DNA of 64,000 nt from Arbacia lixula. Taxonomy: Eukaryota > Echinodermata > Echinoidea > Arbacioida > Arbaciidae. The notes under the pieces are model-generated. The model saw only the letters and a program-made list of their open reading frames with translations. It made no database searches and had not been told where the DNA came from. Every line of letters begins with the position of its first letter. Position 1 is the first letter of the stretch. Below, one piece after another: positions 1-64,000 of this stretch. The stretch spans positions 22,066,392-22,130,391 of the forward strand of contig OZ022586.1 in assembly GCA_963669155.1 (NCBI GenBank), read 5' to 3'. The position numbers were made by a program, and so were the translations under genes.

Positions 1-361
1 ATCACGTACCCACTGGGTACAAAGTGAGACGCGAAGTGTACAAGTTCTATTCCACTGTATGGCTTCACATGCAGCATCCCAATGATTAATAATATACCCG
101 TCTACTTCCTCCTTTTAGATAAGTCTCTTGTAATTAATGCATAGTTCGTTGCTGACTGCAAACAACAACCATGAAGGTTCGATGATATTCACATATCATA
201 ACATCATTGGCAAACAAAGCAACAATGGCGCGGAAGAAAACAACAATAGACAGAAAGAGAGAAATGCGGAGTTTAAGGTTGAGAAGGTATTGAGAATACT
301 GTGTAAATACTGGCATTGAAATAGAGAGAACAAGACAGGGAGAGAGAGATAGAGAGAGAGA

Positions 362-401
<40 letters not shown>

Positions 402-640
402 GTGGGATAATTGTGTAGTTGAAATCTGAAAGAGAAGGGGGGGGGGGGTGGGGCAGAGAAATTATTAGGGGAATGACCTCTGCCGTTTAGTGGAACAGCG
501 TCCACCAAATTGTGTATCATTACAAGACTCTAAATCCTTTGTGTTCTACATGTGAATTTCTTCACAAGTAATTGTTGCTGTCTTGAGTTTTCTGCTCTCT
601 AAGCAACTCCTGTTTTTATCAAACTTCTCTATACCGAATG
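1..640. repeat. Upstream flank block of a receptor-array unit
   Basis: This stretch closely matches the DNA upstream of genes C and D near 54085-54700 and 58880-59480, and more loosely the DNA upstream of A and B. The shared order is a segment starting ATCACGTACCCACTGGG, a segment with CTACTTCCTCC and TAGATAAGTC, an AG microsatellite, a short G run, and CTGCCGTTTAGTGGAACAGC. In every other unit this block lies just 5' of a minus-strand receptor gene. Its presence at position 1 therefore implies another paralogue just left of the window. No gene is seen in it. Confidence 0.8.
340..400. repeat. (AG)n microsatellite
   Basis: A nearly pure AG tract. It sits at the same relative place as AG tracts near 26711, 54409 and 59221, so it was carried along with the duplicated array unit. 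A short G run follows near 439. Confidence 0.95.
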
Positions 641-642
641 GA

Positions 643-884
643 GGTGCCATGGTATAGTGGTTGTGGACTCTGTGACTGAAGATCTCAAGGTCTCAGGTTC
701 AATCCCACTTGTGTCCTTCAGCTTGTTTATATACTTCATTCACATTGCTGCTCTACACCCAGAAGCATAAATGGAATTATGTAAATGATCTTGACCCAGC
801 GCTGATACCGTGCAACGGGAAGGGAATACTCCTCGGGGAGCAGAGATGGTGTATATCATATAAAGCTCGTGTATCCAGCGACCA
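643..884 (+). mobile_element. tRNA-derived SINE
   Basis: The head is tRNA-like: GGTGCCATGGTATAGTGG contains an A-box-like segment at about 652-665, and GGTTCAATCCC at 696-706 is a good B box, about 35 bases downstream. A non-tRNA body follows and may continue past the small inverted-repeat element at 885-995 to about 1015. Absence of a full cloverleaf argues for a SINE rather than a working tRNA gene. Neither the SINE family nor its age can be fixed without a repeat library. Confidence 0.65.
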
Positions 885-995
885 GGGGCCATATTCATGA
901 AACCTTACTAGGCCTAGTTATTTGCTAAAGAGAATTTGTCTACATGCATTTTAATAACTAACTAGGCTAGTAAGGTTTAATGAATATGGACCCAG
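885..995. mobile_element. Short TIR element (MITE) within SINE body
   Basis: The ends are inverted repeats of about 40 bases. The left arm runs from GGGGCCATATTCATGAAACC and the right arm is its near complement, ending in GAATATGGACCC. The centre is about 30 bases. The total of about 110 bp with no coding capacity is typical of a miniature inverted-repeat element. CCAGGG-like flanks occur on both sides, but I cannot define the target duplication with confidence. Confidence 0.7.
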
Positions 996-999
996 GGCT

Positions 1000-1550
1000 C
1001 TAAATCTCTCCTAATTCAGTCTCTGGACTGAGAAGGGAAATACCCTGTATACCATTATACAAACAAAACAAGCACGACGTTATGTGAGCATGTTGTCAAG
1101 ACAATTGGTTCTAAACTATGTGGATCATAGCAGGATCTTTAAATGAGAGTGCCCGACAGTAGGCCGATAGACAATGTCGTTCCAGTGAAATAAATATACA
1201 TGACGACACCACTTTGGTACTCAATACAGAGATATGTGTGAGGGCATAGCATGTGTTATGTTCTAGTCTGAATGGATCATGCCGTTCAGCGACATGAGAG
1301 TGAATAAGCTCATTTCCTTCTTATTTTGATGGAAGGTATCTGGAAAGTTCAAAATGAGCCGTCACATGGAAAGAAAAAAAAATGACATAAGGGAGATATG
1401 GAATGATTAAATGATTAAATCTGCATTAGACTTTACAATAACTACAAGAGTGCGTTTGTCAAATACAGATGTGCAGCATTATTAATTGTTACTTTGTAAA
1501 ATATATCAAACAAGTTTAATCCCCAAATACATCATGAGAAACACATGCCC
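1000..1550. repeat. Continuation of duplicated upstream block
   Basis: This follows the SINE/MITE insertion and resumes homology with the other array units. The segment CAAATACAGATGTGCAG near 1460 recurs with small changes near 27480, 39977 and 59885. A segment reading GAATGGATCATGCCG near 1270 recurs near 27305, 55204 and 59698. No gene is supported. Confidence 0.65.
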
Positions 1551-1850
1551 ACACATACAAACACATACAAACACATACAAACACTCACATACACACACAT
1601 ACACACACACATACACACACACATACAAACACTCACATACACACATGCACAAACACATAAATACATATACACACACACACATACACATACACATACAAAC
1701 CCTCACATACACACACATACACACCTACACACAAATACACACACACATACACACACTCAAACACACACACACATTCGCACTCACGCACGCGCTCGCGCTC
1801 ATTCATCCTTACACACTCACACACATGCACACACACATATATTTATATCA
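1551..1850. repeat. Imperfect (CA)n / ACAT microsatellite
   Basis: About 300 bp of CA-rich simple repeat, mixing ACACAC and ACATAC. All long reading frames here are repeat artefacts. It is the counterpart of the CA tracts near 28786 and 59985 in other array units. Confidence 0.95.
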
Positions 1851-1861
1851 TATACATCACA

Positions 1862-2088
1862 GAGCGCAGCGCAGCAAGTCATCTGGCAGTCAAGGGGTTT
1901 GTAGTTTGGAGAGATCCTGGAAGCAACTTGCAGGGTACTTCCGCTTTCTGATCAAGCCCCTACTTCCGCTTCTTAAAGGTCATGTGATACAAACACGGAG
2001 TATCGTGTTGATCGCGATGTCCATTTCTCTAGCCGTCTTGATCACGTCGATGCTGGACATGTCGTTCAAACAATACCATGAATGCTAG
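1862..2088 (+). CDS. Possible exon, hydrophobic segment; unidentified
   Basis: A plus-strand open frame continues past the CA repeat with non-repetitive codons and ends at a TAG near 2086. Its last 25 residues include MSISLAVLITSMLDM, which could be a signal or anchor segment starting from the ATG near 2018. Two ACTTCCGCTT segments (ETS-like) lie just upstream, near 1938 and 1968. I recognise no family and no convincing splice donor follows. It could be a chance frame in an inter-repeat gap. Confidence 0.2.
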
Positions 2089-2099
2089 CGCTTTCATTA

Positions 2100-3030
2100 C
2101 TAATAGAAACCCCAAGCTTATCCGAGGTTTGTAATTTTGTAATCAAGTATTGTCGTAAACGTTATCTAATATATCTTTAAAACAGTTTAACAGTTGTACC
2201 ACTATAAATACAACAGCACATATCAAAGTTGTAATAACAAAAATTGGATGATGTACCTTTAAAATGTTAAAGGAGACATGAAACTGATAACAAGTAAAGC
2301 AGAATATAGAGTAATGCAACAACACACAAACATAGTCCCAATATTAGTCAATTAGATGATGTTAAATCAAAGAAAACTTATATCAGTGGAACAGGTGCAA
2401 CACTAGAGAAGGAACTCGTTTGAATTGATGCCAAGAATACATACGTACACACAGCTGAACTTCTACTCGAGCGATGTATTCGATATCACTAATTGAAGCA
2501 GCTAGTTCTCTCTCAGTATTAGTGATAACATGTATGATACATAGCGGCCAAATTCGGCGCGTCCCTTCAATCCGTGTTCTGTTTTTGGATTTAAATATGG
2601 TTGTCCCTTTGGACCAGAACTTGTTGGACTGCGATGGAGGGACTGAAATAGAAAGTTGTAATTAGATAATAACTTCCTGGCCAGGGCTGATGAGAACAGA
2701 GGTTTGGCAAAGTTGGTCAGAATAGCAGTTGTATGTGTTATTTTCACATCACGTGATAAGTTTCCCATTCCCGTTTGCTTTACTATCTAATTTTGATCAT
2801 AATGTTAGTCAAGTATTATTCTTTCATAATACCTGTCTGTCTGTCTGTCTGGCTGCCTGCCTTCGTCACGTACACACACACACAGACTCACTCTATTTTC
2901 ATTTTTCTTTCTGTTTGTATTAACTTTGTTGTGCCAGATAAACTTTTGGACTATGGGATTTGTGTGTTATAACCTGTGTAAAAAAGTGGCAGTTGCGTCT
3001 AAAGTGTTAAAGGTGTACCCCGTCTCCCCC
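2100..3030. other. Non-coding stretch, nothing recognised
   Basis: AT-rich DNA with a short CTGT run near 2833 and a short CA run near 2873. No conserved exon, TIR pair or RNA gene could be supported on either strand. Confidence 0.5.
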
Positions 3031-3211
3031 TCATGCAGCAGACGACCGACCAACCTGATTCCCGCCATCATCTACGACCAGTCCATCTAATACCATGACG
3101 TCATCGAGCAATGCCTGACCGAATCAGCCTGGTCAGGGGACACTACTCATCGGCCTACCACCAGAGGGCGTTCTCTCTCGTCAGTCGAGTGGACTTCAGC
3201 GACTCGGTCAT
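3031..3211 (+). CDS. Possible plus-strand exon, unidentified
   Basis: A GC-richer block is bounded by a fair acceptor (pyrimidine run then CAG, about 3041) and a good donor (CACG|GTGAGT, about 3211). From the ATG at 3111 one frame is open to the donor and gives RISLVRGHYSSAYHQRAFSL within it. The same frame is closed upstream by a TGA that is part of a TGACGTCA (CRE-like) site near 3096. It may be a first exon beginning after the CRE, or a decayed exon. No family recognised. Confidence 0.25.
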
Positions 3212-3227
3212 GTTTCACGGTGAGTTA

Positions 3228-3252
3228 CCCCCCCCCCCCCCCCCCCCCCCCT
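3228..3252. repeat. Poly-C tract
   Basis: A long C run directly downstream of the candidate donor. Length is likely unstable or poorly assembled. Confidence 0.9.
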
Positions 3253-3259
3253 CCACCCC

Positions 3260-4726
3260 ATACACATACACACAAAAAACACTTTACTTTTTCCTAAATG
3301 CAGGTAGTATTTATTTGTACACTCTCACCATAGAAATATTCAAATATTTAAATAAAAAGAAAAACAAAACAAATGGAACAAAAACAAGAACACAAAGAGG
3401 AAGGTGACACAATTATGAAGAAACCGAAAAAGAGAATAAACTTGGAAAAGGAAAGAGAAGGAGAGAAAAAAGATCAGACTGGGAAAACGAACACCTAACA
3501 CAGTCGGCTAGCATTCCGAGAACATCATAAAGTGGGGGAAATTAATGTTTTGGGTCCATGATGGCAGCATGACTTCGAGGTTCTGTACACTTGTAGTACC
3601 GGTCCTCCTCCAACCTCAGTAGAGCCGTTGCCACATTCCGAAACATTTGTGACGTATGATTTCCTCATCGCTCCTTGACTTGTTGGCTTAGCGCCTGGCC
3701 GTGCCTTGGTCTCGGGTCTTGGCACCCGTTCAAGGCGTACCACCAGCATGACCAGCGAAAGATCATGGAATTTAACTTTAGCAACACACTTCTTGCTTTT
3801 ATTGAAACATAACGCACTTTCTATAATCAAGATAATTGTATAATGAGAACTGAATGACCACTGACTATATGATTTATTCATATTCTATACATTTTTTGTT
3901 TCTACCTTAGAGCAACTATAGCCTCCTCATTTTTCCTCGTCATATATAAATATCTCCTTTCTTTCTGTTTTCCTAATTCCGATAAAATGTTTACATAGAT
4001 AACTTCGTATGATGTTCTTAAGTGTTTACCAAATTATGTTTCGCTCTAATGCCTTTTTTGTTCACCATATTTATTTGAAATGTATATTCATATGTGTCTT
4101 GTATTTTGAAAATAAATGAAATGTAATGAAAATGTTCTGAATATAAAGATTATCACAAGCAATTTAAAGGTTAGGGATACTAGAGTTTACGATTATATGT
4201 TGTTGTAATCATGATAGAGGCGTGTTGCCGTGGTCTGCATATTTCGTTTGATTAAAAGAAGAAAATCATTATCTCGACATGATTCCTTCTTGTTATCCCA
4301 ATAACGATCAAGTTTGGGTACCATGGTCATGGCACAACGATACTTCATTGATTACTGGTCAGCTAGACTTAATTTCTAGTATCGCAGGACTTACCTTTTA
4401 CAAAGCCAGATCGTTACCTACTTGCGCAACAAAGCAACACGCGCCATGTTGCTCCCTATTGAAACCGGGTTGGCCAAATGCTGAGTATGACTATGTGCAT
4501 AATTAGTGTCCCTGTATAGAATACAGGGACACTATGCATAATGACTTAATACCGCCCTCTACCGCTATACATGTTAATTTGATATCTAAATGTAACACAA
4601 GGGAGAACATAACAGAATGCCCAGTTAGCCATCTCGGCTGTTGGTTCGGCCATGTTGGCAGTTACTTCTCCTTCAATACATGCCTCTATTACCAATGTTT
4701 TCATTTACACTCGCGACATTGGCACC
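3260..4726. other. Mostly non-coding, one coding-like minus-strand piece
   Basis: AT-rich DNA except for 3530-3760. On the minus strand there, a frame reads MFRNVATALLRLEEDRYYKC and continues for about 15 residues to a stop. It looks exon-like in composition, but frames around it are closed and I cannot place it in a family. Around 4279-4740 there are short frames on the plus strand with no recognisable content. Near 4507-4534 a short palindrome (GTGTCCCTGTAT / ATACAGGGACAC) occurs. Confidence 0.35.
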
Positions 4727-4786
4727 ATGCCAACTCTTAAAGGGCATGTACTGTACTGGGGAGGCAAAAAAGCCTTCAAAATGTAA

Positions 4787-5060
4787 TTGTTAGCAATCTT
4801 CTTGCCAATGGTAATAAATTCATGTATTTTCCATTTTAGAAGCTTGCTGAAAGTTATTTGCCCTCAAATGATCCACATATGGAGTAATTAATGATTAGTG
4901 ATTAAATCCTCAAAATGTTCGACCCGAACATTTTGAGGGTTTGTGATTTAATCACTCATTACTCCAAATGTAGATCATTTGAGGGCAAATAACTTTCAGC
5001 TAGCTTCTAAAATAGACAATACATGAATTTAAGACCATTGGGAAGAAGATTGCTAACAAT
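4787..5060. repeat. Large inner palindrome of the composite element
   Basis: Two arms of about 130 bases meet near 4921. Left-arm landmarks TTGTTAGCAATCTTC, TTTGCCCTCAAATGATC and CCTCAAAATGTTCG recur inverted in the right arm. The DNA could extrude as a cruciform. A second, more diverged relative is at 19560-19895. Confidence 0.9.
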
Positions 5061-5210
5061 TACCAGCCAAGTCCCTTAGCCCGAAACAGCGAATCAACTA
5101 CATGTACAGTATTATCCATTATCGGAGCTTATTCGGTGATGCGTAAATAATTCGATGCGAACGGCTCGCGTTGAGCCGTTAGATCGTATTCTCCTTCCAG
5201 GCTGCCTGTA

Positions 5211-5679
5211 CTACTCGAAATTGAAAACTATGTGTGCGCGCTGCGAGTCTGAAGCCGAAGTCCCTATCACAACACGACTGAAATGCTTGCAGCAAGCCTC
5301 ACATACAAAATAGGAATGGTGCCGCTTTTGGGCTGCTTTCAGAAACCACGGGTTTTCCTCGATAAACTCACTTTTGCTTGGAGCGGGCAATTTAGATAGA
5401 GCTACGAAGTTCGACCGCAAGCAAGCGGCGCAAGCGGAGCTGACAGAGACAGCACCCCGGCACTCCCCGGTAGCTGTTCCTTTGGATTCCGCTGCAGATG
5501 TGTTTTCCTCAACTGTGTACGTGCAGACTCTGTGCGATCGATTGCAGCACTTGTTCACTGAAGAATATTTCCCATCAACTGATGTTTTCATGTTACGAAA
5601 ACATCATAAAATAATGGATCATATTTCCAATAGGACTGTAGCTAAAGCGATAATACAAAGAAAACTGAATAACTGCTAA
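5211..5679. other. Coding-like core of the composite element, strand unresolved
   Basis: Two overlapping open frames occupy this GC-richer segment. The minus frame (5211-5591, 126 codons) is cysteine-bearing with CAACLRSNF and CEACCKHF. The plus frame (5374-5679, 101 codons) includes VYVQTLCDRLQHLFTEEYF. Neither matches a transposase I know. Because it lies inside a TIR-bounded element without recognisable transposase, a captured host gene fragment is possible, but only a protein search could choose between strands or reject both. Confidence 0.3.
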
Positions 5680-6196
5680 CGATCAAGTAGGATTGCGATG
5701 CTAGCTTCGGTGAGTGGGCTGGTGTGCATAGCGCATGCATTAACCGCTACGGTAAATGCGTATGTATATTGTACGTGTTTGACGAATGATAATCCCGACG
5801 TATTGAATTAGGCTATCTGCATCACAATTTGAAAATTGAATGCTCGGGTACGGATTTATTTTGCCAATAACAAAAGTTCCACCGGATAGATCATCTTTTA
5901 ATTTTTCGTGATGAAACCTTAATACTAACATACTTCCTTTACACGATAATCTAACCGGTGGCATTTTTAATATGATTTTTTTTTTTCAAATCATTTATTT
6001 GGATAACGGTCGCGGTTTGCCATTCACTTTGCACGCGTAGGCGAAAGTAGGTGAACCGAGGGAGGCTCGATGATTGCGACATATTCTCCATTTTCGGACA
6101 ACTTGTTCATTATCCGATAACGGAGAACGGCTCTGACTGATTACATTTTGAAGGCTTTTTTGCCTTCCCAGTACAGTATATGCCAACTCTTAAAGG

Positions 6197-8160
6197 CAAA
6201 GGGTGTACTTGTAATGGTTACAATCACAGCTGAACGTATATGGGACTATGTCGCCATCTCTGTGTCCAGATTACGTTTCACGTCAACAGGTTTATAATTT
6301 CGAGATGATCCGTTCCAGAAAACGAATATGAAGGGGAACCATGATAATGAAAGAATGAAGTCGAGACGTTTTTCATCATCCACAATTAGAGTATATTAGA
6401 GAATTAGAGTACATGAAAGCTAAGTACAACGAGTTGAGTCGAGTTCCGCAGAGCGACATTTACTCGTATTTGGGCTTAAAAACCTAGACTTGGAAGAATG
6501 GCATGCGATTTATTACCGTCCCATCGTATCTATTGCAGTGCTACCTATTTCTTTTAACCCACTGACGCCAGAGCGACACAATATGTGTCACTAAGCCATA
6601 ACTCAAAAACTAGAAAGTCTATTGACCTGGGACTTTCCCTACAGAGGTGGAATAATCCAACCAATCATAGAGCAGCTTGCTAGCTCACCAAAAAAATCAT
6701 GCCATCAGTTATGATTTTTACAAGGGCTCTAATTGGACAATTCACTTTACTGTCAGTGAGTGAGCCTGTTTTGCACAGCAACAGTGCAAACAAGGTCAGG
6801 TTTTCTGGGCCAGGGCGCGCACACGCGCGCATATATAATTAGATGAGTTGACTGTGTAAAGGTTGTGTGTATGTGCATAAGCTATGTGTAACATGCTTAT
6901 CTGTGTAAAGTATGCCTTGTGTGTGTGTGTGTATGGGACATCAGCTCTCAGCCAATCAAGTCACAGCTGTGTGTAGCTCGTGCATGCCTGCCTTGCATGG
7001 CCTGTGCATGTGACATAGCTCTCTGCATATATGTTTGTGTGTGTGTGTGTGTGTGTTCTCAGCCAGTCCCTAGACCCATTCTGTGTGTAGGCATGTGTGA
7101 CCACACGCTAGCATGTGTTTTATACATGTTGTGGCTAGCTGTAGCTCTGTGCTGTGCATAAGGCATAAAGTATGCCAGGTATAGGCCAAGGGTCATTGCT
7201 GGCTCTTACACTAAAATTGATTGTGGAAATAAATGCAATACATGAATGGGTTAAGAGTGGTTTAAAAATTTTAAGCTTGCAAAAGGGACGGACAGTCTTT
7301 AAGCCCCAACCCTAGTTGTAATGCTTGATTCCAATCATAAGCTTTAGCTTTTGCTGGTAGACGAACTGGAAGGAGCTTATAAATGGCAATGTACCATTAG
7401 TCATCCTGGGTTATAAAAAAACCTTTGGCACTTTGAAAAATTATTAAAAATCAGTTTCAACTCAAACGTAGCTGAAATTAGAATATATACATTGTAGGCC
7501 TATCTTGATAAACGCAACATTTTTTTAGCTTTACACACATATGTTAACTTTGACAGCATACGCACTCTGTGACACTTTCAAGAAAAGATACGAGAATTTT
7601 CAGAATACCGATTTTATTGTCTGAAGATACAACTTACAAGAATATTTTTCTACAAGGCAGTTTTCAGAATACAGTCCCTTTTAGACAATCCAGACAGACA
7701 CAGATCATTTTTGTGATATTCTTTTGTCCAAACACAACTAAAAAACTTGATAGTTAAGAATATAAATAAATTGATTATTGATTTAAATCACGCTTTAAAT
7801 TCACGTTTCTAGAGCAATCACAACAATCGATAAACCTGGAGGCTATGGAAACTTCCTCTTGTCATTTAGAATTACCACACATGTATTTGAGCACATAGGG
7901 CTACGTGTACGTAAGTAGAGTCAGTTGCCTTATCTGTGAAAAGTAATCTCCTTTTCTCTTTTTCCACGGTCGTCCCAATCAGTATATTAATACGCAGCAC
8001 ATGACGGCATCACTAACTTTCTATACTGTCATACATTCACATTAAAAAGTGCTGTAATAAGAGTTAACCTGGTAAGTTTCAGTAAGAATTGACACTCTGT
8101 GCGTGAACGCTATCTTTCGGTGCTTCGTCACGGAATAGGCCGATCAGCGTTATTCTTCCT
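6197..8160. other. Non-coding stretch with GT-rich segments
   Basis: It holds short GT microsatellites near 6918 and 7033 and AT-rich DNA, with no gene. A segment at about 7272-7300 reads GCTTGCAAAAGGGACGGACA. It matches the two flanks of the hAT-like element at 49414-52101 joined together, so it is a paralogous empty site of that insertion. Confidence 0.5.
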
Positions 8161-8164
8161 ATCC

Positions 8165-8560
8165 AACAGTGGAGAGATCAATGATCCATACACGCGAGGT
8201 GATTGAGTAGAAGGAGTGTGGGAAGCTCAGATAAGGGGTGTGAGGGGGGGGGGGGGGTAGTAAGCAAAATTAGTTTATGATGGGCGACAAAAGGAAGGTT
8301 CCGTCCTCGTTTTGCTCCCCCTCTCTCTCTCCCTTCTTCAATCCCCTTGACCTCCTTACATCCTCAAGTTTCTCGCTGCATCTCCACCCTTCCCCCGTGT
8401 CCCTTCCCCTGTCCCCCCCCCCCCCGAATTCATCTCTGTTTTTCCTCCCTCATCTTATCTTTCTCTTACCTCTCGTCTTCCTTCTCCAAATCCTCCCTCC
8501 TTCTTCGCCTCTCTGATCCTTACCCATCTCATCCTCCCCTTATCCCCCATCCCCCATCGT
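8165..8560. repeat. Segmental duplicate of 18055-18440
   Basis: The order GATCCATACACGCGAG, a G run, AAAAGGAAGGTTCC, CTTGACCTCCT, and a long CT-rich segment with TTCATCTCTGTTT recurs at 18055-18440 with modest divergence. At 18 kb this DNA lies just upstream of gene F. The copy here may mark the former 5' flank of a second gene-F-like unit, but no matching exons were found to its left. Confidence 0.75.
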
Positions 8561-8599
8561 TCGTTAGCTTAGCTTTGAAGCTTAATTAATGGCCAAACT

Positions 8600-9080
8600 G
8601 ATTTAAAAAAAAATAGTGTTTCAACACACAATATCCCTATTGAAGTGGTGAATCCGTGACGTACGGACAAATGTTACTTTTCGAACAAATGCGCATTTTT
8701 TCGATCATATTTACATTTAATTTATATTCATATAAAGTATATAGACATATCTGTATAGAAACAAAAGATAAACATACAGTATATGGGGAAATGAAACATT
8801 ATCCATATATACATATACGCGCGCGCACACGCACACATAAATATAGGTGTATTTCACAATGCAATTAATTGAATGTTTATCGCGTTTCATACCTGGGTTT
8901 CAGAAGAGCTGCTGCCTGCTAGCTTCCCTGGTTCGCAAAGATACAAGAATCAACAGCGTCAGAAGAAGAGCCCGAAAATAAATTGAACAAAATTAATTTA
9001 ATTGTGTTCATAATTGTGTGCCCTCCCTCTCGGTGAACAAACTTTGATTTGTGCAGCCCTTCAGTTTTTTCTAAACGCAA
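8600..9080. other. Nothing recognised
   Basis: AT-rich DNA with a short GCGCGCACACGCACAC run near 8820. No gene or element supported. Confidence 0.5.
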
Positions 9081-9704
9081 CAAAAAAGTAAGCTCCCCCC
9101 CCCCCCCCCCCCTTAAGCAAAATAACATAACTTTTGACCGCACACGTTTTGGGCAACAAAACTTGGCTGGATTGTACCTTTACTGATTGACTAAATTCCG
9201 TGTGCAAATCACATCAATCCATACAGTCATGCATGAGTGAGCACACATTAATGGCAAAATTGTCACTTTTCAAAAGTCACAAGGGTAATTGTTTAAGCCG
9301 AGTTAACACACATTTTTCACAAAAAAGTTTCAAACTCAAGAGGGATACATATTTTTTAAGCTGTGCTCACTCAACCTGAACAGTGGGTTAAGTGTTGGGA
9401 TAGGTGTTAGTGCGTGGAGAGATAGATGATAAACAAGGAAAAGACATATTTTAGGCACCAGAAATGGAATTCATTAAAAATTCATATGACAGAATTCCTA
9501 AATTACCTTTGTGTCTTTTGAAAAGTAACAAGTTTGCCTTTAATGTGTGCTCTCTCAGGCATGACTAAGTGGATTAATGTGATTTTCACACGGAAGTTAG
9601 TCAATAAGTTAAGGTACAATCTTGCCAAGTGATGTTGCTCAAAACCTTTCCAATAAAAAGTTATGATTTTTGCTTAGGCAGGGGGGGGGGACTTACTTTT
9701 TTGT
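9081..9704. mobile_element. Long-TIR foldback element, copy 1
   Basis: The outer ends are CAAAAAAGTAAG followed by a C run, and the complement: a G run then CTTACTTTTTTG. Inside, long arms of about 250 bases are inverted: AGTCATGCATGAGTGAGCAC with TCACTTTTCAAAAGTCAC on the left, and their complements on the right. Copies 2 (about 39220) and 3 (about 57075) share this plan. No coding capacity is seen, so it is a non-autonomous foldback or MITE family. Family assignment is unknown. Confidence 0.8.
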
Positions 9705-9810
9705 GTGTTTATTAGCAACCTCGATGACCTCAAACACAAGGACGATGGAGTTGGGTGCAAAAAAGGGTATTAATTTAAGTCTCCAATGACGTATTAGACG
9801 AGTGCATTTC

Positions 9811-10612
9811 AAGAGTTCATTTGTAAAAGGGGTTAGATCTATTTTCATCAAATGTGATTTTTTGTCTTAATGTATAGATTTGAAGTAGCTCTATAAGGTG
9901 ATTGAAAATTGAAATTCCCATTAAAGAATTAACAAAAATGGCAAAGACATTTTTTTTCAAAATGGGTTAGATCAATTTCAGTTTGTTTGCAAAAGGGGTT
10001 AGATCCACAAAAGTATTTTTTTAATATTTAACGAATATGGAGACAGGTAGATTTCTCTTATACCCAATTTTGTATTCACATGGTATGGTAGTATATCATG
10101 ACAATTTAGTTTCGCATATTGTAATTGTAATTGTATTGTAATATGGAAGAATAAACAAGCTAGGTGCTCTGAAGAGAATCCAAAATAATTTGCAAACAAA
10201 ATGAAGAGTTCGTTTGCAAAAGGGGTTAGATCTGTTTTTTTAATCAAATTTGATTGTTTAACTCAATGTAAAGATTAAAAGTAGCTCTATAAGATGATAC
10301 CAAAGAAAAAGTGACTTCCCATTAAAAAATGAACAAACATGGCAAAGAAAAATCACTTTTTTTCCAAAAGGGGTTCGGCCCATTTCAGTTTGTTTGCAAA
10401 AGGGGTTAGATCCACAAAAGTAAATTAAAAAAAAAAAAAATGAAGACAGGTAGATTTCTTTTAGACCACCTTTTATGTGTACATGGTAGGGTAGTGTATC
10501 ATGACAATTTAGTTTTGCGTAAGAATATTCAATATGGGAGAATAAAAAAATAGATTTTCTCAGAATGGTCAAAAGTGGATCTAACCCCTTTTTCAAAATA
10601 ACTCTTCATTTG
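9811..10612. mobile_element. TIR element with internal ~392-bp tandem duplication
   Basis: A unit beginning AAGAGTTCATTTGTAAAAGG at 9811 repeats at 10203 (period about 392). Both copies contain GGGGTTAGATC, AAGTAGCTCTATAAG, ATGGCAAAGA and ATCATGACAATTTAGTTT landmarks. The right end is an inverted copy of the start: GGATCTAACCCCTTTTTC then AACTCTTCATTT at about 10577-10612. So it is a TIR-bounded element that has duplicated most of its body in tandem. It ends just short of the gene F stop codon and may lie in its 3' UTR. Confidence 0.7.
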
Positions 10613-10623
10613 TGCGTATATAC

Positions 10624-13600
10624 TTATTTACACGTTCCTGTAATTTTGATTAAGAGGGAGTTATTCATTCCAAGTATCCCGGGTAATATCCTCGTGACCG
10701 GGTACGGCAATCTCGTGTCATTGACAGTCAGGAATGGGGCTCTGTCTCCCTCTACGCCGATGTGGAAGTAGCCTCTGCTGATGTTGAACCAGAACACCAA
10801 GGGACTCTGAGGGTTGCACAGGCTGGGGTTGGAGTAAAAGCCAAGTATATCGCACTTCCAACTGTTACGTTTCGAGCCGGGTACGCATTTGCGTACGTTG
10901 AAGAGGCGATTTTTAAAACATATGTCTGAGAGAAAAAAAAAGGGGCAGGAGAAAGCGTACAAGTTAATTCTTGACATGATACAGAGCATTAGGCAGCCAT
11001 ATGGAGTGTTTGAGGGTGAGACAGTGCAAGAAAACATCACTAGTGATGGGAATTGAAGGTGATGTGGCATGTGAGAGGGCATCCCCCGCCCCCGTTGTGT
11101 ATGCTGACAAACGAAGTATATGAACGGTGAAATTCAACACTGCCTAATAATTTTCTGTTTTACCGACACACAGGCTGTACACTCCAAATTTGGTCATGTC
11201 TTGCAAACAATTTGTAGTTTCTATAGAATAATAAAAAAAACAACAACAACAGGCGATCACTTGCAAAAAGCGAGGTGTCAGCACAGTGGGTGCAAGAACA
11301 GGTATAAGGACAAATAAATCGACCGTAGTGTAAAAGCTTCCCTAAGTCTTTGAAAAGTCTTTGTTTCCTGTAACCAAGAGACTGAGACCACATGAGCGCA
11401 CAACGCAACTCTCCACACCGCAGTGAGGTGTTCATGCAAGCAGAGCTGAACGATCCACTTGCCGATGCAATTTGGTGTATGGATGTAGATTCTAATCGCT
11501 AGGAAACTGAGTGTTTTAAACGAAAAAGAGATAATCTTTCATCTTTCCTCATGACAATGCTGAATGTTCATGAAGTTATGACATTGAGATTTCGTAAAAT
11601 ATATATTTTTCAATATTCAATACATATTATCGTTCAGGCATAGTGCTGATGGTTGCCGAGTTTCATGACCGCTCTATTGGGGCAAATCTACCTAAAAATG
11701 GCCGACGCAAATTATCTATGACCATGGTTTTAACAGCGCACCATGTTGCCTAAGCAATTGTGTCTGAATGCAATACTACAAAACAACAAAAAAATTATGT
11801 ACATGACGATATCATACAAATAGGCGATTTTGAGTCGAGTAACTGTACATTAAAATAACCGTTCACATAACTCTCATAAAATTCAAGTAATAACCAGATG
11901 ATAGGTACATCCACATTATGATGATACTAATGAAAATCATTGAGTAACCATCGCAAAGGGAGACTTACTCGTTTGGGTCATGGACATGTCCTGGTCGTAA
12001 AACATGACACCGTATTCGGTGCCGTTTGCCGTCATCTTGAACGAGGTCCTGACTGACTTCAACGTATCCAAGAAGTGTGTCTTGCCTGCCATATATTTTT
12101 CGCAATCTGTATGTATGAAAATGGACATGTTGTTATGATCCATGACAGATCACGGTATAGGCCATGAACTAAACAATTGACTACCAAATTTGCATTTCAA
12201 GAATAAGCTGTATTGGGATTGGATTTAGAAATCTCTTTTGACAGTCAATTCACAGTTTAGTCCATGGATATTTCAGTTCAATGTTGGATTAAACCAACAA
12301 GGTTTTAAGCCATGGACTTTAAAATCCATCGACTATACGACCAGTGTATTATGAAATTCGTTGACTAAAATTGAACGTATTGCTAAGTATGTTACTCATT
12401 GCAGATAAATAGCTACTGATAATCGTCTGTCTCGCAAAGTAAGGTAAACGGAATCGAAAAGATCACGACGTTTCGTGCGCCATTCCAACACTTCGTCAGG
12501 TGTTATACAAAATTGTAGTAAGAAGGGGCTTAAATACCCTACGATCAGTACAACGCACTAACTGAAATTTGCTCATAAAAAAAAAAATAGCTTCTTTGTG
12601 AATTCAAGCTATGGAGTGAAACCTGGATAGAAAGATAACTTAGGGCAAACACGAAAGGTGGTCTTGATGTACAGGGTTTTTTTTCTCACACGTTTGAAAG
12701 AGAAACATTTTTAAGGTAGAGCAAAGGTTTTCATGGTTTTACATAATTTTTTCCGAAGATAATTGTAATAAACGAGCCCGACTTCACTTTCGGATTAACG
12801 AGCCCTTGGGTATGTGAAATATGTGTGTTCCGAATAATGAACCTTCGGAAAAAACGAGTATCACCCATCTTGGTTATATATGCAGAGCGTTGTTCTACAC
12901 AAGTGGCTGCTATATTAATATGCAAGTCCAAGCACTGAAAACAGGAGCGGAAGACATCATAACGTAACATGATATTTCAATTTTGTATGTGATACGCTGC
13001 AAAATGTGTATCGTGTTTGTTTTCTTGTTGTTGTTCTCGCCACATCACACTTAACGTTGAATTTGTATAATTTGATGTGAAAAATTGTATTTCTTTTAGA
13101 TTGGAAATGAAGATGAAATTGATATTTCAAGATATTTCATGATCGTCTGAATAGAACAAACATAGGCCTAGAACCTATTATTGACGTACATTTATGTTTA
13201 TTTTGTAACAATGTGAACTGATATCATAACACCATCACACAAGAAATTTACTGCCAAAAGAACTTGTACAACGTACTTACGCCAAATTAACGCGCAGCTT
13301 TAATGTGGGGATTTTTGTTTAATATCGACGATTTGCTCCAATTTGCATTAACACGTCCTTATCAAGGTAAGGTATTTATCCTTTGTGTAATAAACAAACT
13401 ACAGCTCTGCTGGAATGCATGATGTGTATCTTTTATTAGTATGTATCAATGTAACAGATGCATCAGTTAACAAGATTGAGTTGAAATGATGACTTACATT
13501 CGCAGTGCTTCCCAGTAGATGCACCTCGACAAACGCAGCGATAGTTATACCCCTCTCCAGTTCGATAACCGCCGTTCTGGCACGGCTCTTTATAGACAGG

Positions 13601-16600
13601 AAAAGGCAGGAAACCATTACAAGTCATGGGCACAGTAAGAAAATTGCCACACCATTAGTGAGGAAGGGGCAGTAATGCTAGCTGCTACATGAAGTTCTAG
13701 ATAACATTAAAAAAAAAAAAACTTACCCCTCTACTTCTAAACTACCGGTTACCACGGGCTCTCTACTAGCCTCGAAGGGATGAGACGCTGCCCATCCCCC
13801 TTGTTAGACAGAATGTAGATTCTATATTATCCTCTTTAAGCCCTTTAAAAGTCATCCAATGACTTGGTGAGTAGCACCATCCCTCTTCCGCCCCCACTCT
13901 CATAATTTTGGCGGATTTTGTGTCAATTCCTTCGTCCGACCTGCAATGAAAGGATGAAAAAGGAGGGGTGGAACTTTAAGGGCCCACAACTGAGCTCTTA
14001 TAGAAGGATCTCCGTTTGGCGGCGGTCCTATCAGCTCCCGATAGGGAAGCATTGCAGCATAGTCATCCGACCAGACCTTCGTGAAGCTTCGGTGAACTTC
14101 GTGGAGTCCACTCTTCTTTGTAATTGGTCTGACGAACACGTGACGTGCAAGGGCGATATGTACAACTCAACGGGTCTTTTGTAAAGCCCGTACTCACCAC
14201 TACTCCCTATCAGTATTGACACTCTACAGGCTTTAACAAAATATCCTGTTATTTATTGGGTAATGTAGTGATGATAAAAATCTTAAAATATAATTACAAA
14301 GAAAACTTAATACCATATTCTTTCTCAACGTATATATGATCTATGAAAGTGGCAGGAGTGCATGGAAAGAATGAAGGTAGAAGAAACCAATACGCTGGAT
14401 GAAAGAGATAACAAAAAAAAACACAACATATTGAAATACATTACCTATGTGTTAATGGCCATTTAAGTTGTGAATCTTTCTTTAGATCGTAAGCCTAGTT
14501 CTGGTCCTAATGAATTCTGTGAACCTTTTCAAAATGCTACCATGGCAAGATGAGCTGAAAACTTATCTTACTTCTTTATCAGATAAATTATGGCCACAAG
14601 TACAAACCTATGAAAATACAAGCAACGTTGAATTAAATTTTACCGCGATTATATAACATTAAAATATTTTACTGCCACTTAGTAACATGACTGTAGTTTG
14701 TTGCAGGTCACCATAACAACGGTATACCAAATCATTAAGGCAATCTGTAGATATTATCAACTGGATTAAATATCATAAAGTTGAAAGAAACATTACGTAC
14801 GTAGTGAAGAAAATAGTTGATGTATATTTTTTATGAAATGTGGTCCTTGGTGGGGACCAGCTTCCACGCCATTTTGAATTATCTGAACTCCACAATCGTG
14901 ACTATTTCAACTGATTTAAGACATTTACTATATTCTTGTCACTAGAATATACTTTGGAGCAACCACACGTCTTCTCTTCAGATTCTGCTAGATTTTATAG
15001 CCCATTTGCGAATGTTATTGCTCTCTATAGGATTGATGGACGCCATATTTCTGGTTACCATGTTAACCGTACACCTAAAACAATTTTTTTGGCTAGGTTT
15101 TAGTGAAAGTGCCTCACATAGTAGTAGTCAGCATAGCTTGCTCCACTTTGTAAATTAATAAAAACAATGAAACTAGATGGATTTGAACCTGCAGTCTTTT
15201 TCTTACCGGGTATCGGCTTTATCACCCAAGCTATTTCTAGTTAATGGGTCAAGATATGATAACATGGAAACACATACCTTAGAGTCTCATTCCGACTTGT
15301 TTCTTCATTAATTTACAGGATGGAGCACGTTACCCTTACCATTAATGGCTGTATGCGTAACATTTCTTTAAAAATATATATATTTTTGATAGAAAAGTCA
15401 GAAAATATGAAATTTCACAATTGCTCACTTATTTTATACGGCTAAGTTTTACCATCAATACTAAAACTCAAAAGCAGCTATAACAGCACATCAAAGACAC
15501 AAAGTACACCTCTTAGACAGTAATTAAATCGTGAAAATTATAAAATCTCTTACCAGCCTCGATACGATGATACCTCATAACAGCTTGTGACAGCTTTTAG
15601 TTGGACCCTATTTCTCATTTTTTGGGCACATTAAGTAGCTTTCAATTGCAAGGGAACACTAAAAACGAACAAAAAGAAAAGAAAATCCATACCTGGCGGC
15701 ACACACATCACCGTGTTGGTGGCAAGGGAATCCAGACGTATAGCAGTATGCATAACCTTTCCCGCAAAACAACCCGGTACTGTTTGAAACTCCTTAGCTT
15801 CCATGGCAACTCTCTTCTGCTCTATGTCCAACCACATTGTAGGGCAAGTAATACTCGTAAGTTGGTGGTGCCCCGAGAAAGCTAACATGTCAAGAAAAAA
15901 AAAACATTTAATTAACTTAATCGAAAGATTATATTCAACTTTTACGAGCCCTCTGATTTGATTGCGTATTTGCATGTCAATACTTAAGGGAGAGGTAATG
16001 ATGATGCAATTAGGTCCAATTCGATTAATATCATGTTGTATTGGCCTTTTCTCTACATTATAATTTTCATCTGATGTAAATAAATATAAAGAATTTATCA
16101 TTCTGTTCTAATATTTGGTATGGACATTATAACTTTCTATCAAACCTGGCCTTGCACTCGATGACCCATAATCATCCAATAAGCGAGTTCATAGTTGCAA
16201 TGTGCGCATGAGCAGATTATTACTGGTACCAATGACCTCGAGCCAAATTTACCAATCACAAAGTAAAGCTATGGTCACAACTCAGAGCGGCGACCGACCG
16301 ATTTGTAGCCTGCTCGGTCGCTGTTGGAAATTACGCATCGCAGCGATTTTTTGGAAACATGGAGCAGGCTCTAGAGAACACGCGATGCCTGGCGGTTCCC
16401 TGTCGATTTCCTGTCGGTCGCTGGTCAATTTTATGTCAAAACTTGGCGAGACCGGGGAGCCCGGCAGTGACCCACCAAGTCCCAAGCGGTCTCCCACCGG
16501 CCACCGGCTGATTTTAAAGAAATTGAGGCCGAACGGTTATCGGCGGTGCATCTGCAGGTGTCTCGTAGGCGTACCTACGGCCATGACGGCGGTCCGGCGG

Positions 16601-17622
16601 GCTCCGCCGGGAATTTCTCATGGGTAACCTGAGTATATATATGTGGCTTCACCAGGCTGGTCATCAACAACAGCGCTTTTGCTATGCATCTGAGCGGTCA
16701 ACGCTTAGTAGCGCCTTATAAATACAGCTATGAGCGGGCAGACGCGGCGGTTAATCGAGCTGGCGCTGCCCGGACACCTACCGATTTTGAACTCGCCGCC
16801 CAGTGACCGGCTGATCTTCCAGCAGCGAACGGGTGGCGACCGGGCTGCGAGCGCTCGTCAGCCTTTGACCTAGCGGCCTCAATTTTTATAGCTAAATCGC
16901 TCGACGGCAAACGCTCGATTAGGTCGGTGCACGGGCGCCGACCGCCTGGGCACCCAGCATATTTTGGGCGGCTAGTAAAAAGTGAGCAGGCGCCTCCTGA
17001 ATTGTAACTCCGTGCTAAATCTTCAACGGCGAACGAGCAGTGCCATAAAAACAAGCGGTGTCCGGGCGAAATTGGCTTAAAACTCGCCGCCCGGCCGCCG
17101 AGCAGCTACCTTTGGGGGTTGTGGCCATAGCTTAAAATGGAAATTCCATAGACAGTGGATCCCGTTTATAGGCTTACCCATTATAATGCAAATATGAAAA
17201 CAACGATTGAGCTATGGCATGTATGGGAAAAGGTACTGAAAGAACATTCCACCATGTACACCTTCTTTCATTGTTGGTATGGGCACTCTGTAAAATAACA
17301 CACCTACACAGCTTCATGATCAAATCTCTATAGTCGTTCTTGATTCAGTGGAGTGTCCGACTATGGTGTAACTATGAACTGGCTTATTGATACGTTAAGG
17401 GATAACCCCATGTCGTAATGACGATGCGAGTTGAGAAAGGTATGTTTGTATGATAGTACAACGTTGTATAAAATCAGTGCATCAGCACATCCCTATAGCT
17501 TAGATAGCGACAGACCAGCAAAAAAAAAACAAAAAAAAAAACGAAACAGCAAAGAAATACATACCAGATATTGGCAAGAAACAAAAGGCAATCGCCAATC
17601 TAAGTTGTGGATGACGCATCAT
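10624..17622 (-). CDS. Gene F: secreted EGF / farnesoic-acid-O-methyltransferase-like domain protein
   Basis: Five exons join in frame: 17565-17622, 15693-15881, 13498-13587, 11969-12106, 10624-10925 (777 bases, 258 aa); all junctions are phase 1. Exon 1 is a signal peptide (MMRHPQLRLAIAFCFLPIS). Exon 2 (63 residues, three cysteines) is unfamiliar. Exon 3 is an EGF-like domain (EPCQNGG, then YRCVCRGASTGKHCE). Exons 4 and 5 carry SVRTSFKMTANGTEYGVMF and FWFNISRGYFHIGV then PFLTVNDTRLPYPV, which resemble the Methyltransf_FA (farnesoic acid O-methyltransferase) domain; in many animals this is an extracellular module with no shown enzyme activity. It is likely secreted. The 2-kb introns hold several transposable elements. 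Exon 2 is the least certain part. Confidence 0.7.
12430..12515 (-). other. Hammerhead-like motif, possibly of a Penelope-type element
   Basis: On the minus strand the order CTGACGA, a GTGT...GCAC hairpin of 4 bp with a 9-base loop, then CGAAAC followed at once by GTC, matches the conserved hammerhead core (CUGANGA, stem II, GAAA, then NUH). Flanking CAC/GTG could pair as stem I. Stem III would be minimal, as known for retroelement-associated hammerheads that cleave as dimers. Penelope-like elements are known to carry such motifs. No reverse transcriptase is visible nearby, so this would be a terminal fragment. It lies in an intron of gene F. Confidence 0.35.
13700..14220. other. GC-richer intronic block with unidentified open frames
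   Basis: In the gene F intron between exons 2 and 3. On the minus strand a frame at 13730-13805 reads WAASHPFEASREPVVTGSLE up to a possible GTAAG donor. A second minus frame at 13900-14139 includes VWSDDYAAMLPYRELIGPPP. A plus frame ends with LCNWSDEHVTCKGDMYNSTG. None joins gene F in phase with a credible acceptor, and none is a family I recognise. An inserted element or processed fragment is more likely than missing exons. Confidence 0.3.
15171..15242 (-). other. tRNA-like sequence (pseudo-tRNA or SINE head)
   Basis: The minus strand has TAGCTTGGGTG (A-box-like) and GGTTCAAATCC (good B box) at normal spacing. The 72-base unit is closed by a perfect 7-bp helix, AACTAGA with TCTAGTT, and has a GCTT/AAGC D-stem. 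The anticodon stem and most of the T stem do not pair, and the acceptor helix is out of register with the A box. A working tRNA is therefore unlikely. It lies in a gene F intron. Confidence 0.4.
16177..17390. mobile_element. TIR element, host of a nested insertion
   Basis: The ends CAATAAGCGAGTTCATAGTT and its near complement (CAATAAGCCAGTTCATAGTT, read inward from the right) form TIRs of about 22 bases. Removing the nested GC-rich insertion leaves about 345 bp. This matches the 345-bp copy inside the tail exon of gene B (32195-32539), including GCGCATGAGCAGATTATT and GAAAGAACATTCCACCATGT. It is non-autonomous and intronic in gene F. Confidence 0.8.
16267..17132. mobile_element. GC-rich TIR element nested in another element
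   Basis: It is bounded by AGCTATGGTCACAAC on the left and the complement of AGCTATGGCCACAAC on the right, with TAA on both sides. Comparison with the uninterrupted copy at 32.2-32.5 kb shows the join TAA|AATGG, supporting TAA as a 3-bp target duplication. A TWA target fits PIF/Harbinger-type transposition. The element is strikingly GC-rich against an AT-rich background, full of short inverted and direct motifs (CCGGC, CGGTCG, GGCGGC), and shows no transposase. Open frames on both strands (up to 141 codons) look compositional. Confidence 0.7.
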
Positions 17623-17639
17623 TTTCGTTGCCCTTCCTC

Positions 17640-18050
17640 AACTCGCGCCACGCGCCACTCAATTATGAGTGTAGACTGTGCAAGTACATATCCACTGTGA
17701 GCGCGTGGCTGTCGTGTTTGTTGTAGCGAGTAGAAGTATTACAAAGTTCAGACGCAAACGTGGAAAGAGCAACCAATCTAATATAGATTTATATCAGTCT
17801 ACAGCGCATCAGAGCGCTTTTGACCTCTTTTCATTCTCATTTATACACGAATTAATCTGAGGTGTTCTAGGTTGCGTATCTCTGAACTGATTCTGCAGAA
17901 CCACCCGCTAGGTTAATTATACATACGATAGTGATAAAATATGCACGTCTACTAGGTGTTAACAATTTTTTCTTTGCACATTTAAAAATGATTAACAATA
18001 AGTAATAACTCAAATCACGCTGAAATTTACGAAAAAAAAAATATTTTGCA
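17640..18050. other. 5' region of gene F
   Basis: This is the minus-strand upstream region of gene F. No TATA box stands out. A GCGC-rich patch (CTCGCGCCACGCGCC) lies near 17641, within about 50 bases of the start codon, and may belong to the promoter or 5' UTR. Confidence 0.3.
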
Positions 18051-18054
18051 TGGA

Positions 18055-18440
18055 TCACTATGTAACGATCCATACCCGCGAGATGATTGGGGAGAAGAAG
18101 TGTGGGTAGCTTAAGTTGATGGTGTGTGTGTTTGTGAGGGGGGGGGGGGGGGTAAATGGGGAGAGGGTTAATAAGAGGGGGGAGGGGTAGTAAGAAAAAT
18201 AAGTTCATGATTGGCCGCAAAAGGAAGGTTCCCTCCTCATTTTACTCTCCCTCCCTTCTTCAACCCCCTTGACCTCCTCAAGTTTCTTTCTGCAAGTCCA
18301 CCCCTTCCCTGCGCCCCTTCCCCCGCCCTCTCCCACTTCATCTCTGTTTCTCCTCCCCCATCTTATATTTCTCTTACCTCTCATCTTCCTTCTCCAAATC
18401 TTTCCTGTTTCTCCCCCATCTCATCCTCCCCTTACCATCC
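18055..18440. repeat. Segmental duplicate of 8165-8560
   Basis: Partner of the 8.2-kb segment, including the G run near 18138, AAAAGGAAGGTTCC and the CT-rich tail. Downstream, to about 18720, the DNA stays CT-rich with a CTTT tetranucleotide run at 18596-18622; the proline/serine-rich frames there are low-complexity artefacts. Confidence 0.75.
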
Positions 18441-19179
18441 CCATCCCACCCCGCCTGTCCTACCCCCCCCCCCACACACACACACACCTTTTTCTTTCTT
18501 CCTTTACCTCGTATCCCTCTTGCTATACCTCCTTCATTTTTTCATTTCTTTCTGTTCCTGTATCTCCCCATCTCCTCCCTCCCCCATATCCTCTTCTTTC
18601 TTTCTTTCTTTCTTTCTTTCTCACATTCCCTTCACATCTCCGTATTTCAGTCCTCTCCTTCTCCGTATTATCTTCTCTCTCACTCCTTGCTGCTATGAAC
18701 CTTTGTATTTATACCTTGTGCCAAAATAGTGATAACCCATGTGTCTACCACTTTCTGAACCAACTTTTCAAGTGATGCAAATGTTATGTATATTCAAGCT
18801 TGGTAATTTGCACCGCGAACACGGATGAAATTCTTACTTGTTTCTTGATAAAATACACACACGCATATATATACATCTGTATACATGTATGTATGTTTGG
18901 TCGTGTTAAGAATGAATAATACAAGTATCAACTAGCTTTGCGTGATGCAATTTGAGTTTTTAATTGTACTATTGTTCAATGAAATAATGTAAATTCCATA
19001 ATGACGTTTATTGGTTACTGAATTGTACATTTCATTCGTTTATATATATATACATATAACAATGTAAAAGGATGCGATGGTGCTGAATGAGGATAGATAA
19101 AGACAAAATAATTGAATGAAACGCCGGAGAAGAAAAATTATTCGAATTTTCGGTCATAAACAATTTACACACAAAGATG

Positions 19180-19556
19180 ATTGCGTACGACGAGCTTAAA
19201 GTTAAGTATTCTATATAATCCACAGATCGGTATGAAGCAAAATTCCTGCACAAAAAGGTGAAAGAAAGTTCAAAATCAATCTTAGCCGGTAAAGTCATTC
19301 GGCACCCTGGTTAAAGAAATGTAATTACATGTTGTTACGTAGTAAGAAAACATGATAGGCGTAAAGCTAAGTATCCTATATTGAGTTTACCGGCTAATAT
19401 CGATTCAGAATTTTCCCTCATTTTTCTCTGCAGGAATTTTACTTCATGTTGAACTGTGGATTCTACTCTAGTATAGGATACCTAACTTTTAATACGCTCA
19501 TCATGTTTTCTTACTACGTGACGATATGTAATTATACTTCTTTATCCAGGGTCCCT
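19180..19556. repeat. Nested inverted repeats 3' of gene A
   Basis: Two inverted relationships overlap. First, CACCCTGGTTAAAGAAATGT at 19303 and the TTACGTAGTAAGAAAACATG that follows it are inverted as CATGTTTTCTTACTACGTGA and TTCTTTATCCAGGGT at 19503-19554. Second, the segment at 19180-19290 is an inverted copy of 19386-19500 (TTTACCGGCTAA, GCAGGAATTTT, CTGTGGATT landmarks). This looks like a foldback element with an inverted duplicate of its core beside it. No coding capacity is supported. Confidence 0.75.
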
Positions 19557-19559
19557 TCA

Positions 19560-19895
19560 AAAGGTGATCATGAGCAATCTTCTAGCAAATGGTCTTAAAT
19601 TCATTTATTGTCCATTTTGGAAACTTACGGAAATGTATTTGCCAAAGAATGATCCACCTTTAGGGTAATAAGTGATTAAATCCAAAATCTCCAAATTGTT
19701 TGGGCCGAAAATTTCGAGGATTTTTAATCACTAATTACTCCAAATGTAGATCATATGAGGGCAAATAGCTTTGACCAAGTTTCTAAAATGGACATTACAT
19801 GAATTTATGACCATTGGCAAGAAGATTGCTCACGATCACCTTTTGAACGCCTTTTTGTTTACCCAGTTCAGCATATTCCCTTTAACATTCCTCAA
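19560..19895. mobile_element. Foldback element related to the 4.7-kb element
   Basis: Arms TTCAAAAGGTGATCATGAGC and the complement GATCACCTTTTGAA enclose a palindrome sharing GAGCAATCTTC, TTAATCACTAATTACTCC and GGGCAAATAG landmarks with the 4787-5060 palindrome. The right end reads CCCAGTTCAGCATATTCCC then TTTAA, matching the outer terminus of the 4.7-kb element. The left outer terminus is missing, so this copy is truncated. Confidence 0.75.
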
Positions 19896-20037
19896 GAAAC
19901 CTTTATAAAAAAAACAACAACAATCTACTGTACGAATTCAATACAGGCTCCTATTCCGAAGCAAATCCGTCAAATGGGATATCCAATATTAAAAAATATA
20001 ATATAAAATATAAAAAAAAAAATCTGCAGCATGTCAT

Positions 20038-23000
20038 TTACACGAAATCCTCATAGTCTTGCAAGTCTCCTCCTGGTTCTGCACGCTGTCTTATTGCTTT
20101 CTGCTCATTGGCCATTTGTTGATTGACGTAACACCCATTTTCATCGTCTATATCTCTCCTACCCAACGGTGATTGGTTGGGCGGATTAGGTGCTCCCTCT
20201 ATCGGCAGCAAGTCTTGATATAGCGGGCCTCTGTTCTCAGGAGTGGCTGAGTGGATCTGAATGTCAAGGTCGGTGTAGATGTCTCCCTCTGGCTTTACGC
20301 CCTCTAGCGGCTGCTTCTCCCTCGGAGACCGACTAAGAGAGGGAAATGTAGAAAGAGGGGGAGAGAGAGAGAGAGAAAGATAGGAAGTGATAGGAGAGAA
20401 TAGTTATTGAGCAAACATTTGTACACAAGTAAAACATGAGAAAATAGGATTGGATTATGAAGGATGAATAAAGAAAAAGTTAAAATGTGGAGAAATAAGT
20501 TTTGTGATTTCCATCATTATGTATTTCATGCATGCTTTATAATCACATTAGCATTGCTGGATTAATATACAGTAATTAACCCGTAACCTTGTTAACTTCA
20601 TCTTTTTAACTTGTAAATTAAATATTTCTGAATATATCCATCCCCTCATGTCTCTTTTCCCCCAAAAGAATTTTACTATTATCCTGTTTATATTGCAGGA
20701 AGCAAAAACAGATCTTCAGATGTCTTCATACGACGATGCACGTGGATCTAGTAGTCTCTCTAATAATGATTTACATTTATATCACGTTTCCAGTGAAGTC
20801 GTAAATTAAATTGCAGCTTGTTATGGCTTTACTGTGTTGTATCTTCTTATAATGTCACGTGACTTACCGGGTCCTGAGATAAAGAACAGTCAGGGTGACG
20901 CTGTATATGGAGAGCAGTACGACCGCTACTGCGAGACCAATGTTGGGTCCTTAGATTGATAAGCAAATAATGTAAGATGAGAGGTGATGGATTGATAGAG
21001 ATGGAAAGTAATATGGACATAGACAGGGAAGGGGGGGGGGGGGGTATGTAGAGATAGAAGTGACAATGAGAGGGCCAGAATCCAAGGTAAGACTGATTGA
21101 CACCACTTTTTTTTTTTTTTTACTTATTAGGAATACTGTGTAAAAGGTGCAATCAGTTCTTCAAATTCCACAAACGTCTTGCACCAACAACAATATCCAT
21201 TCTCTGTGAATGGCGTAAATTAACAAACTCGTTATTAATGCAACTTGATTGGTGATACCTGGCCGATGCAGCTCTCCTTCTGAAGACACTATAGGCCTAT
21301 AAGTTTAATACATGATTAAGACAATGCTTGTTATAAGTATGCTTTGGCGTTATTTCAGGTGTAATCCTACCTAGGTTGCTGGCGTTCCCCACTGGCCTCG
21401 TGACTGTATGAGTGGTAGAACACAGGGGCGTATCATCTGGAGTTGTAGAGCCCGTCTCGTGGTTGTTTGATGTAGGGTCTGTAGCGGTATTATAAGGAAT
21501 AATTGTTTTAATACAATAAAAGTACCAATACCCAATTCTTTAGACATGTACCATTATTACATCTGAAACCCACCGACCCTTGATATCAACAAGGGGAAAT
21601 GTTGATACCTCATCAAACCAGCAGTCCCTCTAAAGCGAGTCGTAAATGGGCCAGGGCCCTGTCACATAAAAGTTTTGCGACTGATATCAATTGTAAAACG
21701 GTACATTAGAGCTATAAGTTTGGACGTGCACTCGATTCAAATAAATCGCAACTCTTAATACGACAGGACCCAGTGTGGAAAGTGTCTGCAGCTTATTCAC
21801 ATGATTATGATTATGATTATGATTATGATTATGTGTTTTGTTGTTAATTCAGGTTACATCTTACCTAGGTTACTGGTGTTGCAAACTGGATTCATGACAG
21901 ATATCAATCGGAAATCTGTACATTAGAGCTACGAGATTGGACGTGCACTCGATTCAAGTATATAAATCGCAACTCTCTGTACGACAGGGCCCAGTTGGAA
22001 AAGGTTCTGCTGCTTATAGACATGACTAAGAGTATGTTGATTATTAGTGTGTTTTGCAGTATTTCAGGTGTTATCTTACCTAGGTTACTGGCATTCCCTA
22101 CTGGTCTCGTGACAGTAGCAGTGTTAGAAGACACGGTCGTATCATTGGAAGTTGTAGATCCCACCACTATAGTGTTCGATGTGAGGACTGTATGATAATT
22201 TGACAATTATGATTAATAGATATCACGATCTGGCACCCACCACTTTCGTTAGCGTAGGGCATACTGTATGAGGCATTTGAATTATTCTCGATCAATACAT
22301 AAAAAAAACATAGCATGTATAACCAAAATACACATTTAACATTATTGTGAGAGAAATGTATGATGTTGTAACCCTCAGCATGCCACGGTCGGATTTTTTC
22401 ACCATTTATACACACACATCCCATAATGCAGCAGTTTGTCTGCCACGCACAGGATTGGCAGAAATACCTGTCATATCGTCATCTTAATCTGGTATCGCTG
22501 GCCACAAGAGGTGCAACATAGTTGGAGGGAAAAAACCTCTGCATCAAGAACAAATCCACACTGAATGTCATAGTTGACAAATGGAGAACATGATTCTAGT
22601 TAGGATGACTTTCCGTCCTGCAATCAATGTCTATATACGTATGGATGGCTTAGGTTCATTATGCTATATCCCTTGTTTTGTAATGACGTTTACCTTCATT
22701 ATAAATACCTGAGCTTGTATCAGCATCCTCAGTTGTCACGATCACAGTCTTAGGAGATGTGACTGGCTGACTTGACTCAGGAACTGGACAAATTGTGAGA
22801 TTTTATTTATGTTTACTTGCGGTATACTGTTATCAAACACATATTCCTGAAACCTTCACAGTCATGTAAACAAACAAAAAAGTAGTCCCCCAACCCTAAG
22901 AAAAATTGCAAAAAAAAAACTTTATAGGGGATTTTAAGCAGAATAAATTGGCGATATTATAAACCAACCGATGAACGTCTGTGCATAACATGCCAACGTA

Positions 23001-25991
23001 TCCCGAAATGTGAGGTTTTTCCCGCTCATTTTTAAATCTTTCCCTTCTCAGAACATGTTAACAATATTGATATTGTTAATCCTTAGCAGCTATGACGACT
23101 GTGTATAAATCAATCACAACAGAAAAGTAAGAAGTATGAAAATATAATTACGTAGACCTACTTTGAAATACTGAGATGTTGCCAGCTCCGCCACATGAGC
23201 TATAGGCATTCCCTGCACATTGAAACTGACAATCACGATCACCATTCTTCGCTGCCCCGAGCCGACTGTAGTCTGTTCCTGCGACACCGCAGTAGCATTC
23301 ATTCCCTAACTTCACTCCAGCATATACGTAGTCAGCAGTGGTAGACTCTCTGCAGTGGGTGATGCATTTATCGATTGTCATGGTGCTATCCCTTATCAGT
23401 GGATCACCAGGTAGCACGCGGGTGTTATCCACATTATCCTTATAACAACCCAGGTAGGTCTCATCTGTACAAAGTGAAACAAAATGGTGATTAGAACAGA
23501 GGGAGGCACTTCATGGATAAGTAATAAGTACAACGCAGGTTATAGGCGATTAAAGGATAGCAATTGTAAATTCCTTGCCGACCCCTAAAATACTTAGATG
23601 AAAACATTCGTCATCACTTTATACCTGAAATGGATTTTAATTTCTGTTTCATGACATATAACCATAAAGTGATTTCACTAAACAAATCCCGCAGACCACG
23701 TGTTATCAAAGTGCACGGCTACATGCTCATGTTTGTTTGCTTCATTTCGAATACATTCATAAGTGCTATTGTATGTGTATTCTAAAGTTAGATTTGCTAA
23801 ATCGTATGCCCTTCCCGACGCTCGTGTCCTAATAGATATGGGTGAGTGGCTGGTCAGATGGTCAGGGTGATGATGGGGTGCAGGGATGTGTATTGTCTAG
23901 GAATGAGGATAGGGATACATGCACTAGTTAGAAATGGCTGCGCTTGACAAGTATATTCAACATTTAAACATTCCTACCGTAACAAGCTGCTGCTCCGATC
24001 ATGTCAGGTGACGAACAAGAAGAGAATAATCCACAATCGCTGAGAGAGGTGTCACCTGTTGAGGATATAGACTCAATGTTACTGTGGACAATTACAACAC
24101 ATATATGATATGTAATGTTTAACAATACTACAAACGTAGGCTTATTGACGGTAGCAATAATCTGATTCAGGAAGATGGAATAGGTCAACCTTTTTTTTAC
24201 TGTAAATACATTTCAAGCCTCTCAAGAAATTAATTAGACCTTGAAAGGAAGTGTAAAGTGGGTTTGAAGGACGTCTAGTCCACCCACTGGACTGTATTTA
24301 GCAATCCGCCGACAACGAACGTTTGTGGCGCATCACACACAAAAAATAGGATTTTTTTTCTCGGGCGGACGGATTCGTGGAGTCGCGCAATCAGTGGTGT
24401 GGCGCGGTGTGCGTACTATGTGAATCAGTGGCGTATTGTGTGTGGCGCATTACTACGCATTCATACGCATTCCTATACATGCATACATTTGAGCTTTCGC
24501 TGCTGAACTTTTAATTTTGTCACTGAGTGCTTCTTACGTAGTTAAAAAGTACGAGCGAATACGAAATTTGATACTTTTTGAGATGGAAATACTAGCTTGG
24601 GCGCGGTTGGCCGCGTTTTTCATGTTACTTGTCCGAAAGGAAAATATCTGAAAGTAACGTTTCATGCAATTTTGTATACGGAACATTGTGAAGTTGAGAC
24701 TTTTATACTGCAACTTGATACCACGTTTAGAGTCTTTTTGCCATATTGTAACACTATTCCTCGTTGAATCTTTACTGATGTATCGTAAGTATTACATGTC
24801 ACAACTGCGCAAGCATATGGGGTGAGGATATTTCCCCAAATTCTTCTGCGCATCCGATTTTGTTTATTCGTCAAATGCAGGCAAAACTCATCCAGAGAAT
24901 CGGCGGCATTGAACATCGAGATCAAAGAGAAAATCTTTGTGAAGGGTTCTTTTGTGACTAGAAGGAGAGTACAATGAATCTGCATTAATTAAACGGCTGA
25001 TGGATATCCATGTGCTTAAACATCCTTGATAAAACACGGCCAGAATCTGGACTAAAGGACGTGCAATGTGGAAAGTCTACGTACCCGTCTGGCAGTCAAG
25101 AAATGTGGTTGGTTGTCCACAAACGATTATCACTAGCAAGAACGATGCTATTACGAAGTTATTTCTGACATCATTGCATATTGACGATATCAATGATTTA
25201 TAGCGTGTTAGGAAGATGTAATAGACCTACCTCTTGCAGCATTTGAAAACATTTCTTTTCATGACTATAATTCTTAGACAAATGAAGGAAAATGTAATGT
25301 GTTTTTTTAAGACATGACAGGGGTAACGATGGGCATATCTTGAAATGGTAATCTACGTACCTTCCTGGCAGTTGAGAAAAGTGGTTGGTTGACCTAGGTC
25401 ACTACCGAAAGGTGAATCAGGAATGGCCTTGTTGGTTCCAGAGGCTCCGATGTGTTCACAGACAAGTCTAGCATCGTGGAAATCAAAGTTGACCCCACAC
25501 GTCGTTTGCCACGTCTCATTATCTGTGGTGTACTCCACGGTGCCTTCATAGCGTGATGGGCTGTTCACAAGACGGACGTCTGGGGCAAAAACAACAATTT
25601 GCATTAGACATCACTGATCATTCTTAATTATGCAGTTCCTACCAGCAGGACATTCAGCGTATTGAGAGGAAGCAAACGCTCTGGTCCTTCGTCATCTCCA
25701 TCTTTCCATAAATCTGATTTTTCTTGTCAAACTGTGTAGTACCTTCTTATTTACCCTACCTTGTCTCTCTCTTCTTGCAACGTCACCTGCAATGTATTCA
25801 GAGCCGAAGGGACTAGCAGAAGCTCAACATTGCAACACACATATTTTGACTATTTTGAACATCCAGTTTACTAAAGGATACGATTCAGGATAGAACGACA
25901 TAGTTGTATTTGAGAACTTACCTATTATCATACCACCAGATAGCAATGCGTTGTAGGTAACGAAGAGGAAGACGAGCCAAACTTGAAACAT
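20038..25991 (-). CDS. Gene A: SRCR-WSC transmembrane receptor with ITAM-like tail
   Basis: Nine exons join in frame: 25922-25991, 25361-25579, 23978-24055, 23162-23464, 22694-22783, 22080-22187, 21371-21478, 20868-20949, 20038-20332 (1353 bases, 450 aa). Residues 1-23 form a signal peptide (MFQVWLVFLFVTYNALLSGG). About 24-122 is an SRCR domain (SRYEGTVEYTTDNETWQTTC) with six cysteines over two exons, which fits group A. About 123-223 is a WSC domain (YLGCYKD, NECYCGVAGTDYSRLGAA). About 224-325 is a Ser/Thr-rich, probably O-glycosylated stalk. The membrane helix is NIGLAVAVVLLSIYSVTLTV. The roughly 98-residue tail has DIYTDL, PLYQDLL, CYVNQQ and QDYEDF. A cell-surface immune or recognition receptor is inferred. 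Ligand unknown. Confidence 0.85.
21801..21834. repeat. (ATGATT)n microsatellite in gene A intron
   Basis: Five to six copies of a hexamer, between stalk-exon modules. Confidence 0.9.
21862..21900 (-). pseudogene. Decayed stalk-exon duplicate in gene A
   Basis: The plus strand shows CTTACCTAGGTTACTGGTGT, the signature of a stalk-exon 3' end plus donor found at 21371 and 22080, but homology stops after about 40 bases. The following intron-like DNA (GACGTGCACTCGATTCAA) is itself duplicated near 21722 and 21938. So the stalk module, exon plus intron, was amplified three times and one copy has decayed. Confidence 0.75.
25082..25118 (-). pseudogene. Fragment of SRCR exon 2 in gene A intron
   Basis: On the minus strand a fragment encodes GQPTTFLDCQTG followed by GTACGT. 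This closely matches the end of the true SRCR exon (GQPTTFLNCQEG, then GTACGT) 250 bases away. Upstream homology and an acceptor are absent, so it is a truncated exon duplicate with a donor but no acceptor. Confidence 0.7.
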
Positions 25992-26032
25992 CCTTGTGTG
26001 TTTATCGACTTAGTTCTGTGATATGAGTCTCT

Positions 26033-26085
26033 GATGATACCAGTCAGCTGGACCGCTGTAGATGGAAGTAAGTGTCCGCTAACAA
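26033..26085 (-). promoter_or_regulatory. Conserved 5' element, gene A
   Basis: Just upstream of the gene A start, the minus strand has AGCTGACTGGTATCATCAG, shared with gene B at the same distance and partly with C and D. The flanking GCGCC segment seen in the others is diverged here. Role is inferred: core promoter or 5' UTR. Confidence 0.45.
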
Positions 26086-26269
26086 AAAAATGACAGCTTG
26101 CTCACTCCAAAACCGATTTGCTCATTGCTGGGTGTTCTACATCAAGAGACTTGCTCTTAGAATTCACTCTACGATCTACACCTACACATCGATGAGCCTG
26201 CATCATTGAACGAGAAAAAACAGGTTCAATATACAATCACACCGCGGTAAAACCTGATTAAAGTTGCCA

Positions 26270-26709
26270 TGTTCGTTGCTGTTTTCGCTGATACCTATGA
26301 CTGATATGTCCTCGGTACAAATAGTTATTGACGCATCACAAAGCGTTATACAATATTCATGATACTAGGAAAGGTGTGACCAGTCGTATCACTGAAGGAT
26401 AGGATAAGACGCCAAGTGTATAAATCAAAGTCAGTATGACCTAACATGCAGCAACACATAGGATTGAATTATACCTGTCCACTATATCTTTTTGGATAAG
26501 TCGCGTATATCATGTATATTGACAGTACAGTACACGCACACAGCGAGCAAGAATTATGACGCATATTACACTCAGTAAATTCTTTACATGTTTGCCAAAC
26601 AAATATATACTGGTTGGAAAGAAATGAACAATGGATATGTGGAGTTTAGGGTTGAGCGGGTAATGTGGATATTGTGTACATGCTGACATTGAAATACAGT
26701 GAGCGCAAT

Positions 26710-26749
<40 letters not shown>

Positions 26750-27560
26750 GAGAGAGGGGGTCCGAAAGAAAGGAGGGTGGGGGGGGGGGGGGGGGGGTGG
26801 GGATAGGTAGGGGAAATGGCGTTGCCGTTAATGAAACAGCAAATATTACATGGCTGCATTTCCATTTCCACTGCCGTCCTACCGTAAATCGAATCAATAC
26901 AATCTTTACAGCGCATTTTGTTTATTGGATTGTTGGGAACACATTACATTGAAAATTGGAAGAATGAAAATTATGCAAATAATGGCAAATTTTGAGCGTT
27001 CTTAATAGGGGACACTGTCATATTTCATATAAATATCTCTGAAACGTTTCATGTCACATTGTGCAGGAACGTTACATAAACGAATGGTAAAGGGGCGCAC
27101 ACTACATAGGCGTACACTGTTTAACTTTATGTTTCAGTTTGTATTTCCTTAGAACATCAGATCTTTTACACTGTACATTATTTGTTTTACTAGCTTGTGT
27201 TTTTCGCGCTCTAAGCAACACCTGTTTTATCTACCTTCTCCATATGTAGAGAAAACATAACATATTAATGTGAGTGCATAGCATGTGGTCTGTTCTACTC
27301 TCAATGGACCATGCCGTTTAGCTTCATAATAATGAAAAAGTTCATTTTCATTAAATATTGAAAGAAGGTATTATGAAAAATTAAAATACACACACATATC
27401 GAGATGGGATCATGAATAAAGGAATATATTGAATTATCCTGGCTGGATCAAAGTACAACTTCAAGAGGGCATTTTTCAAACACAGATGTGCAGCCTCCTT
27501 AATTACCAAAAAGGTTTATACATTAGGGTTTGGGATATGATAATCCATGCATGATAGTCG
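26270..27560. repeat. Duplicated upstream block, unit A
   Basis: Homologous in order to 1-1550, 38560-40020, 53830-55260 and 58700-59960. It includes CACAAAGCGTTATACAATATTC, an AG tract (26711-26750), a long G run near 26778 and AAACACAGATGTGCAG near 27480. No gene is seen; a 110-codon frame here is an AG/G-run artefact. Confidence 0.7.
26711..26750. repeat. (AG)n microsatellite
   Basis: AG tract at the conserved place in the unit, followed by a run of about 20 G near 26778. Confidence 0.9.
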
Positions 27561-28202
27561 TATGTGTCCTTTCAAGCGAACTTGGAAATTTCCAAACAAA
27601 GTGTGTCATCATGATCATAGCCTGCTGCTCTCGGTATACTGGTGCAATATACAGTCGTCCTCAAATGTATTAATACCCTTGTTGATATTTGTGAATTTTC
27701 ATGTTTGTGATGAAATTAGTGCACTTTGAAAGAATAACAACAATGAACAATTCAAGAAATTTCTCATTATTACATTTGCAACACCCACAAATGTTATAAT
27801 TTTACCCACAAATGTAATAATGATAGTCATGATAATAGCGCGTTATAAGTACCCATCATTATTAGCATTATTTCTTGGCGATTCATGGCAATGCTTTACA
27901 CCTACATTTACTGAGCATCCACCCCATTTATTGGTGTATTAGGGGGAGGGGGAGGGGGTAGAGTATTACAATTTAGGCAAGTATTTCACTGTATGGCTTG
28001 ACATGCAGCACCGACATGGGTTCTTCCTATCTCCTCTCATTCCATAAGTCTGGATTATGCTCAGTTATACAGCACTATACACATAGAGAACAACAATCAT
28101 AACGCGGGTTCGATATTCACATTGTTGTCAAACACAGCGACAATGGTGCGAAAGAAGAGCATTATGGAAATCCGGAGTGTTCATTCTGACATTGAAATAG
28201 AT

Positions 28203-28242
28203 AGAGCGAGAAAGAGAGAGAGAGAGTGAGAGGGTGCGTGAC

Positions 28243-28273
<31 letters not shown>

Positions 28274-28373
28274 GAGACAGAGAGCGCGAGAAAGAGCGAA
28301 AGAGAAAGAGGGTGAGAGAGAGAGAGCGCGAGAAAGGGCGAGAGAAAGAGAGAGAGATAGAGAGAGAGAGAGG

Positions 28374-28405
<32 letters not shown>
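28203..28405. repeat. Long (AG)n / GAGAC-rich microsatellite
   Basis: About 200 bp of imperfect AG repeat. It follows a second, shorter copy of upstream-block sequence near 27990-28190 (CACTGTATGGCTTGACATGCAGCA), so part of the upstream block is itself tandemly duplicated in unit A. Confidence 0.9.
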
Positions 28406-28408
<3 letters not shown>

Positions 28409-28785
28409 ATGAGAGTGAGAGAGGGGGAGGGGGGGGACAGAGAGGAGTTCAGTAGGGGGTCGATCGGAAAGAGAAGAGTGGAACAGCGTTTACAAAAATG
28501 CTAATTACAATGTTATATTCAAATTTCCACTTTTGTTATACCGTGAGTCGGATCAACACATAATCTTTACAGTGCGTGCAATATATTTCATTGCATCGTT
28601 TGAAGCAAATTATTCAGTAAATAGCATAGATTGGAAGAAGAAAACTGAAATCAAGAACGGCAAATCTCAAATGCTCGTTCTATGGGCAAATGTCACATTT
28701 CTTATCGACATCTTTCAAATCAATATGGAATGTTAAAGAGTGCAAGCACACCCTCACACGCAATGTACAATTACACACAAACGCG

Positions 28786-28789
28786 CGCG

Positions 28790-28860
<71 letters not shown>
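28786..28860. repeat. (AC)n microsatellite with (AT) tail
   Basis: A nearly pure AC tract starting with GCGC and ending ATATATAT. Confidence 0.95.
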
Positions 28861-28863
<3 letters not shown>

Positions 28864-28869
28864 CACACA

Positions 28870-31800
28870 CTTATACATTATACTATTGACACATTACCAC
28901 AATAACTGACGACAGGGTTGCCCTTTTGCAAGTCAAATGTAACATTTTTGTGAAACACACGGAGAATGGAAAGAAAAGTGTATCAGAACTTACTTCCCAC
29001 TTATAAACTGGAAGCTGACTTTGAGCAGAAATGTATTAATAGCTACATTTCGAGGAGGTTTTGGATGTGTCGTTCGAAACCTACAGCCTAGAGACCGGGG
29101 ATATCAATATGCATTCAATGCACATCACGGCTTTTCGCACCGCACAGTGATGCGTTGTAGTAAGCGGTGCACAACTGTATATAAATAATTGTAGACCATC
29201 GTCGATAGGTTTTAAACGTAAACAGGGGTAGTATTTCACGTTTTCCTGTTAGGTTCGTAAAGCTCTGCGCCTGTGAGCTTTCATACATATTTTGTAAATG
29301 GCCTATCCTTGTGAGATAAATGATTGAATAGAAGTAATAATCTATTTATCACCATCTGCAACCCCCTCTCCCAGGCGCCTCACCTTCCCCCACCCTCACC
29401 CTGCCACCCCACTCCCCTACAACACACAGACATACAAACACAAATGTTTATTTAATTATGTGTATATGCTAATATATATGTACAAACATATTTTAAAAAT
29501 ACAGTATATAAACATGAACACATATTCCACATGGTACATACCTTCACAAATACAATTACACACACACACACACACACACATTTGTCATAGCAATACGACA
29601 GCACAGATGTAAACACCTAGACACAACGATTACTTCTCTCTAATTCCCTTTATGTCCTCTTTTTTGCGGGTCAGTCAGAAAAAAAAATCAAGGTCTCCCT
29701 TAGCGGAATTTTCTGTTTGATATGTATACCTATCACATGCCATTTGTGATGAAATATCTCTTTATTATGGTTCATATCCAACTGAGAAATACAACACCAG
29801 GAATACATTATACAACATACATTATGAGTAATATATCAACTATTTGGAATACGCTCTGGGTAGGGCTTTGACAGCAAGACACACAATAATCATGGTAAAA
29901 CTATCATACACTCATATCAATGTTAATGATATATAGAAAACAATAACTTCAAGCTATGAACAAGTACCGTGTATCACAAATACATATATTTTCCACGTTA
30001 TTTCATTTTATTACTGCAACAACGTAGAAAAAACGATTTGCTATTAATAACAGATGCTCGTGTTTTCTGCTTGATTTCCAAATAGATGGTCTCCAAATCA
30101 TCGCCTTCAAACGCATGAATCATCTTTGAGCAATAACAGTACAGCAGTCACCGTTTTCGCCTTAAAATCTTTTTGATTTCTCACATGACCAATTTAAAAG
30201 AATGGCAAGGCAGATATTTAAAATTGGAAAGAGTAAATAAACAATACACGTATGTATCATAGATAGCATGCCAGAAATATGTATAAGTACAATAGCGATA
30301 TTACTGATCTTTTTTCCCCTCGTAACCCAGGGTAATATTGGATTGAGAAACAATTTCTAAACATGTAAAACTAATAGTTCAGACCAGGAAGGTGTTAGAA
30401 CTGGAGTCGGCACGAAGAGTAATTTATTCCTATACCAGTCGCGTTCATTGATAACACAATAGAATATCTGACGCGTTTGGTTCCTTGATCCAGTCACGAC
30501 CACTGACAAATATGCAAAAAAGTTTTGGATGCATTTAGAGGAATATATATTCAATATGCGCAGAAGATTTCAGGAGCACTTCATGTACTGAAGACAGTGA
30601 AGTGCATGTGCAGTAGTAAAACATCTTATAACGATACGATTCTGTGAATTTCAGATCATATTGTTGCTTCGTTTTTGTGATAAATTGAGAACACTGCAGA
30701 AAACATGTCAGAGAAATGCCTCCATATCGCACATTAAGCAATCATGTTTCCTTACAAATATCTTGTAATTCGTTTATTGAGTGTTTCACCTTCCATGGAA
30801 GCAACCTCGATTTCATTTCCGGAGATGTCCGAAAAAGTTATGGGTCAAATTCTTTCTACAATTTTATCAAAATTTCCCTTCGCTCATCCCCAAATTAATT
30901 CCCAGTGTGTGTAAAAAGATCAACAGTGAAGTACCAGCGAAGGCTGAACGGTTGACATATTTCTCAATCCAGATTTTCTTTTGTTATTCAGAGGAAGGCA
31001 CTGCCTAATTAAAAATACAGCGTATTGTTTAAAACAACTGAATGTCTTGAATTTTTATGAGGCGGGGGTCATCATAGATTAAATGAAGTCTATCCGAGCG
31101 TAGTCCATCCATGATAGGCAGTGATAGGTCCATGTTCAGACGTATACACACTGGTGCAATAATATTCAATATTTTCCCGTGAAAAGTGCCCGTATCATAC
31201 CTACGTCCCGCCGAGGATTCTTGTTTACAATGTTGTTTACAAATGTAGATATATATGATATCATTACTTTATACTATACGGTTATAATATATACGTGCGG
31301 TATGAATGATATGTACAAGGCGTGATATTCGCTAGATAGTACACTGTTTTAGTCCGTACGTAGTATGTTCGACGTCCTGACCGAAATAAACTGTGAGGTG
31401 AGAACGCGAAACTGGAATTACAAGCATTAAAAACAAAAGCACAGGCTTTGGAACATGTTTCAAAAGATACCAATGAACAACACTAATAAAAATAGTCGCA
31501 TGCTCGATTTCGTTAATGGATTGAACAAGAAATGTTCTGTTCTGTCATTATAAGGTTGGGCAAGCTATTTTTATTACGAAGGCGCAGGCCATATCAAAAC
31601 ATTGTACAATACATTTTCTCCACAAAACGTCTTTACAAATCTCTGTGTACTGAAAAAACGTCTTTATATTACAAAAGCTTTTGTCATAGATGAAATAGTT
31701 GAGATAACAAAAAGAGGATAAGAGTGCAAATCATTTGCTTCGGAGGCACCGCAGCACTATAAAACAGAAGACACAGTCATAATGACAAAGCTATGAAAGG

Positions 31801-31929
31801 CATGCTTACCGTACGAGTAAGCAAAACCTTACTTTTACTTAGATATGACTTGATTTCAATTTACGCATGCTCCACAGATTCTCAATGGTAAACAAAACAA
31901 AATTCTTGCTAATATTTCCACACCTTAAT
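28870..31929. other. Intergenic DNA between genes A and B
   Basis: No gene supported. It has a CA run at 29561-29580. From about 29700 onward the DNA matches the 3' flanks of genes C, D and E: for example the minus-strand complement of GCACCGCAG near 31748 recurs near 43092, 55516 and 63581. This is therefore the conserved 3' flank or 3' UTR of gene B. Confidence 0.55.
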
Positions 31930-32194
31930 CTACGTGTAGATGGGGTTTACTATCATCTCCGTGCCCTCCTCCTCCTCGTCGTCGTCGTGGTCGGTCGCTT
32001 TCTTCTTTTTATCCGGCATGGCGTACAAGGCATCCGTGGCCGTCGGTGTACACTCCTGCGTGCTAGGCTCCATTGCCTTCGAGGCGCCATTGCGCATCAC
32101 GTGACTCTTCTTCCGTTTGTCAGGCATTGCATATAAATCGCCCAAATGAGCGCCTTCTGGTTTGGGCCTGTGCTCTGTCGTGTAAGGCGCTCAA

Positions 32195-32539
32195 ATAAGC
32201 CATTTCGTAATTGCAATTGCGCATGAGCAGATTATTGCCTTTAGTAAATGACCTCAGGTCAATTCCCAAGCCCACAGAATAAAAATGGGAATTCATCAGA
32301 TAGTCGACCACATTTCAATCTATTATCATGCAAATATAGCAACAGCCATTTAGCTTTGAGAAGGTAGTGAAAGAACATTCCACCATGTGCATCTGCTTCT
32401 ATTGTTGTTCCGGGCACACTGTGAAATGTCTTTACATCCATCATCCAACACAACTTCATGAAAAACAATCCCAGTGAGCAGTCTAGTGGTATTTATTCCG
32501 TGCATTGTCCGACCATGGTGTAATTACGAAATGGTCTAT
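32195..32539. mobile_element. TIR element inside the gene B tail exon
   Basis: Ends ATAAGCCATTTCGTAATT and the complement of ATAGACCATTTCGTAATT. It is the uninterrupted 345-bp relative of the element at 16177-17390. It splits the tail exon between the DEED and LYAMPDK coding parts. Genes C, D and E have no insertion at this place, so it entered gene B after the duplications. Confidence 0.85.
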
Positions 32540-32622
32540 CCTCTTCGTCTTTTACAAATTCCATGTTTAGATCCCGTTCCTTGTTGCCCACTGCGTAATT
32601 GACACTGTCCGCTTTAGGCTGA

Positions 32623-32642
32623 GGGGGGGGGGGGGGGGGGGG
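32623..32642. repeat. C20/G20 homopolymer within the gene B tail exon
   Basis: On the minus strand it encodes a proline run just after the tail-exon acceptor. Genes C, D and E have no such run. Its length decides the reading frame of the whole tail. Confidence 0.9.
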
Positions 32643-33599
32643 CTGGTTTTCCTTGTCTACAGTGGATTGAATTTAGTAGAAAATGAGGTAGTAACAGGGA
32701 CAAGATGAAGGACCGTTGACAGATAAAAATGTACAGACAGAGGTAACCAAAAAAAAAAAAAAAAAGAAGAAAGGGAGAGGAAGAGAGAGAGAGAGAAACA
32801 AATGTATTGTGCAATAAAAAGATCAGTTCTGCATATATTATCTATGCATGAAATTCTTTCTACTACTTTTTCGTTGAATGGTTATACTACCAATGTAAGC
32901 AATGTTACCACTGCTTCTATTACTTTAAATGATACTTCGTTATTATCTATAACGAACTTCTACAGCTACAAAATCGTACACATTTTTCAGCGACTGGTCT
33001 GCTACTTTAATTTCTTTGTTTTTAGTTTTTACAAAACCAACATCCCCTACCATTATCTTTACTACGGCTAACACTACACACACACGTACGGATAACACTC
33101 ATTCACACACATGCGTTTGTAAATGACAACGACGACAATGATGACCAGGAGGATGATCACGAGCCCAGCTGCTCCTCCACCTGCACCGGATGCAACTCCT
33201 TGTTCAGAAAAGTATACAATTTGATGTCAATAAACTACACTATAAAGTCAATCTGCTATTCATGTTCAATAATGCGCATTGACAATATCCATTCTCTTTG
33301 AATGCCAAAACTAAATACATCCATTACCAATACGATATGACTGGTAATACCTGAACAGAATCGAAGAGAATTCAAAATCTGCCACATTGAATAGCTAATA
33401 TATTCCTATTAACATGATCAAGACAAAGCTTGGTATAAGTGTTGTCCGGCGGTATTTCAGGTGTAATCCTACCTAGGTTGCTGGTGTTCCATACTGGCCT
33501 CGTAACAGCAGGAGTGGGCGTATCAACTGGAGTTATGGAACCCGTCTCGTATTTGTTTGATGTAAAGACGTAGACTGTATTTAATTGGACAATGTTTGA

Positions 33600-35239
33600 C
33601 AAATGTTTCAAGTTCAAATTATCCATTCTGTGTTCAAGCATGTACCATTCTTAGATCTTTAACAACAAACTCGTAAAACATATTTAATGAAGACGAACTT
33701 ACAATGAAAACTCATACATTTCATTATATTCATATACACAGCCCGATGGGTGCATTATTGTATATTTCATGTGTTGAATGAAACATGTCCTACTTTACTT
33801 TCATACGGTATTATAGTACAGCTATAATGAATGCGTTATGTTTGGTTTTCTGTGGTAGTTTTTAATAAAAAATAATTAGGACATGTCTTTTTGGGAGAGT
33901 ATTAACTCGATTATGTTCAGCAAGAAATCATAATTCAATGTTGCATATGTTATCGTATTAAAATAAGATGCAGAACAGAACGCTACCGAAAAAACTCAAT
34001 ACCTTACCTTGTTAGAGTGTTAAATAAATCCCTGTAACTTAAGTTAGAAATTGAAAGTTTGGTACAACTGATACACTTACTATTCAGTTTACATAATTAT
34101 TTTGTAGACATGTATATATTTTATCTACCACCATTTATAAGAAACCAGCCATTACAATTGTTTGCTTTTTCCCCATGAATTTTATATAGCTCAAATGAAA
34201 ATCAATTATTACCCTACTTTACAACCAAACACTTGCTTCTTACTGATGTTATCACAATACTTTCATGATTTTTAATGCTGATGTGACTTAGCTGCAATTA
34301 TGATAATTTTGCCGTACATCGATTATATTATTCGTTTTAGGGACGTTCATTACATTTACTATTGTTTGTAATATTTATGGGGGGTTCATATTATTGATGA
34401 AAATGTTGTTTTTACCAAAACCACAGTACTTTGCGTTAGTTTTGCAATATATCCTTAACTTTTGTTTTTGACAGGTTGTAATGCTGACATAAAGTGGTTA
34501 CGATTACTATCTTATTGTCGTACAGTAAATTTACAATGCATTTTAAAGAAACTTATAATCTGTTTAATGTATAATTATCTTTATAGTTTCCATACCATTT
34601 ATAAGATCTTTTTTTAAATATTTATACTTGCAGAGGATATTCGTCTTATTTCATATGTTGTATTTATATTTGTTTTTAAATTGTCGCAATTCAGCTGCAT
34701 GGCTGCGAAGATGATTTTTAATAAACCTTGAATTGAATTTAATTGAATGTATTCAGGGTATGAAATAACCGAATATGTATCACCCCTTTTCAAATCTTTA
34801 TCAAAATTTGATAAGGATTTGATAATGTCTCAGTTAATATCACATGCATCTTGTAAAATTTAATTAAGTAGTGAGTGTTTCGTAGACATTCGTGGTTTTC
34901 TATCAAATCCGTGTTACCTTAAACAACATTATCACTGTGATTATGACAAGGTAACAGTCACACCAGACAGTTCAAGAAGTAAGGATATGAAGGGTGAATG
35001 TGTAATGATAAAGGCACGTGTTAAAGTGTGGACGTGTTCTCTTAACGTGTATAGCGAAATGAGACGAAGTACATTGTCCTAGCGGGTGTGTTTTCATTTA
35101 TCAACTTCAGCACCTTAATACCAGAACGACAATTCACTTTCACGATGATATCATACATTTGATTACAAAGTGTTATCAACAATATATTGTGCACCGCTTT
35201 AAATGCTACTTTGCTTCATAACGAAGAACAATTACGCAC
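33600..35239. other. Intron of gene B, AT-rich
   Basis: Between the WSC and stalk exons. It is AT-rich with no exon detected; the counterpart of the extra stalk exon of gene A was not found. Near 34713-34745 the plus strand reads AATAAACCTTGAATTGAAT, which resembles the 3' end of a LINE-type insertion, but no coding part is visible. Confidence 0.4.
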
Positions 35240-38200
35240 TTTGAAAAACAGCGATGTGACCATGACCGCCACATGAGCTATGCGAGTCCCCTGCACATTC
35301 AACCTGGCAATCAGCATCACCCATACCCGCTGCCCCGAGCCGACTGAAGTTTGTGCCTGCGACACCGCAGTAGCATTCGACCCCCGCCTCCACTCCAGCA
35401 TAGACGTAGTGAGCTGTGGTGGACTCTCTGCAGTAGTTGATGCATCTCTGGATTGTCATGTGATTCATGGTTGTATCCATCAGTTGCGCTCCTGGTAGAA
35501 CGCGATTGGTCACGTCATCCATGTAACACCCGAGGTAGGTGTCGTCTGCATAATGTGAAACAAAATGGTGATTAGAACAGAGGGTGACTCAAGTCATATC
35601 AAATGAAAGAATGGCGATTGTGGATTATTGCCCACACAAGAAATAACGAAGTGAAAACGTAGCTAAAATGTGTTACCTGACATTCATGTTTCGTGTTATT
35701 TCATATCACCACTTCATTGATTTTCACCTCGGTTTATCTGTTTTATTTTGAATATATTCGCAACGGGTATTGAAATGTAGTGTGTATTTAAGGAATACGT
35801 TCAATAAAGTGTATGTCCTTTCTGATGCTATTTCCTGAAGAGATATGACCATGTGGATGATTTGGGTGATGACCAGGGGCTGGATGAGCGACGGAGAGTA
35901 TTACCTGGGGATGGGGTTCAAAGAGATACATGCGCGAGTTTCATATGACTGCGATTAACAAGCATCATTTGAAGATGAAATATGACATTTCCTACCGTAA
36001 CAAACTGCTGCTCCAATGGTCATGTTGGTGTCTGTCACACAAGGGATTATTGAACATTCGCTGATAATGGTATGATCTGTTGATGAAGCAGAGACATTGT
36101 TATTTGACAAATTGGCAATATCTTGAAATACAAAATGAACGTAACTGGAGAACGATTTCTGAAAACATATAATCTCACAAACGCTCACCAATCATAGCAT
36201 CAATTCTACGTTTGACTTGTTCGCACGGGTGAATATGTTTATCTTATTTAGGCATGTTGTGTTCATGGATTGATAATAATTTCTCTCGGCAAATTGAACA
36301 AGACCTAGACGGAAAGTCAAAACTTCGTTTTTCTCTCGTACCATATTTAGGGGTCAACTGTACTAAATATATTTTACTTCTACTTTGACTCCACGTTCTC
36401 ATAAAATGTTTTTGTGTTTTATGTTTTTTTCACTAGTATATGTGTATGTAACTAATAATGTCCTGTATGCAAACGTCGTCATGTTTTGTTACCTTTTGCT
36501 GCTTATTTAAGGAAAAATTAAATTGACTAATTCAATCGATTTCAAATTCAATTCCCCCAAGTATATGGTAAGTTTTAGGGCATTGCAATGATTTATCTTA
36601 TTGATTTATTTATGTATTTATTTGTTCATTCCTGCATAGTTCACCAATACAATGTGATACAAACAATGGCATATAAAGTATACTTGTGACAAATAATAAT
36701 GTATTAAAGATATGTACAAAGTATTATCTGTACACAGTGGAACATACAGATGTCTGAAAATATAAACTTACAGCTTGAAGGGTTGCCACACCTTTCTTAT
36801 AAAAAAAAAAGAATGCAGATAAGATAACACTCAATATAACATGAAAATATTATTTATATAATATGAAAACAAGCAATACTTGTTTGTTTTCATATATAAC
36901 CCTTACCTACACTTTATACAAAAATATTGTAAAGAAAATACAAGCGAAAATGAGAATAGATTGGAGGGGGGGGGGGGGAGAGGTTGCCAGAGGTTGCCCA
37001 ATAACCACATTAATATGGAGTTGTCACATTCATATCAAAATATACGCGTCAATGATATGAATAATACAAGAAACAGATACAAAACAAAACAAAATTGTCA
37101 GGTCGGTGTCGACTAATAGACCAAAAAACAAACAAACAGACAAAAAAAATACCCTAAGAACATCTTGAAGGACTGGTACGAATGACAATCTACGTACTTG
37201 TGTCGCAGTGGAGACCCGTGAACATGTTGGTCGGTTGCGTCAGGGTACTCCCAAAAGGTGAGTTAGCAATAGCCCTGTTAGTTACATAGGCTCCGATGTG
37301 TTCACAGACAGGTCTAGCATCGTGGAAATCAAAGTAGACCCCGCACGTCGTCTGCCACGTGACACTATCTGTGGTGTACTCCACGGTGCCTTCATAGCGT
37401 GATGGGCCTTTCACAAGGTGGGCATCTTGGACAAAAACATTATCATTAGACACGCAACTAAATATAATCCAACCTTCAAAATGCTGTGTATTGATTCATG
37501 AACAAATGAGATTTAGTAGCCCATCTGTCCACGCGCACTTTAAGTGTGCTGTTTATTTTGGAGTAGGGTTAGAGCCAGTAGATCTTTCTAAATTGGAAGA
37601 AATCTATACCTCTTTTCACCTAAGTGAAACATATATTCGTTTCCCATTAGTCGTCTTGTTCGTCCTATTACTTCCCCGTTTGAAAAAAAAAAATGTTTCC
37701 GTTTACCCCATTCCCGCCGCGTCGTTATAGAGCCGACATGACTAAGTGGGAGAGACTAAACAAGAAAGTTAAATGTATATAGGATATTTTATTCAGGATA
37801 TATCACAAAGTGTTTGGCATTAAAAGCGGAGAGTCAATGAGGAAAGTCAATGATCCAAACTTTGGCTTAAAAGAATGATGAAAAATCAATGAAATGAAAT
37901 AGAGATGTATGGATTTAGTTTTGTACTTATTTCAACTTTTGTCACCTCATAGATGATAATTGAGTACGTTTGAGACGACTAGAAATCTGACTAAGAGTAG
38001 TTAACAATAATGATTGAGCAAGAGTGATGTACAGAAGAGGCCGCTGAGTACTACATTACTAATCAAATTCCTCAAAAGGTGAAAATTGCATGATTTCAGC
38101 GTATTATATCAAGAATATTTATTGATGAAATGTCACACAACCAAAAAAAAAAAAAAAAAAACACGATCAAAAGTGTCAAATTGCTCTAATCCAGTATAAA

Positions 38201-38384
38201 TTGTGAATATAATAGAATAAAGCCACTATGTCTAGACAGAATCGTACATCAGAACTCACCTATTATCATACCACCAGAGAGTAGTGGATCGAAGGTGACG
38301 ACAAGCAAGACGGACCAGGCTAGACTTAGGTTATCCATTCTAAACTTATTAGTTGTGCGGAATTCCAACTACATTAGCTCCTGA

Positions 38385-38460
38385 TGATACCAGTCAGCTA
38401 GGCGCTTTCGTGAGTCTCACGTTTCCTTCCTACGAAGCGACATTAGCTATTTGAAGATAC
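38385..38460 (-). promoter_or_regulatory. Conserved 5' element, gene B
   Basis: The minus strand has GTCGCTTCGTAGGAAGGAAA, then GAAAGCGCCTAGCTGACTGG, then TATCATCAG, 50-120 bases before the start codon. The same order occurs upstream of C and D. A GGAA core (ETS-like) is present. No TATA box is evident. Confidence 0.55.
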
Positions 38461-38559
38461 CTTAATCAGTCATGTCAGTTCGATTGACATTTTTACACAT
38501 ATTAAATCCAATGAGATGCAATCCAGCACTAAGATAGATCTGGTAATAACTCTGTCTAA

Positions 38560-39220
38560 TAAACCTTTACGTAGACCGGCTCGCATTGTTAAAGAGCAAT
38601 ATGATACTCATACGACTATTCCGAGGTGAAAAATGATTGCAGTATTGTCATGGTTGTTGGTTATACTACTGCTATATGTTGTTGGTCTATCATGGATACA
38701 AATAGACATTCCAACATTACACTGTTGGCAAAAGGATAACCAGTTATAACGTATATCGGGTATAACATACCATACCACAAGGGTTTGATTATACCTGTCT
38801 ACTTCCTCATTTTTGTTAAGTCAGGTGTATTTACTGCACAGTGTACCGCGCATAGCGAACATAAATCATAACGCGGGTTCAATATTACACACATTCTCTC
38901 ACACTCTTGCCAAACAAATAGTGCAAAAGTAAGGCACAATGGAAATGTGGAGTTCATTGTCGATAGGGTATTGTGGAGTCTGTGTACATGCTAACACTGA
39001 AATAGAGGGAGCGGGAAAGAGAGAAAGAGAGAGGGCGTGAGAGAGGAGATCCGAAAAAGAAGTGGGAGTAGAGAAATGAGAAGGGGAATAGTGTTGTTGT
39101 TAGTGAAACAACGTTGAACAAATATTATTACAAGGTTGTATTCCCATTTTCACTGTCGTTATGAGTCGCATCGAAAAATATCGTTTACTACGAGTTCATT
39201 ATTTATTTATTTATTTTTTT
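38560..39220. repeat. Duplicated upstream block, unit B
   Basis: Matches the other upstream blocks (AATGGAAATGTGGAG, GTGTACATGCTAACACTGAAAT, a short AG-rich tract near 39010). The block is then interrupted by foldback element copy 2 and resumes at about 39930-40020. No gene. Confidence 0.65.
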
Positions 39221-39918
39221 TATTGAAGAGGTTTTGGGCAAAATGATTTTGCAGGATTGTTGTTCCATAACTTATTGACTAACGTCTGTGTTAAAATCAC
39301 ATTAATCCAACTAGTTAAGCATGGGTGGGCAAAGTTTAAAGGCAAAAATGTCACTTTTTCAAAAATCACAAGGGTACTTTTTCATGCCGTTTTAACAATA
39401 CATTTTGGCACTTTTGTGCGATTTTTAAAGTGTTTTCACTCAACCATGACGCGAAAATGACTTCCTATGTCTACACAACAGGTCATGTTACAGCTTTGTT
39501 AAAATATCTAGAGTTTCATTTTTTACCAAAATAAAGGGCTTATAAAAGTTTCAAACTCAAGAGGGATGGGTGTTTGTTGAACGGTGCTCACTCAATCAGA
39601 ACGATGGGTTAAGTGTCGGGATATGTGTTAGTGCATCGAGAGATGGATTATAAACATGGAAAGGACATAAATTAAGCACCAGAAATGGAATTCATCAAAA
39701 ATTCATATGACAGAATCCCAAAATGACCCTTGTAACTTTTGAAAAGTGGCATTATGCATTTAACATTTGCCAACTCATGCATGACTATTGAGTTAATGTG
39801 AGTTTGACACATGAGTTACTCAATAAATTAAGGAACAATTCTGCCAAATTATTTTGCAGCAAATCTCTTTGATAAAAATTATGTTATTTTGCTTCGGGGG
39901 GGAGGGGGCTTTTTTGTT
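39220..39918. mobile_element. Long-TIR foldback element, copy 2
   Basis: Shares arm landmarks with copy 1 (TTAAGCATGGGTGGGCAAAG versus an inverted TTTGCCAACTCATGCATGAC; CACTTTTTCAAAAATCACAAGG versus inverted CCTTGTAACTTTTGAAAAGTGG) and central AAGTGTCGGGATATGTGTTAG. The G run and CTTTTTTG mark the right end; the left terminus is eroded. Confidence 0.75.
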
Positions 39919-40079
39919 TTGTTTAGAATTATCTAGGCTGAATCATACTACACTAACTACAAGAGGGCGTTTGTCAAATACAGGTGTGCAGCCACATTTG
40001 TTGTTAATTTCAGAAAAAGCAGGCAAAAACAAGCCACAAATACAAAATCAGAAACACATGACCACACATACACACGAAG

Positions 40080-40730
40080 ATTTTTTTTTGTTTTTCCGTC
40101 TCTTTCATCTTTAGTTTTCTGGCTCTTTAACATGTTAATACAGAAAACCCCACGGATGTGTTTGTGTGTCCCTCTCTCTCTACTTATACATCAAATCACG
40201 CTTCCTCTCCATGCTGTCTTTTCCTACTATCCCCTCACTCATTCTTCCTCTTGGTCTCTCTCTTTCTCTCTCTCTCCCTCTCTCTCTCCCCCTCTGATTG
40301 AACCACAAGAAACAAAAAGGCCATTAGCGTACACAATGTACATACATAAACGCCTACATACAAAACTACATAGAATCATACGTACACACATTGTACAACA
40401 AATATATAACTCAGATATGATATGATTACTTACACGCATATGCAAATGTTTCTCTTCATTACAGAAGTAGCAGAAACTGCTTTTTATGATAAAATACGTA
40501 ATCATTCAATTCCCCCCCCCCCACGCCCTTCGAAAAAATACCCCTTAATTGTCCAAACTCAAGGAATATAGATGTTAAAACAATCAATATAGTGAGTCAC
40601 TAAATGAAATGAATTCTATATTAACTATACATAGCCCCCTTATTACATACAAACACAATGACATACAAACACATGCATGCTTAATTATATTATGCTTTTG
40701 ATAATGTATATTATACAAATATACTAAGCT
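40080..40730. other. Intergenic, CT-rich and CA-containing DNA
   Basis: Contains a CT-rich stretch near 40252-40294 and AT-rich DNA matching 60180-60480 in unit D. No gene supported. Confidence 0.45.
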
Positions 40731-40737
40731 GTGAGAT

Positions 40738-40827
40738 TGTATCGTGGAAATTATCTATCTGAGGAGGGACTGGCATAGTACTGGAACTTGTGCCAGTCCC
40801 GCCGAAGGTAGATAATTTCCACTATAC
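40738..40827. repeat. 90-bp perfect-type hairpin
   Basis: Arms GTGGAAATTATCTATCT with GGGACTGGCA, and TGCCAGTCCC with AGGTAGATAATTTCCAC, enclose a loop of about 15 bases. It is a snap-back MITE or the end of a larger element covering the following ORF. Confidence 0.85.
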
Positions 40828-41044
40828 TTTCGAACTCAAATCTTGGTATACTTGTTTTATATCCCTTTTGTAAAACAGTAACAAATTGTAGCATACAGGC
40901 CACAAATGCTCTGCACTGGAATTTTCCGTCTGTCCCGATATCGGTTCATCGATTCCGGATAAATTCGCGACACGCCGCGCACTGCATTCACTGTGCACTA
41001 ATTTACGTCCGTTCATTTCCGACCAACCGAGAATGTAAACAAAC

Positions 41045-41299
41045 ATGGCGACCTCCTATGACCGAGTTCGGTTTGACCTACTGCAAGTGGCAAAAGAGGC
41101 CTTTATAGCATCTATCAACAGTTCAAATACGAAGAAAGTGATCAAATTCGGCGTGGATGCCGCAACACCGCGGGAGTTCCCCCAGCGCGCTCAACGATTT
41201 TCCGCTAAAAAGAAAAAAAAAACAGCTGGAGAGAAATGTATCGCGTGCTGCTCGCAGTCAAGACAAATTTTGTTACCAGATAGTGAGCATGCACAGTAG
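41045..41299 (+). CDS. Possible first exon, 84 codons, unidentified
   Basis: An ATG in good context (AACATGGCGACC) opens a frame starting MATSYDRVRFDLLQVAKEAF and continuing through a K-rich patch (SAKKKKKTAGEK) to a TAG. The surrounding 400 bases are GC-richer than the intergenic DNA. It follows a hairpin at once and matches no array unit, so it may be a gene fragment brought in with that element. I do not recognise the protein. Confidence 0.3.
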   Translation: MATSYDRVRFDLLQVAKEAFIASINSSNTKKVIKFGVDAATPREFPQRAQRFSAKKKKKTAGEKCIACCSQSRQILLPDSEHAQ

Positions 41300-41399
41300 T
41301 GCCAAGGAAGAAAATAGTAAACAGAACATGCGCAGTCCTCCCCATGAAAAAGTAGTGAAAAATATCCGGAGCTGAGGCAGATATAGTCAAATTATTTTG

Positions 41400-43263
41400 T
41401 AGTCTGCGAGCATCAGTTGACCAATCACGTTCCCAGAATACTCATGAATATTCATAGAAGAGATATAAAGCACATTATAAGCATTTCCACAAATATTTGT
41501 TTCTATTAGTACACACAATCACACCATCACACCATCACAAATGAAACTACACATATACATTTATGTTATGCATATCATCCATATAACAATACGTCTACAT
41601 ACATGTAGGTGCAAACACAGAGAGACATTCAATACTCAACTACTTATTCATATGTACTAGCACATTAAACATGTTGTACATTTATAGCAACATTCGTACA
41701 TATTCCACATAACACATGCCATCATAAATGCAATTACACATTACACATGTCATGCATATAGCAATACTATTACAAATATACAAACGCCGAGACACATCCA
41801 ACTATACTAGAGATATTTTCAATTCCTGGTTTGCGGTTCTTCACCAAATCAGTCAAGAATATACCACGTTTTTTTTTTACCTTTTGTTGTTGCAATGTAT
41901 ACATTAATAAAGCCATAAATGTATCCATTATGCAATGTTTTGCGGAATTATATTTCATTACGGCTACTGTAGATATGCAAAGCCAAGCATTTTCAACAGT
42001 TAGACAAACGTTCTAAACAATTTATTGATGTATTATATCTGTAATAAGCGATGGATGTGTCAGTAAGACATGCTATAATAATTACAATAGCTCTTTTACA
42101 TTCCAACCATTGTTTAAATTAAACTGAAATCACCTGCTTTCCTTATATGAACGAATTTATCGCGTATACCAATACTTTACTTGTACCATGATGGCAAAGT
42201 AGACAAAATCGATTTGCTAGTAATAAAGATGCAAGTGTTTATGTAAATAGTGCTTAAAATGCAAGCAGTTCCCAAAAGGTCACGACTTGATTTGGAGAGC
42301 CAGATCATCATCATGATCATAGCATTGTGATCGTCTGGAAATTCAGTACTGAACAATGCCAGCACAGCAGTTACTGTTTGTGGCTTATAATAAATGTCTA
42401 ATTACAGAGAAGAATTACGACAAACTGGCATGGTAGACTTTTACTGTTAAATAAGGTAACCTACGCTTAACCATATTGTATGATACATAGCTTACTATTA
42501 ATGCAACAATCGATGTATACGCCGGTCCTGCAAGAAATGTACATTTGCGAAATGACAGATAAACTTTCTCATTTTGTCGTAATCTATGATGAAACGTACA
42601 GTGAAGAATTTTCCAAATCAGTACAAGTCACAATGTATTTGTATATTTTGTTAAAAGTAAACATAAATTCAGTACTAAGATATGTACATTATCGCTGATA
42701 AAAATATTTTGCATAAACAATAGGTGCTATTTTTGATGCACACCAGACAAAATAATCAGTAAGGCAAAAGCCATCTGAAACAAAATTGCAGGCTTTCCAA
42801 CATGTTTCAAAATACCTCCAAAGAATTACATCCAGTAATATTATCACAAGCTAGTTTTCGTAAATGGATGCCGAAAAAGAACTTACAAATATTATTTCCT
42901 TTATTTACAAGATTTGACCAGCTATCTTTATTGAAAGAGTGTACGCCGTATGAAAACATTGTACATTAACATTCATCAAGAAACTTCTTTACACATTTCT
43001 CTGCATAGATAGATCATGTTATAGAAACAAAATACTCATAGATAAAAGATTTAGGAGAAAAGATAAAAGTGCAAAAGCATCTGTTTCGAAGGTACCGCAG
43101 TATAAATCAGAAGGCACAAACATAATAACAAAGCTATGAGAACGTTGTTTAAAATACGTATTAGCATATCTGGCATTTTATGACTGTGTTTCAAACTACA
43201 CATGCTTAATAAATCCTTAAAATTAAAGTAAAGAAAACATCCTCATACCTACTTTTGTTACCT
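41400..43263. other. 3' flank of gene C
   Basis: AT-rich, no gene. The segments near 41870 (TTTTGTTGTTGCAATGTATAC), 42660 (ATAAATTCAGTACTAAGATA) and 43080 recur near 60936, 61688 and 63560 in the gene E flank, so the 3' flank is duplicated with the gene. Confidence 0.55.
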
Positions 43264-46200
43264 TTATGTATAGATGATGTTTTCTACCATCTCTGTCCTG
43301 TCCTCGTCGGGGTTGGTCGCTTTCTTCTTTTTATCCGGCATGGCGTACAATGCACCCGTGACCGGCGTTGTGGACTCCTGCGTGCTAGGTTTCATTGCCT
43401 TCGAGGCGCCATTGCGGGTCACGTGACTCTTCTTCCGTTTGTCAGGCATTGCGTATAAATCACCCAAGTCGGCCCCTTCTGGTTCAGGCCTGTTTTTGGT
43501 CGTTACAGCGTATAAGCTGCTCAGATCCTCTTCGTCTTTCGCGAATCCCATGTTGAGCTGCGGTTCCTCATTGACTGCGTAATTGACGCAGTCCTCGTAA
43601 TGGTGATGGGTGCTCGATTCTTTTCGTGCGGCTCTACCATGTCTACAGTGGATTGAATACAATATGTAAGGAATTATATCATGGAGAAGAAGAAGGATAT
43701 TTACGGAGGAAAGTGAACAGAGGGAGTAAAGAAGAAAGAGAGAGGGGATTGATATTTGACTGTGCCGTTAAAAAACATCTCAGTCATGTACGTACAGTAT
43801 CATCGAACACTGATAATCATATTACAATTGATTTTATTGTTTGTACTTTAACTGCTTATGTATTAATAAACTCACTTCATGATAATAATGTTACCACAAC
43901 TGATAATACCTCTGTTATCAAAACGAACCTCTGCAGCTACAACAAAATATACCTTTTACTGCAAAAACACTGCTTCTTCTTATATCGTTATTTTGACTAA
44001 TCCAACATCCCCTACCATTTTACTACTAACAAAAATATTATTACTCTTACTCCTTCTACTGTTACCGTTTCACACATGCATAAACAGATGATAACTGAAA
44101 AAAATACCTGCGTCTGTAAAGGAATACGACGACGATGATGACCACAAGGATGATCACAATCGCAGCAATCCCTCCACCTGCACCAGTTGCCACCCCTGGT
44201 TTAGAAAAGTTTAACATATGATGTAATTTCTAGCCTATAAAGGTGTAATCAAGTTCAACAATCATGTTCAACAATGGGCTGTTACAATATCCAGTCTCTC
44301 TTTGATGACAAAACTTAATACAACCATTATCAATACGATATGACTGATAACACCTGGAAATTTAGCAGTCATTCCAAGGAGAAGAAAAAATCTGCCACAT
44401 TGAATAGATTATGCTGCCAAATTATATGATTAAGACAATGCTTTGTGTTTTGGCGTGTTTTGGCGGGATTTCAGGTGTAATCTTACCTAGTTTGCTGGCG
44501 TTCTGCACTGGCCTCGTGACGGTAGGAGTGGTAGACAGGGGCGTATCATTTGGAGTTGTTGAGCCCGTCTCATGTTTGTTCGCTGTATTTGAATGGATAA
44601 CTTTTGAGAAATATTACAAGTTCAAATTACCCATACTTCCTTTCAGCATGTACTTTTTTTAAAAATGCTATCATCTAACTCGTTAAACAGACTTAACGAA
44701 TACGTACACACAATTATCACACATATTCTATAAAAAGCCCAATGGGTATATTATTGGTAAATATATTATTCTTTATTTCTTTATTTCATCTGTTGGATTA
44801 TTCAGAAAATAATTCATTCAGCCCGGAAATTCTCAGATAATACACCAACCGCTTAATTTGATCGATTGATGTTAAATTGAATAGTTTAAGAACCCAAATA
44901 TATAACAAATTGAGAGTGGCATACCAAGATCCGAACGTCCTTTAAATTTTGCTCGATTTGAGAAAATACACTGATATCAAACTTAACAACTATAATACGA
45001 AATATTGCATAACTCTTATGGGACTCCGTTATCGTTTTGTATTGTAATTGATGCTTATTTCTCCGAACACGTTTACGCACAGTCTGGCATATAAACCACA
45101 TCACAAGGAAGAAAATAGTATATATGCTATTAAAATTCAATGACTTTTTTCCAGTGGCAGGTCTATACTATGTAGAACATATGTTTACTTTTTGTTACTA
45201 CCTACCGATAAAATTTAAGCTCGTTTCTACTGATGCTTGATATGTTAGTCTGAGTACTTTGATGTTGTCTGCTCGAAGTATGCCAGGCTGCTAAAATGTG
45301 CTCGAATACTAAACAATAGCTTGTATGTAGGAAAAGTTCACTTTTGCCACGTTTCCTTTTGGCGTTTCGCAAAATTGTGAGATATGCCCATTACCATGTT
45401 ATATGTTTATAATCCGATGCTTGTATTGAAAATAGTTCTTGAACCACAGACAGCAATAAAATACACACTGTACCTAAAATACAACGGATTACCCCAAGAG
45501 GTACGGGATAGGGTTGGTGTCGTAATCGTGGCTGAGCTGTTCTCAAGTCTGCATAGACTGTTGATATCGGCACCGTCACGGTTTCCCTAGCATGATCCTT
45601 GCGATGCATACAGCGTGATGATGGGATTTTACGCTGTTTTTCCCCAGCACGCACCAAGCAGTGTTTTGTAACGCGAAATTTGATTGGTCAGGATCTAAGG
45701 TAGTGCAGGTCAGGAGATCTTTTACTTGTATGTCCCTGTGTACGTATACTGGACACGTAGATTGGTAATCTACGGTACACATATAAGCTAGGTCATGGAT
45801 CTGTTATAATGACCATTACTTTTTGTGTAGCTATACAATGGCCTTTATGTAGGCCTACTTTTCAAGCAATGTGTAGTGCTGAGGGAGTAGTAGGCCTATT
45901 TTGCGGTTCGACCTGTCATTGTGGGGTTATAGTGACCCAGGAGACTGACACCCCATGCATTTTCATCTGCTTTACACACCAAATATTTAGTTACCCCTCC
46001 CACACCCCCTCCCCCCATAAAGAACCCACTGTCACACACTGATACGTACGCGAGGTTCCTTCAATGCACGCCGTAATAGCTCCGTGTAACCGTATAGGGT
46101 CCACCCGATTGGATGCACCCATGAACATTCGGTTACGACATGCCCTCGACTCCATTCATAAACTTGCATACTATTTCTGCGTTTGATGGCGTTGGGAGAG

Positions 46201-49200
46201 GCTTAGCTTAAGGTTGGAGGTGTAAAACAGACGATAATGCGTACTTACAGTGCAAAATCGATCTTTTTCAGAACCTTTTTGGCTATTTTATAGTTCATCA
46301 TCGCGAGCGTCGCAGCGAGTAGTGCATGATGCATGATTGAAAGTGTGCTCGCAGTACAGGGCCATATAGGACCGACCGCGCAGTATTTCTGATTGGCTGG
46401 TGTGACTGACACCGCGACGGTGCGATATCTTTCTACTAACATATTACTCACGGTGTCCCCAACACAAAACAAATGAAGGCCACCGTGACGGTGCCGATAT
46501 ACACTTCCTTTTATCTAATCTCCATGATTTGTTTTATTTTGAAATGATTCACTCGTCGTATCATGAAATACATCAGGAATGTGTCTCAACATTTTGACAG
46601 AATAACGCGCTGCTTATAACTAGTTCCGTCGTGTTTAGATATATTAGCCATTCACTTTAAACTATAGTTGACTATTCTATCGCATGATGAATCATTGTTA
46701 TTTATTCATTAGTATATTTATTTATCTAAGGTTATTTAGCCCTCAGTGACTCAACACTATTCTACCAGGGGGCCCTGAACAATTAGGGTGTAAATCGTTA
46801 ATCATACACACCTGTCATGCCTGATGTTTGAGTGCTACCCTCAGTCATGTCAGTGGGGATTACGTAGCTTGTTACTGGTTGGTGAGATGCATGAATCCAA
46901 GCATGTGACGAAAATAAATATTGATACATGTATTACATGGAAACATTTCAATTTGGTAAGTCATTCATGTCCCATGTAATAGTGTCTCACTATCATCTCC
47001 CAAACATATTTTTGAATTGAGACATACCATTACAATTTTTCTCATTATCATGAAAGAATTTGTACCCACAAATCTAGACACGCCAATATGGGTACCACTA
47101 TTTATCATTCGTTCACAAATATTTTGATTTTGAACGTTGTTCCACATATTTCAATATTTTGCTTGGCTTGTCTTCTTGTTGCCCATAGTTTGGTTAAAAC
47201 GGAATCTTTTAATACCTATACTTGTATAACATTGATCATAGTGTGATTGGTTGGTTGCAATCAGCCTCAGTGTTCCCTTTTAAAGAGTCAAGTAAAGTAA
47301 ATTGAAGACGAATTTAGATAGAATGAAAACTTGTGTTTTAGTTCTCTCTGATATTCAGTGATGCAATTTTCCCTGCTTGAAGTAATCCTATTTTATCACG
47401 TTAATGTCGGCAAACACACAACAACAGTACTCTTTCTCACATCATATGTTTTTTATAATCTTTTTTATATGAAGCTGTTTGGAATGGCACTAAAATAAAT
47501 AGAGAACCTTTTGGAGTAACAAAATATTTGTAATTTTAACTACTGTTTATACGTTCATTTCATTTCCTTAATAAAAAGCTATTGAGAATCAATAAAGTTC
47601 CCTAAAGTAATGATTACCAATGCACCTTTGTAAAATGAGCTCTTCTGAAAGAGAAGTTAGATAATATCATTGATTAGGTTTGTGAATTGATGTAGGTTAC
47701 TACTAATTTGTATAAGAGCTGAAATTGACGCAACACCTTTTGGAAGAAAACCTTAACATATTGTCTGCAATTGCATGAACTACGCATAATTATGATTGCG
47801 CAAATAACTTTAATTCCATGATGTGCATGCTCTATAATATGTGTTTTACTGTATGAATGTATATGTGTGTTTGGTGTGTGTGTGTGTATGAGCGCGCATG
47901 TCTGCGTGCGGGTGTGTCTTGTGTGAGTGCATGCGTGTGTGTGTGTGTGTGTGTGCGCGCGTAACAGTAGGAGGATGAATAGTCATAATAGTGTGGCTAT
48001 TTTACCACAGAACGATCTCTTGGTAATAACATGGATAGGCCTTCTTCCACTGAACAGTCATGCCTATAAAGCAAAGTAGGCAATAACTCAGTTGATATAT
48101 TGAGTATATTGAGTTGATAAAACAGTACTCTCCAGAAAAAACAGTAAATCTAATGAAAAAAAAATGCTATTCCACTAGTTCTCAACATGTCATTTAGTGA
48201 TCGTAGCATCACTTACACTGTCTCGAATTCGCGGAACAATCTTCCGGAACTCATAAAAACACTGATTCAAATGATGAATTTAAGATCATTTTATAAGCCC
48301 ACTTATGTAACATGTACTGGATGTATATTTGTTTGAGACCCATCACGTCTCGTATCTTGTATAATTCTTTGTTTGTCCATTGTAGTCGTAAATAACAATG
48401 ATTATCACCAATATTATTCTCTAAGCAAATTCAAATTCGTTATTTGTTAAAGCTTATTCTCCATAATGAAATGTTGCCAGGGGCCATTAAAACTAATGTA
48501 TACTGACTGTTGAATACTGCGATGTGACCAACTCCTCCACATGAGCTATAGTCGTCCCCTGCACATTCAACCTGGCAATCACCATCACCATGCACCGCTG
48601 CCCCGAGCCGACTGTAGTCTGTTCCTGCGACACCGCAGTAGCATTCATTCCCGTACTCCACTCCAGCATAGACGTAGTCAGCCATGGTGGACTCTCTGCA
48701 GTGGCTGATGCATTTATCGATTGTCATGGTGCTATCCCCTATTAGTGGATCACCGGGTAGCACGCGATCGCTCGAATTATCCGTTTTACATCCGAAGTAC
48801 GTATCGTCTGTAAAGTGTAGAACAAAATGTATATGAGAATAGAGGGAGAACACATTAAATTAAGAATAGGCACAAGCAAGGTTTAAAGACAGCTCGTCCC
48901 TTTTGCAGATCACCACAAAACCATCGAAACATTTGCAAAACATTTAGAGAAGTGTTAGCAAGCTGTATATTCATAATTTGAAACTGATACGTAGTGTAAA
49001 ATTCACATAATACACGTAAACAACGTCTGATTAAAAATCTTTGCCTCGGGCTCTTAGCAGTTTGTGTTGAAATATCTGCTTTATTGATAAATCTGTTCAT
49101 TAAATTATAAAACGCATTATGAAAAAATTGTTCTATAGAAGGAATCATCTCCATAGTTTGGTAATTACTCATAAAATTATAAATTATTACTCATAAAATT

Positions 49201-52200
49201 AGGATTTCACACATGCATAAGAACTACATAGATACTGTAACGAAGACTAATACTTTTTTCGTAGTACGTAAAAAGTCGGTTTGAAATTTAACGGCTGAAT
49301 TTTTTTACATACACAGAAAGCTTCAACATGCTATATTCTTAGAAATGGTCTTGAACCACACTTTCTTCAATTTACGATCGTGATAGCCGATTTCAAATAT
49401 TAAGCTTGCAAAAGGGGTTACACCATTTCCTGACCTACTTTATCTGACCCACTCTTTCTGACCCACTTTTTTGCCATTCATTTTGTACACGAGGCAGTTT
49501 TCATGAGACGGCCTCTGTTATTGGCTACTGTGCTAATGAATATTCAAGACTACGGCTTGTCGAAATTCTACACCCGGGTGCGTTCTCATTCACTGTATGC
49601 ACGGCACAATGCACAGTATGAAGTATGCTGGCATATGCATACATGTACTCTGTGTGTGTACAGTGTGTGTGTGTGTGCAGTTAGCGAGCTAGCTGCTCGC
49701 TCATTCACTTTCCTAGTATAGGTTAGCTGAGTGAAGCTGTAGGGATTATTTTCCTCTCCTTTGCTTTCCTGTTTTTAGCCCTCTTTTGTGTCACCTTTTC
49801 CTCTGACTGCATTTTTTTTCCGTGTGTGGACATATTGTGACGGTTCTGACAGCTGGGTGTGGCATTTTGTTGAGTTTGTGGTGAGTTTCGGGCTGGTTTA
49901 GAATGCTTGGTATATGGCTGTTGTGTGCTGACTGAGGTGTGACTGTCGTTTGTTTTTGCTCGCCGTGAACGCATTACGTGTGTGTAAGACTGGGCTGTAG
50001 CGCGAACAATACGATAATAGATAGACATAGATCCGAGGTTTTTTGCTTTGCATCCTTTTCAGTCGCATTTCAGTTCTAATTTGGTTCACAATCCTGACCA
50101 GCACTGTTTTAGTTATCGTGTAGCTTTCATCAGTATACCTCTAAACAGTTTTTTTTTTTTTGCAGTTTAAATCAGGTGTGTTCTCAACACTTCAAATTTC
50201 ATCGCAGACCCAGTTCCAAACACTCGTTTTGCTGTAATCGTGCTGTGGCTGTTGTGCAGAGAGAATGGCTGCTGTCCTCTTTTATTCTCTAGTTGCTTTC
50301 TTCCACAGGTTCTGCAAGCAGCTTGTCACAGGCTACCCCCTTTTGATGATATGTATATACATGTATGTATATCTTGTATAATAAAGAGAGCCTGCTTAGC
50401 AGGTGTTTCATTCTTCCTTTCTTCATTTTTCTAGTTCTCTGAACCCAAAATGATGAACAAAAAAAAATCAAAAGAACTATGTAAAGAAAGAAACAAAAAA
50501 AAATAATCACACTTTTTTTCTTTTTCACTTCCAACACATCTGCTTCTATGGACCTTTTTTTCCCTCCATGATGCATGTTCTAAAACTGTACTCCTCAGAG
50601 GGCAATGGTTATATCAATGTAGTAACTAAACTCCTGTAAATTGTTTCAAGAAAACCACAACTTTTCTTCACTTGAGGTAAATCTCGTTTATCATGACAAA
50701 AATACCATCAAAGTTTGAGGTGTAGGAACACTCCCTGAAAGAACATGGGGAAAAGCGAATACTTAACATCACATTCGCATTCCTTTGCAAAATGTAGACA
50801 TCACATGCCTGTCTGGAAGGTCATAATACTTAATAGTTTGAGAACTTCCCCCAAGACAAGCCTGCAATGTTTACATTTTACAAAAGAATGTGTTGATGCA
50901 TAGTGTAGCGTCCAGACTACGAAGGTCACTCGTAGGACGTTGATAGTCTACACTTTAAAACCTTTTGTTCTCCTCTTGTTATAAACATGCTCTTATCTCT
51001 TGACTACCAATGCTAACACAATCTTGCTTCCGTGATAAAATCAAACATTTTTCTTTATTTGTTGGTTATCTGATTGTGATACTTGCGCTTCTTTTGGATC
51101 GTGCCTTATCAAAATTCTCGGAGTATAAATATTCATTGTGTCTAGGAATGTAAGACAATCAGTTGTTTCTAATATCAGCTCGCACTCTAAAGCGCGCTCT
51201 CATTGACATCCCATTCGCAACCGCTCTCTGATTACACTCTCAGAGTCACGTGGCTTAGTCCACGCGGGAATTGCCGGCGCCGGACTGCTCCACTACAGAA
51301 AAAGGGGACGGTGCTCTCAGAAAGAAAATATAATGTAAAAAACACTGGCTTTTTGTGGGACAATAAGATAAAAGTGAGTTTGTTTATCCTTGCTGTATTA
51401 TTAAAGAATCCATCATCTCATGAAAATGTTATTGAATGATTGAATAAGGAATATTTTTGATAGAAATTTATTATGCACCCCTATCAAACAGTCGATGACT
51501 CCAATGTTTTTTTCTCTAGCGAGATTTGGGGAAAAAGAGACGGGAGATTCCATTTTGTTCTAGGGGATTTAGAGCATCATGTCGGGAGGGACAGATTAAC
51601 AAATAATAAATAGTCTGATAAAATCTAGCAAACATGAAATAATTATAACACAAACACATATCTATTTACTCAACTTTTCACAACATGGCATTTGTGCACA
51701 GTAATAGGTTTTCTAGTGTCCTTATATCAACTCATTACCCACATACAATGGTACAAAGGAACAGCTGATATCGGCATGAGCGTGCGCTCGCAGGCTGTGG
51801 CCGATTGCAGAGAGCAAGGATTTCTGTCTCAGCTGTGAAAAGCTCTGGCGTCTATGAGCTAGTGTAAAAAAAAGTGCGCCTCCTGGCCGCCTCTTTGGCC
51901 GCGCCGGCGCAAATGTTCGAAAAAATTGCGCCTCCTGGCCGACTCTTTGGCCGCGCCGGCGCGAATGTTCGACAAGCCATACTATAGTCTTGAATATTCA
52001 TTAGCACAGTAGCCAATAACAGAGGCCGTACTGAGTGAATAGCAAAAAAGTGGGTCAGAAAGAGTGGGTCAGATAAAGTAGGTCAGGAAATGGCGTAACC
52101 CTTGCAAAAGGGACGGACAATCTTTAAAGCAAAATAGCATCAAATGCCGAGAAATAACAATTCAAGATTCAATAATTTGAACAAAATCTTTTAACTTAAT

Positions 52201-53663
52201 TTTTGTAATTCTACATGCAATTGTTGGTCAAAGTTTTAATACAAAGTACGACATAATTACAATTTCACCTACTTGTAAAACAAGCAGAAGTTATATGTTA
52301 GCATCTGTGATGTCATACCGACTATTATTTGTGTATGTTTTATTACGAATAAGCTGGTAACGTTAACTATATGTTATAGTTTATAGTTGTTTATTATGTT
52401 GAACCCTTTTTTGAAGTGATATCCGTTATATTGTAGGGTCTTTCCTGATTCCCATTCACGAATAGCAGTTTGATGGTTAGATGAGGTGGGTAAGGGTAAG
52501 GTGAACTAGCGACAATAGGAGGTATTACATACACGTGCAGTTTAAAATGGCTGCGCTTGACACTTAAGAGACCAACATTTCAACTATCCTACCGTAACAA
52601 ACCGCTGCTCCGATCATACCAGACGGACAATCGAATAATCCGCACTCGCTGATATCAGTGTCACCTGTGGAGGATATAGACTCGATGTAACTGACGGTAA
52701 TGTCAACGGTCTAAACATGAGTTAAGTTCTGAAATCAAACTGAATCATTTTACAAACCTATGCTTTTTGGCGGGACCAATAATTTCACTGACCGTCGTAG
52801 GGAGATGGCATAGGCCTATCTTTAGCATGTTTATAACTATGTAAATATATTTTTTGTTTCTCTACTCTACACTTATTAGGCCTTAGAGAACAAGAAGGAA
52901 GGGTGTAAAGTGTTTTTTTTTTTTTTTTTGGGGGGGGGGGGGACAATGCAATAGTAATGATGGCAGGACGTGCGCAAAGTATACTCTACGTACTTGTCTC
53001 GCAGAAGAGAGATGTATTTGCTGGACTAAAGTCACCACCGAAAGGGGAGTCAGTAACAGCCTTGTTAGTTCCATAGGCTCCGATGTGTTTACATACAAGT
53101 CTAGCATCAACGAAACTTAAGGAGAGTCCACATATCGTCTGCCACGTGACATAATCTGTGGTGTACTCCACGGTGCCTTCATAGCGCGATGGGCCGCTCA
53201 CAAGGCGGACGTCTAGGGCAAAACAAAAAAGAATCCCATTAAACATTTGTCATTATTCTCAATTCTCACCAGTAAAATATTCAGTGTATTGAGATGGAGC
53301 ACATTTCGTTGCATTGCCTTATGTAGCGCATTATCTTCTTGTCTATCCACACACCGTCTGTTCTCGCATTACGTTACCGTCCATAATGCATGCAAAGTCG
53401 AAAAGGATTGGAGGAGACCAAGCCATATGTTTTTACATGATGAGGCCCCTTTTTGCCACATGTGACATTTTTTTTTTACATGTAATACACTCAAACCAAA
53501 TACAAAAAGCAGTTTATCTGGCACACAAAAGTCATACTACAATCACTGCAACTAGACCAGCACAATTGTCTCAGAACTCACCTACTACTACCTGGTCGCC
53601 AGATAGTAATGGAGTGAAGGTTGCTATAAGCAAGACGAACCAGACTAGAATCAGGGCATCCAT
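43264..53663 (-). CDS. Gene C: SRCR-WSC transmembrane receptor with YAM-repeat tail
   Basis: Exons: 53582-53663, 52994-53212, 52593-52664, 48508-48807, (46812-46874), 44487-44582, 44108-44195, 43264-43642. Without the bracketed exon the product is 411 aa, with it 432 aa; both keep frame. Signal peptide MDALILVWFVLLIATFTPLL; group-A-type SRCR with six cysteines; WSC domain (NECYCGVAGTDYSRLGAA); Thr-rich stalk (TPNDTPLSTTPTVTRPV); helix AAIVIILVVIIVVVFLY; tail of about 126 residues. The tail has HYEDCVNYAV, SSLYAV, GDLYAMPDKRKK, GALYAMPDKKKK and C-terminal ENIIYT. YAMP fits a YxxP SH2-binding pattern (Crk/Nck type); that is inference. The intron before the WSC exon holds a 2.7-kb hAT-like element. 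Confidence 0.85.
45565..46499. mobile_element. TIR element in gene C intron
   Basis: TATCGGCACCGTCACGGT at 45565 is inverted at 46482-46499, with a related motif (ACCGCGACGGTGCGATAT) at 46411. The interior is about 900 bp, GC-richer than the intron, without recognisable transposase. Family and target duplication are not determined. Confidence 0.6.
46812..46874 (-). CDS. Candidate extra stalk exon of gene C
   Basis: A 63-base segment between a CAG acceptor and a GTGTGT donor is phase 1-1 like every neighbour. It encodes Thr/Ser-rich TSYVIPTDMTEGSTQTSGMT, similar in character to the extra stalk exon of gene A (22694-22783). Splice sites are ordinary, not strong. It could be used constitutively, alternatively, or not at all. 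Confidence 0.45.
46900..48500. other. Gene C intron, AT-rich
   Basis: No exon or element recognised apart from a GT microsatellite (about 47866-47957, mixed with GCGC). Confidence 0.45.
49414..52101. mobile_element. hAT-like non-autonomous transposon, 2.7 kb
   Basis: Inverted termini of about 150 bases begin GGGGTTACACCATTTCCTGA and include GACCCACTCTTTCTGACCC and GCTAATGAATATTCAAGAC. Both sides carry an exact 8-bp direct repeat, TTGCAAAA (49406-49413 and 52102-52109), and the joined flank exists uninterrupted near 7272. An 8-bp duplication is the mark of hAT-type transposition. Frames inside (up to 101 codons) show no transposase, so it would need a partner in trans. It lies in an intron of gene C. 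Confidence 0.8.
51874..51975. repeat. GC-rich tandem duplicate inside the hAT-like element
   Basis: Two copies of a roughly 50-bp unit, GCGCCTCCTGGCCG with CTCTTTGGCCGCGCCGGCGC and AATGTTCGA. Subterminal repeats of this kind often serve as transposase-binding sites; that role is inferred. Confidence 0.8.
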
Positions 53664-53699
53664 TCTAAACTGAACAATTGTGTGGATATCAAACTAGTT

Positions 53700-53800
53700 A
53701 TGTGATATGCTACATCAGCTACCAGTCAGCTAGGCGCTTTAATGATTGATGTGTGTCCTCCCTACGAAGCGTCGTTAGACGTGCGAAGATATACTAATTG
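53700..53800 (-). promoter_or_regulatory. Conserved 5' element, gene C
   Basis: On the minus strand: CGACGCTTCGTAGGGAGGAC, then AAAGCGCCTAGCTGACTGGT, then the start region. It is the closest relative of the element left upstream of remnant gene D. Confidence 0.55.
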
Positions 53801-53829
53801 GTCATTACTGAGTCGATTATTGGAGGCCA

Positions 53830-54427
53830 TTCATATACAAGACACATGAAATCCAATGAGTACAAACTAATAAAATTCCGTCCTCGTACTACACCTTCAT
53901 GTAGACCGGATCACATTGTCAAAGAGCAATGTCCTTCATCCAACTATTCCGAGGTGAAACTTGGTTTAGTTGTTATGTTTGTTGATGCTTTTGCTGATTT
54001 AATGACGGGTCTATCCTGTTTGTGAATGGATAATCCTGCATCACAAAACGTAATCCAATGCATGGAAAGGTATGATCAGTGGCATCACGTATCCACTTGG
54101 GTACAAAGTGGGACGTGAAGTGTACAAGTTGTATTCCACTGTATGGCGTGACATGCAGCATCCATGATATGAATTATACATGTCTACTTCCTCCTTTCAG
54201 ATAAGTCGCGTGTAATTACTGTATAGTTCGTCGCTGACTGCGAACAAAAATCATGAGGGTTCGATGATATTCACATTTCATAACACTCTTGGCAAACAAA
54301 GTAACAATGGTGCGTAAGAAAATCACAATAGACAGAAAAAGAGAAATGCGGTGTTGGTTGTTAAGAAGGTATTTGGAATACTGTGTAAATACTGTAATTG
54401 AAAGAGAGAGAGAACACAAGAGGGAGA

Positions 54428-54473
<46 letters not shown>

Positions 54474-55260
54474 GGGGCTGATAGTGGAAATCTGAAAGAG
54501 AAGAGGGGGGGCAGAAAAATTATTAGAGGAATTAGTTCTGCCGTTAGTGACACAGTGTCCATCATATATTACAAGACTACAATTAGTTAGTCAAATCGAC
54601 ACAAAAACGTTTATCATACATATTTCCTTGTTAGGAGAAAATAATTTGTCGATGGCGGGGATTGGAAGAATAGAAATTAAATCAAGAAGCGTAATTCTTG
54701 AATGCCCGTAATTAGTGTCACTGTCATATTTTATATTATTTATCTGAAATCAACATTGAATGTCACATTGCGCAGTCAAGGAACATGGCCCTGATCTGCC
54801 TGTGTTCGGTAAAAAGAATAATAAACAGGTTCTCACTACAGAGATAAATCAGACTAAACAGTTTTAGGTACCTCAAATTTTTCAACTCTATATTATTCTG
54901 TCGCTATCTTGAGTTTATTTGAACAAACATCTCTATAGAGTACCGAAGTGAAGTGTGACGTCATATGAGCATGTTATCAAAACAACTACTTCTAAATTAT
55001 GTAGATTTAGCAAAGAACGGTGATCGTAGCTGGATCTCTCAATAAGAGTGCCCGACACTAGCCCGATAGACAATGTCGTACAAGTAAAACGCTCACTTGA
55101 GCGATGTTGTTTAGAAACATCAGCCTGCATAACAATAGACATGACGAGACCACTTCGGTACTCTATACTCTATAGTGCATAGCGTGTATGCTGTTCTAGT
55201 GTGAATGATCATGCCGCGCAGCTACATAAGAATGAATAAGCTACTCCCCATTATTCTGAA
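53830..55260. repeat. Duplicated upstream block, unit C
   Basis: Very similar to 1-640 and 58700-59480. Includes GTGTACAAGTTGTATTCCAC, AATTACTGTATAGTTCGTCG, the AG tract at 54409-54468 and TAGTGACACAGTGTCCATC. No gene seen; the 80-codon frame across the AG tract is artefactual. Confidence 0.75.
54409..54468. repeat. (AG)n microsatellite
   Basis: AG tract at the conserved position of the upstream block. Confidence 0.95.
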
Positions 55261-55550
55261 AAACGAAATACAAACACTTAGAGAGTAAACAAATGAGCAA
55301 AGAGGGATATGGAACTATCTCGGCTGCACCATTAATAGATTGATAGCTATATAACACATGGTAAATAAACATTCCTCCAGAAAACTTCTTTAGATTTTTT
55401 TTTTTTTTTCTGAACAGAGCAATCGTATCAAAGAAAAATGGTACCCTAGATAACACGTTTAAGATAAAACAAGGGAGATAAAAGCGCAAATCACCTGCTT
55501 CGAAGGCCATGGAGGCACCGCAGTGCTATAGATCAGAAGACATAGACATA

Positions 55551-56221
55551 ATTTGCGTTTGAACACTCACATTGATAATATTTGTAAATCGGCGGCCAAG
55601 GGACTATATAGGATTGGGAAGATAAGACATTTTTTGGATAAAGCGACCACAGAGAGGCTTGTTCACGCATTTATATTTAGTTACTTAGATTTCAATAATG
55701 GTCTGTTTCTGGGAATCTCTGAGACTCAACTAAATAAACTCCAACGTGTACAGAATTCAGCGGCAAGGCTTGTAACGCGAAAAAGGAAATTTGAACATAT
55801 AACTCCTATTCCTACTTAGTCTCCACTGGCTCCCGATAAGGGCTCGTGTTCAATTTAAAATCCTCACTCTTGTATTCAAATGCTTATGTGGAAATGCCCT
55901 GTCTATCTTACTGAACTCATCAAATCATACCAGCCTACTCGTAATCTTCGTTCTCAATCAAAAAATCTTCTTTCTGAAATTCGTGTTAAATCTAAGACAT
56001 TCGGTGATAGAGATTTTGCAAATACGGCACCCAAATTATGGAACAACCTCCCCAAGGCATTAGATCATTGACAGACTTCGATCAATTCAAATCAAAACTA
56101 AAGACGCATCTGTTTGATAATTATTAGTTATTTTCAAATTTTCAAATTCTCACATAATCAATTTTTACTTTCACACGCATAGAGAATATTTGAATGGTAT
56201 TATGCGTCTCTAAGAATTGAA

Positions 56222-56250
<29 letters not shown>
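55551..56250 (+). mobile_element. 5'-truncated LINE (CR1/L2-like), 3' end
   Basis: Plus-strand frames encode the C-terminal region after a reverse transcriptase: LNTHIDNICKSAAKGLYRIG, LNKLQRVQNSAARLVTRKRK, then VYLTELIKSYQPTRNLRSQS and FANTAPKLWNNLPKA. This string of motifs is typical of CR1/L2-type non-LTR elements. The frame is broken near 55817 (the second part is one frame off). The insertion ends in an ATT microsatellite (56221-56250), a usual tail for these clades. It interrupts the 3' flank of gene D, splitting sequence that is continuous at 43120 in unit C. Confidence 0.8.
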
Positions 56251-56252
<2 letters not shown>

Positions 56253-56390
56253 ATAACAAAGCTATGAGAAGGGTGCCTAAAGTTTGTGTTAGCATATCCG
56301 TCAATTTACTTGAATATGCCTCTATTTCAATTTACGCATGCCCTTAGAGTCCTAAAAAAACACACATCCTCACACCAAACTTTATTATCT

Positions 56391-58383
56391 TTATGTGTAG
56401 ATAATGTTTTCTACCATTTCTGTACCGTCCTCGTTGCCGTCGTCGGTCACTTTCTTCTTTTTAGCCGGCATGGCGTTCAAGGCATCCGTGACCGGCGGCA
56501 TAGACTCCTGCGTGCTAGGCTCCATTGCCTTCGAGGCGCCATTGCGCATCACGTGGTTCTTCCTCTGTTTGTCATGCATCGCGTATAAATCGCCCAGTTC
56601 GGCGCCTTCTGGCTCGGGTCTGTGTTCTGTCGACACATCGTGTAAGGTGCTTAGATCCTCTTCGTTTTTATCGAGTCCCATGTTAACCTGCGGTTCCTTA
56701 TTGACCACTGCGTAATTGACGCAGTCCTCGTAAGGATAATGGGGGCTTGGAGTGATTTCCATGAGAATTTCCTCGTAGTTATTCGCATCGAACTTGTCAG
56801 GAGGTTGATCGGGGAGAGGCGCTTTTCTTGAGGCTCTGCCATGTCTACAGTTGATTGGATATAATAGAGATCGGGTCATAAAGACATCGACGGACAATTA
56901 TGAACACAGGGAGAAAATAAGCAAAGGAGGGAGAATGAGAGATATAGAGAGAAAGGGGGGGGGGGACAAGGTAAAATTTTGAGAAAATTCAAAATATATT
57001 GTTTTTTATTGTCTGTACTTAAACTAATAACTATTCCTTATTCATTACAATGTTACCACTTCTACTAAACACTTAAAAAAAAGTCCCCGATTTTTCAAAA
57101 TACAATAACTTTTTAACAAAACAAATTTGACCATATTTATGTGGCAGGGGTGTTTTCACACTCATTGACTAACTTTTATGTGAAAATGCGATTGATCCGT
57201 AAAGTCATGCATGAATGAGCTTGCATTAAAGGTAAAAGTGTCACTTTTCAAAAATGCCCCAAAACAGTAAATAATAGTATTTTCACTTTGTTTATGTAGT
57301 GTGAGTACTCAAGAATGGCATTGTTATAACTTCTTATGTTTTTAGAAAATGTGAAGATACATTTTACTTGAATTTTTTTTTTGACTTTCTTAATAAACTT
57401 CATGAATTTCACCATTTCAAAATGTGGGAATGCTGAAAGTGTTTGGATTGAGCTCATTCAACCGTAAAATGTATTTAAAGTGTGAGGGGATGTGTAAAGG
57501 GATCAACTGATTGATGATTATCACAAATAGCTTTACTTATTCACCATAAACAGAATTGGTCGAAATCCTGTATCACAATTCCCCTTAAACGACTCTCGTG
57601 AATTTTGAAAAGTCACATTTTGCCATTGATATGTGCTCACTCATGCACGACTTGACAGATCAATCACATTTTTACAGCGAGGTTAGTCAATGAGTGTACA
57701 AACACTCCTGCCAAATAATTTTGTTCAAAACCGTTTCGTGTAAAAGTTATACTATTTTGAAAAAGGGGGGACTTACTTTTTTGTTGTATTCATAATACTT
57801 TTGTTGTTAAAACGAAATTCTACAAGTACAAATATGTGAACCATTTACTGCGATAGCACTGCTTCTTCTTTTTTCATCATTACAATTGCTTCTACTAGTA
57901 GTACCACTTCACACGCGTATTTACGAATAATACCTCATCGAATACCTGCGTTTGTAAAGGACTACGACGACGATGATGACCACGAGGATGATCACTATCG
58001 CAGCAATCCTTCCAATTGCACCAGCTGTCACGCCTAGTTTAGAAAAGCATAACATTTGATGCCATTAATAGACTATAAGTTGCAATCAGTTATTCCAATT
58101 CAACAACTGTCTGGAGCCAACAATGTCCATTCTCTGTGAATGACGTAACTAAGCAAACTTTTTATCAATACGATATGATTGGTGATACCTGGCCAATGCG
58201 GCAGTCCTTCTGGAGCTAATATAGACCTGTCAGTTACATGATTGTGACAATGCTTTGTTACAAGTGTGTTTTGGCGTTATTTCAGGTGTTATCTCACCTA
58301 AGTTACTGGTGTTACCCACCTGCTTCGTGACAACAGGAGTGGTAGAAGACAGGGGGGTATCATCCGTAGCTGTAGATCCCATA
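56391..58383 (-). pseudogene. Gene D: receptor remnant lacking the ectodomain
   Basis: Three 3' exons survive: stalk 58298-58383 (GSTATDDTPLSSTTPVVTKQ), helix 57946-58033 (AAIVIILVVIIVVVVLYK) and tail 56391-56844. The stalk exon has lost its acceptor; its 5' half runs into DNA that in gene A is intron (22390-22460), and 60 bases further the promoter block begins. One or two deletions thus removed signal peptide, SRCR and WSC exons. The tail frame is open, but tyrosines kept in C and E are lost (TLHDV for SLYAV, ALNAMPA for ALYAMP, YAMH for YAMP). It carries a YEEI motif (NNYEEILMEI) and extra sequence absent from C. Without a signal peptide or initiation exon it is most likely non-functional. 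Confidence 0.75.
57075..57784. mobile_element. Long-TIR foldback element, copy 3
   Basis: Arms include AAAGTCATGCATGAATGAGC and GTGTCACTTTTCAAAAATGC on the left, with inverted counterparts TGTGCTCACTCATGCACGAC and GAATTTTGAAAAGTCAC on the right. The right terminus is the G run then ACTTACTTTTTTGTTG, as in copy 1. It lies in the helix-to-tail intron of gene D. Confidence 0.8.
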
Positions 58384-58489
58384 TTCGGATTTTTTTTTTC
58401 ACCATTTATACACACAAATCCCATAATGCATTAGTTTGTCTGGCACACACAGGATTGATAGAAATACCTGTCATATTGTAATTCATTGA

Positions 58490-58575
58490 GTTCAGCTACC
58501 AGTCAGCTAGGCGCTTTAATTATTACTTTGTATTCTCCCTATGAAGCGACGTACGACGTGTGAAGATATATTAAT
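58490..58575 (-). promoter_or_regulatory. Conserved 5' element left upstream of remnant gene D
   Basis: On the minus strand: GTCGCTTCATAGGGAGAATA, then AATTAAAGCGCCTAGCTGAC and TGGTAGCTGA. It is the counterpart of the elements before A-C, now fused by deletion to intronic DNA of the gene body. It could still drive transcription of the remnant. Confidence 0.5.
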
Positions 58576-58699
58576 CAGTTAATACTGATTTGATTATTTA
58601 ATTTTAGTCATATACATGACATATGAAATTCAATGTGTACAATCTGGCAACAAGATAGATCCGGTTATAGTTCTGTCTCCGTCCTACACCTTCACGTAT

Positions 58700-59266
58700 A
58701 CACCAGATGAAATTGTTAAGCAGCAGATGCCCTTCATTAGACTATTCCGAGGTGAAACTCGTTTTAGTTTTAATGTTTGGTGATATTTTTTGCTGATGTA
58801 GTGACTGGCCTGTCCTATGTAAAAAAGGATAATCCTGCGTCACAAAACGTAATCCAATGCTGGGAAAAGTCTGACCAGTTGTATCACGTACCAACTGGGG
58901 TACAACGTGAGACGCAGAGTGTATAAAGTGTATTAATTTGTATGACATTACATGCAGCGCCACAAGGGTCTGCATTATACCCGTCTATTTCCTCCTTTTA
59001 GATAAGTCGCATGTAATTACCCTGATTACTGTATAGTTGGTTGCAGACTGTGAACAAAAATCATAAAAAGGGTTCGATAATACGCGTAATTCGAAACATT
59101 GTTGGCAAACAAAGCAGCAATGGCGCCAAAGAAAAACACACTTAACAGAAAGAGAGAAATGCGGAGTTTATGGTTAAGAAGGTATTAGGAATACTGTGTA
59201 AATATTGACATTGGAAGAGAAAGTGAGGGAGGGGGGGGGGGAGGGAGAGAGAGAGAGAGAGGAAGG

Positions 59267-59298
<32 letters not shown>

Positions 59299-59960
59299 TG
59301 AGAGAGAGCAAGAGAGGGAAAGAGAGAGCGAGAGAAAGAGAGAGAGAGTGGGTAGGGTGATTGTGTAGTGGAAATCTGAAAAAGAAAGGGAGTGGAGGCA
59401 AAGAAATCATTAGGGGAATTACTTCTGCCATTAATGAAACAACGTTCGCCAAATTATGTATCATTACAAGACTCTGTCAGCCCTTTGCGTACAACATGTG
59501 AATTTCTTCAGGTCACGTATTACATACATCCAATAGAGCATCATTCTTAGGTATCGTTTATTTTCCACATCATTTTTTCACTCCATATCAACCTTTTGCT
59601 ATCTGTAATATTCTGCTCTCTGAGCAACTCAGTGTAATCAATCTTCTTTATACAGAGATTTGTGTGAATGCACAGCGTGTATTATGTTCTAGTCTGAATG
59701 GATCATACCGTGCAACGACATAAGAATGCATAAGGTCCTTTCCATCGTATTTTCATGGAATGTACGTGTAGCAGGTGAGATCAAAATAAACTGTCGCATG
59801 ATGAGAACTAATATAAAGGGGTATGGGATGATCAACTAATCAAGACTTCATAAGACTTTACAATATCTACAAGAGGGCGTATGTCAAATACAGACGTACA
59901 GTCATATTAATTGTGACTTTAAAAAATATCTCAAACAAGAACAATCCACAAAACATCATC
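58700..59960. repeat. Duplicated upstream block, unit D
   Basis: Matches units at 1 and 53830, with the same order of landmarks. Contains AG/G-rich microsatellite at 59221-59350. No gene. Confidence 0.75.
59221..59350. repeat. (AG)n and G-run microsatellite
   Basis: Alternating AG and G runs at the conserved position. Confidence 0.9.
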
Positions 59961-59984
59961 ATGAACACACCTACAAACACTCAC

Positions 59985-60065
59985 ATACATACCCAGAAAC
60001 ACACACATACACACAGACACAGACACAGACACAGACACACACACACAGACACACACACACCTACA

Positions 60066-60103
<38 letters not shown>

Positions 60104-60107
60104 AACC
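59985..60107. repeat. (AC)n microsatellite
   Basis: AC-rich tract with an internal CAGACA repeat. A second AC tract lies at 60727-60781. Frames over both are artefacts. Confidence 0.95.
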
Positions 60108-60736
60108 CGTAGGACTACTTCTGATTCCGTGTATTTATCATCTTTAGCTCCTCGTCGGCCTTATCAAACGATTTATCTTTCTCTCTCTTCTTATACCTCA
60201 GTCCCCATTATCTTTCTATGTTCTCTTTACCTACTTTCCCCTTATTCGTTACTTTTCTTGGTCTCTCTCTCTCTCTAGTTTCACCACAACAAAGGAACAA
60301 GAAAATGACCACCTGCACACACAAACGTACGTACACACATTGTATGACATATATTATATATATCATTATTGCTTACATGCATTTGAAACTGTTTCATTTT
60401 CTTACAAAAGGAGTAGAAATTATTCATATGATTAGATAAATAATGGTCCCCCTCCCCCCAAGAAAAAATTAAAATGAGCAACATTCATTTTAAAATAGTC
60501 ATTGAAATGAGTCCTTAAATAAGACTAATCATCTATTTACAACCATATATATGCCCTATCCCTCTCCCCTGCCATGCCTGCAACATACAAACACAATCAC
60601 AAAAACAAAACAGGCATGCCTATTGTTATTAGATTATTTGCTAATATACATGTACTGGCACATTATACACGTTATAATTACACATGCGTACATATTCCAC
60701 AAATCTTAGACTATCACAAGTACAACCGCACACATA

Positions 60737-60784
<48 letters not shown>

Positions 60785-60839
60785 TGGCATGCATATCATG
60801 CATATAGTAACATGACTACACAGATGTAAACACACAGAA

Positions 60840-61905
60840 ACATTAATCATTCCAGATATTTTTATTTCCTCTTTTGTCCTTGTTGACGGACCTTTACCAG
60901 ATAAGACAAGAATATATCAAGGTGTCTTCACCTTTTGTTGTTGCAATGTATACTTCGATAAAGCGATAAAATTAAAAGTGTTCATTATAAACTTTTGCGA
61001 TGAAATATCTGTTTTTACAACTATTATATAATTGCTAAATCAATTATTCAAAGCTAAGAATTTTCAGAATAAGTCAAAGGTTGTAAAAAATCTGGAATAC
61101 GCGATGGGTATGTCAAAAAGATATGCTATAAGCATTACAATATCTCTTATACACTCGTAGTATTGTTCAAAATAAACTGTATACTATATCTTTCCAAATA
61201 TGAATAAGTATATCCCGTATACGAGTATCTCAAGTAGACAAAATAGCTATCAATAAAAGATGTACGTGTTTATGAAAAAAAATGTGCTTCAAATACTAGC
61301 AGATTTTAAATGTTCACGAATGTATTTTTAAGGTAGATCATCATCATAATCATACAACTATTGAATATATACACTGAACAATGACAATAAACGGTTTCTG
61401 TGGCATATGATGAATTTGATTTCATAGAAAAGACTTAGGCCTACAACATACTTGCATGGTAGACTTTGAATGTAGAGAAAGGTACCTTTGGCTAAACCGC
61501 TTGTATTATACACAACATACCATGAATGCGTTATTGATATACACTAGCCTCCTATTGTATTTCCTGCCATAAATGTACATTTGTAAATTAGATAAACTTT
61601 TCAATTTTGTATATATCTACGTCAAAAACGTACAGTGTAGCAATCTAACAATCAGTAAAACACATAATGTAAGTTTAACAAGTAAACATAAATTCAGTAC
61701 TCAGATATGTACATTATTACAGGTGATGATATTCAATATCTGCCAGTCTAAGAAGACCAGCAAAATGTGTACGTTCTGCAGAGGGTTAATAATTGTATTT
61801 CTAGGTTTAGATGCATACTGTGTGTAAAAAAGATGCATATAATTTATGTAAGAACAAGCAAATTATGAAATATAAGATGGAATATGATAATATCATTTAT
61901 ACATA
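60840..61905. other. 3' flank of gene E, first part
   Basis: AT-rich; homologous in patches to 41870-42780 (3' flank of gene C). No gene supported. Confidence 0.5.
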
Positions 61906-61911
61906 CATATA

Positions 61912-62491
61912 CAGTTGAGGTCAAAAGCTTACATACACTCATGTAATTTAGTGAAATTTGTACCATAATTTACTACCATATGATGTAGGTGTCAAATGAA
62001 AGAGCGTATTAAGTTCTTTAACATGATTGTAGTGCCGTTGGGATTAAATTATATTTCAAGTGGAATTTTCTTTGAAGAAGAAAAGTAATATTTGTGCCAA
62101 ATGTATTCTATTCTTTGTTATTATATTTTCAAATATAGGCTCATAGAAATATATAAATTTCAAATCTATGGTTTATTTTACACTTTCTATCATGATATGT
62201 CACCACTGAACAAAAAAGTAACTAGCACAATTATGAAATGTTTTTGTCATGTTTTTATATTTAATTTGTCTAAAATATTAAGATTTTTTTTAAAAAAAAT
62301 TCACCTAAATATTTTTCAGCTCCTGATGACAAAGCAATGTGACAAAGGGGCATGACATACTCATTTGTTTGATATCAAATTCGTCATGATAGCACACATA
62401 TGTTATAAGATACATTCAACTTAATGATGTTTGGCAAGTGTCAACTTTTCTTTGAATTTCCTGGATGTATGTAAACTTCTGACCTGAACTG
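61912..62491. mobile_element. Tc1-like non-autonomous element
   Basis: Termini CAGTTGAGGTCAAAAGCTTA and the complement of CAGTTCAGGTCAGAAGTTTA, each followed by CATACA, flanked by TA. These match the Tc1/mariner terminal pattern of the Sleeping Beauty type closely. Length is about 580 bp. An 87-codon frame inside is AT-rich and not a transposase. Confidence 0.85.
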
Positions 62492-62519
62492 TATGTATAT
62501 AGTAAAAAGTGGTAGTAAA

Positions 62520-62850
62520 ATACGAGCTGTGATTTGCTAGATTGGTACCACCATGACCACGTGACCTCCCTTCAAAAAGTTATAGTGTACATATGTACAA
62601 TATAACTTTCAATTTTTGGAGGGTAAATCCCGTATTAAATGAATGGGCAGAATTGCACTGCGTACCTGTATGGCGCATTGCTCATTGCGTATTTGCACTG
62701 CGCGCACGTTAATTGGTCATTGTATTCGCGTTGCAAAAGGCGCGCAAACAAAAACCATTGTGACGTCATGTTGGACACTTCTCTTTACAAATAAAATCCG
62801 TGACTTGGCTATGGTAAAAATCATGAAGGAGGACTTAGATCAAGGGATAT
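62520..62850. other. Unassigned segment beside palindrome
   Basis: It has a short palindrome (ATAGTGTACATATGTACAATAT, stem only) and a patch with CATTGCTCATTGCGTATTTG and GCACTGCGCGCACG. No gene or element class could be supported. Confidence 0.35.
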
Positions 62851-63062
62851 ATTTACTATAGTAAATAGTGAACGTCCTATCATACAATATTACTGGACTA
62901 TATGAACTCCAAATACAAAATTATCCCTCGTGCAGGTCTATTTCACCAAGGCCAAAGGCCGAGGTGAAATGGCCCTGCACGAGAGATAATTTTTATATTT
63001 GTCGTACATATAATCCAGTATATTGTACAATAGATTTTACACTATTTATATAATATACAATG
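62850..63062. repeat. 210-bp palindrome / foldback
   Basis: The core is TTATCCCTCGTGCAGG, TTTCACC, AAGGCCAAAGGCC, GGTGAAA, CCTGCACGAGAGATAA. Imperfect outer arms extend to about 62850 and 63062 (AATATTACTGGACTATAT against ATATAATCCAGTATATT). It is a foldback element or strong cruciform-forming site. Confidence 0.85.
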
Positions 63063-63069
63063 CAGTCAA

Positions 63070-63727
63070 AATGTACACGGCATATTATCAGTACTTGGGA
63101 TTAGGGAAAGAGAGGCGATGCACTGATATGCACCAGTCATGAACATATCTAGATCGTGCAATTTATTAGTTGGTAAATGTATCCGAGGTCGTGAGCCAAA
63201 ATAACTGTAAGGCGAAAATGTTAAATGAGTAGCATGACCATCTGAAACAAAAGTGCAGTCTTTCGAACATGTTTCAAAAGTACCTAAACGAATTACACCC
63301 TGTAACAAATATCACATGCTTCATTTTGTAAATGGATGCCACAAAAAAATCAAATATAGTGTGTCTTTTATGTACAAGATTATACCAGTAATCTTTATTG
63401 CGAGGGTATATGCCGTATAAAAAAACACATTGTATAACAACAGTCCTCCAGGAACATGGGCAAGCTTCTTTTCATATTTCTCTTTACTGAACAATCATGT
63501 TATAGCAAAGTAATACTCATCGATAAAAAATTTGAAAGAAAATTAGGAAGATAGAAATGCGAAACATCTGCTTTGAATGCACCGCAGTACTTTATATATC
63601 AAGATACAGTCAACACAGTCACAGATTTGAATAGCATATCCTTTATTTTCCATGAATGTGACTGTGTATTCAACAGATCCTCAAAACTGAACTAAAGAAA
63701 ATATCCTCACACCTAACTTTATCATCT
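63070..63727. other. 3' flank of gene E, second part
   Basis: Homologous to 31280-31920 and 42730-43263 (for example TTTCGAACATGTTTCAAAAGTA near 63258 against CAACATGTTTCAAAATACCT near 42799). Likely 3' UTR or flank. No poly-A signal was placed with confidence. Confidence 0.5.
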
Positions 63728-64000
63728 TTATGTGTAGATTTGGTTTTCTACCATCTCCGTGCCATCATCGTCCTCGTCGTCGGTGCCTTTCTTCCTTTTA
63801 TCCGGCATGGCGTACAAGGCATGCGTGACGGGCGGCGTAGACTCCTGCGTGCTAGGCTCCATTGCCGAGGCGTCATTGCGCGTCACGTGACTCTTCTTCC
63901 TTTTGTCAGGCATCGCGTATAGATCGCCCAAATCGGCGCCGTCTGGTTCGAGCCTGTGTTTTGTCGACACAGCGTATAAGGTGCTCAGATCCTCTTCGTC
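63728..64000 (-). CDS. Gene E: last exon of another array receptor (partial)
   Basis: An open frame reaches the window edge and ends at a TAA at 63728. It encodes the same tail as gene C: DLSTLYAVSTK, GDLYAMPDKRKKSHV, HALYAMPDKRKKGTD, an acidic DEDDDGTEMVE patch, and C-terminal ENQIYT. All key tyrosines are kept and the frame is intact, so the gene beyond the edge is probably functional. The upstream exons, if present, lie to the right of the window. Confidence 0.85.
   Translation of the reverse strand, partial: DEEDLSTLYAVSTKHRLEPDGADLGDLYAMPDKRKKSHVTRNDASAMEPSTQESTPPVTHALYAMPDKRKKGTDDEDDDGTEMVENQIYT

Follow-up and report, generated by a model that had tools for sequence, protein, structure and literature searches.

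Two unrelated transmembrane and tail classes on one SRCR-WSC ectodomain type in a tandem array of predicted receptor genes from the sea urchin Arbacia lixula

Introduction

Large echinoderm SRCR families are known by count, while the signalling of most of their members is unclear. The locus described here is a window of 64,000 bases of Arbacia lixula DNA (C11:22066392-22130391). The original prediction, made from the letters of the window, saw in it five paralogous minus-strand units (here U1 to U5) that combine a signal peptide, a group-A SRCR domain, a WSC domain, a stalk, one helix and a tail with tyrosine motifs, as part of an expanded tandem family running past both window edges. The existence of two unrelated tail classes, which is the main point of the present analysis, was absent from it.

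Results

The window consists of animal-like DNA with introns, and U1, U2 and U3, all on the minus strand, each have a signal-peptide exon, two SRCR exons, a WSC exon and stalk, transmembrane (TM) and tail exons. Spliced U1 (nine exons, 445 amino acids) and spliced U3 (eight exons, 432 amino acids) are open from ATG to stop, and the U2 model has seven exons, the tail exon being frameshifted at a run of C. In all three models the internal splice junctions are GT/AG and the introns are in phase 1 throughout, apart from the last one, which is in phase 2, so the predicted order of signal peptide, SRCR, WSC, stalk, helix and tail is borne out by consistent models. In five ordered comparisons among U1-U3, the aligned share was 0.53–0.85 for exon bases vs. 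0.03–0.17 for intron bases. Every protein has two hydrophobic stretches, one N-terminal and one ahead of the tail, which would be consistent with a signal peptide and a single helix, and the Ser/Thr content of the stalks (U1, U3) is 36–38%. The features of U1, together with an upstream block common to U1-U4, are as follows.

20038..20332, minus strand: U1 tail exon, class B (YTDL, YQDL, YVNQ, YEDF; stop at end); 31 close copies genome-wide
20868..20949, minus strand: U1 TM exon, class B; hydropathy 2.32, dissimilar to U3 TM
21371..21478, minus strand: U1 stalk exon 3; gene model and paralogue matches
22080..22187, minus strand: U1 stalk exon 2; gene model and paralogue matches
22709..22783, minus strand: U1 stalk exon 1; splice sites only, without paralogue support
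23162..23464, minus strand: U1 WSC exon; Pfam WSC 64.9 bits
23978..24055, minus strand: U1 SRCR exon 2; gene model, Pfam
25361..25579, minus strand: U1 SRCR exon 1; gene model, Pfam
25922..25991, minus strand: U1 signal-peptide exon (ATG); gene model, hydropathy
26038..26049, 38388-38399, 53720-53731 and 58497-58508, minus strand: upstream block AGCTGACTGGTA of U1-U4; four-region alignment

The shared block AGCTGACTGGTA may be a promoter or 5' UTR element. The features of the remaining units are listed below.

31930..32190, minus strand: U2 distal tail A (LYAMPDK twice); an insert lies between it and the proximal part
32195..32539, strand not given: transposon-like insert in U2 tail, 21-nt inverted ends
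32493..32656, minus strand: U2 proximal tail exon; frame lost in C-run, low end enters the insert
33111..33198, minus strand: U2 TM exon, class A; gene model, hydropathy
33473..33574, minus strand: U2 stalk exon; gene model, paralogue match
35240..35545, minus strand: U2 WSC exon; Pfam 59.3 bits
35996..36076, minus strand: U2 SRCR exon 2; gene model, Pfam
37198..37425, minus strand: U2 SRCR exon 1; gene model, Pfam
38260..38338, minus strand: U2 signal-peptide exon; gene model, hydropathy
43264..43642, minus strand: U3 tail exon, class A (YEDC, NYAV, LYAV, LYAMPDK twice, IYT); 36 stop-free copies genome-wide
44108..44195, minus strand: U3 TM exon, class A; gene model, hydropathy
44487..44582, minus strand: U3 stalk exon 3; gene model, paralogue match
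46812..46874, minus strand: U3 stalk exon 1; splice sites only, without paralogue support
48508..48807, minus strand: U3 WSC exon; Pfam 62 bits
52593..52664, minus strand: U3 SRCR exon 2; gene model, Pfam
52994..53212, minus strand: U3 SRCR exon 1; gene model, Pfam
53582..53663, minus strand: U3 signal-peptide exon; gene model, hydropathy
56391..56844, minus strand: U4 tail exon, class A, eroded motifs
57948..58034, minus strand: U4 TM exon (match limits)
58296..58391, minus strand: U4 stalk (match limits); ectodomain exons deleted
63731..64000, minus strand: U5 tail A, truncated by the window edge

The U2 tail is split by the transposon-like insert (about 32195-32539), a longer relative of which lies at 16177-17389 with 23-nt inverted ends. 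U4 is a remnant that has retained stalk, TM and tail; a search of its locus for signal-peptide, SRCR and WSC matches gave none, and its tail has lost two tyrosines and one YxxP proline. Such a loss in a unit without an ectodomain would be expected if the tail is of use only as part of a receptor. U5 runs off the window at base 64000 and continues to C11:22134536, with SRCR, WSC, TM and tail matches beyond the window and a signal-peptide-like exon that starts with Leu, not Met. Neither ARAGORN nor Rfam at the gathering cut-off found RNA genes, and a search for relatives in viral contigs gave 16 pattern matches, none of which was confirmed.

Pfam profiles run on the spliced proteins of U1-U3, which was the check proposed with the original prediction, recognised both domains in all three, WSC with 56–60 bits (cut-off 27.8) and SRCR with 28.9–35.3 bits (cut-off 26.1); the first SRCR exon frame of U2 by itself, the sole such frame tested, reached 24.3 bits, below the cut-off. 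Kringle and CUB were absent from the Pfam results for the three spliced proteins, and a profile of the three unit proteins matches SRCR domains in the PDB and the WSC of Kremen1. Each unit has one SRCR domain, split over two exons. It has six cysteines in U1, U3 and U2, and U1 and U3 carry Tyr and Ala where group-B domains in the PDB have C1 and C4, so the predicted assignment to group A is upheld by the cysteine pattern. The eight WSC cysteine columns are conserved in 66–69 of 69 exons.

The homology between U1 and U4 starts at the stalk and breaks off near base 21141, within the intron that precedes the TM exon, and the TM and tail of U1 have only self-matches within the window. Two unrelated TM/tail classes therefore stand on one ectodomain type, class A in U2-U5 and class B in U1. 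Thus, the claim of five paralogous units holds for three full units, the remnant U4 and the partial U5, but not for the TM and tail of U1. The candidate explanation that the U1 tail is a one-off swap is ruled out by the 31 close copies found genome-wide.

Tail A carries YEDC, NYAV, LYAV, LYAMPDK twice and IYT, and tail B carries YTDL, YQDL, YVNQ and YEDF. Strict ITIM, ITSM and ITAM patterns had no match in the U1 and U3 tails, by which such tails are ruled out; the ITAM pattern YxxL/I-(6-12)-YxxL/I fails on the longer spacing of tail B, where one match appears if 6–16 is allowed. By shuffling, motif count alone is weak evidence, both for the two YxxL/I of tail B (P 0.08) and for the two YxxP of tail A (P 0.044), while the three Y-x-x-hydrophobic motifs of tail B (YTDL, YQDL, YEDF) give P 0.019; tail A has no YxxPhi. 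Tail B was sampled in 29 of 31 close copies (those at 22017747 and 23084401 left out), and its tyrosines are present in 29/29 at four sites, with YVNQ kept in 29/29, YTDL in 27/29 and YQDL in 26/29 (YQDL or YEDL in 27/29). Tail A was sampled in 26 of 36 stop-free copies, with tyrosines in 26/26 at five sites and 25/26 at the sixth and the two YxxP sites in 26/26 and 25/26; U4 was among the ten copies left out, and its eroded motifs would lower these counts. From the motifs and their conservation, we infer that the tails are of phosphotyrosine type.

Searches of the 607-Mb genome (590 contigs) extended these observations beyond the window. Since only the best 150 of 173 WSC candidates and 150 of 531 SRCR candidates were scored, the resulting counts are lower bounds: at least 74 WSC exons, among the 150 scored, lie in C11:21.66-23.73 Mb, and SRCR exon 1 gave at least 118 matches, of which the close ones (E<=1e-20) comprise at least 71 in the same interval, one on C22 and two at C11:14.6 Mb. 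C11 is 23,786,446 bases long, which places the last unit of the array about 61 kb before the end of the contig. The tail B search gave 36 matches, 31 of them close (72–100% identity), with 30 in C11:21.66-23.73 Mb and one on C22 beside SRCR and WSC. The tail A search gave 50 matches, of which 36 are stop-free, cover at least 97 of 125 residues and all lie in the cluster, and the others are three damaged or truncated copies, four rows that represent two split variants, six short relics and one distant match; two tail A copies carry stops. Thus, the window is a slice of an array of about 2 million bases with about 70 related predicted receptor genes near one end of C11, in agreement with the proposed family expansion and with units on either side of the window.

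When every WSC exon was assigned the nearest tail on the same strand within 9 kb, tail A was nearest for 37 of the at least 74 cluster exons, tail B for 25 and neither for 12, with one tail A assigned to two WSC exons; conversely, 5/41 A entries and 6/31 B entries lack a WSC exon within the same distance. The two classes follow one another in random order along the cluster, with 33 runs vs. 30.9 expected for the labelled WSC exons and 39 vs. 36.4 expected for all 72 tails (including one tail-B fragment). A WSC tree was built from 69 exons, 62 of them labelled, out of 75 (74 from the cluster and one from C22), six having been left out as weak matches, one of them with stops. It requires 19 tail-label changes vs. 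a shuffled mean of 19.8 (216/500 shuffles were as low), its well-supported branches by themselves require 8, and a single clade of the tail-B units is rejected (p-AU 1.3e-55). Mean WSC pair identity is 0.833 across tail classes and 0.831 within them. The nearest WSC neighbour carries the same tail in 37/62 cases, slightly above the roughly 32 expected from label frequencies, and the few near-identical WSC pairs are all within class A. The tree and the identities rule out tail class as a marker of ectodomain lineage, although gene conversion could blur the WSC tree. The array shows one ectodomain type with two TM/tail types and no separate ectodomain lineages, which is the pattern by which paired receptors are recognised.

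Pooled dN/dS was 0.51 for WSC (69 exons), 0.38 for tail B (29) and 0.30 for tail A (26), and all sampled exons are stop-free (69/69, 29/29 and 26/26, respectively). In a 200-kb stretch, the values were 0.62 for WSC and 0.56 for SRCR exon 1 (9 units each, so that the SRCR estimate is based on 9 units). The U3-U5 tails have a clear synonymous excess (p 8e-6), while the excess in the window ectodomains is not significant (SRCR exon 1 p 0.07 and 0.11; WSC of U1-U3 0.067), and ectodomain pairs overall show a weaker excess than the tails, several of them not significant. A parsimony site test gave 7 of 99 WSC sites at p<0.05, where about 5 are expected by chance, so the case for faster change rests on two sites at p<=0.0002; in the tails, 0/111 and 0/92 sites reached p<0.05. 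Judged by these substitution patterns, the tails are under purifying selection with nearly invariant tyrosines, and WSC varies more than the tails.

Behind seven tail-B exons, at a distance of 160–228 bases, lies a decayed piece of tail A. Because this relic geometry is shared by the seven exons, it suggests that a block of class B TM and tail was inserted once into a tail-A gene and may then have spread. Distant relatives of tail B (44–50% identity) occur at C11:2.93 and 2.94 Mb, on C12 and on C14, with YQ-x-L and Y(V/I)NQ in 4/4 and the first YxxL in 3/4. A tail-A-like exon in which two LYAxPDK are present is located at C11:11.457 Mb, with SRCR and WSC matches nearby.

Discussion

The original prediction knew of no described receptor class with this exact architecture, but SRCR with WSC as a new architecture is rejected, since the excerpted text of PMC10855680 already counts 36 sea urchin SRCR genes with WSC (8.96%) and also lists Phoronis australis SRCR genes with WSC. 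In the same excerpts, 253 of 359 SRCR genes of Strongylocentrotus purpuratus are in tandem. The array resembles these genes in having both domains in one gene, and resembles the S. purpuratus SRCR genes in its large tandem clusters rich in group A; it differs in that most SRCR domains of the sea urchin array examined in that paper are single-exon and here are split over two exons, and tail classes are not described in that portion of PMC10855680. In a full-text search of open-licence papers, no description turned up of SRCR-WSC receptors that carry two kinds of tail, so the part that appears new is the pair of tail classes, and the SRCR and WSC combination is already known.

Among vertebrate receptors, WC1/CD163 are also multigene SRCR TM receptors with tyrosine tails, where unrelated cytoplasmic domains stand on related SRCR ectodomains, and the YQDL of tail B conforms to Y-(Q/E)-(D/C/E)-(I/L), a motif shared by WC1 and CD163c-alpha whose tyrosine is required for WC1 signalling (all from excerpts of PMC2906472). 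Unlike the array units, with one group-A SRCR and a WSC, they are described there with many group-B SRCR domains and no WSC, and no common descent of the tails is claimed. DCBLD1/DCBLD2 are TM receptors with repeated YxxP that recruit CRK/CRKL, and tail A has two YxxP, although in the excerpted PMC6029619 they have seven or eight YxxP and their ectodomain is CUB-LCCL-discoidin; here, too, homology is not claimed. Kremen1/2 and the fungal Wsc sensors likewise carry an eight-cysteine WSC on a membrane protein, the latter with a CRD and a transmembrane domain, but Kremen has kringle and CUB, Wsc1 is fungal, and SRCR is described for neither in the excerpts of PMC9024836.

KIR/LILR are a case in which similar ectodomains are joined to distinct TM/tail types. 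The Xenopus FcR-like family XFL (at least 75 genes; excerpt of PMC2413239) is a large and fast-evolving family of the same kind. Unlike the array, which has SRCR-WSC and lacks a strict ITIM in the U1 and U3 tails, vertebrate paired receptors have Ig domains and activating vs. inhibitory types.

We consider it most probable (roughly 60%) that the array is a birth-and-death family of type-I receptors, paired-receptor-like, with a shared variable ectodomain and two conserved tyrosine tails. SRCR is a known recognition fold, and SRCR, WSC and the Ser/Thr stalk would form the variable recognition ectodomain, with microbial or altered-self glycans and proteins as putative ligands. According to the excerpted PMC9024836, a fungal three-WSC lectin binds beta-1,3-glucan and a single WSC has no obvious pocket, so WSC alone may bind weakly. 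A single helix would link the ectodomain to either of the two tails. Tail A may be phosphorylated by Src- or Abl-type kinases, with its two pYxxP sites docking CRK-type adaptors; YxxP binds CRK/CRKL in DCBLD1/2 (PMC6029619) and choanoflagellate crka (PMC5043372), and the SH2 specificity of CRK/CRKL for pYxxP predates animals (PMC5043372, PMC6029619; excerpts of both). The YxxL pair of tail B would dock tandem-SH2 or Src-type SH2 proteins. YVNQ is a GRB2 site and could dock GRB2 here; alternatively, tail B may serve endocytosis. Since ectodomains of the same lineages are found with either tail, recognition would be uncoupled from output. Cell-surface location, ligands, phosphorylation, adaptor identity and an immune role are all predictions of this scheme.

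The last role of tail B could be extended to the whole family, which would then consist of endocytic scavenger receptors by which coelomocyte-like cells take up bound microbes or debris in the absence of phosphotyrosine signalling, with the tyrosines as sorting signals, since YxxL and YxxF fit the AP-2 motif YxxPhi. The three Y-x-x-hydrophobic motifs of tail B are in line with this, as are YREM in CD163A (excerpt of PMC2906472) and the crab SRCR/C-type-lectin receptor SpBark, which promotes phagocytosis (excerpt of PMC6716108), but YVNQ in every tail-B copy sampled, the two conserved YxxP of a tail A that lacks YxxPhi and the very existence of two tail classes are left unexplained, so we regard it as unlikely, if worth keeping in mind. 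A membrane family that is diverse, duplicates fast and lies near the end of a contig would be equally compatible with receptors for self/non-self, fertilisation or adhesion, in which diversity marks individuals or gametes rather than pathogens, and the names SRCR and WSC leave the ligand unfixed; this seems improbable to us, given that invertebrate SRCR expansions are expressed higher in immune-related tissues, notably the digestive gland (excerpt of PMC10855680).

The broken U2 tail, the missing ectodomain of U4, the tail-A relics behind tail B, the two tail-A copies with stops and the 12 of at least 74 WSC exons with no tail within 9 kb could all be read as signs of neutral tandem duplication, with mostly decaying copies, few working genes and a tail mix that is debris of unequal exchange. 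Such decay is hard to reconcile with sampled exons that are stop-free throughout, dN/dS far below 1 and nearly invariant tyrosines, and we give it very little weight as an account of the whole array.

Building on the paired-receptor-like reading, we tentatively put forward, as a possibility short of an expectation, that these are invertebrate paired receptors made from SRCR and WSC: about 70 receptors with one diversifying ectodomain pool and two strongly conserved phosphotyrosine outputs (CRK-type for A, YxxL/GRB2-type for B), mixed by exchange just upstream of the TM exon and with an origin independent of the vertebrate Ig and C-type-lectin paired receptors. Such a design, in which one recognition pool feeds two outputs, is familiar mainly from vertebrate paired receptors, and with the array it could be tested directly whether an animal that has no antibodies uses this pairing to balance or to diversify its immune recognition.

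Receptor Units and Their Tails

Comparison of the upstream regions of units U1-U4, four of the minus-strand receptor units, gave a conserved block of 12 nt (window 26038-26049, 38388-38399, 53720-53731 and 58497-58508), which is retained in the remnant U4 too, despite the loss of the ectodomain there. In U1, the intron after SRCR exon 1 holds a duplicate of the 3' end of that exon together with its splice donor (window 25083-25118 (-)).

Relics of tail A, in seven cases, lie 160-228 bases behind the stop codons of tail B, the unrelated tail class. The tail of U2 is split by an insert which looks like a short, internally deleted relative of a repeat that is GC-rich and about 1.2 kb long.

Repeat, insert and relic (C11, contig carrying the window; L019, a stretch of it beyond the window)
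Window 16177-17389: GC-rich repeat, inverted ends of 23 nt
Window 32195-32539: apparent relative of the repeat, in the U2 tail
C11:22137579-22137686 (L019 2540-2690): tail-A relic, one of the seven, behind a tail-B stop codon

Between the array units, window 10624-11133 (-) and 13463-13654 (-) are possible exons of a different gene; among them, Pfam gave a weak Methyltransf_FA match (18.6 bits, below the cut-off of 24.2), and an EGF-like cysteine pattern was seen that Pfam did not report. The ORF at window 55532-55819 (+) resembles, by eye, a non-LTR reverse transcriptase fragment, and had no Pfam match.

Related Loci on the Contig

The WSC exons of the tail-A units at C11:22054122, 22280734 and 22283171 are 99.7-100% identical, either because the units duplicated very recently or because the assembly repeats a stretch. 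The genome-wide WSC search also found a neighbouring group of weaker exons (about 36-46 bits) at C11:20.2-21.6 Mb, with no close SRCR exon-1 matches of the array type among the best 150 of 531 candidates in the genome; this is perhaps a second WSC family adjoining the array. A solitary, distant set of SRCR, WSC and tail-A-like sequences, in that order, lies at C11:11457613-11467976 and is a candidate for the ancestral arrangement.
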